A stretch of 64,000 nucleotides of DNA, from positions 1 through 64,000 of the forward strand of contig RWJK01001695.1 of NCBI GenBank assembly GCA_004335835.1, in the 5' to 3' direction. A program made the position numbers and the translations under genes. Below the pieces are notes generated by a model. The model was not told the origin of the DNA and made no database searches. It saw only the letters and a program-made list of their open reading frames with translations. The stretch's first letter is position 1; each line of letters begins with the position of its first letter. Origin of the DNA: Scenedesmus sp. ARA3. Its lineage: Eukaryota; Chlorophyta; Chlorophyceae; Sphaeropleales; Scenedesmaceae. Positions 1 to 64,000 of this stretch are shown here, piece after piece.

Positions 1-50
<50 letters not shown>

Positions 51-94
51 GAAGCAGAAGCAGAAGCAGAAGCAGCAGCAGGAGCAGCTGCAGA

Positions 95-150
<56 letters not shown>
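1..150. repeat. (CAG)n / (CAGAAG)n tract
   Basis: Fifteen perfect CAG units are followed by about five CAGAAG units, an interrupted stretch, and a second perfect CAG run at about 117-150. It is the first of many CAG/CTG microsatellites in the window. Confidence 0.95.
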
Positions 151-155
<5 letters not shown>

Positions 156-186
156 GGGGAAGCAGGCAGAAGCTGCAGTGATGTAG
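1..186 (+). CDS. 3' end of a Gln/Lys-rich protein (partial at left edge)
   Basis: Frame 1 is open from the first base to a TAG at 184-186. It encodes runs of Gln interrupted by Lys, Glu and Leu and ends in a short Ala/Glu-containing tail, AEAAVM. Because the DNA is a nearly pure CAG tract, openness alone is weak evidence. In favour are the AAG/GAG/CTG interruptions, which keep a hydrophilic Gln/Lys composition, and a TGTAA poly(A)-type motif at 306-310. The same kind of poly-Gln C-terminus ends the COX23-like gene elsewhere in the window. The function cannot be told. A purely intergenic CAG repeat is the alternative. Confidence 0.35.
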
Positions 187-305
187 AGTTGTATAGTGAG
201 TGCACAGTTGTTGATGGCCCAATGGGATGAGTGCTAGAGCTCAAGCCTTGAGCTTGCAAGATATGCAGGAGCAGCAGGGTTGGGTGAGTGTGGTGTACAT
301 GTCAT

Positions 306-310
306 TGTAA
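306..310 (+). promoter_or_regulatory. TGTAA polyadenylation-type signal
   Basis: TGTAA lies 120 bases after the TAG at 184-186. This pentamer is the usual chlorophyte poly(A) signal, so it may mark the 3' end of the left-edge gene. A five-base match is weak by itself. Confidence 0.35.
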
Positions 311-1465
311 AGTTTTGTACAGCAGCAGTGGCACGACCATGGCAGCTGCAGCTGCTGACAGTATGGCAGTGCTGCCTAGCTGCCAGTGCAGCAAAGGTTC
401 TGTAAAACTACCCGTTGGCTGTGGGGCGATGACCAGGCGGTAGTTTGATGTGTCAACAGCGCTGCATGATACTGTGGGCACTCTTTTGCCGCAGCACATT
501 GTACAGCTTTGTGGCTGCAAACAGCCACTGCAGGGTGTGTGGTTGCCTGCAGTTTGCTGCCAGCACTGCAGCGCAATTCGCCTTGCAGTCCATCTGCTGC
601 AGCGCTGCACAAACCATTTGGGCTGTACAGTTATGGCATGCAGAGGTCATTTTATTGTACAGCTGTGGCGGATCTGCCAAAGCTGCATGCCAGCGGTGAT
701 TCCATACAGCAAGCTAGAGCACTGCATTCCAACGGTGGAATGTCACATAATCAATTACACGTGTTTCCAGCAGAAAGACCAAGAACTATCAAGCGAGGCC
801 GCTTGACAGTCTTAAACCACCAGAGGTGACCTGCAAACCGGCATGGCCCAGCACAGAGGCTGAACCAGACAAGCAAGGGCCAGATGCGGCCAAATGCTGT
901 CAGCTTGGTTGCCAACTAGTAGGGACAGGACAGCACAACACTGCTCTCTGTTCCTAGCGCAGGCAACACACAAACACTCGCTGTAAACCCAACTACCATT
1001 CCTTTACTAATGTAAGTACAGCCTAATACAAGAAGCACGAGCCTTCAGGACCTTGCACAGAACTGGGGGTGCATGTACATGCACTTGAGCACAAAGGCAT
1101 TTCGCTTAAGGTGCTGACTACAGCAGCATCCAAAAATGGGTCCGACCCATCAGTGATACTTGGCCAGTGCTTGTTGCACATAGAATTTACAATCATGATT
1201 ATACTGATGCAACTGCAGAGAATCAGGTGGACAGGGGGCAAAATGTCGCAGTTCACTCTCTTACACGTTACGCTTGCCAACTGTACAACAGACAATCAAA
1301 TTATGCAGCAGCCTTAAACACTGACCATATACCACATACTGGGATGCAGGAGCTCCTGCTGCAGCGCCATTGCTGCACAAGCATGCAGGCTACTACTGGT
1401 ATGGTGCTGTCATGCACGTCAATCATATGCTGTGCATGCAACACCCCTGCAGCAGCAGCAGCACA
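311..1465. other. No gene recognised
   Basis: About 1.15 kb without a convincing coding signal. The reading frames here overlap one another and are Cys- and Gln-rich shadows of TGCAGC-type sequence. A short motif of the form TTGTACAGC..TGGC recurs at about 314, 499, 625 and 657 and looks like decayed tandem material. TTACA at 1261-1265 is TGTAA on the minus strand and could be the poly(A) signal of the minus-strand gene ending at 1466. Confidence 0.5.
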
Positions 1466-2721
1466 TCACGCCCCCTTCATGCTTGTGACTCCCTGCTTGC
1501 CAGCTGACGCGTAGCTCACAGACGTGACAACCTTCTTTGCGACAGCCTGTCCTGCCATCGTTGCAAGCCCCCTTGCATCGTGCTGGTCCTTTGGACCAGC
1601 TGTGTCAGCTGCACCTGCAGCCTCTTGGCTGGTAGCTGCTACTGCCTCCTGCAGCAGCGACTGCTGCTCAGCTGCAGCACCCGCTGCTGTATCAGCTGCA
1701 GCAGACCCCACTGCTGCCCTGGTGGTCTCCACTGCAGCTGCGGCTGCAGCGGCATCAGCTCCTGTTGCTGCTGCTGACGTTGTTACTGCTCCTGTCTCAG
1801 CGAGTGCCACGCCTGCGCCCATGGACCCCAGCCCAAACAGCACATCATGAACCTCTCCAGGATTGCTCTCGCCTTTCAGGATGCGTCCATATGCTGCGAC
1901 TAGCCCCTTTTTGTGCCCGCTGACTGCGGAATGGCTAGCATCGTAGGCAAGTGCTGCCCCATAGGCTGCAGGAGCCGCTGCAGGAGGGCAGATGATTGCC
2001 AGTGGCAGCGCTATGCCCACCACACATGCGGTCTTGCTGGAGCTGTGCCAAGCACTCTTGGCTTTCTCTCTGCAGCAGTGCATGGTGCGGTGGCAGTGGC
2101 GCGGTGTACAGCAGCAACACACAGGCACGGTGTGAGCCAAAGCGGCTGCTACTAGCAGGTGTACCCAGTAGGTAAACAAAGGGTGCAGCATACCAAGGTG
2201 ACACAGTTCACAGCTGCGGGCTAGGATGCCTGTGGCTGCCCGCCTAGCTGCTGCATATGCAGCATGCATGTGCGTACATGGGTGCTTGCTCGCCTTCTGG
2301 CACTGCAGCAGCATCTGTTGCAGCAGTTGTCACAGCAGTTGTCACAGCAGTTGTTGTTCAGTTGTTCCAAGAGCTGCCTGCTAAAGGCAGTTTTTGATGA
2401 TGTCAAGATGAATGTGTGGATCACCAGCTGCACTCACTTGTCACCCTTGGCGTAGTGCACTGCTGCAGCCACGTGGCCCACGACAGGGACTGTCTCTGCT
2501 GCCTTCTTCAGCACGCGTTTCTGAAACATATGGGTGTCACGGGCAGCTTCAGTGTCCCCCATGACCACCTCAACAGCGGAACGCATCTGCGAAACGACCG
2601 GACATCCCTTCGAAAACTCCTCCTGCGTCTGCTTCGCCCCGTCCAGGTCCCCACACACAGCCTGGAAGGCGGACTTGAACTGCGAAACCCCTGGAATGAT
2701 GTTGTACATGCTGCTGGACAT
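1466..2721 (-). CDS. Small protein with three internal ~30-residue repeats, unknown function
   Basis: The two-exon model is 2721-2438 and 2069-1466, with a GTGAGT donor and a CTGCAG acceptor; it is phase-consistent and gives 295 aa. The N-terminal third holds three related modules built on a pattern like (I/V)PxVSQxxSAxxxVxGDxxxA. They begin with IIPGVSQFKSAF, CPVVSQMRSAVEV and VPVVGHVAAAVHY, and the third spans the intron. A Gly/Ala-rich hydrophobic stretch (VVGIALPLAIICPPAAAPAA) and a segment containing GLVAAYGRILKGE follow, then an Ala-rich low-complexity tail. I recall similar proteins of unknown function in algae and invertebrates but cannot name a family. The ATG at 2721 is preceded by no longer in-frame alternative that I could support. 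Confidence 0.65.
2308..2360. repeat. Short CAGTTGTCA tandem repeat in an intron
   Basis: Three or more copies of a CAGCAGTTGTCA unit occur inside the single intron of the gene at 1466-2721. It is a local tandem repeat with no other visible role. Confidence 0.7.
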
Positions 2722-3070
2722 TTCGCAACTTTTTTCGGTGGGATTTGCTGCGATTTGGCGGGTAAAAAAGCTGGTGGTGCGACTGCTCGTCGCGGAAGGT
2801 CACTGAAAGCTTGCTGGTCACGTTGCAGGTGTCTTGGTTAAAACCAACTGTGCTTGCTGCGCTTTAAAAAGGCTGCTCAATGTGCCACTGAGGCGGCTAC
2901 AGCGCAGCTGACACGTGGTAGGCAACGACCGACCTGCACTCAACCTGCTACCCACCAATCCTCCCACGTGGTACCTGCAAGCAGCTGCAGCACGGCACTG
3001 CGAAAAACCAGGATGATGTGTCACGCAGTGTCGATGCGCAAGCGTACGTTACCTAAGATCAACAATGGCA

Positions 3071-3862
3071 TCATCTTTGGCTGCTCTGCTGCCTGCGTGC
3101 TGCTTTCAGCAACACTACGGTCGCAAGGAGGCTGCTGGCTGCAGCTGCCACCAGCAGCACACTGCTGCGCTGCACCCCTACACCACACCACACACCCTCC
3201 TGCAGCCAGCTGCCTCTCTGCTGCTGCCGCTGCAGCTGCTGCCGCTGCTGTTGCTGCTTGGTTTCCTGCAGCTGCAAGATTTGCTGCATCCGCTGCTGCA
3301 CCTCCTCCCTGCCTTGCTGCTTGCTTCCTGGCCGGCTACCCTCAACACAGCCATGCCTAAACAGCCCTACCAAGCTCTGGAACAACCCTACTTCATCATC
3401 CTCTGCTGTTGCAATGCTCGTGCCGCCAATCTGCAGCGTATGCAAGCTGCTCAATCGGCTGCAGGACTGCGGCAGTGCTGCTAAGTTATAACAGTCCTGC
3501 AAATCCAGCACTTGCAGGAGCTGTAAATCGCCTAGTGACTCAGGTAGGGTCTTCAAACCCTGGCAGCTGCGGATGCTGAGCGTTTTCAGCTGCTGCAGCT
3601 GCCCAAGTGACGCAGGCAGTGACACCAGTGCTGGTAAGTCCCGTAGTGACAGCTCCTGAAGCTTCTGAAGTGCTCCTAATGTATCTGGCAGTGCTACAAG
3701 GCTGCTGCAGTCGTGTAAGACAAGAACCCGTAGCTGCTGCAATGCTGCTGGCAGCTGGGCTGGCAAGTTTGTCAGTGAGGCACAGGAGTGCAGGTACAGC
3801 AGCTGCAGCTGCTTCAGGCTGGCGAAGGAGGCTGGCAGCTGCTGCAGGCCATCCTGTTGGGC

Positions 3863-3900
<38 letters not shown>

Positions 3901-4625
3901 GGCGGAGCCAGCACAAGAGTTGCTGAGGCTGGGTGCAGCATGCTGTGGCTGTGGATGTAGGGTATATGACGGAGCATGCTTCCAGAGTGTGTCCTGCTGC
4001 TGCCAGACCACAGCGCCCTGAATGCATTACATTACATTACATTACATTACATTACATTACATTACATTACATTACATGTCTGCGCACGCGCAATGTGCAA
4101 CCTGGTAGAGATGCATGAATCACCTGTGTCAAAAATCAACAGTTCAAGGCAGTGGTGTGGCGAAGTTGCTGGTAGCGATAGTGATGTGCAGGCTGCTGAC
4201 TCACCAGTTCGAGCAGGATGAGGGTTGCTGTGTTGGCTGGGATGTGTTGCAAGTCCTCCACGTTGTCAACAGTGACCTCCAAAGGGCCTGCAGCCGTGAA
4301 TTTAAAAGATATTTAAAGATATTAAGATTTGAATTGGTGTTAAGAATGCAATTGGCTGTCCTTGGCATGTGTGCAGTTGATGCGCGCGACAGTCCTGCAG
4401 TAGCAGTCACCATTGCATGTGACAGCAAGCACCGCATGCAGAGGAGTTGTCTTGTCGCGAAGGCATGCGGCACTCTACTACTACAATGTACATTCTGTGA
4501 TCGTCACCTGGTTGCATGCTGATATCTGAGTAGCATCCCGTTGCAGTCACTGCAGCAGCATTGCTGGCAGTGCCGGCAGCAGCAGCAGCAGCAGCAGCTG
4601 TTGCAGCACTCTGGCAGTGGTCCAT
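3071..4625 (-). CDS. Leucine-rich-repeat protein with C-terminal membrane anchor
   Basis: Three exons, 4625-4508, 4287-4205 and 3853-3071, join in phase to give 327 aa from an ATG to TGA. Exon 1 is a Ser/Ala-rich leader and exon 2 contains VEDLQHIPANTATLILLEL. Exon 3 carries about six leucine-rich repeats of roughly 24 residues of the plant resistance-protein type, with the pattern LPxSLGxLxxLxxLxLxxCxxL; LKTLPESLGDLQLLQVLDL is one example. A Gln-rich coiled segment follows, then a hydrophobic helix around SSVLLVAAAASSLLATVVLL and a short basic tail, as in tail-anchored proteins. No NB-ARC, kinase or TIR domain is seen. LRRs usually bind protein partners; the partner is unknown. AT-rich TATA-like stretches lie 35-60 bases upstream of the ATG. 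Confidence 0.8.
3870..3899. repeat. (CAG)n in intron, abutting a splice acceptor
   Basis: About ten CAG units on the plus strand are CTG in the sense of the minus-strand LRR gene. They end about 15 bases before the acceptor of its third exon at 3853. Confidence 0.9.
4022..4076. repeat. (ATTAC)n microsatellite
   Basis: About eleven tandem ATTAC pentamers lie in the second intron of the minus-strand LRR gene. This is the clearest non-trinucleotide microsatellite in the left part of the window. Confidence 0.95.
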
Positions 4626-5169
4626 GAACGATGTTCGAGATTTATGTAGTTATATATGATGAGTTTCTAGCGATTGAATATATTATAAGTCAATGAGCTA
4701 CCACGGCATTGATATCTGCGGGTGTAGCACCAGGGAGCAGGGCAGGCAGCTCACAGTCAGGCGAGACACGCAAAAACAATAATGCGGATACGTTTCCGTG
4801 ATCTTTTATGCACTTTGATTGCAGCCGTTTGAAGCAATCATGCCTGAAACCCTTGTCATATCAACAAGACCCATGACCGCAGCAGGTCGCTAGGCCCGGC
4901 AGCGTAAGCCAAAACGCATGCGATCCCACTCTCGGTTGCTGCTTTTTTGGTCAATGACTGCATGCCACAGGTACTTACGCAATGGCATTATGATCTGTTA
5001 CGTACTGCAAGTACTGCATGAATTCAGATGTTCAGCCTGAGTGACACATTGTTGGCGTGCCAGTGATGCAGTTTTTGTGTTCCTTGCTAAGCCAGAGCCA
5101 TGCAGAACCATCAGAGCAAACTCTGTAGTTCATTGCTGAGTATGTGTGCACCTGCTTTCAACTTGAAAG

Positions 5170-5294
5170 GAACGTGCAGTGCCGCTGCAGCACTGGTGAC
5201 CTTCCTTGAAGGAACACCACGCATGGTGGCGGCTGCCAGTAACTTCTGCCAGCACTACAGCGTGTCACCAGTGCTGCAGCAGCACTGCACGTTC
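5170..5294. repeat. Inverted repeat, 31-base arms
   Basis: Arms at 5170-5200 and 5264-5294 are reverse complements with a single mismatch, around the core GTGCAGTG..GCAGCACTGGTGAC. The 63-base loop contains two smaller palindromes, CCTTGAAGG and CACCACGCATGGTG. It could be a short transposon relic or a hairpin transcript. No target-site duplication was evident. Confidence 0.75.
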
Positions 5295-5535
5295 TGATGG
5301 TGCAAGTGCACGGTGTTTTTGCACTATCTATGTGGCTGTCAAACAATGATCACAGCTGCTGTGGGTTGGAATGCCAGCCAAGCACAGCATGCGCCTGCTG
5401 CTCCTTGCTTCAAACCTAAAAAGAAGAGTTTGTTTTGCCATGCCAGGCACACTGCAGTCCACAGAAACATGCCAGAAGCACAGGGAATTCCACGGTTTTG
5501 TAGTAGTATGAAATGGTTGTTACAGATGCAACTGA

Positions 5536-5580
5536 GTATAATAATAATAATAACAATAATAATAATAGTAATAATAATAG
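5536..5580. repeat. (ATA)n microsatellite
   Basis: An interrupted run of ATA/ATAATA with single C and G interruptions in an intergenic region. Confidence 0.9.
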
Positions 5581-5755
5581 TCTTCTTGCAACTGAGTATG
5601 TCAGCATGCACCCTTCGTGTGGAAAGCACGTCTCCATTACTGGTGGATGCTTTCGCAGGCCGCTCCACAATGCTTGTTCAGTCCAAGAGAGTGGCCTTGC
5701 TGTTGGTCGCAAAGATGGCAGTCAACCTGCGCCAGCAATGACAATAGCACCAGCA

Positions 5756-5786
<31 letters not shown>

Positions 5787-6078
5787 ATGTAAGACCGACT
5801 GTGCTGCATGGCTCCGGTGACATGCCTCACTACTAGTTGCTGCGCAGTGGTGAATGTGTAGCACTGCATGCAATATGCAGGCACGGCCAAGAAATGTACC
5901 ACCATCACCATCATCATCGGTGTATCCTCAAGTCAAGGTGCCGACCAGGGAAGGGGTAGCGTATCAGTACCTGTATGCACCCAGGTTTCCATGCGCTGCA
6001 TGGCTTTGGAGACACGTTTTACCACTAGTAGCTGCACAGGCGCAACTAGTTGGTGCAGCTGCTTTTTAAAAACGGCCA

Positions 6079-9000
6079 TCACCTGTATGTGCCAACGTTG
6101 CCGTAGGTGGTGGGCAGCTGGGCGTTGCTGCTGAGCTGGGCTGTTGGCTCCACCCAGAAAGTGTAGGCCCCTGCATCCACGGAAACAAGCGATGCAACCG
6201 CCGAAGCAGCAGCAGATTCGGAACTGGGCCGGCATTATTGTACTATGCCGCTGGTCAACAGCCGCATCCATCGTTTTGCTTGTCAAGCTTGCTCGGATAC
6301 AGTCAACAACTGCCTGCCTTCAGTGCTGTGCTGACGCATCAAGCTGCTGTGTCAATGCCCCTTCACCTGCTTCTGGCAACGTCACGTCAAACTGCTGCTG
6401 TGTGGACCACTCAGTAGCGGGCCCAGCCACCACCTCCACTGCCTGCTGCACAAACTGCAGCTGCAGCCGCAAGTTTGAGATGCGCCAGTTTTGCGAAAAC
6501 TCGCTGCCATTCAGCGCCAGGGAGCGCTTGCTCCAGTTCGGCTCGTATGTTATAACAACTTTCAAACGCTGCGGGCCAGCTGTCTGCGCGTCAGCTGTCA
6601 CGTTGTAGTAGTCCCTGTCATCAGCGCCGCTGATTACGGCTCTGACTGTTGTCGTTATGAGAGATGGGTTGCTGGGGACTGGGCTGCACTCTGTTTGTGT
6701 GCAGAGCATGCGTGCTGTTGCAGGAGTATTGCCTGCTTCGTCTTGCAGCAGTGGCAGTGTGGCGCTGATTATGGCCAGGTCATCATCTGTGTTGCTTGGA
6801 GGGCCGGCTGCTTCTGGATAACTGGTGGAGAAGTGATGATGAGCAGACAGGGGCAAGCAGTGCAACAGCACAGAATTCGTGAAATCGTTACTTGTGTTGT
6901 CACACTGCAGTGACAGCAGCAGCAGCAGCAGCGGCAGCGTGGCGCTGATGGTTGCCAGTACATCATCTGTATTGCTGGGCGGCCCAGCCTCCTCTGGACA
7001 GCTGCAAAGTAGCATCAGTCGCAGACAGTTCCAGGCAGGACGGCAGCACAGTGTTGAAAGTGTGTCGTCACCTTTCAGTGACGACATCAGCGTGTTGATT
7101 GCCTACAGGGTCAAGCACCAACGCAAGCAGCAAGAGTGCCTCCCAACCCAGCAACAGCAAGTTGCAACGCATACGCTACTACACGTATGCTGCTGGCTGC
7201 TGCATGCAGCAAGTGATCAGGCTGCCCTCACCTCCCATTGCTCCACTGCACAAACAGCCCCCTGCCTGGCACACCCATCACCTGCACAGCAACAAAAGAA
7301 GCAGAAAGCTTCCAGATGTTGGCGTGCACAGCTGCAGGCAGTATGCAGTTCAAGGGTTGATGACATGTCAATTGCCACTGTTGCTAGAAGGCATACGCCG
7401 CATGTTGCTGCTGTTTGCAGGAAGCCATTCAAGGTGCATTGTTACGCAGCGTACAGCGTTGCTTGCAAGACAAACTCACCGGCGCCCACAGCCCTGACGC
7501 CGGCGGGATGGTGTAGTACTCCTGCTTGGTGCCGTTGGCCAGCATCACTCCTTGGCAGCAGGTTATAGGTGCCACAGACATACACTTGACATACTGTTGC
7601 TTGCAGGACAAACTCACCGGCGCCCAGAGCCCAGGTGCTGGCGGTATGGTGTAGTATTCCTGCTTGGTGCTGTTAGCCAGCATCACTCCCTTGTGTGCCA
7701 GGCCCAGGGTGTGGCCCACCTCATGGGAGATGCTCTTCCAGATGTAATTGGCGCTCACTGCCCTGTCCTCGCTTGTTATGAGGTTCCTGCAAGCAAGCAT
7801 GCGGCATGCATGCGCAGTGCGAATCAGAAGGACAGCCTATGACCAGAAAAGGGGGAGATGCTCTTCCAAATGTAGTTGGCGCTGACTTGCCTGTCTTCGT
7901 TGGTTATCAGGTTCCTGCAAGCAAATATGCACGTGCAGTGCATTATGTAGCACTCCCTTGTGTGCCAGGCCCAGGGTGTGCCCCACTTCGTGGGAGATGC
8001 TCTTCCATATGTAGTTGGCGCTCACTTGTCTATCCTCGCTAGTGATGAGGTTCCTGCAAGCAAACACGCATGCACACATCAGCATTTAATCGTGAAGAGC
8101 AGCAGCTGCTGCTGCTGCTGCTGCGGACACCTCCTCAGCTGGTTGTGCTGTTCGTCATAGCGTCATGCTATTAGTAATGCATGTTTGTCTAATATGGATG
8201 CATGCCCTGCTCACTTTGAGAACACAAAGGAATCCCTGTAGACCTCCCCGCCAGGTTTGTGCACCCAGCCAAAACTGTTCATGACGGCAATGCCACCGAT
8301 GTGGGCGCCAGCCCAGTTGCCGTCACCTGCGCAGCAGGAACACAAGCACAACATCAGCCGTGCTACTGCTGATGTTGGTGACAAAGGCTTGCAGTCGTGC
8401 ATATGCATGCCACCGATGTGGACGCCTGTCCAGCTGCCGTCACCTGCGCAGCAGGGCCACAAGCATCACATAAACCGTGCTACTGCTGATGTTGGTGTGA
8501 ATGCCTTACAGGCGCGCATCTGCATGCCGCCAATGTGGGTGCCTGTCCAGCTGCCGTCGCCTGCGCATTTGATCGCATGCAGTAAATGGGACAGGGCTTG
8601 CTGCTGCTGCCGCCACAACAGCTCCGCCACAATGCTGCTCTGTCCTTTGCACCTTCACTAGCCAGCCTACGTGGGCATGCACTGCATGGCTTGGGTACTA
8701 CAAGAACCAATGCTGCTGCCTTGCAAGGCCCGTCCAGCCTCACCTCCCACACATACCCGTATGCCATACTCTGCGTCAGCTTCATTGTCGCTCCTGCAGG
8801 TGGTGTGCAGGCAGAAAGAGTAACACATCTGAAGCAGCGGCAGCACCAGTGTCACCCGGATGGCTCAAAGTGCATCTGGCAGTGCTGCTGCCGCTGCTGC
8901 TGCCTTTTATACTGGCACAACATAAACCTGCCTCGATTGAAATGATGTGTAACTGTAAAGTCTAATTTTCAGACTGACAAGGTGATGCATACACCTACGT

Positions 9001-10338
9001 GCACTCTGCGGCATCCCACAGTTTGTACCCCCGGCCCCCCTCACCTGTTCAGCCCATCGAACCCTGGGTCCTCTGTTGTCACGTCCACATTGCACAGCGC
9101 AAAGTATCTACACAAATCCTGAACTTCAGACTGACAAATGAAACACGCATGTGTGCACTGTGCTGCACCTCACAGCTTGTATCCCGCCCTCACCTGTTCA
9201 AACCTGCAGGCCCTGGGTCCTCTGTTGTCACATCCACATCCCACAGCACAAAGTGTGACGCCACACCCTGCCACACCGCAAAAAACCTCCTGCAGCTCCC
9301 GTCTGCTGCTGCTGCTGCTGCTGCTGCTGCCTTTTGTGCTGGCAAAACACGTCACTGCCTCAACTGAACTGTTATATGTCCACAAACTGTACAGACTGAC
9401 AATATGACGCTTACACCTGCCCTGCGCTGCACCTGTCAGCATGTACCCTCACCTGATCAGCCCCTCAAACCCTGGGTCCTCTGTTGTCACATCCACGTCC
9501 CACAGCGAGAAATGTGACGCCACACCCTGCCACACCGCAAAAACCTCCTGCAGCTCCCCTCTGCTGAACCCTGGCTGGCCATCTGAGTCATATTCGGGTG
9601 TTACAATGCTGTCCAGTTCGAGGTATTTGTTCCAGCCATCTGTGCCCTGCCAGCAGCCGTGTGCCAGTTACATGCACAGGTATTTGAGATGCTTGACTGG
9701 TGTGGCTTATATCCATCCTTGTATGTGAAGCAAGTAGGCAGCACACAGATGGCTGTTGTGATACATGGGAGGCAGATGGTTGCGTCATGCGCACTGCTCC
9801 TGCGCTTTCGTCGTCACAGCTGCTGCTGTTCATGCTGACAAACATGACTGCATAACCCATGTCACAAAACGTCAGCTTCTGGCCGTACCTCTGTCACACA
9901 GCCATGGAACTCCAAGTAAATCTTCTTGGGGGAGCTGGGACGGCTGTGCAGATTGAATGCCAGCGACACATCTGCCTTGGCTGCTGCTACTGCTGCATCA
10001 TATGCAGCAATTTCTGCTTCCGGTGCTGCGGGGTTCAAGCCTAACACGCCTGCTTTGTCTGCTGGCAAATCATGCTCATGCAAGTGGCACCCAAACACTA
10101 CTGCTCCAGCAGCATTGAGCGATGCCTGCTTATCTGCTGATAACAACCGAGCAAGGCTATTTGGACAGCGTCCAGTCATGCTACTGGCTCGTAGCAGCGA
10201 TTGAGGGTGCACTTCTGCGCTTGCTGCTGCGGTGTGCAGTCCATCATGTGCACATGCTGCTGTTGAGAGTGACCAGCACAGCAGACACGTCCACAGTCGT
10301 ATCAACCAGACGCGCAGCGCTTTGTGCATCGTTTGCAT
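6079..10338 (-). CDS. Secreted zinc metallopeptidase (metzincin, bacterial-like)
   Basis: Eight exons join in phase: 10338-9889, 9646-9453, 8793-8744, 8326-8215, 7786-7618, 7281-7232, 6821-6367 and 6170-6079, about 523 aa. The N-terminus (MHKALRVWLIRLWTCLLCW...) looks like a signal peptide; ATGs at 10338 and 10329 both fit. KIYLEFHGC then DGWNKYLELDSIVTPEYD and DVDVTTEDPGF match the order of motifs I know from bacterial secreted peptidases. The zinc site is HEVGHTLGLAH (HExxHxxGxxH) and WAPVMGV supplies the Met-turn. Downstream come NTDDDLAIIS and a beta-rich C-terminal domain ending FWVEP...TTYGNVGTY. It should hydrolyse extracellular or wall proteins. The final exon may instead splice onward at 6082 (GTGATG). 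Four of its exons have partial intronic copies. It differs from gametolysin-type M11 enzymes. Confidence 0.85.
6928..7005 (-). repeat. Decayed copy of metallopeptidase exon 7 (5' part)
   Basis: On the minus strand this segment reads CPEEAGPPSNTDDVLATIS-like sequence. It is a diverged copy of the start of exon 7 (YPEAAGPPSNTDDDLAIIS) and lies just upstream of it in gene direction. It ends in a CAG-rich tract and has no usable donor. Confidence 0.8.
7493..8056 (-). repeat. Partial copies of metallopeptidase exon 5 on both sides
   Basis: The real exon 5 is 7786-7618. Two acceptor-side copies lie upstream of it in gene direction, at 8056-7949 (keeps HEVGHTLGLAH but has no donor) and 7917-7856 (stops before the zinc site). 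One donor-side copy lies downstream at 7553-7493 (GVMLANGTKQEYYTIPPASG) and keeps GTGAGT. Only the middle copy is complete at both ends. Confidence 0.9.
8401..8567 (-). repeat. Two partial copies of metallopeptidase exon 4 (5' part)
   Basis: Copies at 8446-8401 and 8567-8521 repeat the acceptor GCGCAG and the start of exon 4, with DGSWTGVHIGGM and DGSWTGTHIGGM against DGNWAGAHIGGI in the real exon at 8326-8215. Both are truncated and lie upstream of the real exon. Confidence 0.9.
9042..9300 (-). repeat. Two partial copies of metallopeptidase exon 2 (3' part)
   Basis: Copies at 9300-9191 and 9107-9042 repeat the end of exon 2 (VDVTTEDPG...) with its GTGAGG donor and lie downstream of the real exon (9646-9453). 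The first has an extra T in its TTT run, which breaks the frame, and the second lacks its 5' half. Confidence 0.9.
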
Positions 10339-10676
10339 TGTATTTTGCTTGATGGTGTAGAAATGGCTGTGGCCGGTGGTGTCGCCGTGACCGCGGGAAA
10401 ACAGCAAAACAGTTTGGCGCTCGATGATCGTTTCACAGGTTAATGGCGATAAAGCAAGACAAAGCGCCGTGGCGCGTCAACTACACGATTCTCAACTATC
10501 CTCTTGCATTGCAGCAGCAATCCGAGATAAAAAAGCACCACCCTGCACCTCGTGTGACAGGCAGTAACTGTCACTCAAATCCAGGTCATGAGTCTGCTGA
10601 AGGGCGTTACCACCACTGCCAGACCAAAACCACGCTGCTGTCGAATCCCTGGATGTTGCACTATACATCGTGTCAC

Positions 10677-11380
10677 CTAAGGCATGTCCATAGCTGCATC
10701 CTCATCTTGGTCAAACTCCCCAAGGCTTGCAGGAACGGCAGCAGGCAGCAGCCCGCTCCCATACAGCAAGCTACTGCCATCCCCGCCGCTGCCCAAGCTG
10801 CCTAACCCCCCAAACTGCGGCTGCTGTATCAACAGACCCTCTGCATCACTACCTGCACCAACCAAGCTGCTGTTGGTGCCTGGTAACATAGGCGACATGC
10901 CAGGTAACAAAGGCCCGCTGTAGCTGCGCAGACCGCCACCTGCTGCTGCTGCTGCTGCTGTAGCTGCTGCGGATGGAGTAGTTGCTGCTGCCGGAGTTGG
11001 TCCTGGCAGCGGTGGCAGCATTGCACTGGCTCCTGGGGTGCCTAACCCCGGAAGCATTGGCGACTGCTGCTGCTGCTGCTGCGCTGGCTGCCCTAGCAGC
11101 GGCGGCTGCTGCCCGGCCTGCTGCTGCTGTACCTGCTGTTCCTGCTTCACTGCTGGCTGCGCTGCTGCTGCTGCCGCTGCTGCTGCTGCTGCTGCCGCCA
11201 GGCCCTGGCCCTCTCCAGCCGCTGGCTTAGGCTTGTTGGGTGCTCTCCTCCTAGTAACTTTAGGCAGCAGGAAATAAAAATTGTGGTCACCCGCCTGCAG
11301 CAGGTCTTGGCTCTGCAGCACAAAAGGTCCTGAGGCGGGAGTGACCAGCGTGCCGTTGACAGTCACACCATTCTTGCCCT

Positions 11381-11433
<53 letters not shown>

Positions 11434-13502
11434 TGAGGCCAGTGTTGAACTGCAACAATGCACTGCTGTTACGTTTCAACCAACGCTTGAACGCATGACA
11501 CTAGAAGACAACAGCACATGCCGGCCGTCGAGGCTTGTTGTGGCGGGCAGCAATCAGACCCACAGGGCTGCTGTTTCTGACAGAGACGTTACAGTCAGTT
11601 GCATGCAAGCACCCTAGCGGCTGGTGTGCTGTTGCCGGCGGCTTGCACCTCTTGGAACATGTTGCACAACAAAGATGCCTCCACCAGCAGCTCCCACTGC
11701 CGCGCCACAAAAACAAACATGATGTCATAACACAACATTAACAGGCAGTAAATCAAGGCCGCACCTCCACCAGCAGCTCCCATTGCTTGGCCACAAAGTT
11801 GAACATGATGCGTGCATGGTGCCTGCTCAGCACAGGCGACTCGCCTAGTACCACATCCACCGGCGTCTGCAGCACATGTTATAACACAATTAGTAACGTA
11901 TGATGGTATGATAATATGTCATGTATATGTAACAAATGAGTTTGCATGCCATGGCACAAAGCTGAACAGTGGTGCCTGCTCAGCGCTGGGATGTCGCCCA
12001 GTACCACATCCACCGGCGTCTGCAGCACATGTAATAACACAACTAGTAACATATCATGGTATGATAATATGATATGTATATGTGACATATGTGTTTGCAT
12101 GCTATGGCACAAAGCTGAACAGTGGTGCCTGCTCAGCACAGGGGAGTCGCCTAGCACCACATCCACCAGCGTCTAGAGGCACACGTCACAGCATGTGTCA
12201 CATACGACTCGTTCAGAGGCAGTCGTCATGGCAGCTGGCAGGCGAGCAGAGACCTTATGCAGAACAGCAAGTGACTGAACGCCCAGTGCACTGTGCAGGA
12301 GGCAGCAGGAGGTGGACTAGCAGGCAGCAGGAAGGAGATCAGGAGCTGGCCAGATTGTGCTTAGCAGCCTCACCTTGCTTTTCCTGCCCATGATCACTTT
12401 GTACTTTTTGATGTACACCTCCAGCCCATTGTCACACAGCAGCTTGGCAGACCAGTACTTCAGCAACTTTGCCATTGCAGTCACCCCATCAGCCTCAGCA
12501 CTCAAAGCTGCCGCTAGCCTATTCAGCTACCAGCTGAAGCAAAAAAAGCGGCAAACGCAGCAAACACAAGTGGGAAACACATCACAACCTCACCTTGCTC
12601 TTCCTGCCCGAGCCCTGCCAAGAAACGACAGCACGGCACCAGCGAACCAGACCACCGCAAAAAGCCACGCTTTAAATGAGCGCACGGAAACAATACGCCC
12701 CGCTTGTGCCCTAGGGCGCAAGTGGACGGGTAGAGGGTGTGGAGCCCAGGGGCGGCGCCCCTGGCCACACACANCCTCTTAGCCTTAACTTACCCAGGAG
12801 CTGCAGAGCTGCCTGGGTAGTCACTCACTCACTCACTCACTCTTCCTGCCCATGATCACTTCGTACTTTTTGATGTACACCGCCAGCCCATTGTCACACA
12901 GCAGCTTGGCAGACTAGCTAGTTCACTGGATTTCACCAGCGATCATGCCACAGCACGGCCATCAACCCCACTGCCTATCAAACTCTTGTTGGACTGCACT
13001 CCCACCCAAACGCAGCCGTATTGATTGGTTGTGGCAGCAGAAGATAGATGTTAACCTCACCTTGCTCTTCCTGCCCATGATGACCTCATACATTTTGATG
13101 TACACCTCCAGCCCGTTGTCACCCAGCAGCTTGGCAGACTAGCTATTCTTAACAATACTTCATCTACAAACCGCCGATAGCCTATCCAAATTCGAGCTGA
13201 ACTGCAGCAAACATATTGTTCAGAAACAAGTTGCAGACACAGTACGCCCTCACCTTGCTCTTCCTGCCCATGATGACTTCATACTTTTTTATGTACACCT
13301 CCAGCCCATTGTCGCCCAGCAGCTTGGCAAAGCCACACTTGGCAAAGCGGGGGTCACCTGCTGCTGCTGCTGCTGCTGGTTGTGGCTTTGCTGCTGCTGC
13401 TGGCGGCTGTGCTGCTGCTGCTGCTGCTGCTGCTGGGACTGGCAGCGGCGGCAGGCCTGCAGGCACTGCTGCTGGCTGCTGCATGCCTGCCTGTGTGTGC
13501 AT
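10677..13502 (-). CDS. FHA-domain protein (plant FHA2 / fungal Fhl1-like FHA)
   Basis: Three exons, 13502-13254, 11866-11765 and 11378-10677, join in phase to 350 aa from an ATG. A Pro/Ala/Gln-rich leader precedes the forkhead-associated domain, which is split over all three exons. The pieces are GFAKLLGDNGLEVYIKKYEV and IMGRKSK (the GR phosphothreonine-loop strand), then VDVVLGDSPVLSRHHARI (the SRxH motif) and FNFVAKQWELLVE. The last is GKNGVTVNG followed by LQSQDLLQAGDHNFYFLLP. This order matches nuclear FHA proteins of the FHA2/Fhl1 type, which bind phosphothreonine peptides and act in transcription. After the FHA come a basic segment (KVTRRRAPNKPKP), a long Ala/Gln/Pro-rich tail and an acidic end (EFDQDEDAAMDMP). 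The protein is probably nuclear. Confidence 0.85.
11383..11431. repeat. (CAG)n abutting the FHA exon 3 acceptor
   Basis: About sixteen CAG units on the plus strand are (CTG)n in the gene sense and run directly into the acceptor at 11380-11379. The microsatellite itself forms the pyrimidine tract plus acceptor. Confidence 0.9.
11669..12177 (-). repeat. Partial copies of FHA exon 2
   Basis: Acceptor-side copies at about 12175-12121 and 12027-11970 (VDVVLGD..LSRHH) lie upstream of the real exon 2 (11866-11765). A donor-side copy at about 11722-11669 (RQWELLVE) lies downstream. The intron sequence between the copies (TATGATAATATG and surrounding bases) is also repeated, so the unit spans intron plus exon edge. 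Confidence 0.85.
12773..12773. other. Single ambiguous base (n)
   Basis: One unresolved base inside the first intron of the FHA gene. It lies next to a degenerate stretch and just before a (CACT)n tract at 12823-12842. Confidence 0.95.
12823..12842. repeat. (CACT)n microsatellite
   Basis: Five CACT/TCAC tetramers directly before an FHA exon 1 copy, in the first intron of the FHA gene. Confidence 0.85.
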
Positions 13503-14691
13503 CGCTCGCCGCTGCAGATGCCGATGCGACTAAGAGCCCTTAGGTCTGGGGCTGGCTGTAAATCTGACAGCAGCAGCACTGTAGAGTGTTCAGGCAGCTG
13601 CAGCAGCAAATGCCGCACTTGCTGCTGATCAACGGCTGTAGCTGAGGAAACTTGCTGCTTGTGAGCTTCTGACAATGCTGCTGTGGTGTTGCTCTGAAGC
13701 AGCTACAGCTGCCGCTGCAAATGCGCAGCTGCTGAGTGTCAAGTGCAAGCGCTGAGCTCTGCAGTGCGACAATTTGCTGGCTCTACTGATGGCGGTGTAG
13801 CTCACTGCCCCTGCAGAGCAACGGGGGACCGGAGCGCCACACAAGGTTGCAGCAGGTTGCTGGTGTGGTGCAGCAGTGCAGCGTATGTAGTTAGATGCCG
13901 AGCAAGTCAGGACACAGCTGGCTGCGACTGCTGTGGGGCACTTTGACAGCAGCCAGCATGCAGTGCGCTGCTGTAGCATTGCTGGGGGAGACGCCTGGGA
14001 GGGCTGGTTGGCAGCTTCTGCTGAAATCAGCTACCCTGCTACATCATCGTCGCTTTACAGTCCGAGGGCGACTAATTTGCAACGAGCACTGCGCTCTGAG
14101 CATGGACAGCAAGCAGTGCAGTTGCTGCACCTGTCACTGTCATGATACCTGCTATTCGTGCAGGCCGCTGGCCATCCACCCTTCTGCTGTCAACTAGTAG
14201 TATATATCACCGTTTGATCCAGTTGTGACACCAAAACAGTGAACCGAAGGTGTCGATCAACAGGGGCTTTTCAAATTCGAGAGGTACACACCTTGTATTA
14301 CATGCTCTATCAGGTTCATGGCACAGGTAGGATCACTTGAATAAGTTAATAGCCTGCATTGCACTTGTTATGATCATACACGTGCTGCGTGACAGGACAA
14401 CTGTCATCGGCACTTCGTAACCCTCATTGCACCCCTTTAGCCGCAACCACCTTCTGAAATGCGCAGCAATCTATTGCTGACATCCTGACATACACCGTGC
14501 TTCGTTCTGCCGTTTCCTCACTTCTGCTTGTTGTGCCTTGGTGCTGCTGTTCACTTTGATCTGGGCACAGCAACCTGCACATCCCCACATACAGCAGTGC
14601 AACATCCAAATTACCTCAAACGCACCGTGTTCACTCCCTCATCAACAGCAGCACAGCCGCTAGGCAACACAGCACAGCACACTGCCAGACA
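13503..14691. promoter_or_regulatory. Divergent intergenic region between FHA and COX23-like genes
   Basis: 1.19 kb between two head-to-head start codons (13502 on minus, 14692 on plus). It must hold both promoters. No distinct motif could be assigned, and the Cys- and Ser-rich frames here are not convincing genes. Confidence 0.5.
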
Positions 14692-15054
14692 ATGGTCAGC
14701 ACCACAGCTACAAGCAGCTGGAACACGCCTGCAGCAGAGCAGCAGCAGCCGCATGAGCGCCCCCCTGGCTGTGCTATGCGCAAGGACCCTTGTTACTACA
14801 AGTATGAGGAGGCACTGCAATGTGAGGGGCCGGGGCGCTGCTGCTGCTGCTGCTGCTGCTGCGCGTAGTACCTGGTGGTTTGCTGTTCGCTCTGCATGAA
14901 ACGACACCAACGCGCACCGTTGTAGGGTACTTGCTAGACAGTGACACAGCACAAGCACACACCATACTGGCAGCGCCTGCAGTAGATGTGCTGCCACACG
15001 TGCCTCAACTAAGCTGCAGCTCCCTGCATTCCACCACACGTTGTCTCAAGTCAC

Positions 15055-15091
<37 letters not shown>

Positions 15092-15938
15092 AGGCCTAGA
15101 CAAGAACGACTACCAGCAGGATCTGTGCGCAGAAGCATTCCAAGCCTTCAAGGCATGCAGGGCACACCAGGTGCGCCTTGTCATATTAGTGGTGACAGTG
15201 TTGTCATCTGGTTGTCATATTAGCACTAGAGCAGTGAGGAGGCTGCACACATCAAGCATTATATATTGCAACAGTGGTGACGTGATTGAGCAATGGAGTA
15301 GCATGCTTGCGCCGCAGCTGGATTCTTTGTCAGCGCAGATGTGTTGTGTTTGTGCACAGCAGTCCTTTGTGCGTGAGTGGGGCTCAGCCATTTCTGCTTC
15401 ACAGCTGCAAGCACCAGCCGCCGCCGCTGCTGCAGGTGTACATTCTTACGGCACGTGTTGCTCGTCTGGTGTTACGCCACATCACCGCTGACACCACTGA
15501 TCATCACCTGCAGCCGAAACCTTCATTTCTGTGTGTTGGACACTTGCTTCTTCTCCACCAGATGTCTACAGGCGTGACAGCAACAACCTTCTTGAGACGG
15601 CGCTTAGTACTAATTTCTGCTCCACCAGATGACCACAGGCGTGACAGCAACAAACCTTCTCAAGGCCTCTAGTACTGCTTTTTTGCGCCACCCTACTTCT
15701 GACACCGTCCGGCTGCCGCCTGCTGCCGCTACTGCCCTTCCTCGTTTTTGCTCCACCAGATGACCACAGGCGTGACAGCAACACTGGAAGGCGATCCAGT
15801 GATAGGATGGGCCTTCAAAGCCTACAACAAGTGGTCGGGTGAAAGGGCGGCAGCAGCACAGCTTGAGCAGCAGCAGCAGGAGCAGCAGCAAATAGAGGAG
15901 CAGGGCAAGCCGTGGCAGCAGCAAGCCAAGGAGCAGGC

Positions 15939-15987
<49 letters not shown>

Positions 15988-16116
15988 GCGCAGCAGCCAG
16001 TGCAAGGCTCACAACAAGTACAGCAGCAGCAGCAGCAGCAGCCGACGGCGGCTGAGGAACAGAAGCCTTGGTGGCGGAAACCACGGCAGCAGGGGCAGCA
16101 GCAGCAGCAGCAGTAA
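14692..16116 (+). CDS. COX23/CHCHD7-like twin CX9C protein with poly-Gln tail
   Basis: Three exons, 14692-14821, 15094-15170 and 15760-16116, join in phase to 187 aa. Splicing at AAT|GTGAGG and CTGCAG|GCC rebuilds CYYKYEEALQC, then LDKNDYQQDL and CAEAFQAFKAC, that is, two CX9C motifs with the spacing of COX23/CHCHD7. Such proteins are imported into the mitochondrial intermembrane space by Mia40 and help assemble cytochrome c oxidase. The first Cys pair is split by the intron, so single-frame searches miss it. Exon 3 adds DPVIGWAFKAYNKWSGE and a ~90-residue Gln-rich tail, unusual for a protein family normally under 100 aa. ATG 14692 is the first in frame after a stop; 14776 (MRKDPC) would give a typical short N-terminus. 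Exon 3 assignment is less certain than exons 1 and 2. Confidence 0.8.
15056..15093 (+). repeat. (CTG)n abutting COX23-like exon 2 acceptor
   Basis: About eleven CTG units end in CTGCAG, the splice acceptor of exon 2 at 15094. Confidence 0.9.
15553..15655 (+). repeat. Two partial copies of COX23-like exon 3 start
   Basis: CTCCACCAG followed by ATG(T/A)C(T/C)ACAGGCGTGACAGC occurs at about 15553-15592 and 15619-15655, then a third time as the true start of exon 3 at 15760. The first two copies run out after about 35 bases. They lie upstream of the real exon, like the other acceptor-side copies. Confidence 0.85.
15937..15985 (+). repeat. Coding (CAG)n, poly-Gln
   Basis: About fifteen CAG units encode Gln in the C-terminal tail of the COX23-like protein. 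A second coding run is at 16021-16041. Confidence 0.95.
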
Positions 16117-17754
16117 CATGGCGCTGTGCATTTGCGCAGCACATTGGGCCGTTCCTTCATAGTAGGAGCAGCAGCAGCGGCAGCTTTAACAGAGCTCACT
16201 GCCATGGCATTCATGCCGAGGAGCAGGTCAAAGCAGCTCGTCAGTAACACGAGCTACAGCAGCAGCAGCTGCCCCCAACAGCAACAAGCAGCATCTGGAA
16301 GCACCCTCTGCAAGAGTGCGCCAGTGGGACATTACTGTGGCCCTTTGCTCCAACTGCTGCTGCGCTTCGTAACGGGCATGTGACTGCCACCGCAATGGCT
16401 TGCGGATGAGCTGCCAGCAGCAGCAACAACAACAGCAGCAGCAGCAGCACTGTGCCGTGCTGCTCATCCAAAAAAAGCAGCAAGGGCTGGCAGATGATGA
16501 GCTGGGCTGCTGGGGTTGACAGATGGCCACTGCACGAGCGCCAGGTGTGCAGTGTGCAGCTGCCATGCTGCTGCCTGGTCATGCCAGTGGAATATTGATA
16601 CAGCCAGGCGCATGTTGTGCCACAGCTAGCAGGCTGGATGTTGCATGCAGCACCAAGTCCAGTGCAGTTCTATGACTGCAGTCTTCTGGTAAGTTCAGCG
16701 TATTGCAGCTGAGTGCTGGTCTGGCTGCGTGTGTCGATGCTGCAACTTGTAGCAAATGCGCATTTGTCACGGTTGCTTTTGGCTCGCCTCGCTAGGCACA
16801 GGCCGCAGGGGTGTGGCTCATGCATGCCAGCATCCTTGACAGCTGGCATGCCAACTAGGGTTGTTCAGAACATGCGGCTGGTATGCCTGCTTTGCACAAA
16901 AATCACCGCACACTGTATCAACGTGCTGCGTGTGTTGCTTTAAAGCTGGTGGCGTGAAGTTGCTTGTTGTTGAAGCTGGCCCTGGCATGCACCAGACAGC
17001 GTGTACAGCATTAGCAGCAGCAGCTTGCACCAGCTCCTGCAAGCCAGGCTGGCAGCTGCCATGGCAGCTCAGGACCTCACGTCGCACGATCGCACACGTC
17101 GTGTAAACCTGGTTTACGTTATTGTGAATGTTTTTGTTGCTTATGGGCAGCAGGAACACCGGTCGTAGTAGTGAGCACGTCATGACGCACGCCTCAACGC
17201 CCACTAACAGGGGCCAGGGCGGCACACCCCTGCCACTAACAGGCCAAGGCGTGTGCCAAGATATGCGACACCGGTCGCATCTTTGTTTTATACTGCTTTG
17301 ATTTTACGGCGCTTGATAGTTCGATAGCCCTAAAGCACTCCGCTTCTTTGCCCTGTGGTGCCGTGAGCGGCATCCACGGCAGCAATTGCAGCCAACGCGT
17401 GCCATTTAGCTTTGAAACTCTATGGAAACGCTTACAGGTGAGTGCTGACTGCAGCAACTGGCAGTATGAGCATGACGCGAAGGCTTGGACCGATGTTTCG
17501 AGAGCAGGATTGCAGTCCGAGCAATGTCGCAGCCCATTTCAAGCGCTGACACTGATTTTTTGAGTTTGCACTCTTCGTTTAACAAACGCCTGATGAGTTG
17601 CATGCATGCTGGCCGAACACAGCAGCAGTGACAGCTGCCACAGTGCAGGCAGCGCCTCTGTGCAGCACTGCATGCATGCCAGCCCCTTGCAGCTCCCTGC
17701 AGCACGCTGACGCCCAAATTTTGCATAAATGCACACATTGAAGCAAGCTACTGC
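16117..17754. other. Intergenic, no gene recognised
   Basis: 1.64 kb between the COX23-like and GH32 genes. It contains a short CAG run at about 16429-16449 and a GTGAGT donor-like site at 17437 without a convincing exon before it. The minus strand at 17236-17530 shows a weak F-box-like phrase (TCKRFHRVS) that I did not accept as a gene. Confidence 0.45.
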
Positions 17755-19002
17755 ATGCATGCGGCCCTGCCACTCACACAATTGCCTTGCTGCTGCACCA
17801 AACCATCCTGCTTTCGCCGCCCTCTGCACGCAGGCTCCCTGCCTTCTCAGCCCCACCCCAGCAGCAGCTCTGGCATTTCCTGCAAGCAGCTGTCCTGCAA
17901 GCCATCATGCTTGCAGGAAACTGTCCAGCCTGCAGGAGAAGATCATCTGGATGATCCGATGTTCATGCGTGCCTCTCAAGTACCCAGCCACCTGCACGAC
18001 CCTCATCATGACAGCAGGAGGCCCATCTTTCACCCGCAGTCTGCAAAAGGCTGGAGCTCTGACCCATGTGGCCCCATTTTCTACAAGGGCAGGTGAGATG
18101 CTGTGTCAGTTTGCTGTTTGTTGGTGTACCACCACTGGTCCTGCCGCTGCATTGCCCCCTCAGCCTTCTTTACTGTCTACTGTATAAGAACGAATTCAGA
18201 CATCCACCTTCCGCTGTCTGCTGTACTGCATGTTGTGCGGCAGGTACCAGCACCTGCGCAGCAGCTGCCATTGGTACTGGGGCCTGTGCTCGGACCACCG
18301 TTACTGCCGTTGTACTGCCTCCTCACCTTCCTGACTGCCTATTTTACTGCCTCAGGTACCACCTGTTCTACCAGCACCTGCGCAGCAGCTGCCAGTGGTA
18401 CTGGGGCCTGTGCTGGGACCACTTGTACTGCCACTGTACTGCCACTTGTACCACTGTACTGCCTCTGCACCTTATTGTACCGCCTGCTGTTCTGTCTGTT
18501 GCACTGCATGCTGTACTGCCTGCAGGTGCCACCTGTTTTTACCAGCACCTGCGCAGCAGCTGTCAGTTTTACTGCACATTTTACTGCCATTTGTACTGCC
18601 TCCTCATCGTGTTGTTCTGCCTGTTGTACTGCCTGTTGTGCTGCAGGTACCACCTGTTTTACCAGCACCTGCGCAGCAGCTGCCAGTGGTACTGGGGCCT
18701 GTGCTGGGACCACCTTGTGAGTGACGACCTGGTGAGCTGGAAGCACCTGCCCCCTGCTGTCATCCCCACACCCGGCTGGTTTGATGCAGACGGCTGCTTC
18801 TCAGGTGGGCTGCGTATGCTGCTTTCAGGTCAAGGGTGTGCTGCAAGGCAGCTTCATATGAATGTATAAGAACGAAGTTACACATGATTGTGTTCAAGTG
18901 TATCTCGCGTTTTGCCTGTGTGCATTTTGCACTCCATTCATCCAGCATGCCATGGGCCTTGCAAGCAGCCACACGCCCCTGCAGGCTCACCCTTCGTGCT
19001 TG

Positions 19003-19055
<53 letters not shown>

Positions 19056-20239
19056 GCAGGCACTGTGGAGCTTGACCCTGAGCTGGGAGTGCCCGTCATC
19101 ATGTACACGGGTGAGCCTGTGTTTGGGTTGTCACACCGTTTGGGTTGTCCTTTGTCCTTTGCTGAACAATCACCATGCAACTGCTGCTCCTTGGCAGGTA
19201 CCTCAAGGTCAGTCGAGAAGACGTGTGCTGCTCCTTTGATACTGTGTCGACTCACTCCACATGGAATTGCTTTGTACATATACAGTTATTTCATCTACCA
19301 CTGTATACCTTTTATACTGTGCACAGGCGTGTACCTGAAGGCCAACAGGGAGGCAGTGGCAGCCCACCACATCTGCCAACACATCATCACCCATACCTTG
19401 TGCGCACCTGCTGCCACCATCTGACTGTGCTTTAAACACACACTGTACTTTACTGCTGCTGGCAGGTGTGTACCTCAAGGCCAACCGCGAGGCTGTGGCG
19501 GCTCACAGGCTGCCGCCACCAGGCCACGACCCACTTTTGTGCCAACCCTCTGCCACCGTCTGACTTTGCTGTAAACACACACCTTGTGCACCCTCTGGCA
19601 CCACTGACTGTGCTAAATTACACACCGCACAACTGCTGCTGGCAGGTGTGTACCTCAAGGCCAACCAGGAGGCTGTGGCGGCTCACGGGCTGCCGCCACC
19701 AGGCCACGACCCACACCTTCTGCACACCCTCTGCCACCGTCTGGCTTTGCTGTAAACACACACTGTACTCTACTGCTGTGTACAGGCGTGTGCCTCAAGG
19801 CTAACCGCGAGGCAGTAGCAGCCCACCACATCTGACTGCGGCAACACATAATCACCCACACCTGTGCACACCTGCTACCGCCATCTGACTGTGCTGTAAA
19901 CACACACCGCGCAACTGCTGCACCCAGGCGTGTACCTCAAAGCCAACAGGGAGGCAGTGGCGGCTCACGGGCTGCCGCCACCAGGCCATGACCCAGGCAC
20001 CCGCTTCGTGGAGCGCCAGCTGGCGGCTGTGCCTGCTGACCTAGGTGCGCGAGTTTTACTGCACTGCATACTATGTATTGCATGCTTTGTCTTTGACACT
20101 CCGAACTTCAAGTGCAAACAAGTAGTGTCAATGCTGGTTTGTAGAGCGGCAGGTGGCTTGAATGTCTTCATTTCGTGTCCTGGTGGCAACGGCCCCGTAT
20201 GGACTTTGCTGCTGCTGCTGCTGCTGCTGCCGCCGCCGC

Positions 20240-20284
<45 letters not shown>

Positions 20285-20383
20285 TGCACATCCCTCCTGC
20301 TGCTGCAGACGACCCTGACCTTACTGTGTGGCGCAAGCTTCCTGGACCTGTCATGGCCACAGCACCCGCGGGCGTCAACATCC

Positions 20384-20475
<92 letters not shown>

Positions 20476-23400
20476 TTCTCTCCCTGAGCTGCAGACGACC
20501 CTGACCTCACTGTATGGCGCAAGCTACCCCAACCTGTCATGGCATCTGCACCCGCTGGCCTCAACATCACCTGCTGATGCTGCTGCTGCTGCTGCTGCTG
20601 CTGCATTTCCTCTCACTAGATTTCTGCAGATGACCCTGACCTCATTGTGTGGCGCAAGCTGCCCGAACCTGTCATGGCCACCGCACCAGCAGGCCTCAAC
20701 ATCACCTGCTGCTGCTGCTGCTGCTGCTTTTCACTGTACCTTTCTGCAGATGACCCTGATCTTACCGTGTGGCGCAAGCTGCCCGAACCTGTCATGGCTA
20801 CGGCCCCTGCTGGCCTCAACATCACCTGCTGGAGGGACCCCTTCTGCATTGCACGGCCTGCTGCTGCTGGCGGCAGTGGCGAGGAGTGGGTGGTCGGGCT
20901 AGCTAGCGGCGTCAAGGGTGTGGGAGGAGCGGTACTGCGCTTCAGGAGCAAGCACTTCACACACGGTGAGCCCAGGGTCATAAAGCTGCTTGATCTGGTG
21001 CTGCTGGATGTGTTTGTCGCTGCAGTGGCACGAAATGCTGCAGGGCATGGTCTGTCATGTGGCTGTTAGCTGGATGATAGTTGGGTTCAGTGGCGAGGAA
21101 TGGGTGGTGGGGCTGGTGAGCGGGGTGAAAGGTGTTGCAGATGCGGTGCTGGCTCTGCTACTGCTTGTGAGTACGGTGAGATGCGTCGAGATATGTTTGC
21201 GCGTACACTCATGTACATTTGCCAGGCCTGTAGTTGAATGCCCTTCTCGCTACAGGCCACTATGCAGCCCTGGGGCAGCTGCGCTGATGGCAATGCTCTG
21301 CTCTTACCAGCAGTGCTGCCCTTGTGTTGTGCTGATTCTGCTGCTGCTGCTGCTTTTTCTGCTGCTTTTTCTGCTGCTGCAGGCTGGCAGTTTGATGGCT
21401 TCCTCGCTGCCGGTGACAACAAAGTGCTCGGCCTGCGCGGCACCGACTGGGAGTGCCCCATCCTGGCTCGCCTGCCTCGTGTGGACTCCCCGCCAGCCCT
21501 CACCAGCAACCTTCCAGCACTGCACAGCAGCAGCAGCAGCAGCGTGGCCGAAGGCACTGTTTGTGCTGCTGCTGCTGCTGCCGCCTTGGAGCCGAGCATC
21601 AGCCAGCAGCAGCTGCTGCTGAATCCTGTACAGACACTGCCCAAGCACAAGCGTGCAGCAGCAGGCAGCAGCATGAGCAGCATTGCATCTGCCAGCTCAT
21701 TGCTGCTTGGGGTGGGGCAGTACCCCGCAGGCGTTTGTGACTCAGACACAATCAGCAGCAGTGTGTCAGACTGCAGCCCTGTCTCTGAAGTGAGCAGCAG
21801 CAGTGGTTTGGCGCAGCAGCAGTGCGTGCCCAATGACAGCGCCCTTTCCACTGCCAGCGCAGACAGTTGTTATGGCAGCATTGCCAGCGCATTGGCGACC
21901 GTCAACAGCAGCATCAGCGGCAGCGGCAGCAATGTGCAAGTGTGCGGGAGTGGTCCTGCCGTGGCAGCAGCAGTGCATGCTGCTGCTGCTGTAGGTGCGG
22001 ACGCGCCTACTGTTGTTGCTCCGCTGACTGAGCCGGTGCTTGCAGCAGCAACAGCAGCAACAGAGGCAGCAGCAGCAGCAACTGGAGGCAGCGCTGAGCA
22101 GTCTGCACAGCAGCACCCATCCACCAACCTTTATGCTTGGCTAGAGCAGGCACCCGAGCCAACGCAGGCAGCACTTGCAGCAGCAGCAGCAGCAGCAGCA
22201 GCAGGGTTGAGGATGCGGTTGTGTTGGTGGATGGCAGATGCAGCAGCATACCCCTTGGTAAGGCCAGCAGCAGCATGCTGCAGAAGCTGGCAGATGCTAC
22301 TGCAGCACTTGACACCTCTTTAGCTCCCGTCAACAGCTGCCTCACCAGCATTAGCAGCAGCAGCAGCAGCAGGAGTAGCAGCGACTGGTTCTTTGCCATT
22401 AGCCCTGAGGCCTGCAACTTCCCCATCACCTGGTGGCGGGGCAGCTATGATGGCCGCAGCTTTGATGTGGCTGCTGCTGACGGGCCCCACAAGCTGGACT
22501 TGGGGACAACGCTATATGCGGCGACGCTATGGCAGGACCCCAAGGTGCGAGATGTTGCATTTTTGCGATTTGTTAATTTGGGTGTGGCTGTGCTGCTGAC
22601 GGCCCCACAAGCTGGACCTAGGGACCACAGTGTATGCAGCAACGCTCTGGCAGGACTCCAAGGTGTGTCTTCATCATCATGTTACCATTTAAGCCATAGC
22701 AAGGTGTGTCTTGTTACAAAACTCTGACACTAGCATTGTGCTGGGGCAGCGCGTGTCCCAGTTTTGGCAACATCTTGGCAAGGCTCACAGGTATGTCATG
22801 TGTCTGCGACATGGCGCTGGGGCCTGCTGTAGTAGTGCTGTGCTACTGACGGGCCCCACAAGCTGGACCTGGGCACCACGCTGTATGCGGCGACGCTCTG
22901 GCAAGATCCAAAGGTGCTCTTCTGAGTGTTTGACATGATTCTACGGCTATGGCTGTGGCTTTGGTTGTGGTAGTGCCATGTAAGCTGGACTTGGGCGACG
23001 CTGTTATGCGGCATCACGGTGGCAAGACTCAAAGGTGCGACTTGAGTTTGTAATATGGTGCTGTGGCTGCAGCTTTGGCTCTGGTTGTGGCAGCGCCCCG
23101 TTGGCTGGGCAGGGACAGTACCCTTCTGACAAGGCAAAAACTTGGCAATATCTGCTGTGGGTCACTGTCTGCTGATTATGGACCTGTGCCGTCACGTTAA
23201 TTACGAAGTTGGATCTCCTTTGAATGAGACCTAGACATGTGCTGCTTGGCTATCAACCAGCTGTACCTGCCTGTGTGTGTGATCTATCCCCCTTCCTATG
23301 CAGGGCCGGCAGCTGCTGTACGGCTGGATGCAAACGCACCGCCGCGTGCCCACCCCCAGCTTGCTGATGGACTGTCCAATTTCACCTTCTGTATATGGAT

Positions 23401-25832
23401 GCCTGACATGGACATTGCCTTTTCAAATGTGCTTGCAGGGGCGGCAGCTGCTGTACGGCTGGATGCAGGAGCACCGCCGCGTGCCCACCCCGCCTGCGCT
23501 GTGTGAGGACTTCTGCTATGCCGGCTGCATCGGCACCCCCAGGGTGCTGACACTGCTGGGTGACAGGCTGTACCAGACGCCCCTGCCGGAAATTGATGCA
23601 CTGCGGACAAGGTGAGGCACCTTATGCTGCTGGTGCACCACATCACAACATGTGGTGACGCCTGTGCTGCTGTGTTCTTCTTGCTGAAGCGTATGTCGCA
23701 GGCATTGGATGCATTTGTGGTTGTTATTGGTTTGTTGCAAGAGTGCGCAACACCCCCAGGGTGCTGAAACTGCTGGGTGACAGGCTGTACCAGACGCCCC
23801 TGCGGGAGACTGATGCACTGCGGACCAGGTGCGTGCTATTCTATTCTGCTGCTTTTGATTCATTTCTTAACATTCCATCTAAAGCGTGTGCTGCTGATGC
23901 ATAATCGTGATAGGCAAGGGTGCGAATGGATAGTTTTTTGGGTTCATTGCAGTAGTGACCAGCAGTGACCAGCGCGGGTGCTGACACTGCTGGGTGACAG
24001 GCTCTACCAGACGCCGCTGCCAGAGATCGATGCACTGCGGACAAGGTGCGTGCTGCTCTGCTGCTTATCAATGGTAGGTTTGTTTTGGTTTGTTGCAGTA
24101 GGAGCAGCGCAATTGCTGTAGCTGCTGGGTGACTGGCTGTACCAGACACCCCTGCCAGAGATCGATGCACTTCGGACCAGGTGTGAACGGTGTGGTTTTT
24201 GTGTGTTTCACATTGCAGCTTGGTGCAGTCATGTTTGATCCCTGCATGTTGCGACGTAATGGTGTTTTTTCCTGTTGCGCACTGCACACAGAATTAGCCA
24301 TGGTGACCGTGGCGCAGTGCTACATAGTCGCTAGCGCATATGATGCTGCTCAGTTGCACTTACCACCACCACCAGCTCTTGCTGAGAACACTGAGCTTTG
24401 ACTCAGCGCCTTTACCTGCCATTGCTTTGCTGCTGCTCTGCTTGCTGCTGCGTTGTACTGCTGCTTTGCAGGGTGTCCTGGCATGCGCAGGACCTGTCCC
24501 TCGGCCCTGATGGCCCCCTGCTGCCGCTGCAAGTGGTCAGCGGCACACACCTCGACATCAACATCAGCTTCCAGCCACCCTCAACATACACACCACCATT
24601 CATGGCCACAGCAGCAGCAGACACAGCAGCATCTACAGCAGACAACACAGCAGCAGCAGCAGCAGCAGCAGAGTCAGCGCGTGTTGGCCTCATCTTCAAG
24701 TCCTGGAGGCCCTGCGGCAGTGGCGCTGCTGTGCTGTCCTTTGACTGGTCAACTGCTGCTTTGACGGTTGACTTTGACGAGCCGTTGCCGGATGCTTACA
24801 CCCCAAACCCTGAAGACACACCGGAGCGCAAGCGAGTTGGCGGTGTGCTGCGCAACTACGTGCCAGGTGTGTAGCATAGTTGATGCCAAAATTGCGGAAG
24901 TGGTTGTTGTTTGTGGAGATCATTTTTGCATTTCTCATTTCAGGGGGTGCTCTGTTCAGCAGTGAAGGTGGGTCTAGGTGTTTGGTGCTCTTATTGGCTG
25001 TGTTGAGTGTCGACTTTGATAAGCCGCTGCCGGATGCGTACACACAAAACCCTGAGGACACACCGGAGCGCAAGCGCGTAGGAGGCATGCTGCGCAATTA
25101 TGTGCCAGGTGCGGGCCACAATATGCTATGCTATGCATGCAAGCTTCGCCTGCGGCAGTTGCATTCAAGTCGTGGACTAGTTTGAACAGCCGGGGCTCCA
25201 CTGCAGCAGCTGTTCTCTTGTTCCATGTGCATCTGTCATTTTCCTCTGCACCGACAACATGCTGCTGCTGCTGCTGTTACAAATCCTACGCGTCGGAGGC
25301 AGGCAAGCCTGCTTGAGCCTATGCTCTTCCATGCGTAAATTAGAGAAGGACAAGGACAGGCCTGGGCCTGAGAGCTCTATCGTAAGAACTCATTCCCATC
25401 CTACTACGCTGCTGCTGCTGCTGTTGTCCTGTCTGTGCTGCTGCTACTTCTTTCACTACTGTTGCAGGCAGCCCGCTGTCCCTGCGTTTGCTGCTGGACG
25501 GCTCAGCGCTCGAAGTCTTCACATCAACCGGCGAAACCCTCACCACCCGCATCTACCGGGGACACCCTCCTTCCACCATCACCTGCAGCAGCCCCACAAC
25601 CCCACCAAACACAGCAGCTGGGTTCGCAGAAGATGCGACCGGTATCTCGCTGTTTGCTGCCGGTGCTGCGGTGGCTGTGAGCAGAATTGATGTTTGGGAG
25701 ATGGGCTGCTGCGTGGTTGAGCTGCAGGATTCATCTTGGCTGGATGAGGCTATACATGAGCACCCGCAGCACCAGGCGGATGATGCTGACTTGGACAGGG
25801 TGCTTCGCCAAGCAGCACGCAGCACTGCCGGC

Positions 25833-25874
<42 letters not shown>

Positions 25875-26056
25875 TGCAAGCACCAGGCTGACGATGCTGA
25901 CCTGGACAGGGTGCTGCGGCAGGCAGCACGCAGCACTGCCGGCACTGCTGCAGCTGCTGCTGCTGCTGCCTGCAAGCACCAAGCTGACGATGCTGACCTG
26001 GATCGGGTGCTGCGCCAGGCAGCACGCAGCACTGCAAGCAGCAGCGGCGGCAGCAC

Positions 26057-26093
<37 letters not shown>

Positions 26094-26321
26094 GCGGCCC
26101 TGCCGGGGGCCAGAGCAGCTGATGGTGCAGCTGCTGCAGCTGCAGCACCCATCACTCATGAGGCCGGTGCAGCATTGGATGGTGGGCTTTGTGGTGGGCT
26201 GCAGGATGGGCTGCAGGATGCGGTGGCAGAGGCTGTGGTGGGCCTGCAGGAGGCTGCGGCTGGTACTCAGGCGCAGGTGGAGTGTGCTTTCCTGCATGAC
26301 CTGCACATTGCTGCCGCTTGA
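17755..26321 (+). CDS. GH32 beta-fructofuranosidase (invertase-like)
   Basis: Nine exons: 17755-18092, 18647-18804, 19060-19110, 19928-20044, 20750-20965, 21383-22544, 23439-23611, 24472-24866 and 25468-26321; about 1,150 aa. All junctions keep phase except inside exon 6. GH32 hallmarks appear in order. GWSSDPCGPIFYKGRYHLFY replaces the canonical WMNDPNG box but keeps the nucleophile Asp. DADGCFSG and VIMYTG follow, then CWRDPF (transition-state Asp) and DWECP (acid/base Glu). Next are WWRGSYDG, GRQLLYGWMQEHRR and the beta-sandwich strands LLLDGSALEVFTSTG and GISLFAAG. It should hydrolyse sucrose or fructans. Between WECP and the next box is a ~280-residue Ser/Ala-rich insert ending in a CAG tract where the frame changes (+1 to 0). 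The C-terminus adds three copies of DDADLDRVLRQAARST. No clear signal peptide; the start is uncertain. Confidence 0.88.
18243..18575 (+). repeat. Three partial copies of GH32 exon 2 (5' part)
   Basis: Copies start after CAG at about 18244, 18356 and 18527 and repeat YHLFYQHLRSSCQWYWGLCW-like sequence before the real exon at 18647. The first lacks the YHLFY codons and the third stops after SSCQF. The spacer sequence between copies (CACTGTACTGCC, TGTACTGCCTGTTGT) is itself repetitive. Confidence 0.9.
19006..19053 (+). repeat. (CTG)n before the GH32 exon 3 acceptor
   Basis: Sixteen CTG units followed by CTCTGCAG, the acceptor of exon 3 at 19060. Confidence 0.95.
19325..19835 (+). repeat. Four partial copies of GH32 exon 4 (5' part)
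   Basis: Copies after CAG at about 19327, 19467, 19647 and 19786 repeat VYLKANREAVAAH with or without GLPPPGHDP. The complete exon starts at 19928. Spacing is about 140-180 bases. The intron stretch GCTGTAAACACACAC is repeated with each copy. Confidence 0.92.
20205..20702 (+). repeat. Three partial copies of GH32 exon 5 with (CTG)n tracts
   Basis: Copies at about 20307-20380, 20493-20570 and 20629-20702 repeat DDPDLTVWRKLPEPVMATAP-like sequence and each breaks off at the codons for NIT into a (CTG)n tract. The longest tract (20384-20472) is about 29 units. The complete exon is 20750-20965. The CTG tract is therefore part of the duplicated unit. Confidence 0.92.
21090..21160 (+). repeat. Partial copy of GH32 exon 5 (3' part)
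   Basis: GEEWVVGLVSGVKGVADAVL repeats GEEWVVGLASGVKGVGGAVL of the real exon and lies downstream of it, as expected for a donor-side copy. Confidence 0.9.
22180..22206 (+). other. Frame switch at a CAG tract in GH32 exon 6
   Basis: Before the tract the GH32 frame is codon phase 1 (TNLYAWLEQAPEP). After it the only GH32-like frame is phase 0 (VEDAVVLVDG then WFFAISPEAC). Exon 6 length (1,162 bases) is two bases off the length needed by its flanking junctions, which confirms the mismatch independently. Either a repeat-length sequencing error or indel, or an unrecognised small intron. Confidence 0.75.
22597..23036 (+). repeat. Three partial copies of GH32 exon 6 (3' part)
   Basis: Copies at 22597-22664, 22848-22914 and 22980-23034 repeat GPHKLDLGTTLYAATLWQDP-like sequence. 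Each ends AAGGTG like the true donor at 22545. They lie downstream of the real exon end and decay with distance. Confidence 0.9.
23302..23365 (+). repeat. Partial copy of GH32 exon 7 (5' part)
   Basis: GRQLLYGWMQTHRRVPTPSL after a TATGCAG acceptor, 136 bases upstream of the real exon 7 start (GRQLLYGWMQEHRRVPTPPA at 23439). Confidence 0.9.
23750..24182 (+). repeat. Three partial copies of GH32 exon 7 (3' part)
   Basis: Copies at 23750-23829, 23973-24044 and 24121-24181 repeat VLTLLGDRLYQTPLPEIDAL-like sequence followed by AGGTG donors. All lie downstream of the real exon end at 23611. Confidence 0.92.
25008..25111 (+). repeat. Partial copy of GH32 exon 8 (3' part)
   Basis: DFDKPLPDAYTQNPEDTPER and the following VGGMLRNYVPG repeat the end of exon 8 (24770-24866) with a GTGCGG donor. 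Confidence 0.92.
25770..26036 (+). repeat. In-frame triple repeat in GH32 exon 9
   Basis: Three coding copies of HQADDADLDRVLRQAARST-type sequence, separated by poly-Ala from (GCT)n. Unlike the intronic copies these stay in frame and are translated, giving a charged helical repeat C-terminal to the GH32 sandwich. Confidence 0.85.
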
Positions 26322-26405
26322 TCAGCAAGTGTTGGTCTTTTGAGTGTGGTGTTTGAACTGCCTGTTGTGCTACACTTGGGCTGGCATGTGCTTTCTAGGT
26401 GGGCC

Positions 26406-26410
26406 TGTAA
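26406..26410 (+). promoter_or_regulatory. TGTAA polyadenylation-type signal of GH32 gene
   Basis: TGTAA lies 85 bases after the GH32 stop at 26319-26321, a normal chlorophyte 3' UTR distance. Confidence 0.45.
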
Positions 26411-29400
26411 TAGATGGTCGTTTTGAGTGCTGTTGCATTGCAGCAGTGATGGCAGGGATGTTTGCAGCACAGTCTGGCGTTGTGACAGCTTGTGCAAGCG
26501 GTGAATGCATAGTTGCTGCAGAAGTTGCCTACGTGAGTGACGTAGCGTGGCTTTATGACTACCTGCTTACCTGTGACAGCCGCTTCAGTTGCCTGCAGTG
26601 CGGCCAACGTTGTTGACACATGTCGACCCTGTCGCAGTTGCGTACTCCCATCACTGAAAGGCCTCAGTGGCCTAAAGCGACGGATGACAGTTGTTGACTG
26701 TTAGTGAGCTGTTGACAGCAGCAGGCGTGACTATGAAGGTGTTATGGACTGGTAGCGGTCAGTATGCTGTGGCTCCGTGTGCTTTGTTGCTCTTGCAGTG
26801 CAGCCGCAGCTGCAAATTAACTGCACATGTGCACAGACTCACATCAGTAAGACTACAGCAGCGCGATGGTCGCTATGACATGTTGTCTCATGCTGGGGAG
26901 GGTACAACACACAGCACAAGGCCCAGGAGCAAATGGGCAGGGAGGTGTAAATTTCAGTGTGCCATGTTGCACAGTGAATGACTATGGTTTAGGCGGTGGT
27001 TGCAATGCGGCCTGCGCTATTGTATGTTTTGTCGTAGTGTGGATTGCCCAAGTGCTGCTGATTCAGAAGTACTGTTGACATTTAGCCCAGGCTCACTGCC
27101 AGCAGCAGCAGCGGCTGTGTAGCCGCCGCACTCTGTTCAGCAGCTGCAGGGCGCTAACAAGCTTAGGAGGTGGAGCGACACCTGTGTTGTGCACATGGTG
27201 CCAGGTGTCGTCTGTCTGTCTGTCTATGCAGTAGCAGTACCTGTACATACCCTTTTTGCGGTGCTTTGCTGTGCATTGTGTTGTATAGAGGAGCAGCCCA
27301 GATGCCTGTCTGTCCAGCAGGAGTCTCTGTGTGCGGTGCTATATCGTGCATTGTGTTGATCAACAGGAGCAGCCCAGATGGCTATGTGGCCACCCTGTCT
27401 CTCCAATGATTGGATGACATATCGCGACCCAACATAGACCAGCTTTCCCTGATCCAGCATGCGTTACACCTCCTATGAGGAATAACAGAACGTGTTTTGC
27501 AACATGTTATCTGTCATATTTGGTTCCAGCCCGCATCCTGTGGGATGCGTTGCGGCTGGACAGCCAGTTGCAAAAGCATTTGCACAACAGCAAGGAGCCC
27601 AGATGGCTGCAGCACATTACACTGCAGCCACCCTGTCTCCTTCTCTACTGCAGGGCTTTAGAATGCTGTGCATTCACTGTCATGTGAATGGCAGTCAGCA
27701 CATAAAGTTGCATTTTGTGGGGAGGAGGTGCTGCCAGCGTTGCAGCAATGGGGGTTCACCATATGTTGGGGCTTGATATGTGCCACAATCGCAACCAGCA
27801 GTCCTGCTCGCTTTGCTGAGTACGTGTGATGTTGTACTTACATTTGGCAGTACTGCAGGAAACAGGTGACGTGGTGGCTTGCTGCATTAGTGCTAGCTAG
27901 CCTACAGGCTGCCGGCAATGTTTGCGTGTAGACCTGTCATTCTGCTGCATTGCTTCGGGCAGGAAGGCATTATGTTATGTACTTCTCAAGGTTAATTTGT
28001 CACAGGGATCCGCCTGATCATGATGGTCAAATTACAACAGGCTGTGAAGCTTTTCAAGTCAAGCCTTGCACCCTCAGCAACCTGTGAGCTGAGTTATGTT
28101 TTGGCAACATGTTGTCTCAGATTGTTTGCTTTATGCCGGTGCGCTTTACTGATATGCTGTGGCATGTTGCGCATGCATGGTGTTGGGCTTTAGCCAAGCT
28201 GGCTGTACCGTGGTGTGCTGCAGTTTCATCATCATCATGTTACTCATCAAGCCATAGCATCAACGTGTGCTGCAGTTTGTTGCGTTTCAGCAATTCAGCG
28301 AGTGGGTATCCAGCTGCTGTCCTTGGGTTGTTGGTTGTGGTATCACCTTTGCAAAGTGCTGCTGCCGCTGGTGGCTGTGCTGCCGCAAAGATTCCCGCTA
28401 TGCAGGTTGCCATGCACAATGTTGAGATGCAGGCAACACCTGGCAAGGAAGTTGAGCTGCTGCGTTTGAGCTATGTTGACAGCGACAGTTGTGTGGAATG
28501 ATCACGCAACTCTGAGAGACGGTTCTCAAGCTCAAGTGTCAACACAGAGCGTCGTGAGTGGCACCTAGTCTATCAAACTGTTTTTGTGCCAGCAGCGCAG
28601 CGCTGGGCACCCTGAAAACTGCTGGTCAGCAGCTGTGTGGGCTGGACGGTGCGTTGGCAGTCACTGACAGGTCGAGTCGACTGACTCCCGTGCACCACGT
28701 GGTCTGAACATGTCCATGTGCACAGCTGCGTCTGCGACGTTTCTCTTGTAACAGTAGTCTTTAACATACTCTACGTTACCATCAGCCACCTATGCCACTG
28801 CATGTTCTTGTTGCACGCACCTCCAGCAACAGATACACCAGCAGGCCAATGCGGCCCAGACTGACAGCTGAGCTACCTGTCATCAACCATAACAACAGAG
28901 CCACCGAGCAAACAACCCACCACGGTGATCCCCCAGCAGGTGCAAAAGCAACAAATCACAATGTGCTGCAAAGCAAGATATCCGTAACGCATGTCTCGAC
29001 CCAGGGATGGCTCTGCCTTGAAGAAATGAGGTGGACACCAGAATGCGTCAATGCTGCAACATGGTCTGGACCACGCACCATGAAACACACGATGCATGGC
29101 CACAGTGATGCACGGCTGCCCGTTCCCTGCATAGCTAGGCCACTGCCCTGCCGCAGCGGCTGCATATAAGCTGTCATTGCTAGCATCTTAGGCACTGACA
29201 GCAGACACATGTTGCGTCCATTCCATCCACCAGGATCACCACACAGGGCGTGAGCTGTGCGCCTTCACCAACCAGCCACCGCCTTGGTACTGCACCTTGA
29301 CCTCAGACACCAGCCTGTGGCGCTGCAAGAGTCAATTCAGCACACCTGCTTTCATTCTTTGAACCAGCAGCTGCGGCAGCTGCAACAATGGGACACCGCA

Positions 29401-29786
29401 AGGAAACAGCAACAGGTGCCATATTGCAAACTTGGCGGCCAAGCTGTGCTCCACTTGCTCAAACCCAGCAGCATCCCTTGACAAACACCACAGACACGCA
29501 GCACGACAGCACCCACGCAAGCCAAACTGCAAACACGACATCACCCTGTTAGTCATATGCATTCTCACTTCTTCAGCGAGCCATGCCACTGGCCACCTAG
29601 CGTGCTACACACCTCAGCACCGCATGGAGCGCTGTACCATCACAGCGCCTGTGTACTCCTTCCCTCTCACGGCACGGCAGTGCACTTGCCACCAGGCACC
29701 CACACCTGCTGAATGCACTCCACCGCGAGCATCCTCTTCTCTTTGCTCGGGCTCAGCGCAAGCCGCATCACCAGGAATGCAGGACT
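26411..29786. other. Intergenic between convergent genes, no gene recognised
   Basis: 3.4 kb between the GH32 end (+) and the ABCG end (-). It contains a two-copy tandem repeat at 27256-27379 with a further GGAGCCCAGATGGCTGC echo at 27593. Otherwise it has only short overlapping frames without domain signals. I see no RNA gene. Confidence 0.5.
27256..27379. repeat. Orphan ~75-base tandem repeat
   Basis: TGCGGTGCTTTGCTGTGCAT and onward to GGAGCAGCCCAGATG (27256-27303) is repeated at 27331-27379. A third partial GGAGCCCAGATGGCTGC..GCCACCCTGTCTC echo occurs at 27593-27645. The pattern is like the exon-edge copies elsewhere, but no parent exon was found. Confidence 0.7.
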
Positions 29787-32700
29787 TTACCGCTTCAGGA
29801 AGTTCATGTACTTAAGTGCCAGAATCGACGTCACCCTGAAGAACACCACGTAGCCAAACACAATCGCCAGGCACCACCAGCGCATGTCGTAGTCAAAGTC
29901 AAACAGCATCTTTGTGAAGCTGCTGACAGGCATGCGGCGGCCCGCAAACTGCACCAGCTGATTCGTGACATCACCCAGCTGGCTGACCCCCAGGCCGTAC
30001 AGCACCCAGGTGGTGGGCACCAGGCGGTTGAGCCAGCGCCAGTAGCTGGGCATGGCGGGGTATGCGATGACGAAGCCGTTGAAGAGGTTGAACATGAAGT
30101 TCAGCCCCGCGCCAACCACCTGCGATTGAAGATGGTGCATTTGAAACAGAAGAAAATGGCAGCAGCAAGTGCAGAGTCAGGGGTTGTGCATGCAAGCGGC
30201 AGGTACAGGAGGCAGAAGCACTGCAAACCTGTTGCAGCACACAATCCATGTGAGAAATCTAAGCGCGGAGGATGACCGACCACAGTCGAGTACAACAACA
30301 AAGAGCGAGCTCAAGCACACGCACCTGTGCGATCTGCTGGCTGGGCGTGACATACACCATGAACTGCCCGAAGATGGTGTAGAAGCTGATGCTGGCCAGG
30401 AACATCATGAAGTAGAAGAAGCACTTCTCCGCCTGTGCCTGGAAGCCGATCATGGAGTAGATCACTGGCACAAACAGCAGCGCCTGCAGGAACAGGGTGC
30501 AAAACACAAGGAGAGGTCAGCAACAAAAGGAGAGGTCAGCAACAATGGGAGATGCATGATGAGTCTGACAATCAACAGAGGCAGCAGGCGTCCCTAGACT
30601 ATACCGAGTGTTCAGGACACTGGCTGCATGTGGTGCTGCGCCACATGCCACAGCACACCAGCTGCTGGGCTGCAGCAACGCACCTGGATGAGCAGGTAGG
30701 GGATCTCCACCAGTGCAATGGCCACGCCATATGCGAAGGGGTCGTACGGCAGCGCACCGCGCTCACGGTAGAACACCACGCGCTCCATGCCTAGCAGGGG
30801 AAACACGCAGCAGCAATGAAGGGATGGCTTCAGCAGCATGATGAGCAACAGCGACAGCAGCTGCATAAGACTGGCTGCAGAACCATTCAGAAGACACCTT
30901 GCACCACTACCATGTAGCATGGTCACGCGCTTGCTGCTGGCCTTGAGCAGCTGCTGCGGAAATACATCCCAGGCAGCCTGTGCTCAGCACACACTGCCAC
31001 TGCCACATCCGGCAACAGCCAGCCAGCTGACAGCTGGCCATGCAGCACTGCACTCACCCACGAGCGGCATGACTGCCATGAGGTTGGTCATGCCCAGGAA
31101 GTTGGTGCTGGAGAACATGATGCCCATGATGTTCTGCACATTGCCCATGGCCGCGTACGGCTTGGGCAGGTGGCCCGCCCTGCGCAGCGGCACATCAACA
31201 GCAGCCGTGTGTTACATTGGCACCAGACTGTAGATCCACCGTATTCGCACCAGCGCGTGATGGAGGCTTGCATGATGCAGTTGCTGCCTTGTGCATCATG
31301 GCGCGGCTGTGTGATGATGACACTCCTCGCCATGCTAAAGCAGTGCCTGACATGCTGTGTCGATTCACTGACCAGCATTGCCCAGCCACTCACTTGAAGT
31401 ACATGGAGCCGTAAATGAAGGCCACGCACAGCGTGAGGAAGCAGCGCGCGAGCGTGTAGCTGGGTGTGCGCCAGTACACCAGCCAGTACTTGAGCAGCAG
31501 CTCGCGCACCTGCAGCACCACATGAAGCACACGTAGTGCGCAGCTTCTGTCAGCACAGCATCAGCCACAGCCGCTGATTGCTCAGCGTAGTGCCGCTATC
31601 TTATTGAGATTAGTCATTTGCAGGATGACTAACTGTGAGTTGTCAAAGCTTCATGCTTTGACTCCTGCTCATGCAACAGTGGCTCAAACCCCTCACCTGG
31701 ATGTTGAAGGGCTGCGCGTACATGGACGTCATCTTCAGCTGCATGCCAGATGCCAGCCCCTCCTGCACCAGCCGCTCACACTCCACTGCATTGCTCGCCG
31801 CCAGGCTGCTGGCTGCGTACACGCCAGGCCAGTCGATGCTGTTGGGCTGCGAGACCATGGCCATGCTGCCGCCTGTGACCTCCAGCATCCAGGTGGCTGG
31901 GTTCTGGCCGGCTGCGATTGGGCAGGTGCCTGCGCAGGGATTGGCGTAGCCAGAAGAGCTATCAGAGTTGCAACGACAGGTGCATGGTTGCAGCAGCTGC
32001 TAGTTTGCATGTGCCTGCGTGCAACAGGCTCAAGCTGCTCGTGCTTACACAGCAACTGGCGCGCTACTGGCCCCAGTGCAAAGTTGCACATGGTGTCCAA
32101 AGGTCCTATATGGCATGCACTGCTTATTGTATAAAACCTCCGTCTCACCTGGCACAGACTGCAGGTACGAGATCAGCTGGCTGCTCTCATCGCCCAGTGG
32201 CCCGAAGTAGGTGGTGCGCCCGCCGCGCTGCGCAGCACACAACAGCAAAGCTTCAACATTTGCAGCCAGCCTAGTGCAAGCTATATGTGCAGTTAACTCA
32301 TCAAGCTGATGCAACTGCTCTTTTCTAACACTCGCCAGTGACAGGGAAAATATGCCTGGAACCAGCATTGCATGGCTGGTTGAACAATGAAACTGGGACA
32401 GTTGGCCACCTAAGCACAGTGGCAGCACAGAGCCCCACCTGAAGCAGCAGCAGGGTGTCGAAGGCCTCAAAGATCTCGATGGACGGCTGGTGGATGGTCA
32501 CCATCACGGTGCGCCCGCTCAGCGCCACGTTGCGCACTGCACGCATCACGATGGCTGCAGCGCGTGCATCAAGACCTGCAACAGCAACAAGGGAACACAA
32601 GATATTATGTGGGAAGCCATCACAGGTGCTTGCAGTACCGGCTGCAGCTACTAGCTTTTGGCCGTACACATGGAGTGTACGGGTTCCCAGATGTGGCTGC

Positions 32701-35700
32701 AGTGAGCAGCTGTGTCACAAGCTGGCAACCGCAGCCTGGTTGATGTATCGCAATGCCATGCCACACCTGAGGTGGGCTCGTCCATGAACACCACACTGGG
32801 GTTGGCCACCAGCTCCACTGCAAAGCTATATCACTTTCTATCGCTCAGACAAAGGCAGCAAAACACCAACCTGAGGTGGGCTCGTCCATGAACACCACAC
32901 TGGGGTTGGCCACCAGCTCCACCGCAATCGTCAGCCGCTTGAGCTGCTCCGTGCTGAGGCCGCCTGCACCACCCGGCAGCCCCACCAGGCTGAAGGACAG
33001 GTCGGTCAGGTCCACGATGTCAATCACCTGCTCCACGTACGCGCGCACCTGCGGGTTGAGTCAAATCAGAGGCAGCACCACACAATGCGCGGTAAGCACA
33101 TGACGGCAAGCACAACGCATTGATGTTGATCACCTGCTCCACGTACACGCGCACCTGCGCAGGGACAAACGGTGTGAAGGCAGGCAGCACCACAAGAAGT
33201 GCAGTAAAGCGTATTACGGCAGGGCGCAATGCCATACATCGATGAACTGCCCCATGTATGCACGCACCTGTGCAGTTGCACATGTCATCATGGCAGACAG
33301 CACCGCGTCAACCCTGCCAGCAGACAGCAAGCTATGAGTATTCACAAGCTGCATGTACTGCCCTGTGAGGCGCCTGCATCAACCAAGCGTGCTACGACAA
33401 CCTCCCCAGCCCGCTTACAGCACACAGCACCCACCTGCTGGTCGGGCACCTTCGGGCTCAGCCTCAGCCGCCCGCTGAACCACAGCGCCTCAATCACGGT
33501 CTGTGCCGGCGTGTGCACGTCCATCTGCTCCACATAGCCAACCACGCGGCTCCAGCTGGACTTGACAATGGGCTGGCCGTTGACCAGCAGGTGGCCGGTG
33601 GTGCGCCCGACGGTCTTGCGGCCGCAGATGACGTCCATGAGCGTGGTCTTGCCTGCAAGCATGATTAAATGATGAGGATGCGGATGCTCGTTGATGTGTG
33701 GTGCCTTATGTGTGCATGTTCTAGTGGCTGCGCTGGAGCTGCATTCAAGTGCAGCTGTTGAGCGGCAAGGGTGTTTGAATACACATGCACTCCGTGCTGC
33801 TGTCCCTTACCTGCTCCAGAGCCGCCCATGAGCGCCATGAGCTTGCCAGGCACTGCATGCCCGCTCACGCCCTTCAGCAGCTCCAGCTCCTTCGGCGGCG
33901 GCAGCGCAGCCACATCTGCTGCTGCGCCAAGGTCAGCGGCCCTGTCCCCCGCACCCGACCAGGCCCGGCCAGCCTCTGCGTCCCTGCTGAATCGCTGCTT
34001 GCGAGCTGACAGCGTGACCTTGCTGGGCGTGACAGGGCCCAGTGCCGCGTCGCGCGCAAAGCCAGGGTCTATGCTGCTGTTGTGGCTGCTGTTGGACCTG
34101 CCTAGCAGGCCCCAGCCCCCCTTCTTGTACGATGGGTTCGGCACAAAATACCTGCAGCAATAGCAAGCGAACATGTGTGTGAGATCAAGGGCGGGAAACA
34201 CAGGCCAAGCCTTTCAAAGTCCAAAAATTGTGATTTGTGCATGAGCATGCCGGCATTGTGGCAGCACTCTGCTACACCAGATGCTCGCAACACCTATCAT
34301 GACACACTGTAGCAGTTTACGCAGTCTGAAAGGCACCTGGCCCTTGGTACACACCTCAGCTCCTGGAACACCAGTGTGATGGGGGTGAAGTCCAGCCCGC
34401 CATCCATGTTGATGCGCACAGCGCGCGGCGAGAACACCTCGCCAGGGTCTGATGGCCTGAAAGCACTCTTGATCAGGTGCAGGCCGCTGCTGAAGCTGTT
34501 GGTGGCACCTATGCAAGGAGAGAGCGCACACAGAGAGCGGTTATGCACATGCATGCAGGTGAACAGGGTATGCGTGCCGCATATGCAGAGTGATGATCAT
34601 GTGGCAGGCTGCGTGATGTGCAGACAAGCACACACACCGAAGCGTCGACTCTCAGTTTGCAGGTTTAAAAGTATGTGCACAGGGAACCAGGACAGGATAC
34701 CAAAAGACAAACAGGCTGTACAGAACAAAGTGCTGCAGCCCACCTGCCAGGGACGCCCGCCAGCCACCCTCATGTGATCCCCTGCTGTACGTGCTGCCGT
34801 TGTCCCCAGCAGCAGCCCCGCCATTGTAGTGCCTGGGAGAGCCGGACAAGCTGCTGGCTGTCGTGTTCGATCCATTTGTGGATGTGCCTGCTGCATGGGA
34901 GTTGCGCCGGGTCGCCTTTGACAGGCGGGACATGCCTGTGGCTTTAGCTGCGGCCTCCTGGTGGCGCCGCAGCAGCTGCAGCTGCGCCTCTGCCCGGCGC
35001 TGCTCTGCCGCCTCGCGCACAAGCTCCAGCTGCTTTGCATCTGGCACGTGGGCCACCTTCTGGGGCCCAGTCACCCAGTCCAGCGCCAGGCAGGTGGCTG
35101 CGCTGAGGATGATGTAGGCGCCAAACCTGCAAACGCACAGAGCACCAAAGAGGCCTGCATTTAGTGCAGCACAGGCTAGCAGAACTAATTGCAACTGCTC
35201 AATGTGTTGGACCGGCCAGCTATGTGCAGCAAGTCATTTATGTCGTCTCAACAACAAAGGGGGCATCGCAAAGTCAGCTGAGACTTGTGTGTTGCCAACT
35301 CACAGGAAGGCGATGCCAATGACGATCCAGTTCTCATCTGTGTAGAAGTCAAATGAGATCAGCGCTGCCTGGCCCATGGTGTAGGCACCAGGCACGCCTA
35401 GCACCTTCTGTGACCACTGGGGGGAGCGGAACTCGTTGATGACCAGAGCGCGCAGCGCGTACGCAAACTGCACAGCGCAAGGCAGAGTGAGGGTCAGCAA
35501 CATAGGTTTGGAATATCACGCGTGGCAGCCAGCACGTCTGCTGCGCATGCGTACACAGAGCATGTCGGCTAGCAACACTGCTGGTAGCGCTGTGCGGCGT
35601 ATGTTCAAAGCATGCTACAAGGCCCATCGTCCATCAAGTACAGAGAAACAGATTCGCTATGGCAGCACAGGCTTGCTCACCGGACTGAGGTAGTACGCCC

Positions 35701-38700
35701 AGATCCAGTACAGCGGTATGCTGCCCCGCACAATCGCAAAGCCGCTGGTCAGGATGAGGATCAGCAGCGCCAGGCCGCCGTATGCTGCGCCCAGCGTGGG
35801 GTTGGGCGCCAGCACCGCCAGCAGCCGGAACAGCGCGGTGAGGCACAGGTTGCTGGCCACCACCACCACCCAGAAGATGAAGAAGTAGTTCACCTTCATG
35901 TGGAAGCCCACCATGAAGTAGATGATGCAGCTGAACAGCGTGGCCTCCACCACAGACACCGGCAGCTGGCTCAGCGCCATGGCCTGCACGCACACAAGCA
36001 GCACATTTGTCACCCCAAAGCCACTGCTGTGGTGAACAGGTGTGCACTGGACAGACAAAAAAGCAGCTTTGAAGCAGCGCAACTATTGTGTACTTCATCC
36101 AACGCACGCAGCAGCAGCTCACCGCGCCATGTGCATAGCCCGGGTACAGCAGGCTGTCCCTGTGCTTCAGCGACACGCCCTTCTGCGCCATGACCATGCC
36201 GATCTGCGGCATGGAGCCCATGGACATGAACAGGATGACCATGAAGGCCGCGCCGTAGAAGCTGCGCGCGTCGCTCACGCCATGGCTCAGCCGGAAGAAC
36301 AGCGAGCCCACCATCAAGCTGACAGCGATGATCTGCAATGGCAAGAGTGGCAAGGGGACATCAGCGCTAGTCCATTTGAGGGCAGCCTCTACGGCAGCTG
36401 TGTGGGTGTTGAAGGGCCCCGGATACATGCTGACGGTGGCAGTGCTAGCGCATGCTCAACCAGCAGATGGCGAGTGTCCTGCATACTAGAGAGCAAAGCC
36501 CAACTAGACATATTCCTGGCTGGCGTATTGCACACATGCCGCCACATGCAATCACGCAGGCAAGCAGAGTTGTGACACGCACCTGCAGCATGCGCCCCTT
36601 GAGCAGCACTTTGTCGCGCAGCACCAGCTTAGCCTGGCGCCGCGTGCACACAGCAATCGCCTGCAGCGGGCTGAGCGCATAGCGGCGCTTCTCCAGCGCT
36701 GCTGGGTGGCTCATCAGCGAGTCAAACGGCTCTGACAGCTGCTGCACCATGGCGTTACCTGGGATGAAAGTTACAGGCATGAGCTAGTGAGCCCTCCAGC
36801 AGCGAAACATTGCTGGATCACATCAGCATGCACCAGACATTGCTCGGCGGATATGAGCATGGCGCAGCACTTCAAAGATGTTCATTCCACCTCATTGGCA
36901 CTGTCCTGCGTCCTGTCCTGCTGCTGATTTTAACAACGTATAGTGTGCATCTCATGCTGCTGCTGTTGTTGCTATCTCTGCTCCTTTGGCAAATCACCTG
37001 CTGAGCTTTCACTCCAGAAGGTGCTCGCCATCTGGTCCAGCGACAGCAGCATGCCTGACGGCCCCGCCATGCTCCCAGTGTTGGCCTGCACTGCTGCCAC
37101 CAGCTGCTTGCTGGCAAACTCCAGCTGGCCTGCAGCATTTGCACAGCAGACAAGGTCACAGTATTGAGGGCATGTTGCTGGCAGGCCTGAAGGTAACATG
37201 GCTTGATGGCAGCCTGCTCTGCTTCTTACCCCCGTAGCAGAAGTGTGATCATGCAGTAGGGTCATCGTGTCAAACACCTGCTTGCTGCATCTGCTGCTGA
37301 TGAACATGCAGTCGTAAACACCGCAGCTGCTTGAGCCTGCCTGTCTGTAACATAACTTGCCACCGTCACCAGTACACACCTGCTGGTGTTGTGATCTCCA
37401 GCAGGAAGCTGGGCAGATCCTTCCGCACGGGGCATTGGAAGCCCATTTGCGTGAAGTGCCGCAGCGCATGCTGAATGTACCAGGCGGCAGCAGAGGCAGT
37501 GGCAGCAGTAAGTGAGCGCTACAGGCAACAACCCTGCCGGAGCGTGCCTGATGAAACAACGCCCTACACAAGCGGCATGGCTGTCGGACAAATGCACAGT
37601 AAGATGGTACAATCAAGTGACTGGCAATCATTGCAGCTGGTCAAAGATGCGGCAAACTCACCTGCAGCGGGCCGTGGTACAGCATCTTGCCGTTGGCCAG
37701 CAGCAGCAGGTCATCAAACATGTTGAAAACCTCCGGCGGCGGCTGCAGCAGGCTGATAATGGTTGTCAGGTTCAGCGCATGCGACATCTGCAAGCCAGCA
37801 GCCGCGGCACACATCAGTCAGCAGGCTTGCAAGGGGTGCATACCACTGCTGATTGGGGTGTGCAGGGGTAAGCTCTCCCCACAATTGGTTCAGTAACCTA
37901 GCAGCTGCAAGAGACAGGCAGCATGACGATTGCTGCTTTTGCACATGCCACCTGCACCAGCCAACACGCACCGCTGTGAAGAAGGAGATGACGCTGAACA
38001 GTGTCGCCGAGTCCAGCCCTGTGCTGATCTCGTCCATGAGCAGCACGCGCTGCGGCCCCACCACCATCTCAGCCGTCGTCAGCCGCTTGCGCTCGCCGCC
38101 AGAGATGCCGCGCATCATCAGGCCGCCGTCTCCCACCATGGTGTCCCTGCGGCAGCCGCACCGCACGCAATATGAGCAATTTTTCGTACATGGCAGCCAG
38201 CTAATCGATGCTATTGCAGCACCACTGGCAACCCTGCTTGGTAGACAACCAGTAACAACAAAACAGTTTACAGCATAAACTGCTGGCCTATGCTGCTTCA
38301 ACCACACGCCAGCAAGTGTGTGTTGTGCCTGCTGCTGCACCCAACCCAAGCTCACCTGCAGTGGCCCAGTCCCAGCAGCCGCATCACCACCTCCGTCTTC
38401 ACGCCAGTGCCCCACACCTCCGTGATCAGCTGCTCAATCTCGTCCATCACCATGCAGTTGTCCAGCTCATCGCCCATGTTGGACGTCTGCCTGCGGCTGA
38501 CACTGGGCGAGAAGCCGCGCGGTGGCAGCGAGGCCTGACCTGGCTGCGCTGCCAGCTGCTGCATGCTGCCGGCCACGCTCATCACCTGCAGGAAGTGCGA
38601 AACAGGTCATGAGGGGGCAGATGCTTCGGCAAAACCCAAACACGGTTGCAGGAACGATGATTTGCATCTGACTTGCAAGTGCAGGAGATGGGCTGCCCTG

Positions 38701-40825
38701 GCGCCTGCATTGCTCCGCAACAGCTCAGCTGCTGGTGGGCATCCTGGAGCAGTGTGCTTTGGCAGTCAAAACTGTTGCCGCAGCATACCGGCCAGCCACT
38801 GCTGATGCCACCCTGGCTGCCAACGAAGTTTTTGCCCAACTGCCTGCCAAGCCTGCACACCTTGGCCCTGCACAGCTCGCCAGACAGGTTGAACTCTGGC
38901 TCCCTGTAGCCGCGCTGGCAGACGTGCGCAAACTTCACTGTCTCCGCAACGCTCAGGTTGGGGATGTGGTTGTCGTGCTGCAGCAGCAGTTGTACAGCAG
39001 GACACCTCAGCTCCACTGTGCACTTCTACACATGCAGTCAGGGAAGCAAGATTACACCAGCAGTCACGCACACAGCAGGCAGCCTCCACTGCAACCATAC
39101 TAGTAACTATCAGCAGCAGAGAGCGCCATTGAACAACGCCTTGCCTCACCTGATCCACAAATGCTGTTGTGCGCTCCACTACAAACTCGTCCTTGTTGTG
39201 GCCGTTGTACAGGATTGAGCCAGACACCTGCAGCAACAGAGAGCCAAACATGTTACCCATGTGGTTGCTGTTGTCTGTGTCTGTCTCCATCCCAAGCATA
39301 GTGAGGAGCATAGTGAGAGGTACACGGCCAGGATTGCTTACCCTATGTGCTGCTTCAATGGCTGATGCCTGCTTGGTGTTGCAGCTGCTGCTGGTTGATA
39401 GCATAGCTCTGACCTGTTCTGCTGCTTTAGTCTGCTTGATTAGCCTATGTCCTGCAAGCACCGTGCAAATTATGCACTGAAAGCCGCCAAGAAGCACCTG
39501 CAGCCTGTTGCAGCCCCTGAGGCGGTTGCCCAGCACGCGCAGGAAGGTTGTCTTGCCAGAGCCTGGTGGGCCCAGCAGCAGCGTGCAGCGTCCCTACACA
39601 CATAGCACAACCACATACACAGGTGGTGTTGGTGCCCTTGGCATACTTCAGCTGGCTTGCACATGGTTGAGGGTCCTGCAAGATCTCTGACTGGCTGGCT
39701 GGCTGAACATGCATGTCGAGAAGCGGGAGCTCTCAAAGGTCGCTGCTCCATTTTACCTGCGCCACTGAGTGCTATCCAAGCCTGCAGTCAATCCCTGAAG
39801 GTTGTGTGTGTTTCTGTTGGGGTAAAGAGTGGACGGCAGCATTCGTTCCAGTGAACGACTCCTCCTTACCGGCTTGAGCACACCGTTCAGCCCATCCAGG
39901 ATGGTCAGCTCCTGTGTGTGCGCTCCCTTGCCTATTCCAAAAGCAGCCTGCAGGAAGAGCGCAGCAACAGCTGTGTCAGGGAGAAAAGGCAGCCGCACTG
40001 CTTTATGAAGCGACACGTCATGCTAGTACCAGCAGAATAGGGCAGCAGCTGTGCACCTGCAAAATTGCTGTCCTGCAAGTAGCAAGTAGATGCAGGGCTG
40101 GCTACTGCATCTCTTTGCTGCTTGGGGCTGCTGTGTATCAATCACCTCACACCTGCTCCAGGCTCATGCTCACCTTGAGCAGCTGCGGACCAAAGTTGCC
40201 TGCAGTTGGGATGCCTGCGCTTCCAACCATTGCCTGTGTCTTGACTGTGAGGTTCTTGTACTCAATCTGCACTGTTGGCATGGGCACCTGGTACTCCTCA
40301 AGCTTCTGAGCCAGCAGCCGGAAGAAGTCATGCCCTGGCTTGTCCCCCACTGACAGCAGCCTGCAGGAAAGTGCATCAGCTCCAGATTGAACTAATTGTG
40401 ACAACTGTGGATGCTGCGGGTGCAGCAGACTTGAGCTGTGCTGCTAACATCTACTTGTAGTGCCCGCTGGTGGCAAGTACAGTACTGCCTGCTGTGGTGT
40501 GTGCACTGCCCCTGCGCGCATGCCTGCAATGCTGTCCATACGACCATTTTGATGTGAAAACAACCGCTTTGAAGGACGTGTGAATCTAGCATAGCATCAG
40601 CAAGCCCTAAGATACTCCATGCCAGCAGCACCTGGAGGCCATCTCCTGCCGCTCTTTCCGCTTGACATGGCGACGTGTGCTTGCCAGCCACTCTTCCTGA
40701 CATGCAGCTATCGCTTCCTGTTCATCAATGTCTGCGTTGCGAGATAGAGCGACCGGGTCCTGCCCTAGGCCTGCCGAGTAGCCCAGCGCTGCATAGGCAG
40801 GGCTACTAGGCTCGCCCACGTCCAT
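29787..40825 (-). CDS. Full-size ABCG (PDR-type) ABC transporter
   Basis: About 28 exons and roughly 1,600 aa in NBD1-TMD1-NBD2-TMD2 order. Exons 1-10, worked out exactly, are 40825-40632, 40360-40174, 39947-39870, 39593-39498, 39227-39150, 38977-38861, 38585-38356, 38146-37972, 37787-37662 and 37470-37380, all in phase. NBD1 has Walker [10 protein letters not shown], signature [14 protein letters not shown] and Walker [17 protein letters not shown]1 lies at about 36760-35300 (e.g. [20 protein letters not shown]). A Ser/Ala-rich linker at 35130-33810 leads to NBD2 with [38 protein letters not shown] and [19 protein letters not shown]2 follows at 31510-29787 and ends KYMNFLKR. The reverse-orientation ABC proteins of this class export lipids, terpenoids or xenobiotics across the plasma membrane using ATP; the substrate is unknown. 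Exon 7 carries an extra Ser/Arg-rich insert ([15 protein letters not shown]) inside NBD1. Confidence 0.93.
32764..33273 (-). repeat. Partial copies of an ABCG NBD2 exon on both sides
   Basis: The real exon is about 33052-32872 ([14 protein letters not shown]...[13 protein letters not shown]). Acceptor-side copies lie upstream at 33158-33119 ([10 protein letters not shown]) and 33273-33238 ([10 protein letters not shown]). A donor-side copy at 32820-32764 ([18 protein letters not shown]) lies downstream and duplicates the Walker B codons. Confidence 0.88.
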
Positions 40826-41895
40826 CGCGCTCGATGATATGCTAATAGCACATGAAATGTTTTAGAGATGTCACCGCGGCAGACTGCTGCATTTTCCGAT
40901 GACTGCTGAACTGTCGGTTTGTATTGGGAGGCGCGACACACTTGTAAATGTGGTGCCCAGACTCTTTCAAATGAACTTTAAAGTACACTTTGAAGAGTCT
41001 AGCGTGATAACATGGCTTGAATGAGGAGGTGTCATTGTGGTGGTTGAGGGCTCTGCAGTGCAGGATGGAATTCTGCCTGCAAACATTTCGAGCGGTTCTG
41101 TGGCCACATTTCTGCGGTGAACCAATCTGAACTGAAAAGTTACGATGGTGGTCAGTGTGTACCTGCTGATGGTGCTGCCACTTGGACATGTGCCAACATG
41201 GCATCATGATGATGCCCTTGACTGTGAAAGCACTGCAGTAACCTTAACGGGCTGTATATAACATGGTTGGAAACTTGATCTATCACCAAGTTACAAGTGT
41301 ATCGCACACCTTTACAGGGAATTGGTTTATTGTAGGTGCAACAGCTGTGCCAGCACGGCAAGTCACCCAATGTTTGCCATCAGAGGCTAGCCGAGGCAGC
41401 GATGCCATAATCAGAGAAAACCTTGATCAACCAATCTTTAAGTTCAATCGATGATTTGTGCGTAGAGCACAGAACAACAGAAAATGAAGTGTATCCTGTA
41501 CATGACATATGTAGGGTTGTCAGTACACCAAGTGCAGCCGAAGAGGGGCTTAGCGTAGTGCGCTGCAGCACTTTACAAACTGTGTCAAGAGCTGCTAACA
41601 AACGGTGTCCAAGCCATCCAGCAGACCGCACCGGCGGCACCTACCGAAAGCCTGCCGAGGGCAACTCAGCGCAACACGGCGCTAGGTTCATGTCCAAGCG
41701 TTCAGCAGAAGACATTGAGCTCCCAGCTGAAACTGGGTGAGTTGCAAGCGAGCTAGCAGCACAGCTACTGTCCTGTAACAGGTCAAGCCTGCTGCAGTGA
41801 GAAGCACCACCCAGCCTATGCTCAAGCATTGCTCTCGCCTGTCTGCCTTGCAGCTCTGGTGGATGCTACTGAACAGCTGCAGAACGAGACTTATC
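40826..41895. promoter_or_regulatory. Divergent promoter region between ABCG and TruB genes
   Basis: 1.07 kb between head-to-head start codons at 40825 (-) and 41896 (+). Base composition is more AT-rich than the neighbouring genes and lacks CAG tracts. No specific motif was assigned. Confidence 0.5.
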
Positions 41896-42519
41896 ATGCA
41901 GATGCAGCCCCTGCGCGCCTTGCGCTCTGCAGCCAGGAGCAGCAGCAGCAGCAGCAGCAGCGCCAGGTCACCCCTGCTGTGCACAGCTTCTCAAGCTGCA
42001 GCTAGGGCCCTCAAACAGGACACACACAGACCCACAGCAGCACTGTGTTGCCGGCAGTCACCGCACCTCACTGCTGCACTGCATCTACCTGCTGCTGCCG
42101 CCTCGCATGCCAGGGAGCGATCTGTGCGTGCAAAAGCAACACCCCAAGCAGACGCAGCAGGCCAGCAAGATGAACTTGCAGCCCTGTACAGTGATGCAGC
42201 ACCAACACCAGCTAGCAAAGATTCACCACAGCCTGGGCAAGCAGCAGCAGCAGCTGCTGCAGCAGCTGAGGAGGATCTGTTAGATGCATTGTACGGGGCA
42301 GAAGATGCAGCACCCAGCAGCAGGACAGAGCCTGATGCTGCAGCAGCAGTGCCAGCAGCTGTCGAGGACGTGCTAGATGAACTGTATGAAGCCGCAGCAG
42401 CAGGAGCAAACAGCAGGGAGTTTGGCCGCAGCACTGCTGCCCCTGGAATAGCGGCAGCAGCAGCTGCAGATGACACTGCAGAAGCAGCTCCTGTCGGCCA
42501 GGATAGCTGCAGCAAACCC

Positions 42520-42558
<39 letters not shown>

Positions 42559-45500
42559 GGCAGCCCAACTGCTAGTGGCGGCAGCGGAGGCGGCAGCGGC
42601 AGGGTTCCACCTACGCATGTGGTTGCACCTGACCTGCCGGCAGACTTGGATGTGTTTGACAATGCAGTGCTGCTGGTGGATAAGCCGCTAACATGGACCT
42701 CATTTGACGCCTGCAATGCCATCAAGGGCGCAATGAAGCGGCTGGGTGTAAAAAAGGTACACAAAAGGCACTGCTGCATGCAGCACGAGCGACATGTGCA
42801 TTGCGGGCGGCATTGATGTTCCTGCAAGTGTTCCTGCCAGTCATGCTGCGAACATTTTACTTGCATGAGATTGACCAGGGTCTGCAGCAAAGCAGCTGAA
42901 GTAACATGCCAGCTACATGCGGTGAAAAAGGTACCAGCAGTGCACAACCCAGGTTACCAGCCCCTGTTGGAGTATGTACAGACAATGCACCCTGCTGCTG
43001 CTGCTGCAGGTGGGCCATGCTGGGACCCTGGACCCTGCAGCCACAGGCCTACTCATCATCTGCACAGGTGCGGCTGGCATAACTGTCACAGCCAGAACAG
43101 TTACTTCCGCTTAGCAGCAGAGGCCACACAATCATGCAATGATACCTATCAAGCAGGCACAACAGCACCATGCTTGCATGCGCTGGTTTTACTAGGGCCT
43201 TTCTTTTGTTTCCATCCTCCTATGCAGGAGATCTACCTAGGTTATGCTGAGGTAGCTATGTTTATGAAAGTAGCAGTAAACTACAAAACCGGTACATGCC
43301 TGCAGGTCTTGGCACCAAGTCCATTGAGGGATTTATGGCTGCGCACAAGGAGTACAGCGGCACACTCAAGCTGGGCTACAGTGCAAACAACTGACTAAAA
43401 GCAATACACTTGTAACAATTGCCTGCAGGTCTTGGCACCAAGTCGATTGAGGGCTTCATGGCAGCGCACAAGGAATACAGCGGCACACTCAAACTGGGCG
43501 AGGGCACGCCCAGCCTGGACGCGGAGCTGGAAGTGAATGAGCGGCTGCCCTGGGAGCACATCACAGGTGTGGCACGGCCGAATGCAGTGCGTGTGAAAGC
43601 GTTGTACACTGATGGATACAATGGCAAGATGTATCGCCGACCAGCAACGTACAGGTGCGCCCATGTTCAGCGTGCTGTTTGGCGTCATTGCTTGATGTCT
43701 TGCTGTGTCTCCTCTTGCATATGAGCAGCTAGTTCAAGCATCAGAAAGCCGACTGGCGCCATCACAGCCGCTTTGGGTGCCTGGTGATTTGCCTCCTTGA
43801 ATCTTCTTCTGTGCAGATGAGCAGCTTGTTGAGGCAGCAAAGAAGCTGACTGGCGATATCGAGCAGGTGGCCCCATGTTCAGCGCGCGGCACCACCAGGG
43901 CCAGCGCCTGCACGAGCTGATCGGAGCTCGTGTCACGCTTGTTGCCTGCTGTTGCCGCTCTCTTTTGCAGGTGATCGGCTTGCGCAAGCTGGCACGTCGC
44001 AGATTCACGACACTGAACAGCTGCCGCTGTAACCTTTTTGCCAATGTGCCGCATGCTTCCTGCAGACGAGCAGCTGGTTGAGGCAGCCAAGAAGCTGACG
44101 GGTGACATCGAACAGGTGCCGCCCATGTTCAGCGCGCTGCACCACCAGGGCCAGTGCCTGCACGAGCTGGTCCGCGCTCACGTCACGCCTCTCACCTGCT
44201 GTTGCTGCTCTCTTTTGCAGGTGATCGGCTTACGCAAGCAGCCACGTAACACAATCTCACGACACCGCATAGCTGCCTATGCAACCCTTTCGCCCCGCTG
44301 TCGCATGCTTCCTGCAGATGAGCAGCTGGTGGAGGCAGCCAAGAAGCTGACGGGCGACATTGAGCATGTGCCGCCCATGTTCAGCGAGCTGCATAACCTC
44401 ACAGCCTGCCGTCGTACTGTGTGTCGCTTGTCTGCTGCGGTTGTTTACGCAGATGAGCAGCTTGTTGAGGCAGCCAAGAAGCTGACGGGTGACATCGAGC
44501 AGGTGCCGCCCATGTTCAGCGCGCTGCACCACCAGGGCCAGCGCCTGCACGAGCTGGCGCGTGCTGGCGTGACTGTGGAGCGGCCTGCTCGGCCAGTCAC
44601 CATCACACGCTTCGACGTGCACAGGTAAACACATCTGTCATGCGCACATGTCGCGTATTTGCCAAAATTCAAGCGTATCGATCACTCAAGACGTTGGCGT
44701 TTGAATTTGCACCACCGGCACCAATAGCTGAGTATCTTTGGCCCTGATGCCTCCTGACACGTCTGAAGCTACCATACCATATAAAGCTGCAGGGACCCGG
44801 TCGACCGCCAGCTGGTGCACTTTTGTGTGGGCTGCACCAAAGGCACCTACATCCGCACCCTGGCACCCCCTAACACACACAACGCTGTTCACTCTTGGTT
44901 TGCTGCTGCAGGGACCCAGCCGACCGCCAGCTGGTGCACTTTTACGTGGGCTGCACCAAGGGCACCTACATCCGCACCGAGGACCGTTCCAATGCCTGCT
45001 AACGTACATACCTTCATTTGCTTTGTTGTATCCTGCCGCAGGGACCCGGCCGACCGCCAGCTGGTGCACTTTTATGTGGGCTGCACCAAGGGCACCTACA
45101 TCCGCACCCTGGCGCCCCCTACCACACACCAAACTGTTCACTTCATCCCTTATTGCGGCAGGGAAGGGACTCAGTCGACCGCCAGCTGATGCGTATGTGC
45201 ATACGCAGGCTGCACCAAGGATATCAATAAATTTGCGTACCACTCCAGTGCCTCTTAACACATGCAACTCCATGCATGCACTGCTGCAGGGATGCAAGCG
45301 ACCGCCAGCTTGTGCACTTTTACGTGGGCTGCACCAAGGGCACCTACATCCGCACGCTGGGCCATGACCTGGCCACATCACTCGGCACCACAGGCCACCT
45401 GGTGGCACTGCGGAGAGAGGCGATTGGAGAGGCACGGGTTGATGTGGCGTGGGATGTGCAGGTGCTGGTGGACAAGCTGTTTGCTGCCATCAGGTGAGCC

Positions 45501-46489
45501 TGATTTGGGATGGGACGACATGTGGGGTCGCATTTAAGATGGATTTGAAGATGTGATTTAGGGTCTGGTCATGACCTGGCCACCTCACTGGGCACCACAG
45601 GCCACCTTGTTGCACTGCGGCGAGAGGCAATTGGAGAAGCCAGGGTTGATGTGGCATGGGACGTGCAGGTGCTGGTGGACAAGCTGTTTGCTGCCATCAG
45701 GTGAGCCTGATTTGGGATGGGATGACATGTGGGGTCGCATTTAAGATGGATTTGAAGATGTGATTTAGGGTCTGGTCATGACCCGGCCACCTCACTGGGC
45801 ACCACAGGCCACCTTGTTGCACTGCGGCGAGAGGCAATTGGAGAAGCCAGGGTTGATGTGGCATGGGACGTGCAAGTGCTGGTGGACAAGCTCTTTGCTG
45901 CTATCAGGTGAGCCCTGGTTTGGGATGGGATGGCATATAGCGGTGGCTTTTTTACATGATGAATTTGGCATTGAAGACACTGCGGAGAGAGGCGATTGAA
46001 GAGGCCAGGGTTGATGTGGCGTGGGATGTGCAGGTGCTGGTGGACAAGCTCTTGATATAGGATAGGTCTTGCATGATGTTAAAAAAGCAGCATCAACTCG
46101 TTGCCTGATGAGCGGGTCAGGAGCAAGTACTCACAATCATTGGTTTTGGGGTTGCCGAGCGGGACAGCAGCATGCACGTGCAAGCACCCAGGTGAATCTT
46201 AGACCACATGACTGCAAAATAGTGCATGTGTTCACGTCTTTTGTGGTCCTTATGTTCTGCCTGCAGGGAGAAGCAGGGCGGGACAGAAGAGGATTTTAAG
46301 CCGTGGCAGCCCAGGGGAGTCTACAACAAGCGGCCACGCAACAACAAGGGCAGAGCACGCGGCAAGGGCAAGCAGCAGCAGCAGCAGCAGGATACAGCAG
46401 ATGCGCCGGCAGCAGCGGGGCAATCGGCAGCAGCAGAGCAACCAGCAGCAGCAGAGCAGCCGGCAGCAGCAGAGCAGCCGGCAGCTTGA
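41896..46489 (+). CDS. truB: tRNA pseudouridine-55 synthase, TruB family (probably plastid)
   Basis: Six exons, 41896-42756, 43010-43067, 43429-43566, 44453-44624, 45290-45493 and 46267-46489, join in phase to 551 aa. TruB motifs appear in order: [19 protein letters not shown], then [20 protein letters not shown] with the catalytic Asp, [68 protein letters not shown] and [14 protein letters not shown]. The enzyme isomerises U55 of tRNA in the T loop. The ~235-residue N-terminal extension begins [20 protein letters not shown], which is Ser/Arg-rich like an organelle transit peptide, and continues with Ala/Asp low complexity and a poly-Gln run from (CAG)n at 42523-42555. The C-terminal tail is basic ([15 protein letters not shown]) then Gln/Ala-rich. 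ATG 41902 is an equally good start. Confidence 0.92.
43306..43380 (+). repeat. Partial copy of TruB exon 3 (5' part)
   Basis: [20 protein letters not shown] follows a CTGCAG acceptor 122 bases before the real exon 3 (43429). It ends after the codons for KLG. Confidence 0.92.
43815..44396 (+). repeat. Three partial copies of TruB exon 4 (5' part)
   Basis: Copies at about 43817-43925, 44066-44178 and 44318-44395 repeat [24 protein letters not shown] sequence, each after a GCAG acceptor. The first carries an altered GTGGCCCC that breaks the frame. The complete exon 4 starts at 44453. Confidence 0.93.
44793..45225 (+). repeat. Four partial copies of TruB exon 5 (5' part)
   Basis: Copies at about 44793-44862, 44913-44976, 45041-45111 and 45168-45225 repeat [24 protein letters not shown] sequence. 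The fourth is badly decayed. The full exon starts at 45290. Confidence 0.93.
45571..46052 (+). repeat. Three partial copies of TruB exon 5 (3' part)
   Basis: Copies at 45571-45701, 45773-45907 and 45978-46052 repeat [20 protein letters not shown] through [18 protein letters not shown]; the first two keep the CAGGTGAGCC donor. The intron sequence behind them (GATTTGGGATGGGA, GGTCGCATTTAAGATGGATT) is copied too, and the first two copies are nearly identical over about 200 bases. Confidence 0.95.
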
Positions 46490-46989
46490 GCACCCAGGTG
46501 TGTATCATCTGCAGTGTGGCAGTAGCTTATTGGATTAGGGCACTCGACAGCGCTATCTTATGGTGTGCCTGCAATGCTTAAAAGCAAGAAAGCCACAGTG
46601 GTACTGGGGTTGGCTGACGCGCTGTGCCTAGTGTGCTGGAAGGCATCCCACAGCACCTGGGTGTGTCAGTTATGTCACTGGTGTCGTGGCGTAACCGCCT
46701 TGCTTGAACAGTAGTGTACGGGCTGGCTACGCTCTGCATCATCGTCAGGGCTGTATGTATTCAAGCACCGTATAGAAATCGCTTTTGCCACAGTTGCATG
46801 TTCAAGACGGCGGGCATTGGTGCCAGAACCCTGTTGCCAGGTCACCCACTCCAAGGGTGCCACCTTACTTCTGGGTGACATGTGCTGCACATTGACAATC
46901 TTTTGGAACGACCAGAACAGTATTACGTCGAAAACCACAACCGTATCAGCTGATGCAAGACTGCACTCAGAATTAAACTGCAACAGAAC
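46490..46989. other. Intergenic between TruB and FBPase genes
   Basis: 500 bases between two plus-strand genes. It must hold the TruB 3' UTR and the FBPase promoter. No distinct motif was recognised. Confidence 0.5.
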
Positions 46990-48610
46990 ATGGCATTGCT
47001 GGGATTGCGTTCTAGCTCCTCTCAATCAGCAGCAACGTCCGCGCATTGCTCTCGATCTCAACTATCAGTAGTAATCGGACATTGCACAACGCTGAAAGGC
47101 ACTGTAGCAGCAGCTAGGCCTAGGGTGCAGCAGCTACAGCAGAGACGCAGCATGTACTGTGCTGCTACTGCACAAGAAGCACAGAACACACCTGGAGCTG
47201 CACCCTTAGACCTCACTGGATTTGTGGCAGCCAATGCACCAGCAGGTGGGCGTGCAGCAAGCTGCGGCTGGGAGCCCTTTTGTGGGTTGGCGTGCATGCA
47301 CTGCGCAGCACAGAAGCAGCAGCATGTACAACACGAAAGCTGCAGCTGCGTTGCACAGCACAAGTTACCATGGAGAGGAGACCAAAAAACCTCTCAAAGA
47401 CGCAGAGTCTCAACAGGCAACATGATATTTTACATGCACACATGCTTGCACAAAGGGCACTGTCAGCCTGGCATGCACAGCAGGCTGTGCCCACCGGCAT
47501 CGGCCCACTGCCCACTACACATCACATACGCAAACCTGCGCGTCCTTTTGCACCACAAGCCAGCAGCAGCTCATGAGCGACATAGCTGCACGCGCAGCAC
47601 TTTCTCAGCAATGCAGCCGCTCTGCTCATGCATCCTGATACACAGAGTCAGCCCAGAGCCTGGCGCTGTTGCTGTCCAGCATTGCTGCATATGCTGCAGC
47701 AACATTGCAATGTGGCTGCTGCCATTTGCAGAGTCTTTTCAGAGCCTGCTGCTGGCCAGCGGTGCATGTGATGCTGCATTCATGTATTCGTTGCTGCTGC
47801 GGTCTGCAGATTCTGCTCAGAGCCTGGCGCTGCTACTGTCAAGCGTGGCAGTGGCAGTCAAGCAGATAGCCGGCAAGGTGTCCCGTGCTGGCCTGGAGGG
47901 CTTGTTTGGGGTGGCAGAGCAGCAGGGCGGCGGCAGCGGCGACACACAGAAGAAGCTTGACGTTGTTGCGGTGAGCTAGCAGCGATCGCTAGGCGACCTT
48001 GCTGTGGAGTAGAAGCTGAGTAATGTTTTCTGCCTGTGCTTGCTTGCCTCAAGCTTAAGCATGCATGTACAGCAATTGCATGCGGTGCTGTCAGCTGCAT
48101 CTGGCATTTCTGAACCTGGCCTGCTGGCCTAGAGGGCTTGTTTGAGGTGGCGGAGCAGCAGGGCGGCGGCAGCGGCGACACACAGAAGAAGCTAGACGTC
48201 GTTGCGGTGAGCGGGCAAATGAAGCAAGAATGCAAGGATAGTTTGCTGCATGTGTTACCTTGCTTGCTAGTAACAGTGTGGGCTTTGAGCATGTGGTGCT
48301 GTCAGCCGCATGAATGCTGGCTTGGTGACCCAACAGACTGGCTTGCAGCTACGCAGTGCACGTAGTGTGGCGACACCAGCGCTGTCAGCATCGCGCTGAC
48401 AATGCTGCATACACCGAACTATAACCAGGCAACCCTGCGTGCCTTAACAAGCATGCTGCGTGAAAGAGTGTATGTAAGGTCAAACAGCGCTGCTATTCTG
48501 TAATTGTGTTTGCTGCAGAATGACATAATGAAAGCAGTGCTCTCAGCCAACCCTCAGGTGGCAGTGCTGGCCAGTGAGGAAGATGACGAGGCAATGCTGT
48601 GCAGCAGAGG

Positions 48611-48648
<38 letters not shown>

Positions 48649-48920
48649 GCGGCGGTTATGTTGTTGTGTTTGACCCGCTAGATGGCAGCAGGAACATTGA
48701 CGCAGCCATTCCCACAGGTATGCAGCAGAAACACCAGTACCGCAGTGCTACAGTGTTAATATTTTAGTGAAACACAAACAAAGCTGCTGCAGCAGCAAGA
48801 AAGAGAATTGCCAGCAGCAAGAAATGCCAGCAGCCTTACCACATACAATCTTGACAGAGCATCTTGATCAGTTGCTTGTGGAGTCGCCCCTGTTGTCATG
48901 CATTGATCCCTGATTTTTAA

Positions 48921-48954
<34 letters not shown>

Positions 48955-51536
48955 TGGCCGCTGCCCAGGCACCATCTTTGGCGTCTACAAGAGCCTAGCA
49001 GCTGCAGGCAATGACAAGCTGGATGCAACAGCAGCAGCGCTGCAGCCCGGCACTGAGCTCGTGGCTGCCGGCTATGCGCTGTACTCCTCCGCTACAATGC
49101 TGGTGATCTCCACTGGCCAGGTGAGCATGGTTTCTACAATGAAGGAAGAAATGAATGTTGCTGCTGGTGTCAGTGCATGACATGGTCGCAGGCTATATGC
49201 TGTACTCTTCAGCCACCATGCTGGTCATCTCCACGGGGCACGTGAGCATGCTGGCTTGAGGCTGTCTGCTGCAGCCTCCTGTGATAAAGGGCAGTTTTGT
49301 CTGCATCACATGGTTGCCCAGCTCTGCGCTGCGTTCCTCAGCCACCATGCTGGTCATCTCCACAGGGCAGGTGAGCATGCTGGCTTGACAAATACTCGAC
49401 CTGAGGCAGGTTGCATTCATTGCAGAATGCACTGTACCCTTTGTGCCTTCTTCACATGGCTGCCCAGCCTTCATCACATGGCTGCCCAGCCTTCATCACA
49501 TGGCTGCCCAGCCTTCNNNNNNNNNNNNNNNNNNNNNNNNNNNNNNNNNNNNNNNNNNNNNNNNNNNNNNNNNNNNNNNNNNNNNNNNNNNNNNNNNNNN
49601 NNNNNNNNNNNNNNNNNNNNNNNNNNNTCACATGGCTGCCCAGCCTTCTTCACATGGCTGCCCAGCCTTCTTCACATGGCTGCCCAGCCTTCATCACATG
49701 GCTGCCCAGCCTAGGCTGCTAGGCCTGTGAGCTGTACTCAGCCACCACGGGGCAAGTGACCATGCAGCTTGATGCAGTCTTTTGCAATCTGCTTGGAAGT
49801 GCTTTCTGTATGGCATGGCTGTACTGCTAAGTACATAAAGGTGTTGTGCATTTGCACCTCCTGCAGCTGCATGTTCAGCACCCGCGGCACTGCCTTGGCA
49901 CCAATGCAAAGCAAACCGTGCTGCAGCCACTCGCCAGATATATCCCTTGCCTAGCTTTGCGATGCCCAGGCGTGCAATCAAGTTTGCATTATCGTTTTGA
50001 CAATGCCATGGCACACTGTCATGTTCGTAAACATATGACTGCCAATTACGCCTGCAGGGCACCCACGGGTTCACCCTGGACCCCTTGTGTGGCGAGTTCC
50101 TGCTTACCCACCCCAACATCAAAATCCCGCAGCGAGGGCAGATCTACAGCGTCAATGACGCACGTTTCCATGACTGGCCAAAAGGGCTGCAGGCATACAT
50201 TGAGGCCATACGGCAGGGCAAGGGGCAGAACCCCAAGCAGTACAGTGCCCGCTACATCTGCTCGCTTGTAGGAGACTTCCACCGGACACTGCTGTATGGA
50301 GGTGAGCGGTGTGTTGTGTGCTTAAATGACTTGTTGCTGGGTGCGTTTGCACATCAAGCAGGACAGTGCCCGCTACATCTGCTCGCTGGTTGGGGACTTC
50401 CACCGAACGCTGCTGTACGGAGGTGAGCGGGGCCTTGACTTACATTGGGGTTGGCCGCTTGCATGCTTGGCGTCAGAGTTTTTGTCTTTGGTCTGCGTGT
50501 CGTCATGTTCAAACCGCCGCAAGCGAATGCATGAACCCCGGCTGCCACGTGCGCCTTGTGTACGAGGCCGACCCCCTGCTGAGCAGGCACGCACTCACCT
50601 CTATTGAACTGTTTTAAATGTTCAAATCCCTGCAGGCGTGTGCATGAACCCGCGCTGCCACCTGCGGCTCGTCTATCGGACCACACCCTGGCGGCCAGCC
50701 GCTGCGTCACTTCCTTGTATTGCCATTGTATTGTTGCAAATTGCTGCAGGCGTGTCCATGAACCCGCGCTGCCACCTGCGCTTGGTGTATGAGGCCAATC
50801 CGCTGGCGCTGCTGTGCGAGCAGCCGCCAAACCGCCGTTTTTTGAAACGTTTTCGAACTTGCAGCCGCAGGTGTGCGCATCAATCCCCGGTGCCACCTGT
50901 GGTTCGTGTACGAGGCCCACAGCCCCCCGTGGCCGTTGGAACTGCGGATACACTCTTGTATGTTTCTGTTGTTCAGGCGTGCGCATGAACCCGCGCTGCC
51001 ACCGGTGCCTTGTCTACGGGGGCCAAACCCCTGCGCAGGGCACGCCCAGCAGCATGCTTGACTTGCATTTGACTTCCTTTTGAAATGTTTTGCTTGGCTG
51101 CAGGCGTGTGCATGAACCCGCGCTGCCACCTTCGCCTCGTGTACGAGGCCAATCCCCTGTCGCTGCTGCGCGAGCTGGCATCCGCCTGACTCTATTGAAA
51201 CGCGGTTAAATTTTCGATCTGCTGCGAGCGTGTGCATGAACGTGTGCCGCTACCTACGGCTCAACTGACTTAAATTGCATTTTGTGTTGCATCGCCGCAG
51301 GCGTGTGCATGAACCCCCGCTGCCATCTGCGCCTTGTATACGAGGCCAACCCACTGGCGCTGCTGTGCGAGCAGGCTGGCGGCATCGCCAGCGACGGCAA
51401 GCAGCGGCTACGAGACATCAAACCTGCAAAGCTGCACCAGCGGCTGCCGCTGTTCATGGGCAGTCCAGATGACATGACGGAGCTGATGTCATATGACGAT
51501 GTGCAGCAGCTGGACGGCAAGACATACACGGTGTGA
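46990..51536 (+). CDS. Fructose-1,6-bisphosphatase, plastid isoform II type
   Basis: Six exons, 46990-47245, 47810-47970, 48519-48717, 48969-49120, 50058-50301 and 51301-51536, join in phase to 415 aa. The leader ([20 protein letters not shown]) is transit-peptide-like. Catalytic and metal motifs include [20 protein letters not shown] and [34 protein letters not shown] and [15 protein letters not shown] follow. The C-terminal half has [20 protein letters not shown] and [19 protein letters not shown], the wording typical of chloroplast FBPase II. It hydrolyses fructose-1,6-bisphosphate to fructose-6-phosphate in stromal carbon metabolism. The Cys-containing redox loop of isoform I is absent. 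A poly-Ala/Gly run encoded by (GCT)n (48610-48657) sits between SEEDDE and the DPLDGS motif. Four of its exons have intronic partial copies. Confidence 0.92.
47643..48210 (+). repeat. Partial copies of FBPase exon 2 on both sides
   Basis: Acceptor-side copies at about 47645-47690 ([12 protein letters not shown]) and 47730-47770 ([11 protein letters not shown]) precede the real exon (47810-47970). A donor-side copy at 48126-48206 ([20 protein letters not shown]) follows it and keeps GCGGTGAGC. Confidence 0.9.
49190..49375 (+). repeat. Two partial copies of FBPase exon 4 (3' part)
   Basis: [13 protein letters not shown] and [12 protein letters not shown] copies at 49200-49242 and 49337-49371, both followed by GTGAGCATG like the real exon end at 49120. 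A third scrap lies at 49731-49757. Confidence 0.92.
49449..49722. repeat. 22-base minisatellite with assembly gap
   Basis: Units of TTC(A/T)TCACATGGCTGCCCAGCC repeat three times before and about four times after a 111-base run of n. The array lies in the fourth intron of the FBPase gene. The gap probably hides further units, so the true length is unknown. Confidence 0.95.
49517..49627. other. Assembly gap (111 n)
   Basis: Unresolved bases inside the 22-base minisatellite. Confidence 0.99.
50358..50422 (+). repeat. Partial copy of FBPase exon 5 (3' part)
   Basis: [20 protein letters not shown] follows the real exon 5 end (50301) after 56 bases and keeps GTGAGCGG. Confidence 0.93.
50510..51300 (+). 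repeat. Seven-copy array of FBPase exon 6 starts
   Basis: [24 protein letters not shown] segments begin near 50519, 50635, 50750, 50869, 50976, 51104 and 51225, then the real exon starts at 51301. Spacing is about 107-128 bases (76 for the last). Most copies follow a GCAGGCGTG acceptor and share intron sequence of the type TTGAAA.GTTTT...TTCGAA. Copies vary at several codons and the seventh is badly decayed. Confidence 0.95.
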
Positions 51537-52051
51537 GGCGTGAAACTGCAAACTTCTGCGTAGACTACGGCAGCCCTGGAGTTTGCTGTTCTCGTGGTTC
51601 GGGATGGTGGGGGCGTTGCAAAGACATGCGGGAGCTGACGTCATATGAGGCGGCAGCTGGGCATTGCCAGTGACGGCCAGCAAGCTGCACCAGCGGCTGG
51701 CGCTGTTCATGGGCAGTTCCGATGACATGACGGAGCTGATGTCATACGAGGACGTGCAGCAGCTGGACGGCAAGACGTACACAGTTTGAGGTGTCATGCG
51801 TATTGTCATTTGTCTTTCTGTAGTCAGAGCGCGGACAGGCACATGGGCAAGTAGGCTCTCCTGTGTTTGCTGTGCAGCAGCTGCACAGGGAGCAGTGCAC
51901 AGTGGAGGTCGTTGCATGGTTTGAAACACCCTCGGCAAGCTGCACTAGCAGCTGCAGCTGCCGCTGTTCGTAAGGAGCGCTGATGACATGCGGGTGCTGA
52001 TGGCATGTGATGATGTGCAGCAGCTGGATGGCAAGACGTACACAGTTTGAG
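51537..52051 (+). repeat. Two copies of the FBPase terminal exon (3' part)
   Basis: 51676-51789 repeats KLHQRLALFMGSSDDMTELM through GKTYTV and TGA almost intact, preceded by shuffled scraps (DMRELTSYE, GIASDGQ). 51943-52051 is a third, decayed version with an internal TAG but the same GKTYTV-stop end. They lie downstream of the true stop at 51536 and could act as alternative terminal exons or merely be relics. Confidence 0.92.
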
Positions 52052-52399
52052 ATCTCCCACTTTATGTCTTCTCCTTACCGTGAGCGCCGCGGTGCTGGTG
52101 TCACTGGCGATGGTGTCACTAGTGTCAGATCCATTACTAAAAAAAATACGGTGCGTCAGTCAGTCAGTCAGCTACTGCTCGCAGCTTAAGCCGGGGCCGT
52201 TGAACCCCAGGGGCGTTCGAAATTTTGCACAGGACGCAAAGGCAGCCACAAGAGCAACAGATAAGAGCTACTTAGGCTTTTCGCGAGCTGTTCGAGGCGG
52301 TGAGCTGGCTGCAGCGGTGTTTTGTGCGGGGTGCTGCTGCAAACATCACGAGCAACAGCAGGATCTGCATGCAGTGAACCGAGAACAACCGAGAACAAC

Positions 52400-54964
52400 C
52401 GCTGCATCGCTGCTGGCTCAGATCTGGGGTCGGATCTGGGCCGGGTGCGGGCGGCGCAGCTGCACATGGAATCATCAACCAGCATCAGGGAGGTAGTGGG
52501 TGCCAGCTGCCATTAGCAGGCTTGAACAGTATGGTGCTTTTGCCTTTGCCTCGGCATGGCAGGTGCTGGTTGACCAGCTTCGTTCAGTAGTGGGTGGCAG
52601 CAGCCACCAGCAAGCCTGAACTGCACAGATGCCCTTGTCAGGCAGCTGAACGCAGCGCAGCTTGAGCTGAATGGACACGATTGGACCACATACAGCAAGC
52701 ACCTGCAGCAGGCTGCATGCAGCACAGCGGAGCTGGTGCAGCTGGCAGCGCCCTTGCAGAAGCGCATGTTTGCAGGGCGCAGCAGACCGCATCACTGGTG
52801 ATGCTTGCGGTGCGTAATGCGTGGTTCACCTTGCATCAGGTGCTGGCAGCGCACATGCAGAAGCGCATGTTTGCAGGACAGCATGCAGCACTGGTGATGC
52901 ATGCGGTGCGTATTCAGCAGCTACTATATACATTGAAGATTGCAGCTACACACAGTATTGTTGCATTAGCTGGTGGGATTTGGTGCCAGCTTCCGCCTCG
53001 TTCTGAGCAACGACTTGGTGTTTAACTACGCTGCATTGCATCTGGCCCAGGTTTGGGCCAAATGCAGGCAGTTTAGTTGAAGGCAAAATCGTTGCCCAGC
53101 ACAATGTGGAAGTTTACGCAAGGCACCATCAACATGTTTGTTTGTTGGTTGGTGTGTTGTGAGTTAAGTTCATGCCCTTGGCAATGGCAACTGTAGCTGA
53201 GACAGCCTGAGCCAGACACAATCGGACCACAGGCAGTATGCAGCTGCTGAGGTTGCATGCTTCAGCTGCACAGCAGCTAGCAGCATCCGCTGCAGGAACA
53301 GCAACGCAACAAACCCAACAGCAGCAGCAGCAGCGGGACTTGCAGCAGCAGCAGGAGCAGTAGTGGGGGCAGCAGCTCAGTTTGAAGCAACAGCAGCGGG
53401 CGCGAAGGCACACAGCGTGGCGTCGAAGCCGGTCGCAGTGTGACTAGTGCTGCTGCTCATGGCGTGGCACCCAGATTTGTCGGCTGCATTTGTCGGCCAG
53501 CAGCAGCAGCACCGCAGGAAAGAGGAGCAGCAGCAGCAGCAGCAGCAGACTGTGGCTACTGTGTGCCACCAAGGCTGCTTCAGCAGCACCCCAGCCAGGA
53601 TCGTACCAGGCGGCAGCAGCAGCAGCAGCAGCGGCAGCATCTGCAGTAGCAGGCCAGCGACAGCGCATTCGTGTGCCTCGCCAAGCGCTTCATTGTGCAT
53701 GCAAGCAGCGCGTGCACCTGCAAGAATCGCGGAGCAGCGATCCGTGTTGTCACGCATTGCTGCGCTGCCGTTCTTGCAAGTGCACATGCCCTTGCTGTCA
53801 ATGGAGGCCTTGGTGTGCCACCGACTGTTGCTGTTGCTGCCTTGCACCACCAGGTGATGCATGTGGTGTAGGTCCTGCAGCTGATCATTTGTCCAAGGGC
53901 AGCTGCACACAGCACAGTTCACATCTGCTGGTGGCGGCAAACGCTTGCATCACCTTGATGCTGGTCGATGATTGCTTGCAGAGCTGCGCTGCATCGCTGC
54001 TGGCGCAGATCTGGGGTCAGATCTGGGCCGGATGCGGGCTGCGCAGCTGCACATGGAATCATCAACCAGCATCAGGGAGGTAGTGGGTGCCAGCTGCCAC
54101 CAGTAGGCCTGAACAGTGCATGGTGCCGTTGCTGTTGCCCACGGAATTATGGTCTGGTGCTGGTTAAGCAGCATCATGCCGATTGTTTGTGTCAGCTCTC
54201 ACCAGCAGGGCTGAACTGTGCATGCAGCACGGGTGATGCATGCGGTGCGTATTCAGCAGCTACTTTACATTGGAGAGGGCAGCTGCACACAGTATTGTTG
54301 CATTTGCTGGTGGAATTTGGAGCCAGCTTGCGCCTCGACCTGGGCAACGACTTTGTGTTCAACTACGCTGCATTGCATCTGGCCCAGGTTTGGGCCAGGT
54401 GCAGGCAGCTTAGTTAAACGCGAAATCGTTGCCCAGCAGGATGTGGAAGTTTGCGCAAGGCACCATCAACATGTTTGTTTGTTTGTATGTTTGTTTGTTT
54501 GTTTGTTTGTTTGTTTGTATGTTTGTTGTGAGTGAAGTGCATGCCCTTGGCAATGGCAGCTGCAGCTGAGACAGCCAGAGCCAGACACAAACGGACCACA
54601 CGCAGTATGCAGCTGCTGAGGTTGCATGCTTTGGCTGCACAGCATCTAGCAGCATCCGCTGCAGGAACAGCAACGCGACAAACCCAACAGAAGCAGCAGC
54701 AGCAGCAGCAGCAGCAGTGTCAGCGGGACTTGCAGCAGCAGCAGTGGGGGCACTGGCTCAGCTTGAAGCAACAGCAGCGGGCGCGAAGGCACACAGCGTT
54801 GCGGCGAAGTTGGGCGCAGTGTGGCTAGTGCTGCTGCTTCATTCGCCGGCCAGCAGCAGCAGCAGGGTAGTGGAGAGGAGCAGCAGCAGCAACAGCAGCA
54901 GCATATCTTGGCTACTGTGTACCACCAAAGCTGCTCCAGCAGCACCCCAGCCAGCTTCATATCA

Positions 54965-54997
<33 letters not shown>

Positions 54998-55240
54998 CCT
55001 GCAACAGTGACTTTCTGTGCCTTGCGAAGAGCTTCATTGGCATAGGCAAGGGCTTGTGCACCTGGAAGAACCGCGGAGCAGCGATCCGTATTGGCACGCA
55101 TTGCTGCGCTGCTGTTCTTGTAGGTGCACATGCCCTTGCTGTCAATGGGGGCCTTGGTGTGCCACCAAATGTTGCTGTTGCTGCCTTGCAGCTGCTGCTC
55201 GGTCGTGTGTCGGCAACAGCACTGCTGGTCTAGCTTATCT
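52400..55240. repeat. 1.3-1.5 kb direct duplication, degenerate
   Basis: Unit A (52400-53870) and unit B (53987-55240) share four collinear blocks: 52400-52510 with 53987-54100, 52880-53060 with 54218-54400, 53080-53350 with 54425-54740, and 53395-53870 with 54780-55240. Unit A has about 250 extra bases between the first two blocks, themselves partly repeated. Unit B holds an open frame ending GNDFVFNYAALHLAQVWARC; unit A has a TAG in the matching place. This suggests a decayed gene of unknown type or an old non-autonomous element. Confidence 0.85.
54473..54531. repeat. (TTTG)n microsatellite
   Basis: A run of GTTT/TTTG units with two GTAT interruptions, inside unit B of the duplication. Unit A has a much shorter version at about 53131-53160. 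Confidence 0.9.
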
Positions 55241-56868
55241 GCTTGCTACAACCACACAGGGACTTGCTCGGCTTTGCAAAGCTTTGTTGCAGCAGCAGCA
55301 GCAGCAGCAGCAGCAGCACTGAGTAGTATTACATGTACAGGGCAGCAAGCAACAGTGCTGACCAGCCGGGGCGCACTACATGTTATGAGGATAGATGGAA
55401 CGTGTGGAGGCGCCATTGGGTGCTCAAGTTGTTGTTGTGTGATGCTGCAGGCATTGCCACCCACTTCTAGACATGTGAGTGAGGCACTATGTTTGCATTG
55501 TGCTGCTGCATTGTGCATACTGATGACACGTGCAACGTGGGCAGGACTTGGATAGTTGTGGCGTTTTTGCCGTTGTTTGTGTAGATGGTAGCAGCCTGCC
55601 GTGATGATTGCTTTGGTTGTGGTCCCCACAACAGGAGCAACCATCACAGCAGGCTCTGCTACTAGTATTTACACACGCAACGGCAAATACGCCACAACTT
55701 TTGCTTGCAGCCCACGGTGGCTGCAGCAACCAACCAGCCAGCCTGGCTTCGAAAGCTTTCAAAGCTTGCAGCAAAGCCGCAGTGCGGCAGCAGATGATGG
55801 TGACTTGGAGCCGCCGACAGCATGTAGTGACGATGCTGTGGGTGCGCATGAATGCCAAAGTGGGTAGGCTGCTGTTGTGTGGTGATTGCCCAATGAGCCT
55901 CAGGCTGTCATTGGCTCGAACAGGCCGTGTCTTGTTAACACATACATCGTGATGTGCAGCCGGAACGGTTCGCAGATTTCAGCTGTTAAAGTTGAGGATG
56001 TAACGTCACATACAGCTGACTGGCAGATATACCCTTGTGCAGCTACGTGTACCCTTCTGTAGCACACATCTCGCAACACTGCTTACATGCAAATGCGAGC
56101 GCTCTGCCGGTGCATTGGCCTCCATGGTGCTGAGCATTAACAGCCCATATGTGACTTCAAGCCTTCATGTGCTCAAGCGGAGTTACCCTGCCCGTATGGC
56201 ATGCATCCCAGCATACAGAGACGCCAACACACCCGGACAAATCCAGTCCAGCCAAGATGCGGCGCTAAACAGCTAAAACACGCGAGCTGGCTGATCAAGT
56301 TTGCCGGCAACACAAACTACGTCAGTGCCTGAGGCCGCACCCACACTGCATGCATGAATTACAGGGCGTGCATGTATGCATGAAAACATGGCCGAGCATA
56401 CGGGCCTACGCAGCAGCCGCATGTGTTCAGGCACAGCCAGGGTACCACAAATGGTTGTGTCACACAGGTCCCTCCAGCCTGCAAAGCCAGCAACTGGTAC
56501 ACAAGTGAACCAGAGCTTCTTACGCACGCTGGCGAACCCACTGCATTTGTATGCTGTGCTGCCCAGCAAGGTGCAGCATCCACCCATACCAGAGCATACC
56601 CACTAGCGTTTGGTATAAACGTTTCAAACCAAAGCCCAGAGGCACTCTTGTACACCCCAACCTGCTGCCAGCACAAACGCAGACTCTGCCATCCCCCAGA
56701 AGGGCGTGAAAAGAAACACCACGAGGACCTCGGCACCCCTGTCCCCACCCCTCTCTGGGCTCTCCTGCAGGCTGACTGGGTCGATTACAGCTGCGCGCAG
56801 AGTACACCAACTGAGCGCGCTGTTGCAGCAGCTGCTGGCTGCGCTGCTGCGCCGTGGCCCTGCAGAGC
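55241..56868. other. Intergenic, contains a long hairpin
   Basis: 1.6 kb between the degenerate duplication and the 3' end of the guanylate-binding-protein gene. Apart from a CAG run at about 55290-55318 and the hairpin at 55554-55699 nothing is recognised. Frames at 56273-56750 overlap on both strands and show no domain. Confidence 0.5.
55554..55699. repeat. Long imperfect hairpin (~70-base arms)
   Basis: The left arm starts AGTTGTGGCGTTTTTGCCG and the right arm ends CGGCAAATACGCCACAACT. They pair over about 70 bases with a few small bulges, around a TCC turn flanked by GTGG and CCAC. Size and pairing resemble algal microRNA precursors or a foldback transposon. No target-site duplication was identified. 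Confidence 0.8.
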
Positions 56869-59800
56869 TCATGCTGCTTTGATGAGGTCCTCGCCATCCT
56901 GCTGCCCTTCACTGCTGTAGCAGGGCAGAAGCACTGCAGGCAAGAGCCACAGCGGCGGCAGCAGGCAGCCGCGTTGAACATCAGAGATCAAACGCCAAAC
57001 GGTTCGACCACGCTGCTGCCATGCCATTGCTGCTAGAACTGCTTCACAGCATGATGCCCGTTCTGCACCAGCAGTCAACGCCATGCTGTTGTCAATGGCA
57101 TCTTCTGGATGCAGGCTGCAACCTCTAGTGCCCAGCACGTGCATATGCAGCTTGCTGCAAGACAACCCTATTACCAAGCCCCGGTAAATTGACTCACGGT
57201 TGCCGCCTGCGCCTGTCTTGCTCACGCTGCCACCTCTGCTCGGGCTGCCAGCAGCCAAGCTACCAGCAGCAGCACCAGCGCCGCCACTGGCACTCGTCAT
57301 GCTCTTGGCTCGCTGCTGCTCTGCTTCTGCCTCTGCCATGTGGTCTGCTATCTCTGCGCCAATTTCTTCTAGCTGCGCCTCCAGCTCTGCTACTGCTGCT
57401 TCTGCCTCGTCCCGTTGTCGCTCAGCCAGCTGCTTCTGCACCTGCAGCGCTGCCAGCTGCACACGAGCCTGCAACACAGCAACAGCAGCAGCAGCAGCAG
57501 TACGCAGCAAAGCCAGTTTCAGCCATGCTTGCTATGCGTAGAGCACACATACGCCGCCTGCACTGCCACGGCTGCACGCCACAACAAGTATCTCTGTGGC
57601 AATCAAAACCCACTGCACAACGCTGATGCAACAATGCACTTGTTTAGGTGAGCATGGCGTCAGCAGATGCACGCCACAGCATATTTTGCGCTTCTGCCCA
57701 CCCACCTCTTCCAGCTGCCGTGACAGGCCAGCCACTTCGCTCTTTGCGCACTGTGATGGGCCACATACGCATTCAAGGCCGGCAGCATATGCTGCACACA
57801 ACGCATGCGGTGCTTGCCTCCTGCCCCCGCCCCCTCCACCCCACACACCCACCTCTTCCAGCTGCCGAGACATGCCAGCCACTTCGCTCTTTGCCGCACT
57901 GTGATGGGCCACATACGCATTCAAGGCCGGCAGCATATGCTGCACACAAAGCATGCGGTGCTTGCCTCCTGCCCCCGCCCCCTCTGCCCCACACACCCAC
58001 CTCTTCCAGCTGCCGTGACAGGCCAGCCACTTCGCTCTTTGCGCTGCTGTACTTGGCCAGATACTCCGAGCCTTCTGCCTGGCTTACGCCCAGCTGCCCG
58101 CTCAAGCCAGCCAGCCGCCCTTCTGACTCAGCCAGTTCTGCTGCTAGCTCGCTGACGCGCCGCTGCTCACCAGCTAGCTTGGACTGCGCGCCGTGTAACA
58201 GGCAGCAGCAGAGAGTGAGTAGCAGAGTGAGTAGCACGGGGATGAATACGTTGCTGAAGGGTGATGGGTGTGTTCCACCCGGACTGGTGTGTCTTGCTGC
58301 ACCCACTGCAGTTCGCCAGCTGCCCTATGTTATGTCTAGGCAAGCACACGGACGTTGCAGACAGAATCTACAGCTGCTCTGGCACAGACGCCAGCAAGGG
58401 AGGCACCTCACAAGAGTAGCACTACTGGAGATGCACACATGCAAGCCATGCTGTGCGGCGCGGTAACACACAGGAGTTTGCTGATTTGCTGTAACCTGCG
58501 CGCACCTGCAGCGCTGTGACCTCCTGCTCGTGTGCCACGCGCGCCTGGCGTGCGGCTGCGTCTGCTTCCTGCTGCACGCTCAGCAGCCGCTTCTCGCCCA
58601 CCAGCTGCAGCTCGCGCACCTGCGCCTCCAGCGCAGACACCTGGCCGCACCAGCAGCACAGCACAGCAACACAAACTGTTGGCCTTCACCGAGCATTTGG
58701 CAAATGAAGGACTTAGATAAGTCAACCAATCTGTGTGTTTGGCCACACAATGCTGAGCTGCTGCTGCCAGCTGCAGCTGCTGCCTGACCTCGCCTGCCTC
58801 TTTCTCCATGTCCACCTTGTCTGCATTGCATGCTGCGCTGCTGCTGTTGCTGCCGGTGTCACCAGCTGTGGCTGTGCCTCCTCACCGCCTTGTTTATATG
58901 TGTCCACCTTGCCTACAATGCACGCGCGCTGCTGCTACTGCCACCGCCGCTACCGCTGTGAACAGCTGTGGCTGTGCCCCCTCACCGTGCCTGCCTTGTT
59001 CTCGTTGTCCACCTTGTAGGCAGCCCACGCTGCTGCTGCCGCTGCTGCTGCTGCCAGCTGTGGCTGCGCCGCCTCACCTTGCCTGCCTTGTTCTCATTGT
59101 CCACCTTGTCTGCATTTGCGCTGCTGCTGCTGCTGTCAACAGCTGTGGCTGTGTCCTCACCTTGCCTGCCTTGTTCTCATTGTCCACCTTGTAGGCAGCC
59201 AGCTCGTGCGCCTGCTCCTTCACGCGCCGCTTGAGCTCACCCACAGCAGCAGTCGAGTCAGCCAGCTCAGCCTCAGCCTGCAGCAGCAGCACGCAACACG
59301 ACGAGGAAGCCATGTTGACTGACTTGTGCATTTGCCGGCACCTCCAAGTTTCCAGTGCACCGCAGCCCGTCAGCTGTACAAGGTGTATGTGTTTACCTTT
59401 GTTGAGTGTTGCACAGTGCGGAGCGGCACAAAGGCAAATACAGTGAGCCAAGCACCACGCGTGGCTGCCAACACGTGAATAACACGCCAATGCATCTGAA
59501 CAGCAGCCTCAACGGCTGCACAGCAGTGTGCTGTGCCTGCCCCTGCCCAGTCATGATGTGCAGCCCCGCACCTTGTCTGCTTTGCTGCGGCTGCTGCTGA
59601 TCTGCTTGTGTGCCAGCGCCAGCTCCTCAGCCAGCCGCTTCACATCAGAGCGAGCCTGCAGCAGCAGCAGCAGCAGCAGCACATTATCCCAAGCCTCGGC
59701 TGCAGCATGGACAAAGAGCTCAGCATGCATGCATTGCACCACGCCGCAACACACAGCATGCACCGCACCAATGGCGGCAGCGGTAGGAGCAGCCGTACCT

Positions 59801-60759
59801 GCGCTTCTTGTCGGCCCAGCATTTCGTTCACGATGCGCGGGTATGTGGCCTTGAGGAACTCCACCAGCTTCACCCATCAGCAAGCAGCCTGCCCTGCCTC
59901 CCTACCTCCGCTATCATCACATCTGTGCCTCCCTCCAAGCCACACGCGCATGCAGAAACAGACATCACACCTCCCTGCCCCCCTTGCTGTAGCATTGCCT
60001 CCCCTGCTTCCTCAATCGTACCTGCGCCTCCTGCCGGCCCAGCATCTCATTCACGATGCGTGGGTAGGTGGCTTTGAGGAACTCCACCAGCTTCACCCAC
60101 TTGAGCGGGCCGGCCGCCAGCCGCATATACTGGTCCAGGAACTGCAGCTAGCAAGGGCAGAACATTATTTTGCGTCACGTGCAAGACGTTTGATCATGCA
60201 CAACAATGCATGAGCTTCACCCACTTGAGCGGGCCAGCAGCCAGCCGCAAATACTGGTCCAGGAACTGCAGCGCGGCGGACACGCAGCACATGATACATG
60301 AAAGCTGACAAAGCACATGCATCACATGCCACTTGAGGCATTTTGAGGGTATGTCTGTCAAGACGGCACAGCTGCAGCGGGCCAGCATCCAGCCGCACGT
60401 ACTCATCCAGAACAGCAGGCAGACAGCCAGGCGCTGCAGCGCATACAACACTAAGGCAGAACGGCTTGATTCATAGCCTGACTTCGGCCCACAACCACAC
60501 AATCTGCTCCAGGAGCTGCAGCCAGACAACTAGCACGCCAGTGCATCATGCACAACACTTCAAAACATTTGAACTACAGGGCAAGTCAGCAGCAAAGCCG
60601 TAGTCACGCCTCCCACCTGTCCCAGCACCTCCTGCACATGCTGCGGGTCGCCGTCCGTCGCCAGGGCGCTGCTGACCAGCGTGCTGGCCTTGAGCAGCAG
60701 CTCGTTCACAGTGGCGGCAGCCTCCGCCAGCTTGCGCGCACGCACTTGCGCAAAGCTGC

Positions 60760-60792
<33 letters not shown>

Positions 60793-63700
60793 CAAACGCA
60801 AGGTATCTCAGCATGCAAGCTGTCAGCAGGAACACCGCCCAGCAGCAGCAACAGCTGTACTCAAACCGCATACGTGCCGTGGCTGCAGTTACACTCACCA
60901 CGCTGCGCAGTGCCCTGCAAGTGGACAGGCATGCAAAGCAAGTACCTGCAGCCCTCTTATGTGCTCAAGGTGCACTCATACTCACCGCGCTGCGCAGCCC
61001 TCCATGTACTTGGCCTTGTGTGCAGCACGTATGCGCTCCTCGCCCACTGCTGCATCCTCGAAGGCAGCAGCAGCCACGCTCAAGCAGCGTGCATGCTCCT
61101 CATCCAGTGCTGCTTCCTCAGGCACCACACCCTGCACCCAGCATCCGATTCAATTGAATATAACATTATATGATTATGATTGACACAGCACGTACATGTG
61201 CATGCATATTACTGCTTGCTCAAGCATTACAAGCAGTGCAGACAAATTCGCTCTTTGCCATGCAACAGAGCTAGGCCGCAGTTATGTGGCGTAAAGCAGG
61301 TGTGTACAACCGCATCACAAAGCAAGGTGCCGGGCACGCACCTCGTCGAAGGCTGCCGCGTATGCCGCCTCGGCGACGTCTGCTGCTCGCCGGCACTCCT
61401 GCTCTGCCACACCCTGCAGCAGCAGAGGCGGCAGCACATGCGCAAAGCAAGCTCAACACTAGCAAATGCACTGCAATACATTGTGCTGTTAATGATTTGA
61501 CTGACTGTGGCTACATGCACGCATGCGGCAGCAGCCCGCTCAGCCTGAAGTGCACACAGCAGCCACTGCAGTTAGCTGCTGCCCCCTTTGCAGAACTGAC
61601 ATCAACAGGACGCACACCTGCCATGCCGTGGCGATAGTTGGCACTGCTCCATCATTGATGGCCTGCACATACGCCTCAGTGAGCCCAGCCAGCACTGGCC
61701 CGCTCAGCACATACGTTCCCAGGTGCTTGGGCTGCGCCTGCAGGAAGCAATGCAGACACACCGGCAGCATAGCTGTCATTGAGCTGTGATTATTGTGTCG
61801 GTTGACGGCACACATGGATAGCACAGCGTCATCGCTAGCGCTAGCACACAGCTTCCTGCAGAATCTGTGCCTCATTTGGTGGTTGAGGGACCACGTACTG
61901 GTTTGGTGGCGCTTGAACATACCATGCAGCTGATTTGCGGGATGCCGCTGATCCTGTGGTACATCGTGACAAAGCGCTTCAGCAGCTGCAAACAACCAGC
62001 TCCACGCAAATGCTACTAGACCTCCACAACAGGGCAGTGCCCTGCCAGAAGCTAGGCAGCACACACGCCACGCACATGCAGGCGCAACGCCACAGCCGAC
62101 TCACCTTCTGCAGGATGAGCTTGAGCAGTGACGCCACGCCGTCCCTGAACTCCGGCCGCAGCTGCTCCGGCTGGATGTGGTCCAGCGTCACCAGCGCCTG
62201 CAGCCACACAGAATGATGCAGCATTATGCGACAATCAGCATCAACAGAGCTGCTGGGAAGGTGATGGTGAAGCAGGATGCAGGGCCACTGGTAGTGTCAC
62301 AACTGTGCTGGATGTGGTCCAACGTCACCAGCGCCTGCACAAACCATCCAGCATCACGCGACAATAGACATCAACAGAGCTCGTGCAAATGTTACAGTGC
62401 AGCACTATGCAGCGGCCGACGGCAGTGATACAGCTGCGTCGTTGCTGCAGTGCTGCTGCCTCCGCTGCGAGGAAGCGGTTTGCACGCCTACATGCGTGCA
62501 AGGATGCACGCCCTGTCAGCACGCTGGCCTCTCAAGGGTTCGCGTTGCAGCCAGAAGCAACCGTTGCCTGACGCATCACCCTCCATTGCAGCAAGCCCGC
62601 CACCAGCGCACCAACCCCACTCACCAGCTCGTCGTGCATGGGGCGCACCAGCGTGGCGCAGTCCCTGTCAGGGAACATCCCTTTATATATGCACAACTCA
62701 TACCAAACACCGCTCTCCAGCCCCTCAACAGCTTGGCCACATAAAGTTCTCCCTTGCCTGTCACACAAACACTGCTCGCGCAGCATCCACTAGCCTCACC
62801 AGCTCGTCGTGAATGGGCCGCACCAGCGTGGCGCAGTCCCTGTCAGGGAACAGGCCCATCCACAATCCAAAGGTTGACTACACAATCCCCACTAGCCCCT
62901 TGCCAGCTCGCTGTGCATGTGTCCACTTCCCTTGCACATCCTCCCTGCCCTGCCACATTACCCTGCCCTCGCCAGCCCGCGCCCCTGCTCACCAGCTCAT
63001 CGTGCATGGGGCGCACCAGCGTGGCGCAGTCCCTGTCAGGGAACAGGCCCTTGATGCTGGTGCGGATGGCGTTCTTGGCCTCCACGGCAGCGCCCAGGCC
63101 CCCAACAGGCATCAGCGCAGTCTCCAGGTAGTCGTTGGGCGTCACCTGTGCAGAGGATTACGCAGGTCATGATACGTTACTACCAGCAGCTTCAAAAGAG
63201 GTGCTTATCCAGACAGAGGCATCAGCGCGGTCTCCAGGTAGTCGTTGCGCGTCACCTGCGCAGGAGGTTATCAGTTATGCATGCACCTGTCAAACCAGAT
63301 CTTTGAAGCAGCTGTATGGTCTGCAGGTAGTCGCTGGGCGCCACCTGCGCAGGAGATTATGCATGCACACGTGCGCTACCACAACAGACACAGCTGAAAA
63401 CAAGGATGTCGTGAGCGTATTGAGCACAGACAACCATTGAGAATGCAGCTGAACGGAAAAAACCAGCACCATTAATGCACTCACAGTGCGGCCGTGCTCG
63501 TCCTCCAGGCGCAGGTAGAAGTCTCGCAGCAGCCACAGGAAGGAGGGCGTGAACTCGCGCAGCTCGCGGTCAGTCTGGATGGAGCAGCAGCAGCAGCAGC
63601 AGCAGCGGCGGCAGCAGCAACAGCAGCAGGTACAAACGCTCAATGGCATCCTGGTCACAACTTACATCCCATCTCACCGCGTGTGTGATCGTTTGTAAGC

Positions 63701-63880
63701 GAGTGGCTTGCGCATTCATCCATTCAGGTCACCTGCACTGCGCGTCTGCTGAGAGATTGATCACTGGCAAGCACGATGCAACCACACCGCAGCAGCTGCG
63801 CTGCCAGCGCTTATTGACTCACCCCTTTGCTGTTGGTGCGCACTTTGATGTGCTTGGTCATCTCAGTGACCAGGCTCAGC
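56869..63880 (-). CDS. Guanylate-binding protein (GBP) family, 5' end outside window
   Basis: Exons in order, phase-checked: 63880-63823, 63574-63485, 63145-62993, 62197-62105, 61985-61923, 61737-61618, 61413-61342, 61131-60986, 60755-60617, 60141-60022, 59655-59572, 59277-59161, 58640-58506, 58183-58001 and 57468-57198. The last may stay open to a TAA/TGA-type stop at 56869; whether it does is unresolved, and one short exon near 58800 may be missing. LVTEMTKHIKVR, FLWLLRDFYLRLEDEHGRT, TPNDYLETALMPVGG, FPDRDCATLVRP, QLRPEFRDGVASLL, GPVLAGLTEAYVQAINDGAV and ATAWQGVAEQECRRA match the end of the GBP GTPase domain and the start of its helical domain. The C-terminal half is a long coiled coil (LSRQLEEV, LAERQRDEAEAAVAELEAQL). 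Plant and algal GBPs are dynamin-related large GTPases. The P-loop lies beyond 64000. Confidence 0.88.
57698..57905 (-). repeat. Two partial copies of a GBP coiled-coil exon (3' part)
   Basis: KSEVAGLSRQLEEV-like copies at about 57755-57698 and 57905-57850 lie downstream of the real exon (58183-58001) and keep the GTGGGTG donor. Intron sequence AATGCGTATGTGGCCCATCA is copied with them. Confidence 0.92.
58800..59115 (-). repeat. Partial copies of a GBP coiled-coil exon (3' part)
   Basis: VDNENKAGK followed by GTGAGG occurs at about 59110-59080 and 59012-58985 downstream of the real exon (59277-59161). More distant variants are near 58905 and 58800 (VDMEKEAGE). The last could be a genuine small exon. 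Confidence 0.75.
59795..60400 (-). repeat. Partial copies of GBP exon FLDQY...RQEAQ on both sides
   Basis: The real exon is 60141-60022. Upstream copies at about 60270-60213 (FLDQYLRLAAGPLKWVKL) and 60405-60365 (LDEYVRLDAGPLQ) keep the 5' part. A downstream copy at 59872-59800 (VEFLKATYPRIVNEMLGRQE) keeps the 3' part with GTACGG. Confidence 0.92.
60761..60791. repeat. (CAG)n before a GBP splice acceptor
   Basis: About ten CAG units, (CTG)n in gene sense, ending five bases before the acceptor of the exon starting at 60755. Confidence 0.9.
62300..62853 (-). repeat. Partial copies of two GBP exons
   Basis: FPDRDCATLVRPIHDEL and FPDRDCATLVRPMHDEL copies at 62853-62811 and 62681-62629 repeat the 3' end of exon 63145-62993 with its donor. 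At 62338-62303 the 5' start of exon 62197-62105 (ALVTLDHIQ) is repeated upstream of it. Confidence 0.92.
63222..63345 (-). repeat. Two partial copies of GBP exon start (TPNDYLET)
   Basis: Copies at 63258-63222 (VTRNDYLETALMP) and 63344-63314 (VAPSDYLQT), each after a GCGCAG acceptor, upstream of the real exon start at 63145. Confidence 0.9.
63585..63605. repeat. (CAG)n before a GBP splice acceptor
   Basis: About seven CAG units, CTG in gene sense, immediately before the acceptor CCATCCAG of the exon starting at 63574. Confidence 0.85.
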
Positions 63881-64000
63881 CTACACACAGAGAGCAGCAG
63901 CAGGAGGTGGCCAAGAAGGAGGACGGAGTAGATACCCTCGGCTGCTGAAAGGATGCAGGTCGACAGTGCCCAGCGACAAGACATCAACTCTGCTCAACCA

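Follow-up and report, generated by a model that had tools for sequence, protein, structure and literature searches.

Half-exon copies in the introns of a scenedesmacean alga and their possible origin by exon-anchored exchange

The window, by which we mean the whole 64,000-nucleotide stretch of DNA analysed here, belongs to the genome of Scenedesmus sp. ARA3, an alga whose nearest match by protein is Tetradesmus obliquus. Several of its genes carry partial copies of their own exons. Among the gene names proposed in an earlier note, GH32, FHA, ABC transporter, TruB, GBP and FBPase were recovered with Pfam, while the metallopeptidase scored below the curated cut-off and the COX23-like gene was not confirmed. 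In the metallopeptidase-like gene (7684..8567, minus strand) the 5' parts of two exons are copied, with 7951-8069 and 7812-7930 matching 7684-7802 and a 117-bp unit at 8290-8567. One exon segment is present in four copies in the FHA gene (12368..13340, minus strand), as is another in the GH32 gene (23542..24200, plus strand; spacing 217, 217 and 135). The gene at 29-41 kb that had been listed as a copy-carrying ABCG is an ABC transporter by Pfam, but it contains two local pairs only; one of its exon ends (32869-32927, minus strand) has a 98.3% identical copy at 32765-32823, separated by an unrelated spacer of 45 nt. Contiguous arrays occur at 8290-8567, 11817-12174 and 57699-58064, and as a 207-bp unit in TruB.

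Functional exons of the FBPase, TruB and GBP genes were placed by homologous proteins. The functional FBPase gene (plus strand) has six exons (46990-47245, 47810-47970, 48519-48717, 48969-49120, 50058-50301 and 51301-51536) with a clean frame of 415 aa, and its protein matches OEZ86_009300 of T. obliquus, where each exon sequence occurs once, at 98%. The 3' part of exon 2 and its donor recur downstream at 48122..48212 (94.5% to 47886-47976, ending 6 nt beyond the splice site), the 3' part of exon 4 recurs twice downstream at 49182..49370, and that of exon 5, with its donor, once at 50355..50430 (90.8% to 50234-50309). Upstream of exon 6 lie seven copies of its acceptor region and 5' part (50520..51262), the last of them short and the majority decayed. 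Two copies of the C-terminal end are located 3' of the stop, at 51660..52050; their homology breaks off no more than about 5 nt from the stop codon.

In TruB (plus strand), the acceptor and 5' part of the exon at 43429 are copied upstream at 43297..43376, with no nonsynonymous and six silent differences. Three such copies precede the exon 44453-44624 within 43817..44400 (t1 at 43817, t2 at 44066 and t3 at 44318). An independent assembly of T. obliquus has an annotated TruB, OEZ85_000768, whose residues 121-154 are identical to the translation of t1, a copy with a 1-nt frameshift. Decoy splice sites had been predicted as a by-product of the copying, and one has indeed misled that annotation. 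The exon 45290-45493 has four copies of its acceptor and 5' part upstream (44786..45240) and three copies of its 3' part downstream (d1-d3, 45567..46053), the latter with the 207-bp unit, the donor kept in d1 and d2, and exon sequences of two types. Between array members F and d1 the exon parts have 12 differences, all silent, and the introns differ at 1/73 positions; between d1 and d2 the exon parts differ at 4/134 and the introns at 18/76 plus 6 gap columns. Ten of 76 sites are variable in the array. Five of them set F and d3 against d1 and d2, and the other five are patterned otherwise, with d3 joining d1 and d2 at two. The two exon types are thus mixed in a manner discordant with the introns, and the exon and intron parts differ in history.

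Within the GBP gene (minus strand), the functional exon 62993..63145, equal to residues 198-248 of protein P0218, has an upstream copy at 63205-63258 and downstream copies at 62795-62870 and 62618-62700. The functional exon 60022..60141 is accompanied by an upstream copy at 60210-60265 and a downstream copy at 59799-59880, and the 3' part of the exon 57995-58186 by two copies downstream (57695..57920), one of which translates to the extra 15 residues of OEZ85_000766. P0218, from a short contig of 3264 bp, contains none of the copies. Between OEZ85 and OEZ86 the GBP protein differs at 18 of its 760 residues, and diverged lineages therefore exist under the species name.

Self-comparison of the window (E<=1e-6) gave 93 local direct and 3 inverted pairs, counted before low-complexity filtering. 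With CAG/CTG low-complexity matches removed and hits of at least 260 columns left out of the grouping, local direct copies formed 41 families with 100 copies, or 59 extra, in line with the roughly 60 that had been estimated earlier. The pattern is not peculiar to the window. A genome sample of 10-kb stretches was searched, 27 of 28 being usable (L012 is all N), and 26 of the 27 hold local direct pairs. The first 20 stretches have 182 direct and 3 inverted pairs, the same orientation and local placement that random tandem duplication requires; direct copies make up about 14% of this first 200 kb and inverted ones 0.25%, while a shuffled control sequence gave 0 copies in the same comparison. Of the 129 pairs at 88% identity or above, 124 lie inside predicted genes and 5 are intergenic, with gene limits taken from a self-trained gene finder. 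This finder was trained from one gene and predicted some copies as exons, so its counts are approximate, and copy pairs are mutually non-independent in all pair counts.

A side rule had been proposed, by which copies keeping an acceptor and the 5' part lie upstream of the complete exon and those keeping the 3' part and a donor lie downstream. It holds in all 31 checked copies, hand-picked among hits in FBPase, TruB and GBP (the FBPase e7 alignment being just 14 nt, and short GBP hits at 58.98-59.11 kb excluded), and in 187 of 211 edge pairs classified automatically over the window and the 27 stretches. These comprise 109 downstream and 9 upstream donor-type pairs, and 78 upstream and 15 downstream acceptor-type pairs. 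At least one listed violation, at TruB 44326, is explained by gene-finder error. The rule is no separate law, since any in-place duplication that crosses one exon edge leaves such geometry. Besides the 211 edge pairs the automatic classification gave only 35 whole-exon pairs, in which both splice sites expected of tandem exon duplication could be present, and 29 interior pairs.

It is barely credible that the copies are functional alternative exons, although stops are few, differences mostly silent, and the kept splice site is intact in 51 of 53 copies (partly by construction). The missing second splice site shows no enrichment at the copies' inner ends (33 acceptor-type, 56 donor-type), which also speaks against cassette exons; no clear frame filter acts on edge copies, the period being divisible by 3 in 83 of 211; and P0218 has none of the copies. 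AGGT occurs in 7 of 54 blocks, with 8 expected, which counts against alternative exons and against intron creation at AGGT alike. For interior pairs the period is divisible by 3 in 23 of 29, or in 14 of 20 once seven pairs from one long predicted exon and two misfiled TruB edge copies are set aside. This reading-frame filter bears out the earlier suggestion of selection against exonic duplications.

Most differences are silent. The 31 checked copies differ from the functional exon at 66 nonsynonymous and 146 silent sites, against a neutral expectation for nonsynonymous differences of about 55% by our own estimate. Class-2 pairs at 90% identity or above have 61 and 119, and pairs with alignable introns, at 80-86% identity, 47 and 74, a silent excess there too. 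Codon-position mutation bias does not account for the excess, as base composition predicts factors of 0.98, 1.01 and 0.98, and exon-to-copy gene conversion as sole cause would be expected to give a ratio near neutral or higher. In the 55 predicted exons copied more than once, copy-specific changes look near neutral by codon position (152/157/252). Across aligned columns overall, intron divergence about equals that at third positions, and an apparent much better keeping of exon parts than of intron tails is partly an artefact of binning by exon identity. The copies are of different ages, as had been proposed.

Homology often stops at the coding boundary. Among pairs at 88% or above, 29 of the 50 of donor type and 12 of the 33 of acceptor type lose it 3-12 nt beyond the junction, so that about half of edge copies are bounded by coding sequence. 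Beyond +8, the intron flanks of class-2 pairs rise above the 95% null in just 14 of 120 pairs; as a group they show a shift above the null that is significant (p about 1e-6) yet slight, and we do not take residual intron homology as the explanation. Spacers are homologous to a flank in contiguous arrays, but in spaced adjacent pairs a recognisable relation was found in only 20 of 92 (either of two tests giving p<=0.01; 5 in one control test). The spacers of two loci, searched genome-wide for introner-like insertion into unrelated genes, had no match elsewhere among the matches listed, and at these two loci they do not look like mobile elements.

The earlier note had explained the copies by repeated tandem duplication with purely exonic duplications purged, a model framed here as frequent random intrachromosomal duplications of 75-250 bp, with dead copies decaying neutrally. 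Its direct in-place geometry stands, as do the contiguous arrays, the frame filter on exonic copies, the differing ages and the decoys; near-neutral copy-specific changes in multi-copy families and the agreement of introns with third positions also suit it. What fails is its sufficiency. Duplications 50-255 long and of uniform ages were simulated one at a time, in stretches free of real pairs and under the same detection; at 88% identity or above, about 59% of 600 were intron-only or intergenic and 6% exon-only, whereas the 129 observed pairs include 15 (12%) and 71 (55%), respectively. For the intron-only and intergenic share the simulation is off by a factor of about 5, and breakpoints do not fall at random relative to exons. 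The model is strained further by unrelated spacers between copies that are 90-98% identical, by the deficit of nonsynonymous differences and by the discordant exon and intron histories of the TruB array, and we consider it unlikely.

We favour, at somewhat less than an even chance, repeated in-place duplication across exon edges in which two strongly diverged haplotypes of one gene undergo unequal exchange or conversion. Short segments across one exon edge would be duplicated repeatedly in the same orientation; the unbroken exon would remain functional, and the adjacent half copy, keeping one splice site, would be spliced out, as the copy-free GBP protein suggests, and then decay. Exons would be the only well-matching anchor between haplotypes, whether the exchange created the copies or later reshuffled them. 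Since the haplotypes differ in their introns, only coding sequence would remain recognisable as a repeat; the two copies would differ at silent sites from the start, and intron-only duplications would be unrecognisable. In favour of this reading count the near-ubiquity of direct repeats with few inverted ones, the side rule, the misfit of the simulation, the coding-bounded ends, unrelated spacers, silent excess, TruB discordance and diverged OEZ85 and OEZ86 lineages. The wider proposition, that exons are the sole homology anchors between hyperdiverse haplotypes and that exchange drops half-exons into introns, giving recombination-driven intron growth and coding-bounded echoes genome-wide, is more tentative and rather doubtful.

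Several observations tell against haplotypes. Where compared (FBPase and two GBP sites), amino-acid differences of the copies do not match OEZ86 residues. A few 98% pairs with unrelated flanks have almost no silent differences, namely in the ABC gene and between two dead copies in stretch L006 (1069/1310), and these fit two haplotypes poorly. The silent excess is not limited to coding-bounded copies, as pairs with alignable introns have it too, the near-neutral copy-specific changes are as plain decay would give, half of the TruB variable sites are off-pattern, and contiguous arrays exist. No close second locus was found in the assembly for FBPase or L006; FBPase relatives elsewhere are all distant, which also counts against a homeologous locus as the source of copies.

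Heterotype false duplications are a known artefact of assemblies. Unmerged overlaps of two diverged haplotypes would produce the same geometry, silent-biased differences, coding-bounded homology and side rule, and the assembly does contain N gaps. That part of the pattern arose in this way is nevertheless quite improbable: TruB t1 with its frameshift and one GBP copy are present in two annotated proteins of the independent assembly, this support extending to those two copies only, and neither the 55 predicted exons copied more than once nor the seven mostly decayed copies of FBPase exon 6 are what such overlaps would leave. Exon-specific copying into the adjacent intron, templated for example by pre-mRNA fragments with an exon and splice-site consensus, would fit the many copies of an exon plus 3-12 intron nucleotides and the rarity of intron-only copies. 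However, the two C-terminal FBPase copies terminate where the coding sequence does, which is no RNA-processing site, and exon interiors would be expected in introns, whereas interior pairs number 29 of 275 and the second copy is mostly non-coding in 8; this origin we regard as very improbable.

Internal gene duplication and intron creation were reportedly treated by Gao and Lynch in 2009. There too duplications lie fully within genes and involve exons and introns, but here they occur in nearly every sampled 10-kb stretch, are mostly half-exons and often have coding-bounded homology. Intron gain by tandem duplication, said to have been studied in potato RdRp and in Drosophila, likewise involves direct duplication in or near exons; the present copies sit in existing introns, and no new functional intron was found among them. 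Minisatellite-like arrays share the head-to-tail arrangement seen in some introns, with units of about 90-260 bp, but here the units include one edge of a host-gene exon and many spacers are unrelated. No paper on the pattern in Tetradesmus or Scenedesmus was among the matches listed, in which subscription journals are thinly covered. As OEZ85_000768 illustrates, decoy splice sites can break gene models of such a genome, which also offers many natural tests of how half-exons with intact sites are passed over by the spliceosome. Were the haplotype reading true, population diversity would be tied, testably, to intron growth. The half-exon copies may be a concrete source of the long introns of T. 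obliquus, for which PMC5966456 gives a mean of 462 bp in strain UTEX393, compared with 230-302 bp among four further green algae.

Self-comparison of the window returned 93 local direct pairs against 3 inverted ones, and these grouped into 41 families with 59 extra copies, close to the roughly 60 copies of the earlier note; 10 families have at least three members. Nor is the pattern confined to the window, a check which that note had named. Within the 87.3 Mb and 1567 contigs of this genome, 27 usable 10-kb stretches sampled outside the window (268 kb) held 135 families with 169 extra copies, local pairs being present in 26 of the 27 and missing from one (L023). Across the first 20 stretches, of which one was all N, direct copies made up 28.8 of 200 kb and inverted copies 0.5 kb; the shuffled sequence that served as their control had none. 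Susceptibility to copying seems to differ strongly between genes.

On protein similarity we took the source of the window to be Tetradesmus obliquus or a very near relative of it. The FBPase protein is 98% identical to OEZ86_009300 of T. obliquus, and the highest-identity named proteins for TruB and GBP both come from this species (TruB, 95% identity with 46% of the query covered; GBP, 77% with 99% covered). Introns are longest and the coding share lowest in T. obliquus among five green algae, according to a published comparison (PMC5966456). A distant FBPase relative, at G000:C903:127721-129920, was matched exon by exon.

The side rule proposed for the window, by which copies with an acceptor and the 5' part of an exon lie upstream of the complete exon and those with the 3' part and a donor lie downstream, was kept by all 31 copies picked by hand from FBPase, TruB and GBP, genes whose exons rest on homologous proteins. 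A self-trained gene finder placed 211 edge pairs, and 187 of these kept it too. Geometry alone produces the rule: when in-place duplication affects a segment that starts in an intron and stops in an exon, or the reverse, the copy joined to the remaining exon is always the exon-side one.

Repeated tandem duplication, the process first suggested, agrees with this in-place geometry and with a second class of pairs that are truly contiguous, but it falls short on sufficiency. Of 129 pairs with at least 88% identity, 71 lay nearly entirely in exons, 43 were mixed, 10 lay in introns and 5 between genes. In contrast, 1500 simulated random in-place duplications (1169 detected, 600 of them at 88% or above, 242 purged and 89 missed) gave intronic, intergenic, mixed and exonic pairs in shares of about 38%, 21%, 35% and 6%, so that 15 of 129 intronic and intergenic pairs stand against about 59% simulated. 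At the same threshold, intron-side ends cluster 3-12 nt beyond the splice junction in 29 of 50 donor-type pairs and fall there in 12 of 33 acceptor-type pairs. Among 92 adjacent pairs 25-160 nt apart, the spacer was homologous to either flank in 20 (p<=0.01), where random placement gives 5. With intronic and intergenic pairs scarce, ends piled near junctions and spacers mostly non-homologous, random tandem duplication alone is not enough. Over all aligned columns, intron divergence about equals third-position divergence.

Some copies can be traced in T. obliquus. The terminal residues of TruB protein OEZ85_000768 (P0170, from a 3.9-Mb contig) match window positions 43816-43917, the first upstream copy, t1, of the TruB exon at 44453-44624 (plus strand), with 100% identity over 34 residues running through the frameshift of t1. 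Against the functional exon and the other upstream copies, t2 (44066) and t3 (44318), identity is 90-95% over 20 residues, after which another frame is needed. Copy t1 is thus present in this independent assembly and misled its annotation: the annotated protein is truncated because the gene model runs into the decoy half-exon. Similarly, GBP protein OEZ85_000766 carries 15 extra residues, identical to those encoded by the copy at 57695-57770 and absent from P0218 and OEZ86_009298. The 3264-bp source contig of P0218 is too short for the GBP gene with its introns, so we took it for a transcript; no GBP copies are present in this one protein.

The period was a multiple of three in 23 of 29 interior pairs versus 83 of 211 edge pairs; with two misfiled TruB pairs and those of one long, repeat-rich exon set aside, the interior figure is 14 of 20. 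The single kept splice site is intact in 51 of 53 copies, partly so by construction, and no enrichment of the missing site was found at the copies' inner end. In 55 predicted exons with at least two copies, copy-specific changes were spread 152/157/252 over codon positions 1/2/3, against 20/18/72 for functional-exon-specific changes; the copies thus decay almost freely. Donor-type copies at 32818 and 48134 each have a silent G/A difference from the exon that creates an AG just within the copy's inner end.

Silent differences prevail in the younger pairs. In the 37 pairs with homology ending within 15 nt of a junction and at least 90% identity, 61 differences are nonsynonymous and 119 synonymous, and there are 1 stop and 4 gap events; contiguous pairs at 80-86% have the excess as well (47:74). 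Junction-bounded pairs at 60-80% give 79:46, which places the excess among younger pairs. The 31 checked copies gave a corrected ratio of 66:146, and base composition predicted no codon-position bias. Since a copy dead from birth should, by our estimate, have about half or more nonsynonymous differences, constraint seems to have acted on both sequences for much of their divergence, though half-exons are not usefully translatable.

In the TruB array the functional exon end (F; exon 45290-45493) is followed by d1, d2 and d3. Exon parts differ at 12 sites between F and d1 (0 nonsilent), 16 between F and d2 (1 nonsilent) and 4 between d1 and d2. In the introns F and d1 differ at 1 of 73 positions, while over 76 nt F-d2 and d1-d2 have 19 and 18 differences, plus 6 gap columns each. 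The 76 nt common to all four hold 10 variable sites, which set F and d3 against d1 and d2 at 5, F alone at 2 and show other patterns at 3. Exon and intron pieces thus differ in history, a pattern expected of recombination between two types. Together with the divergence of GBP between the OEZ85 and OEZ86 lineages (18 of 760 residues), this discordance inclines us, at somewhat less than even confidence, towards exchange between diverged haplotypes as the source of the copies, which would give homology bounded by coding sequence. Two observations speak against such exchange: at the sites compared the copies do not carry the OEZ86 residues, and the flanks of some pairs with 98% identity are unrelated.

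Events of internal gene duplication are already known. The copies described here share their nature, and what is new is the density, half-exon form and coding-bounded extent of these copies; among the results listed by our literature searches there was no earlier report of this pattern.

Other repeats occur within the window. A large duplication in direct orientation, with 81-83% identity and an offset of about 1.3-1.6 kb, lies at 52400-55190, and a 22-bp minisatellite at 49445-49712 in an FBPase intron is broken by a 111-base N gap. The GH32 gene contains an in-frame coding tandem repeat of 111 and 96 bp (25768-26035), one pair of which has 0 nonsynonymous and 8 synonymous differences. The long ABC transporter gene at 29135-40825 (minus strand) has short introns and 36 predicted exons; it contains no more than two local pairs, while its neighbouring genes are full of such pairs.
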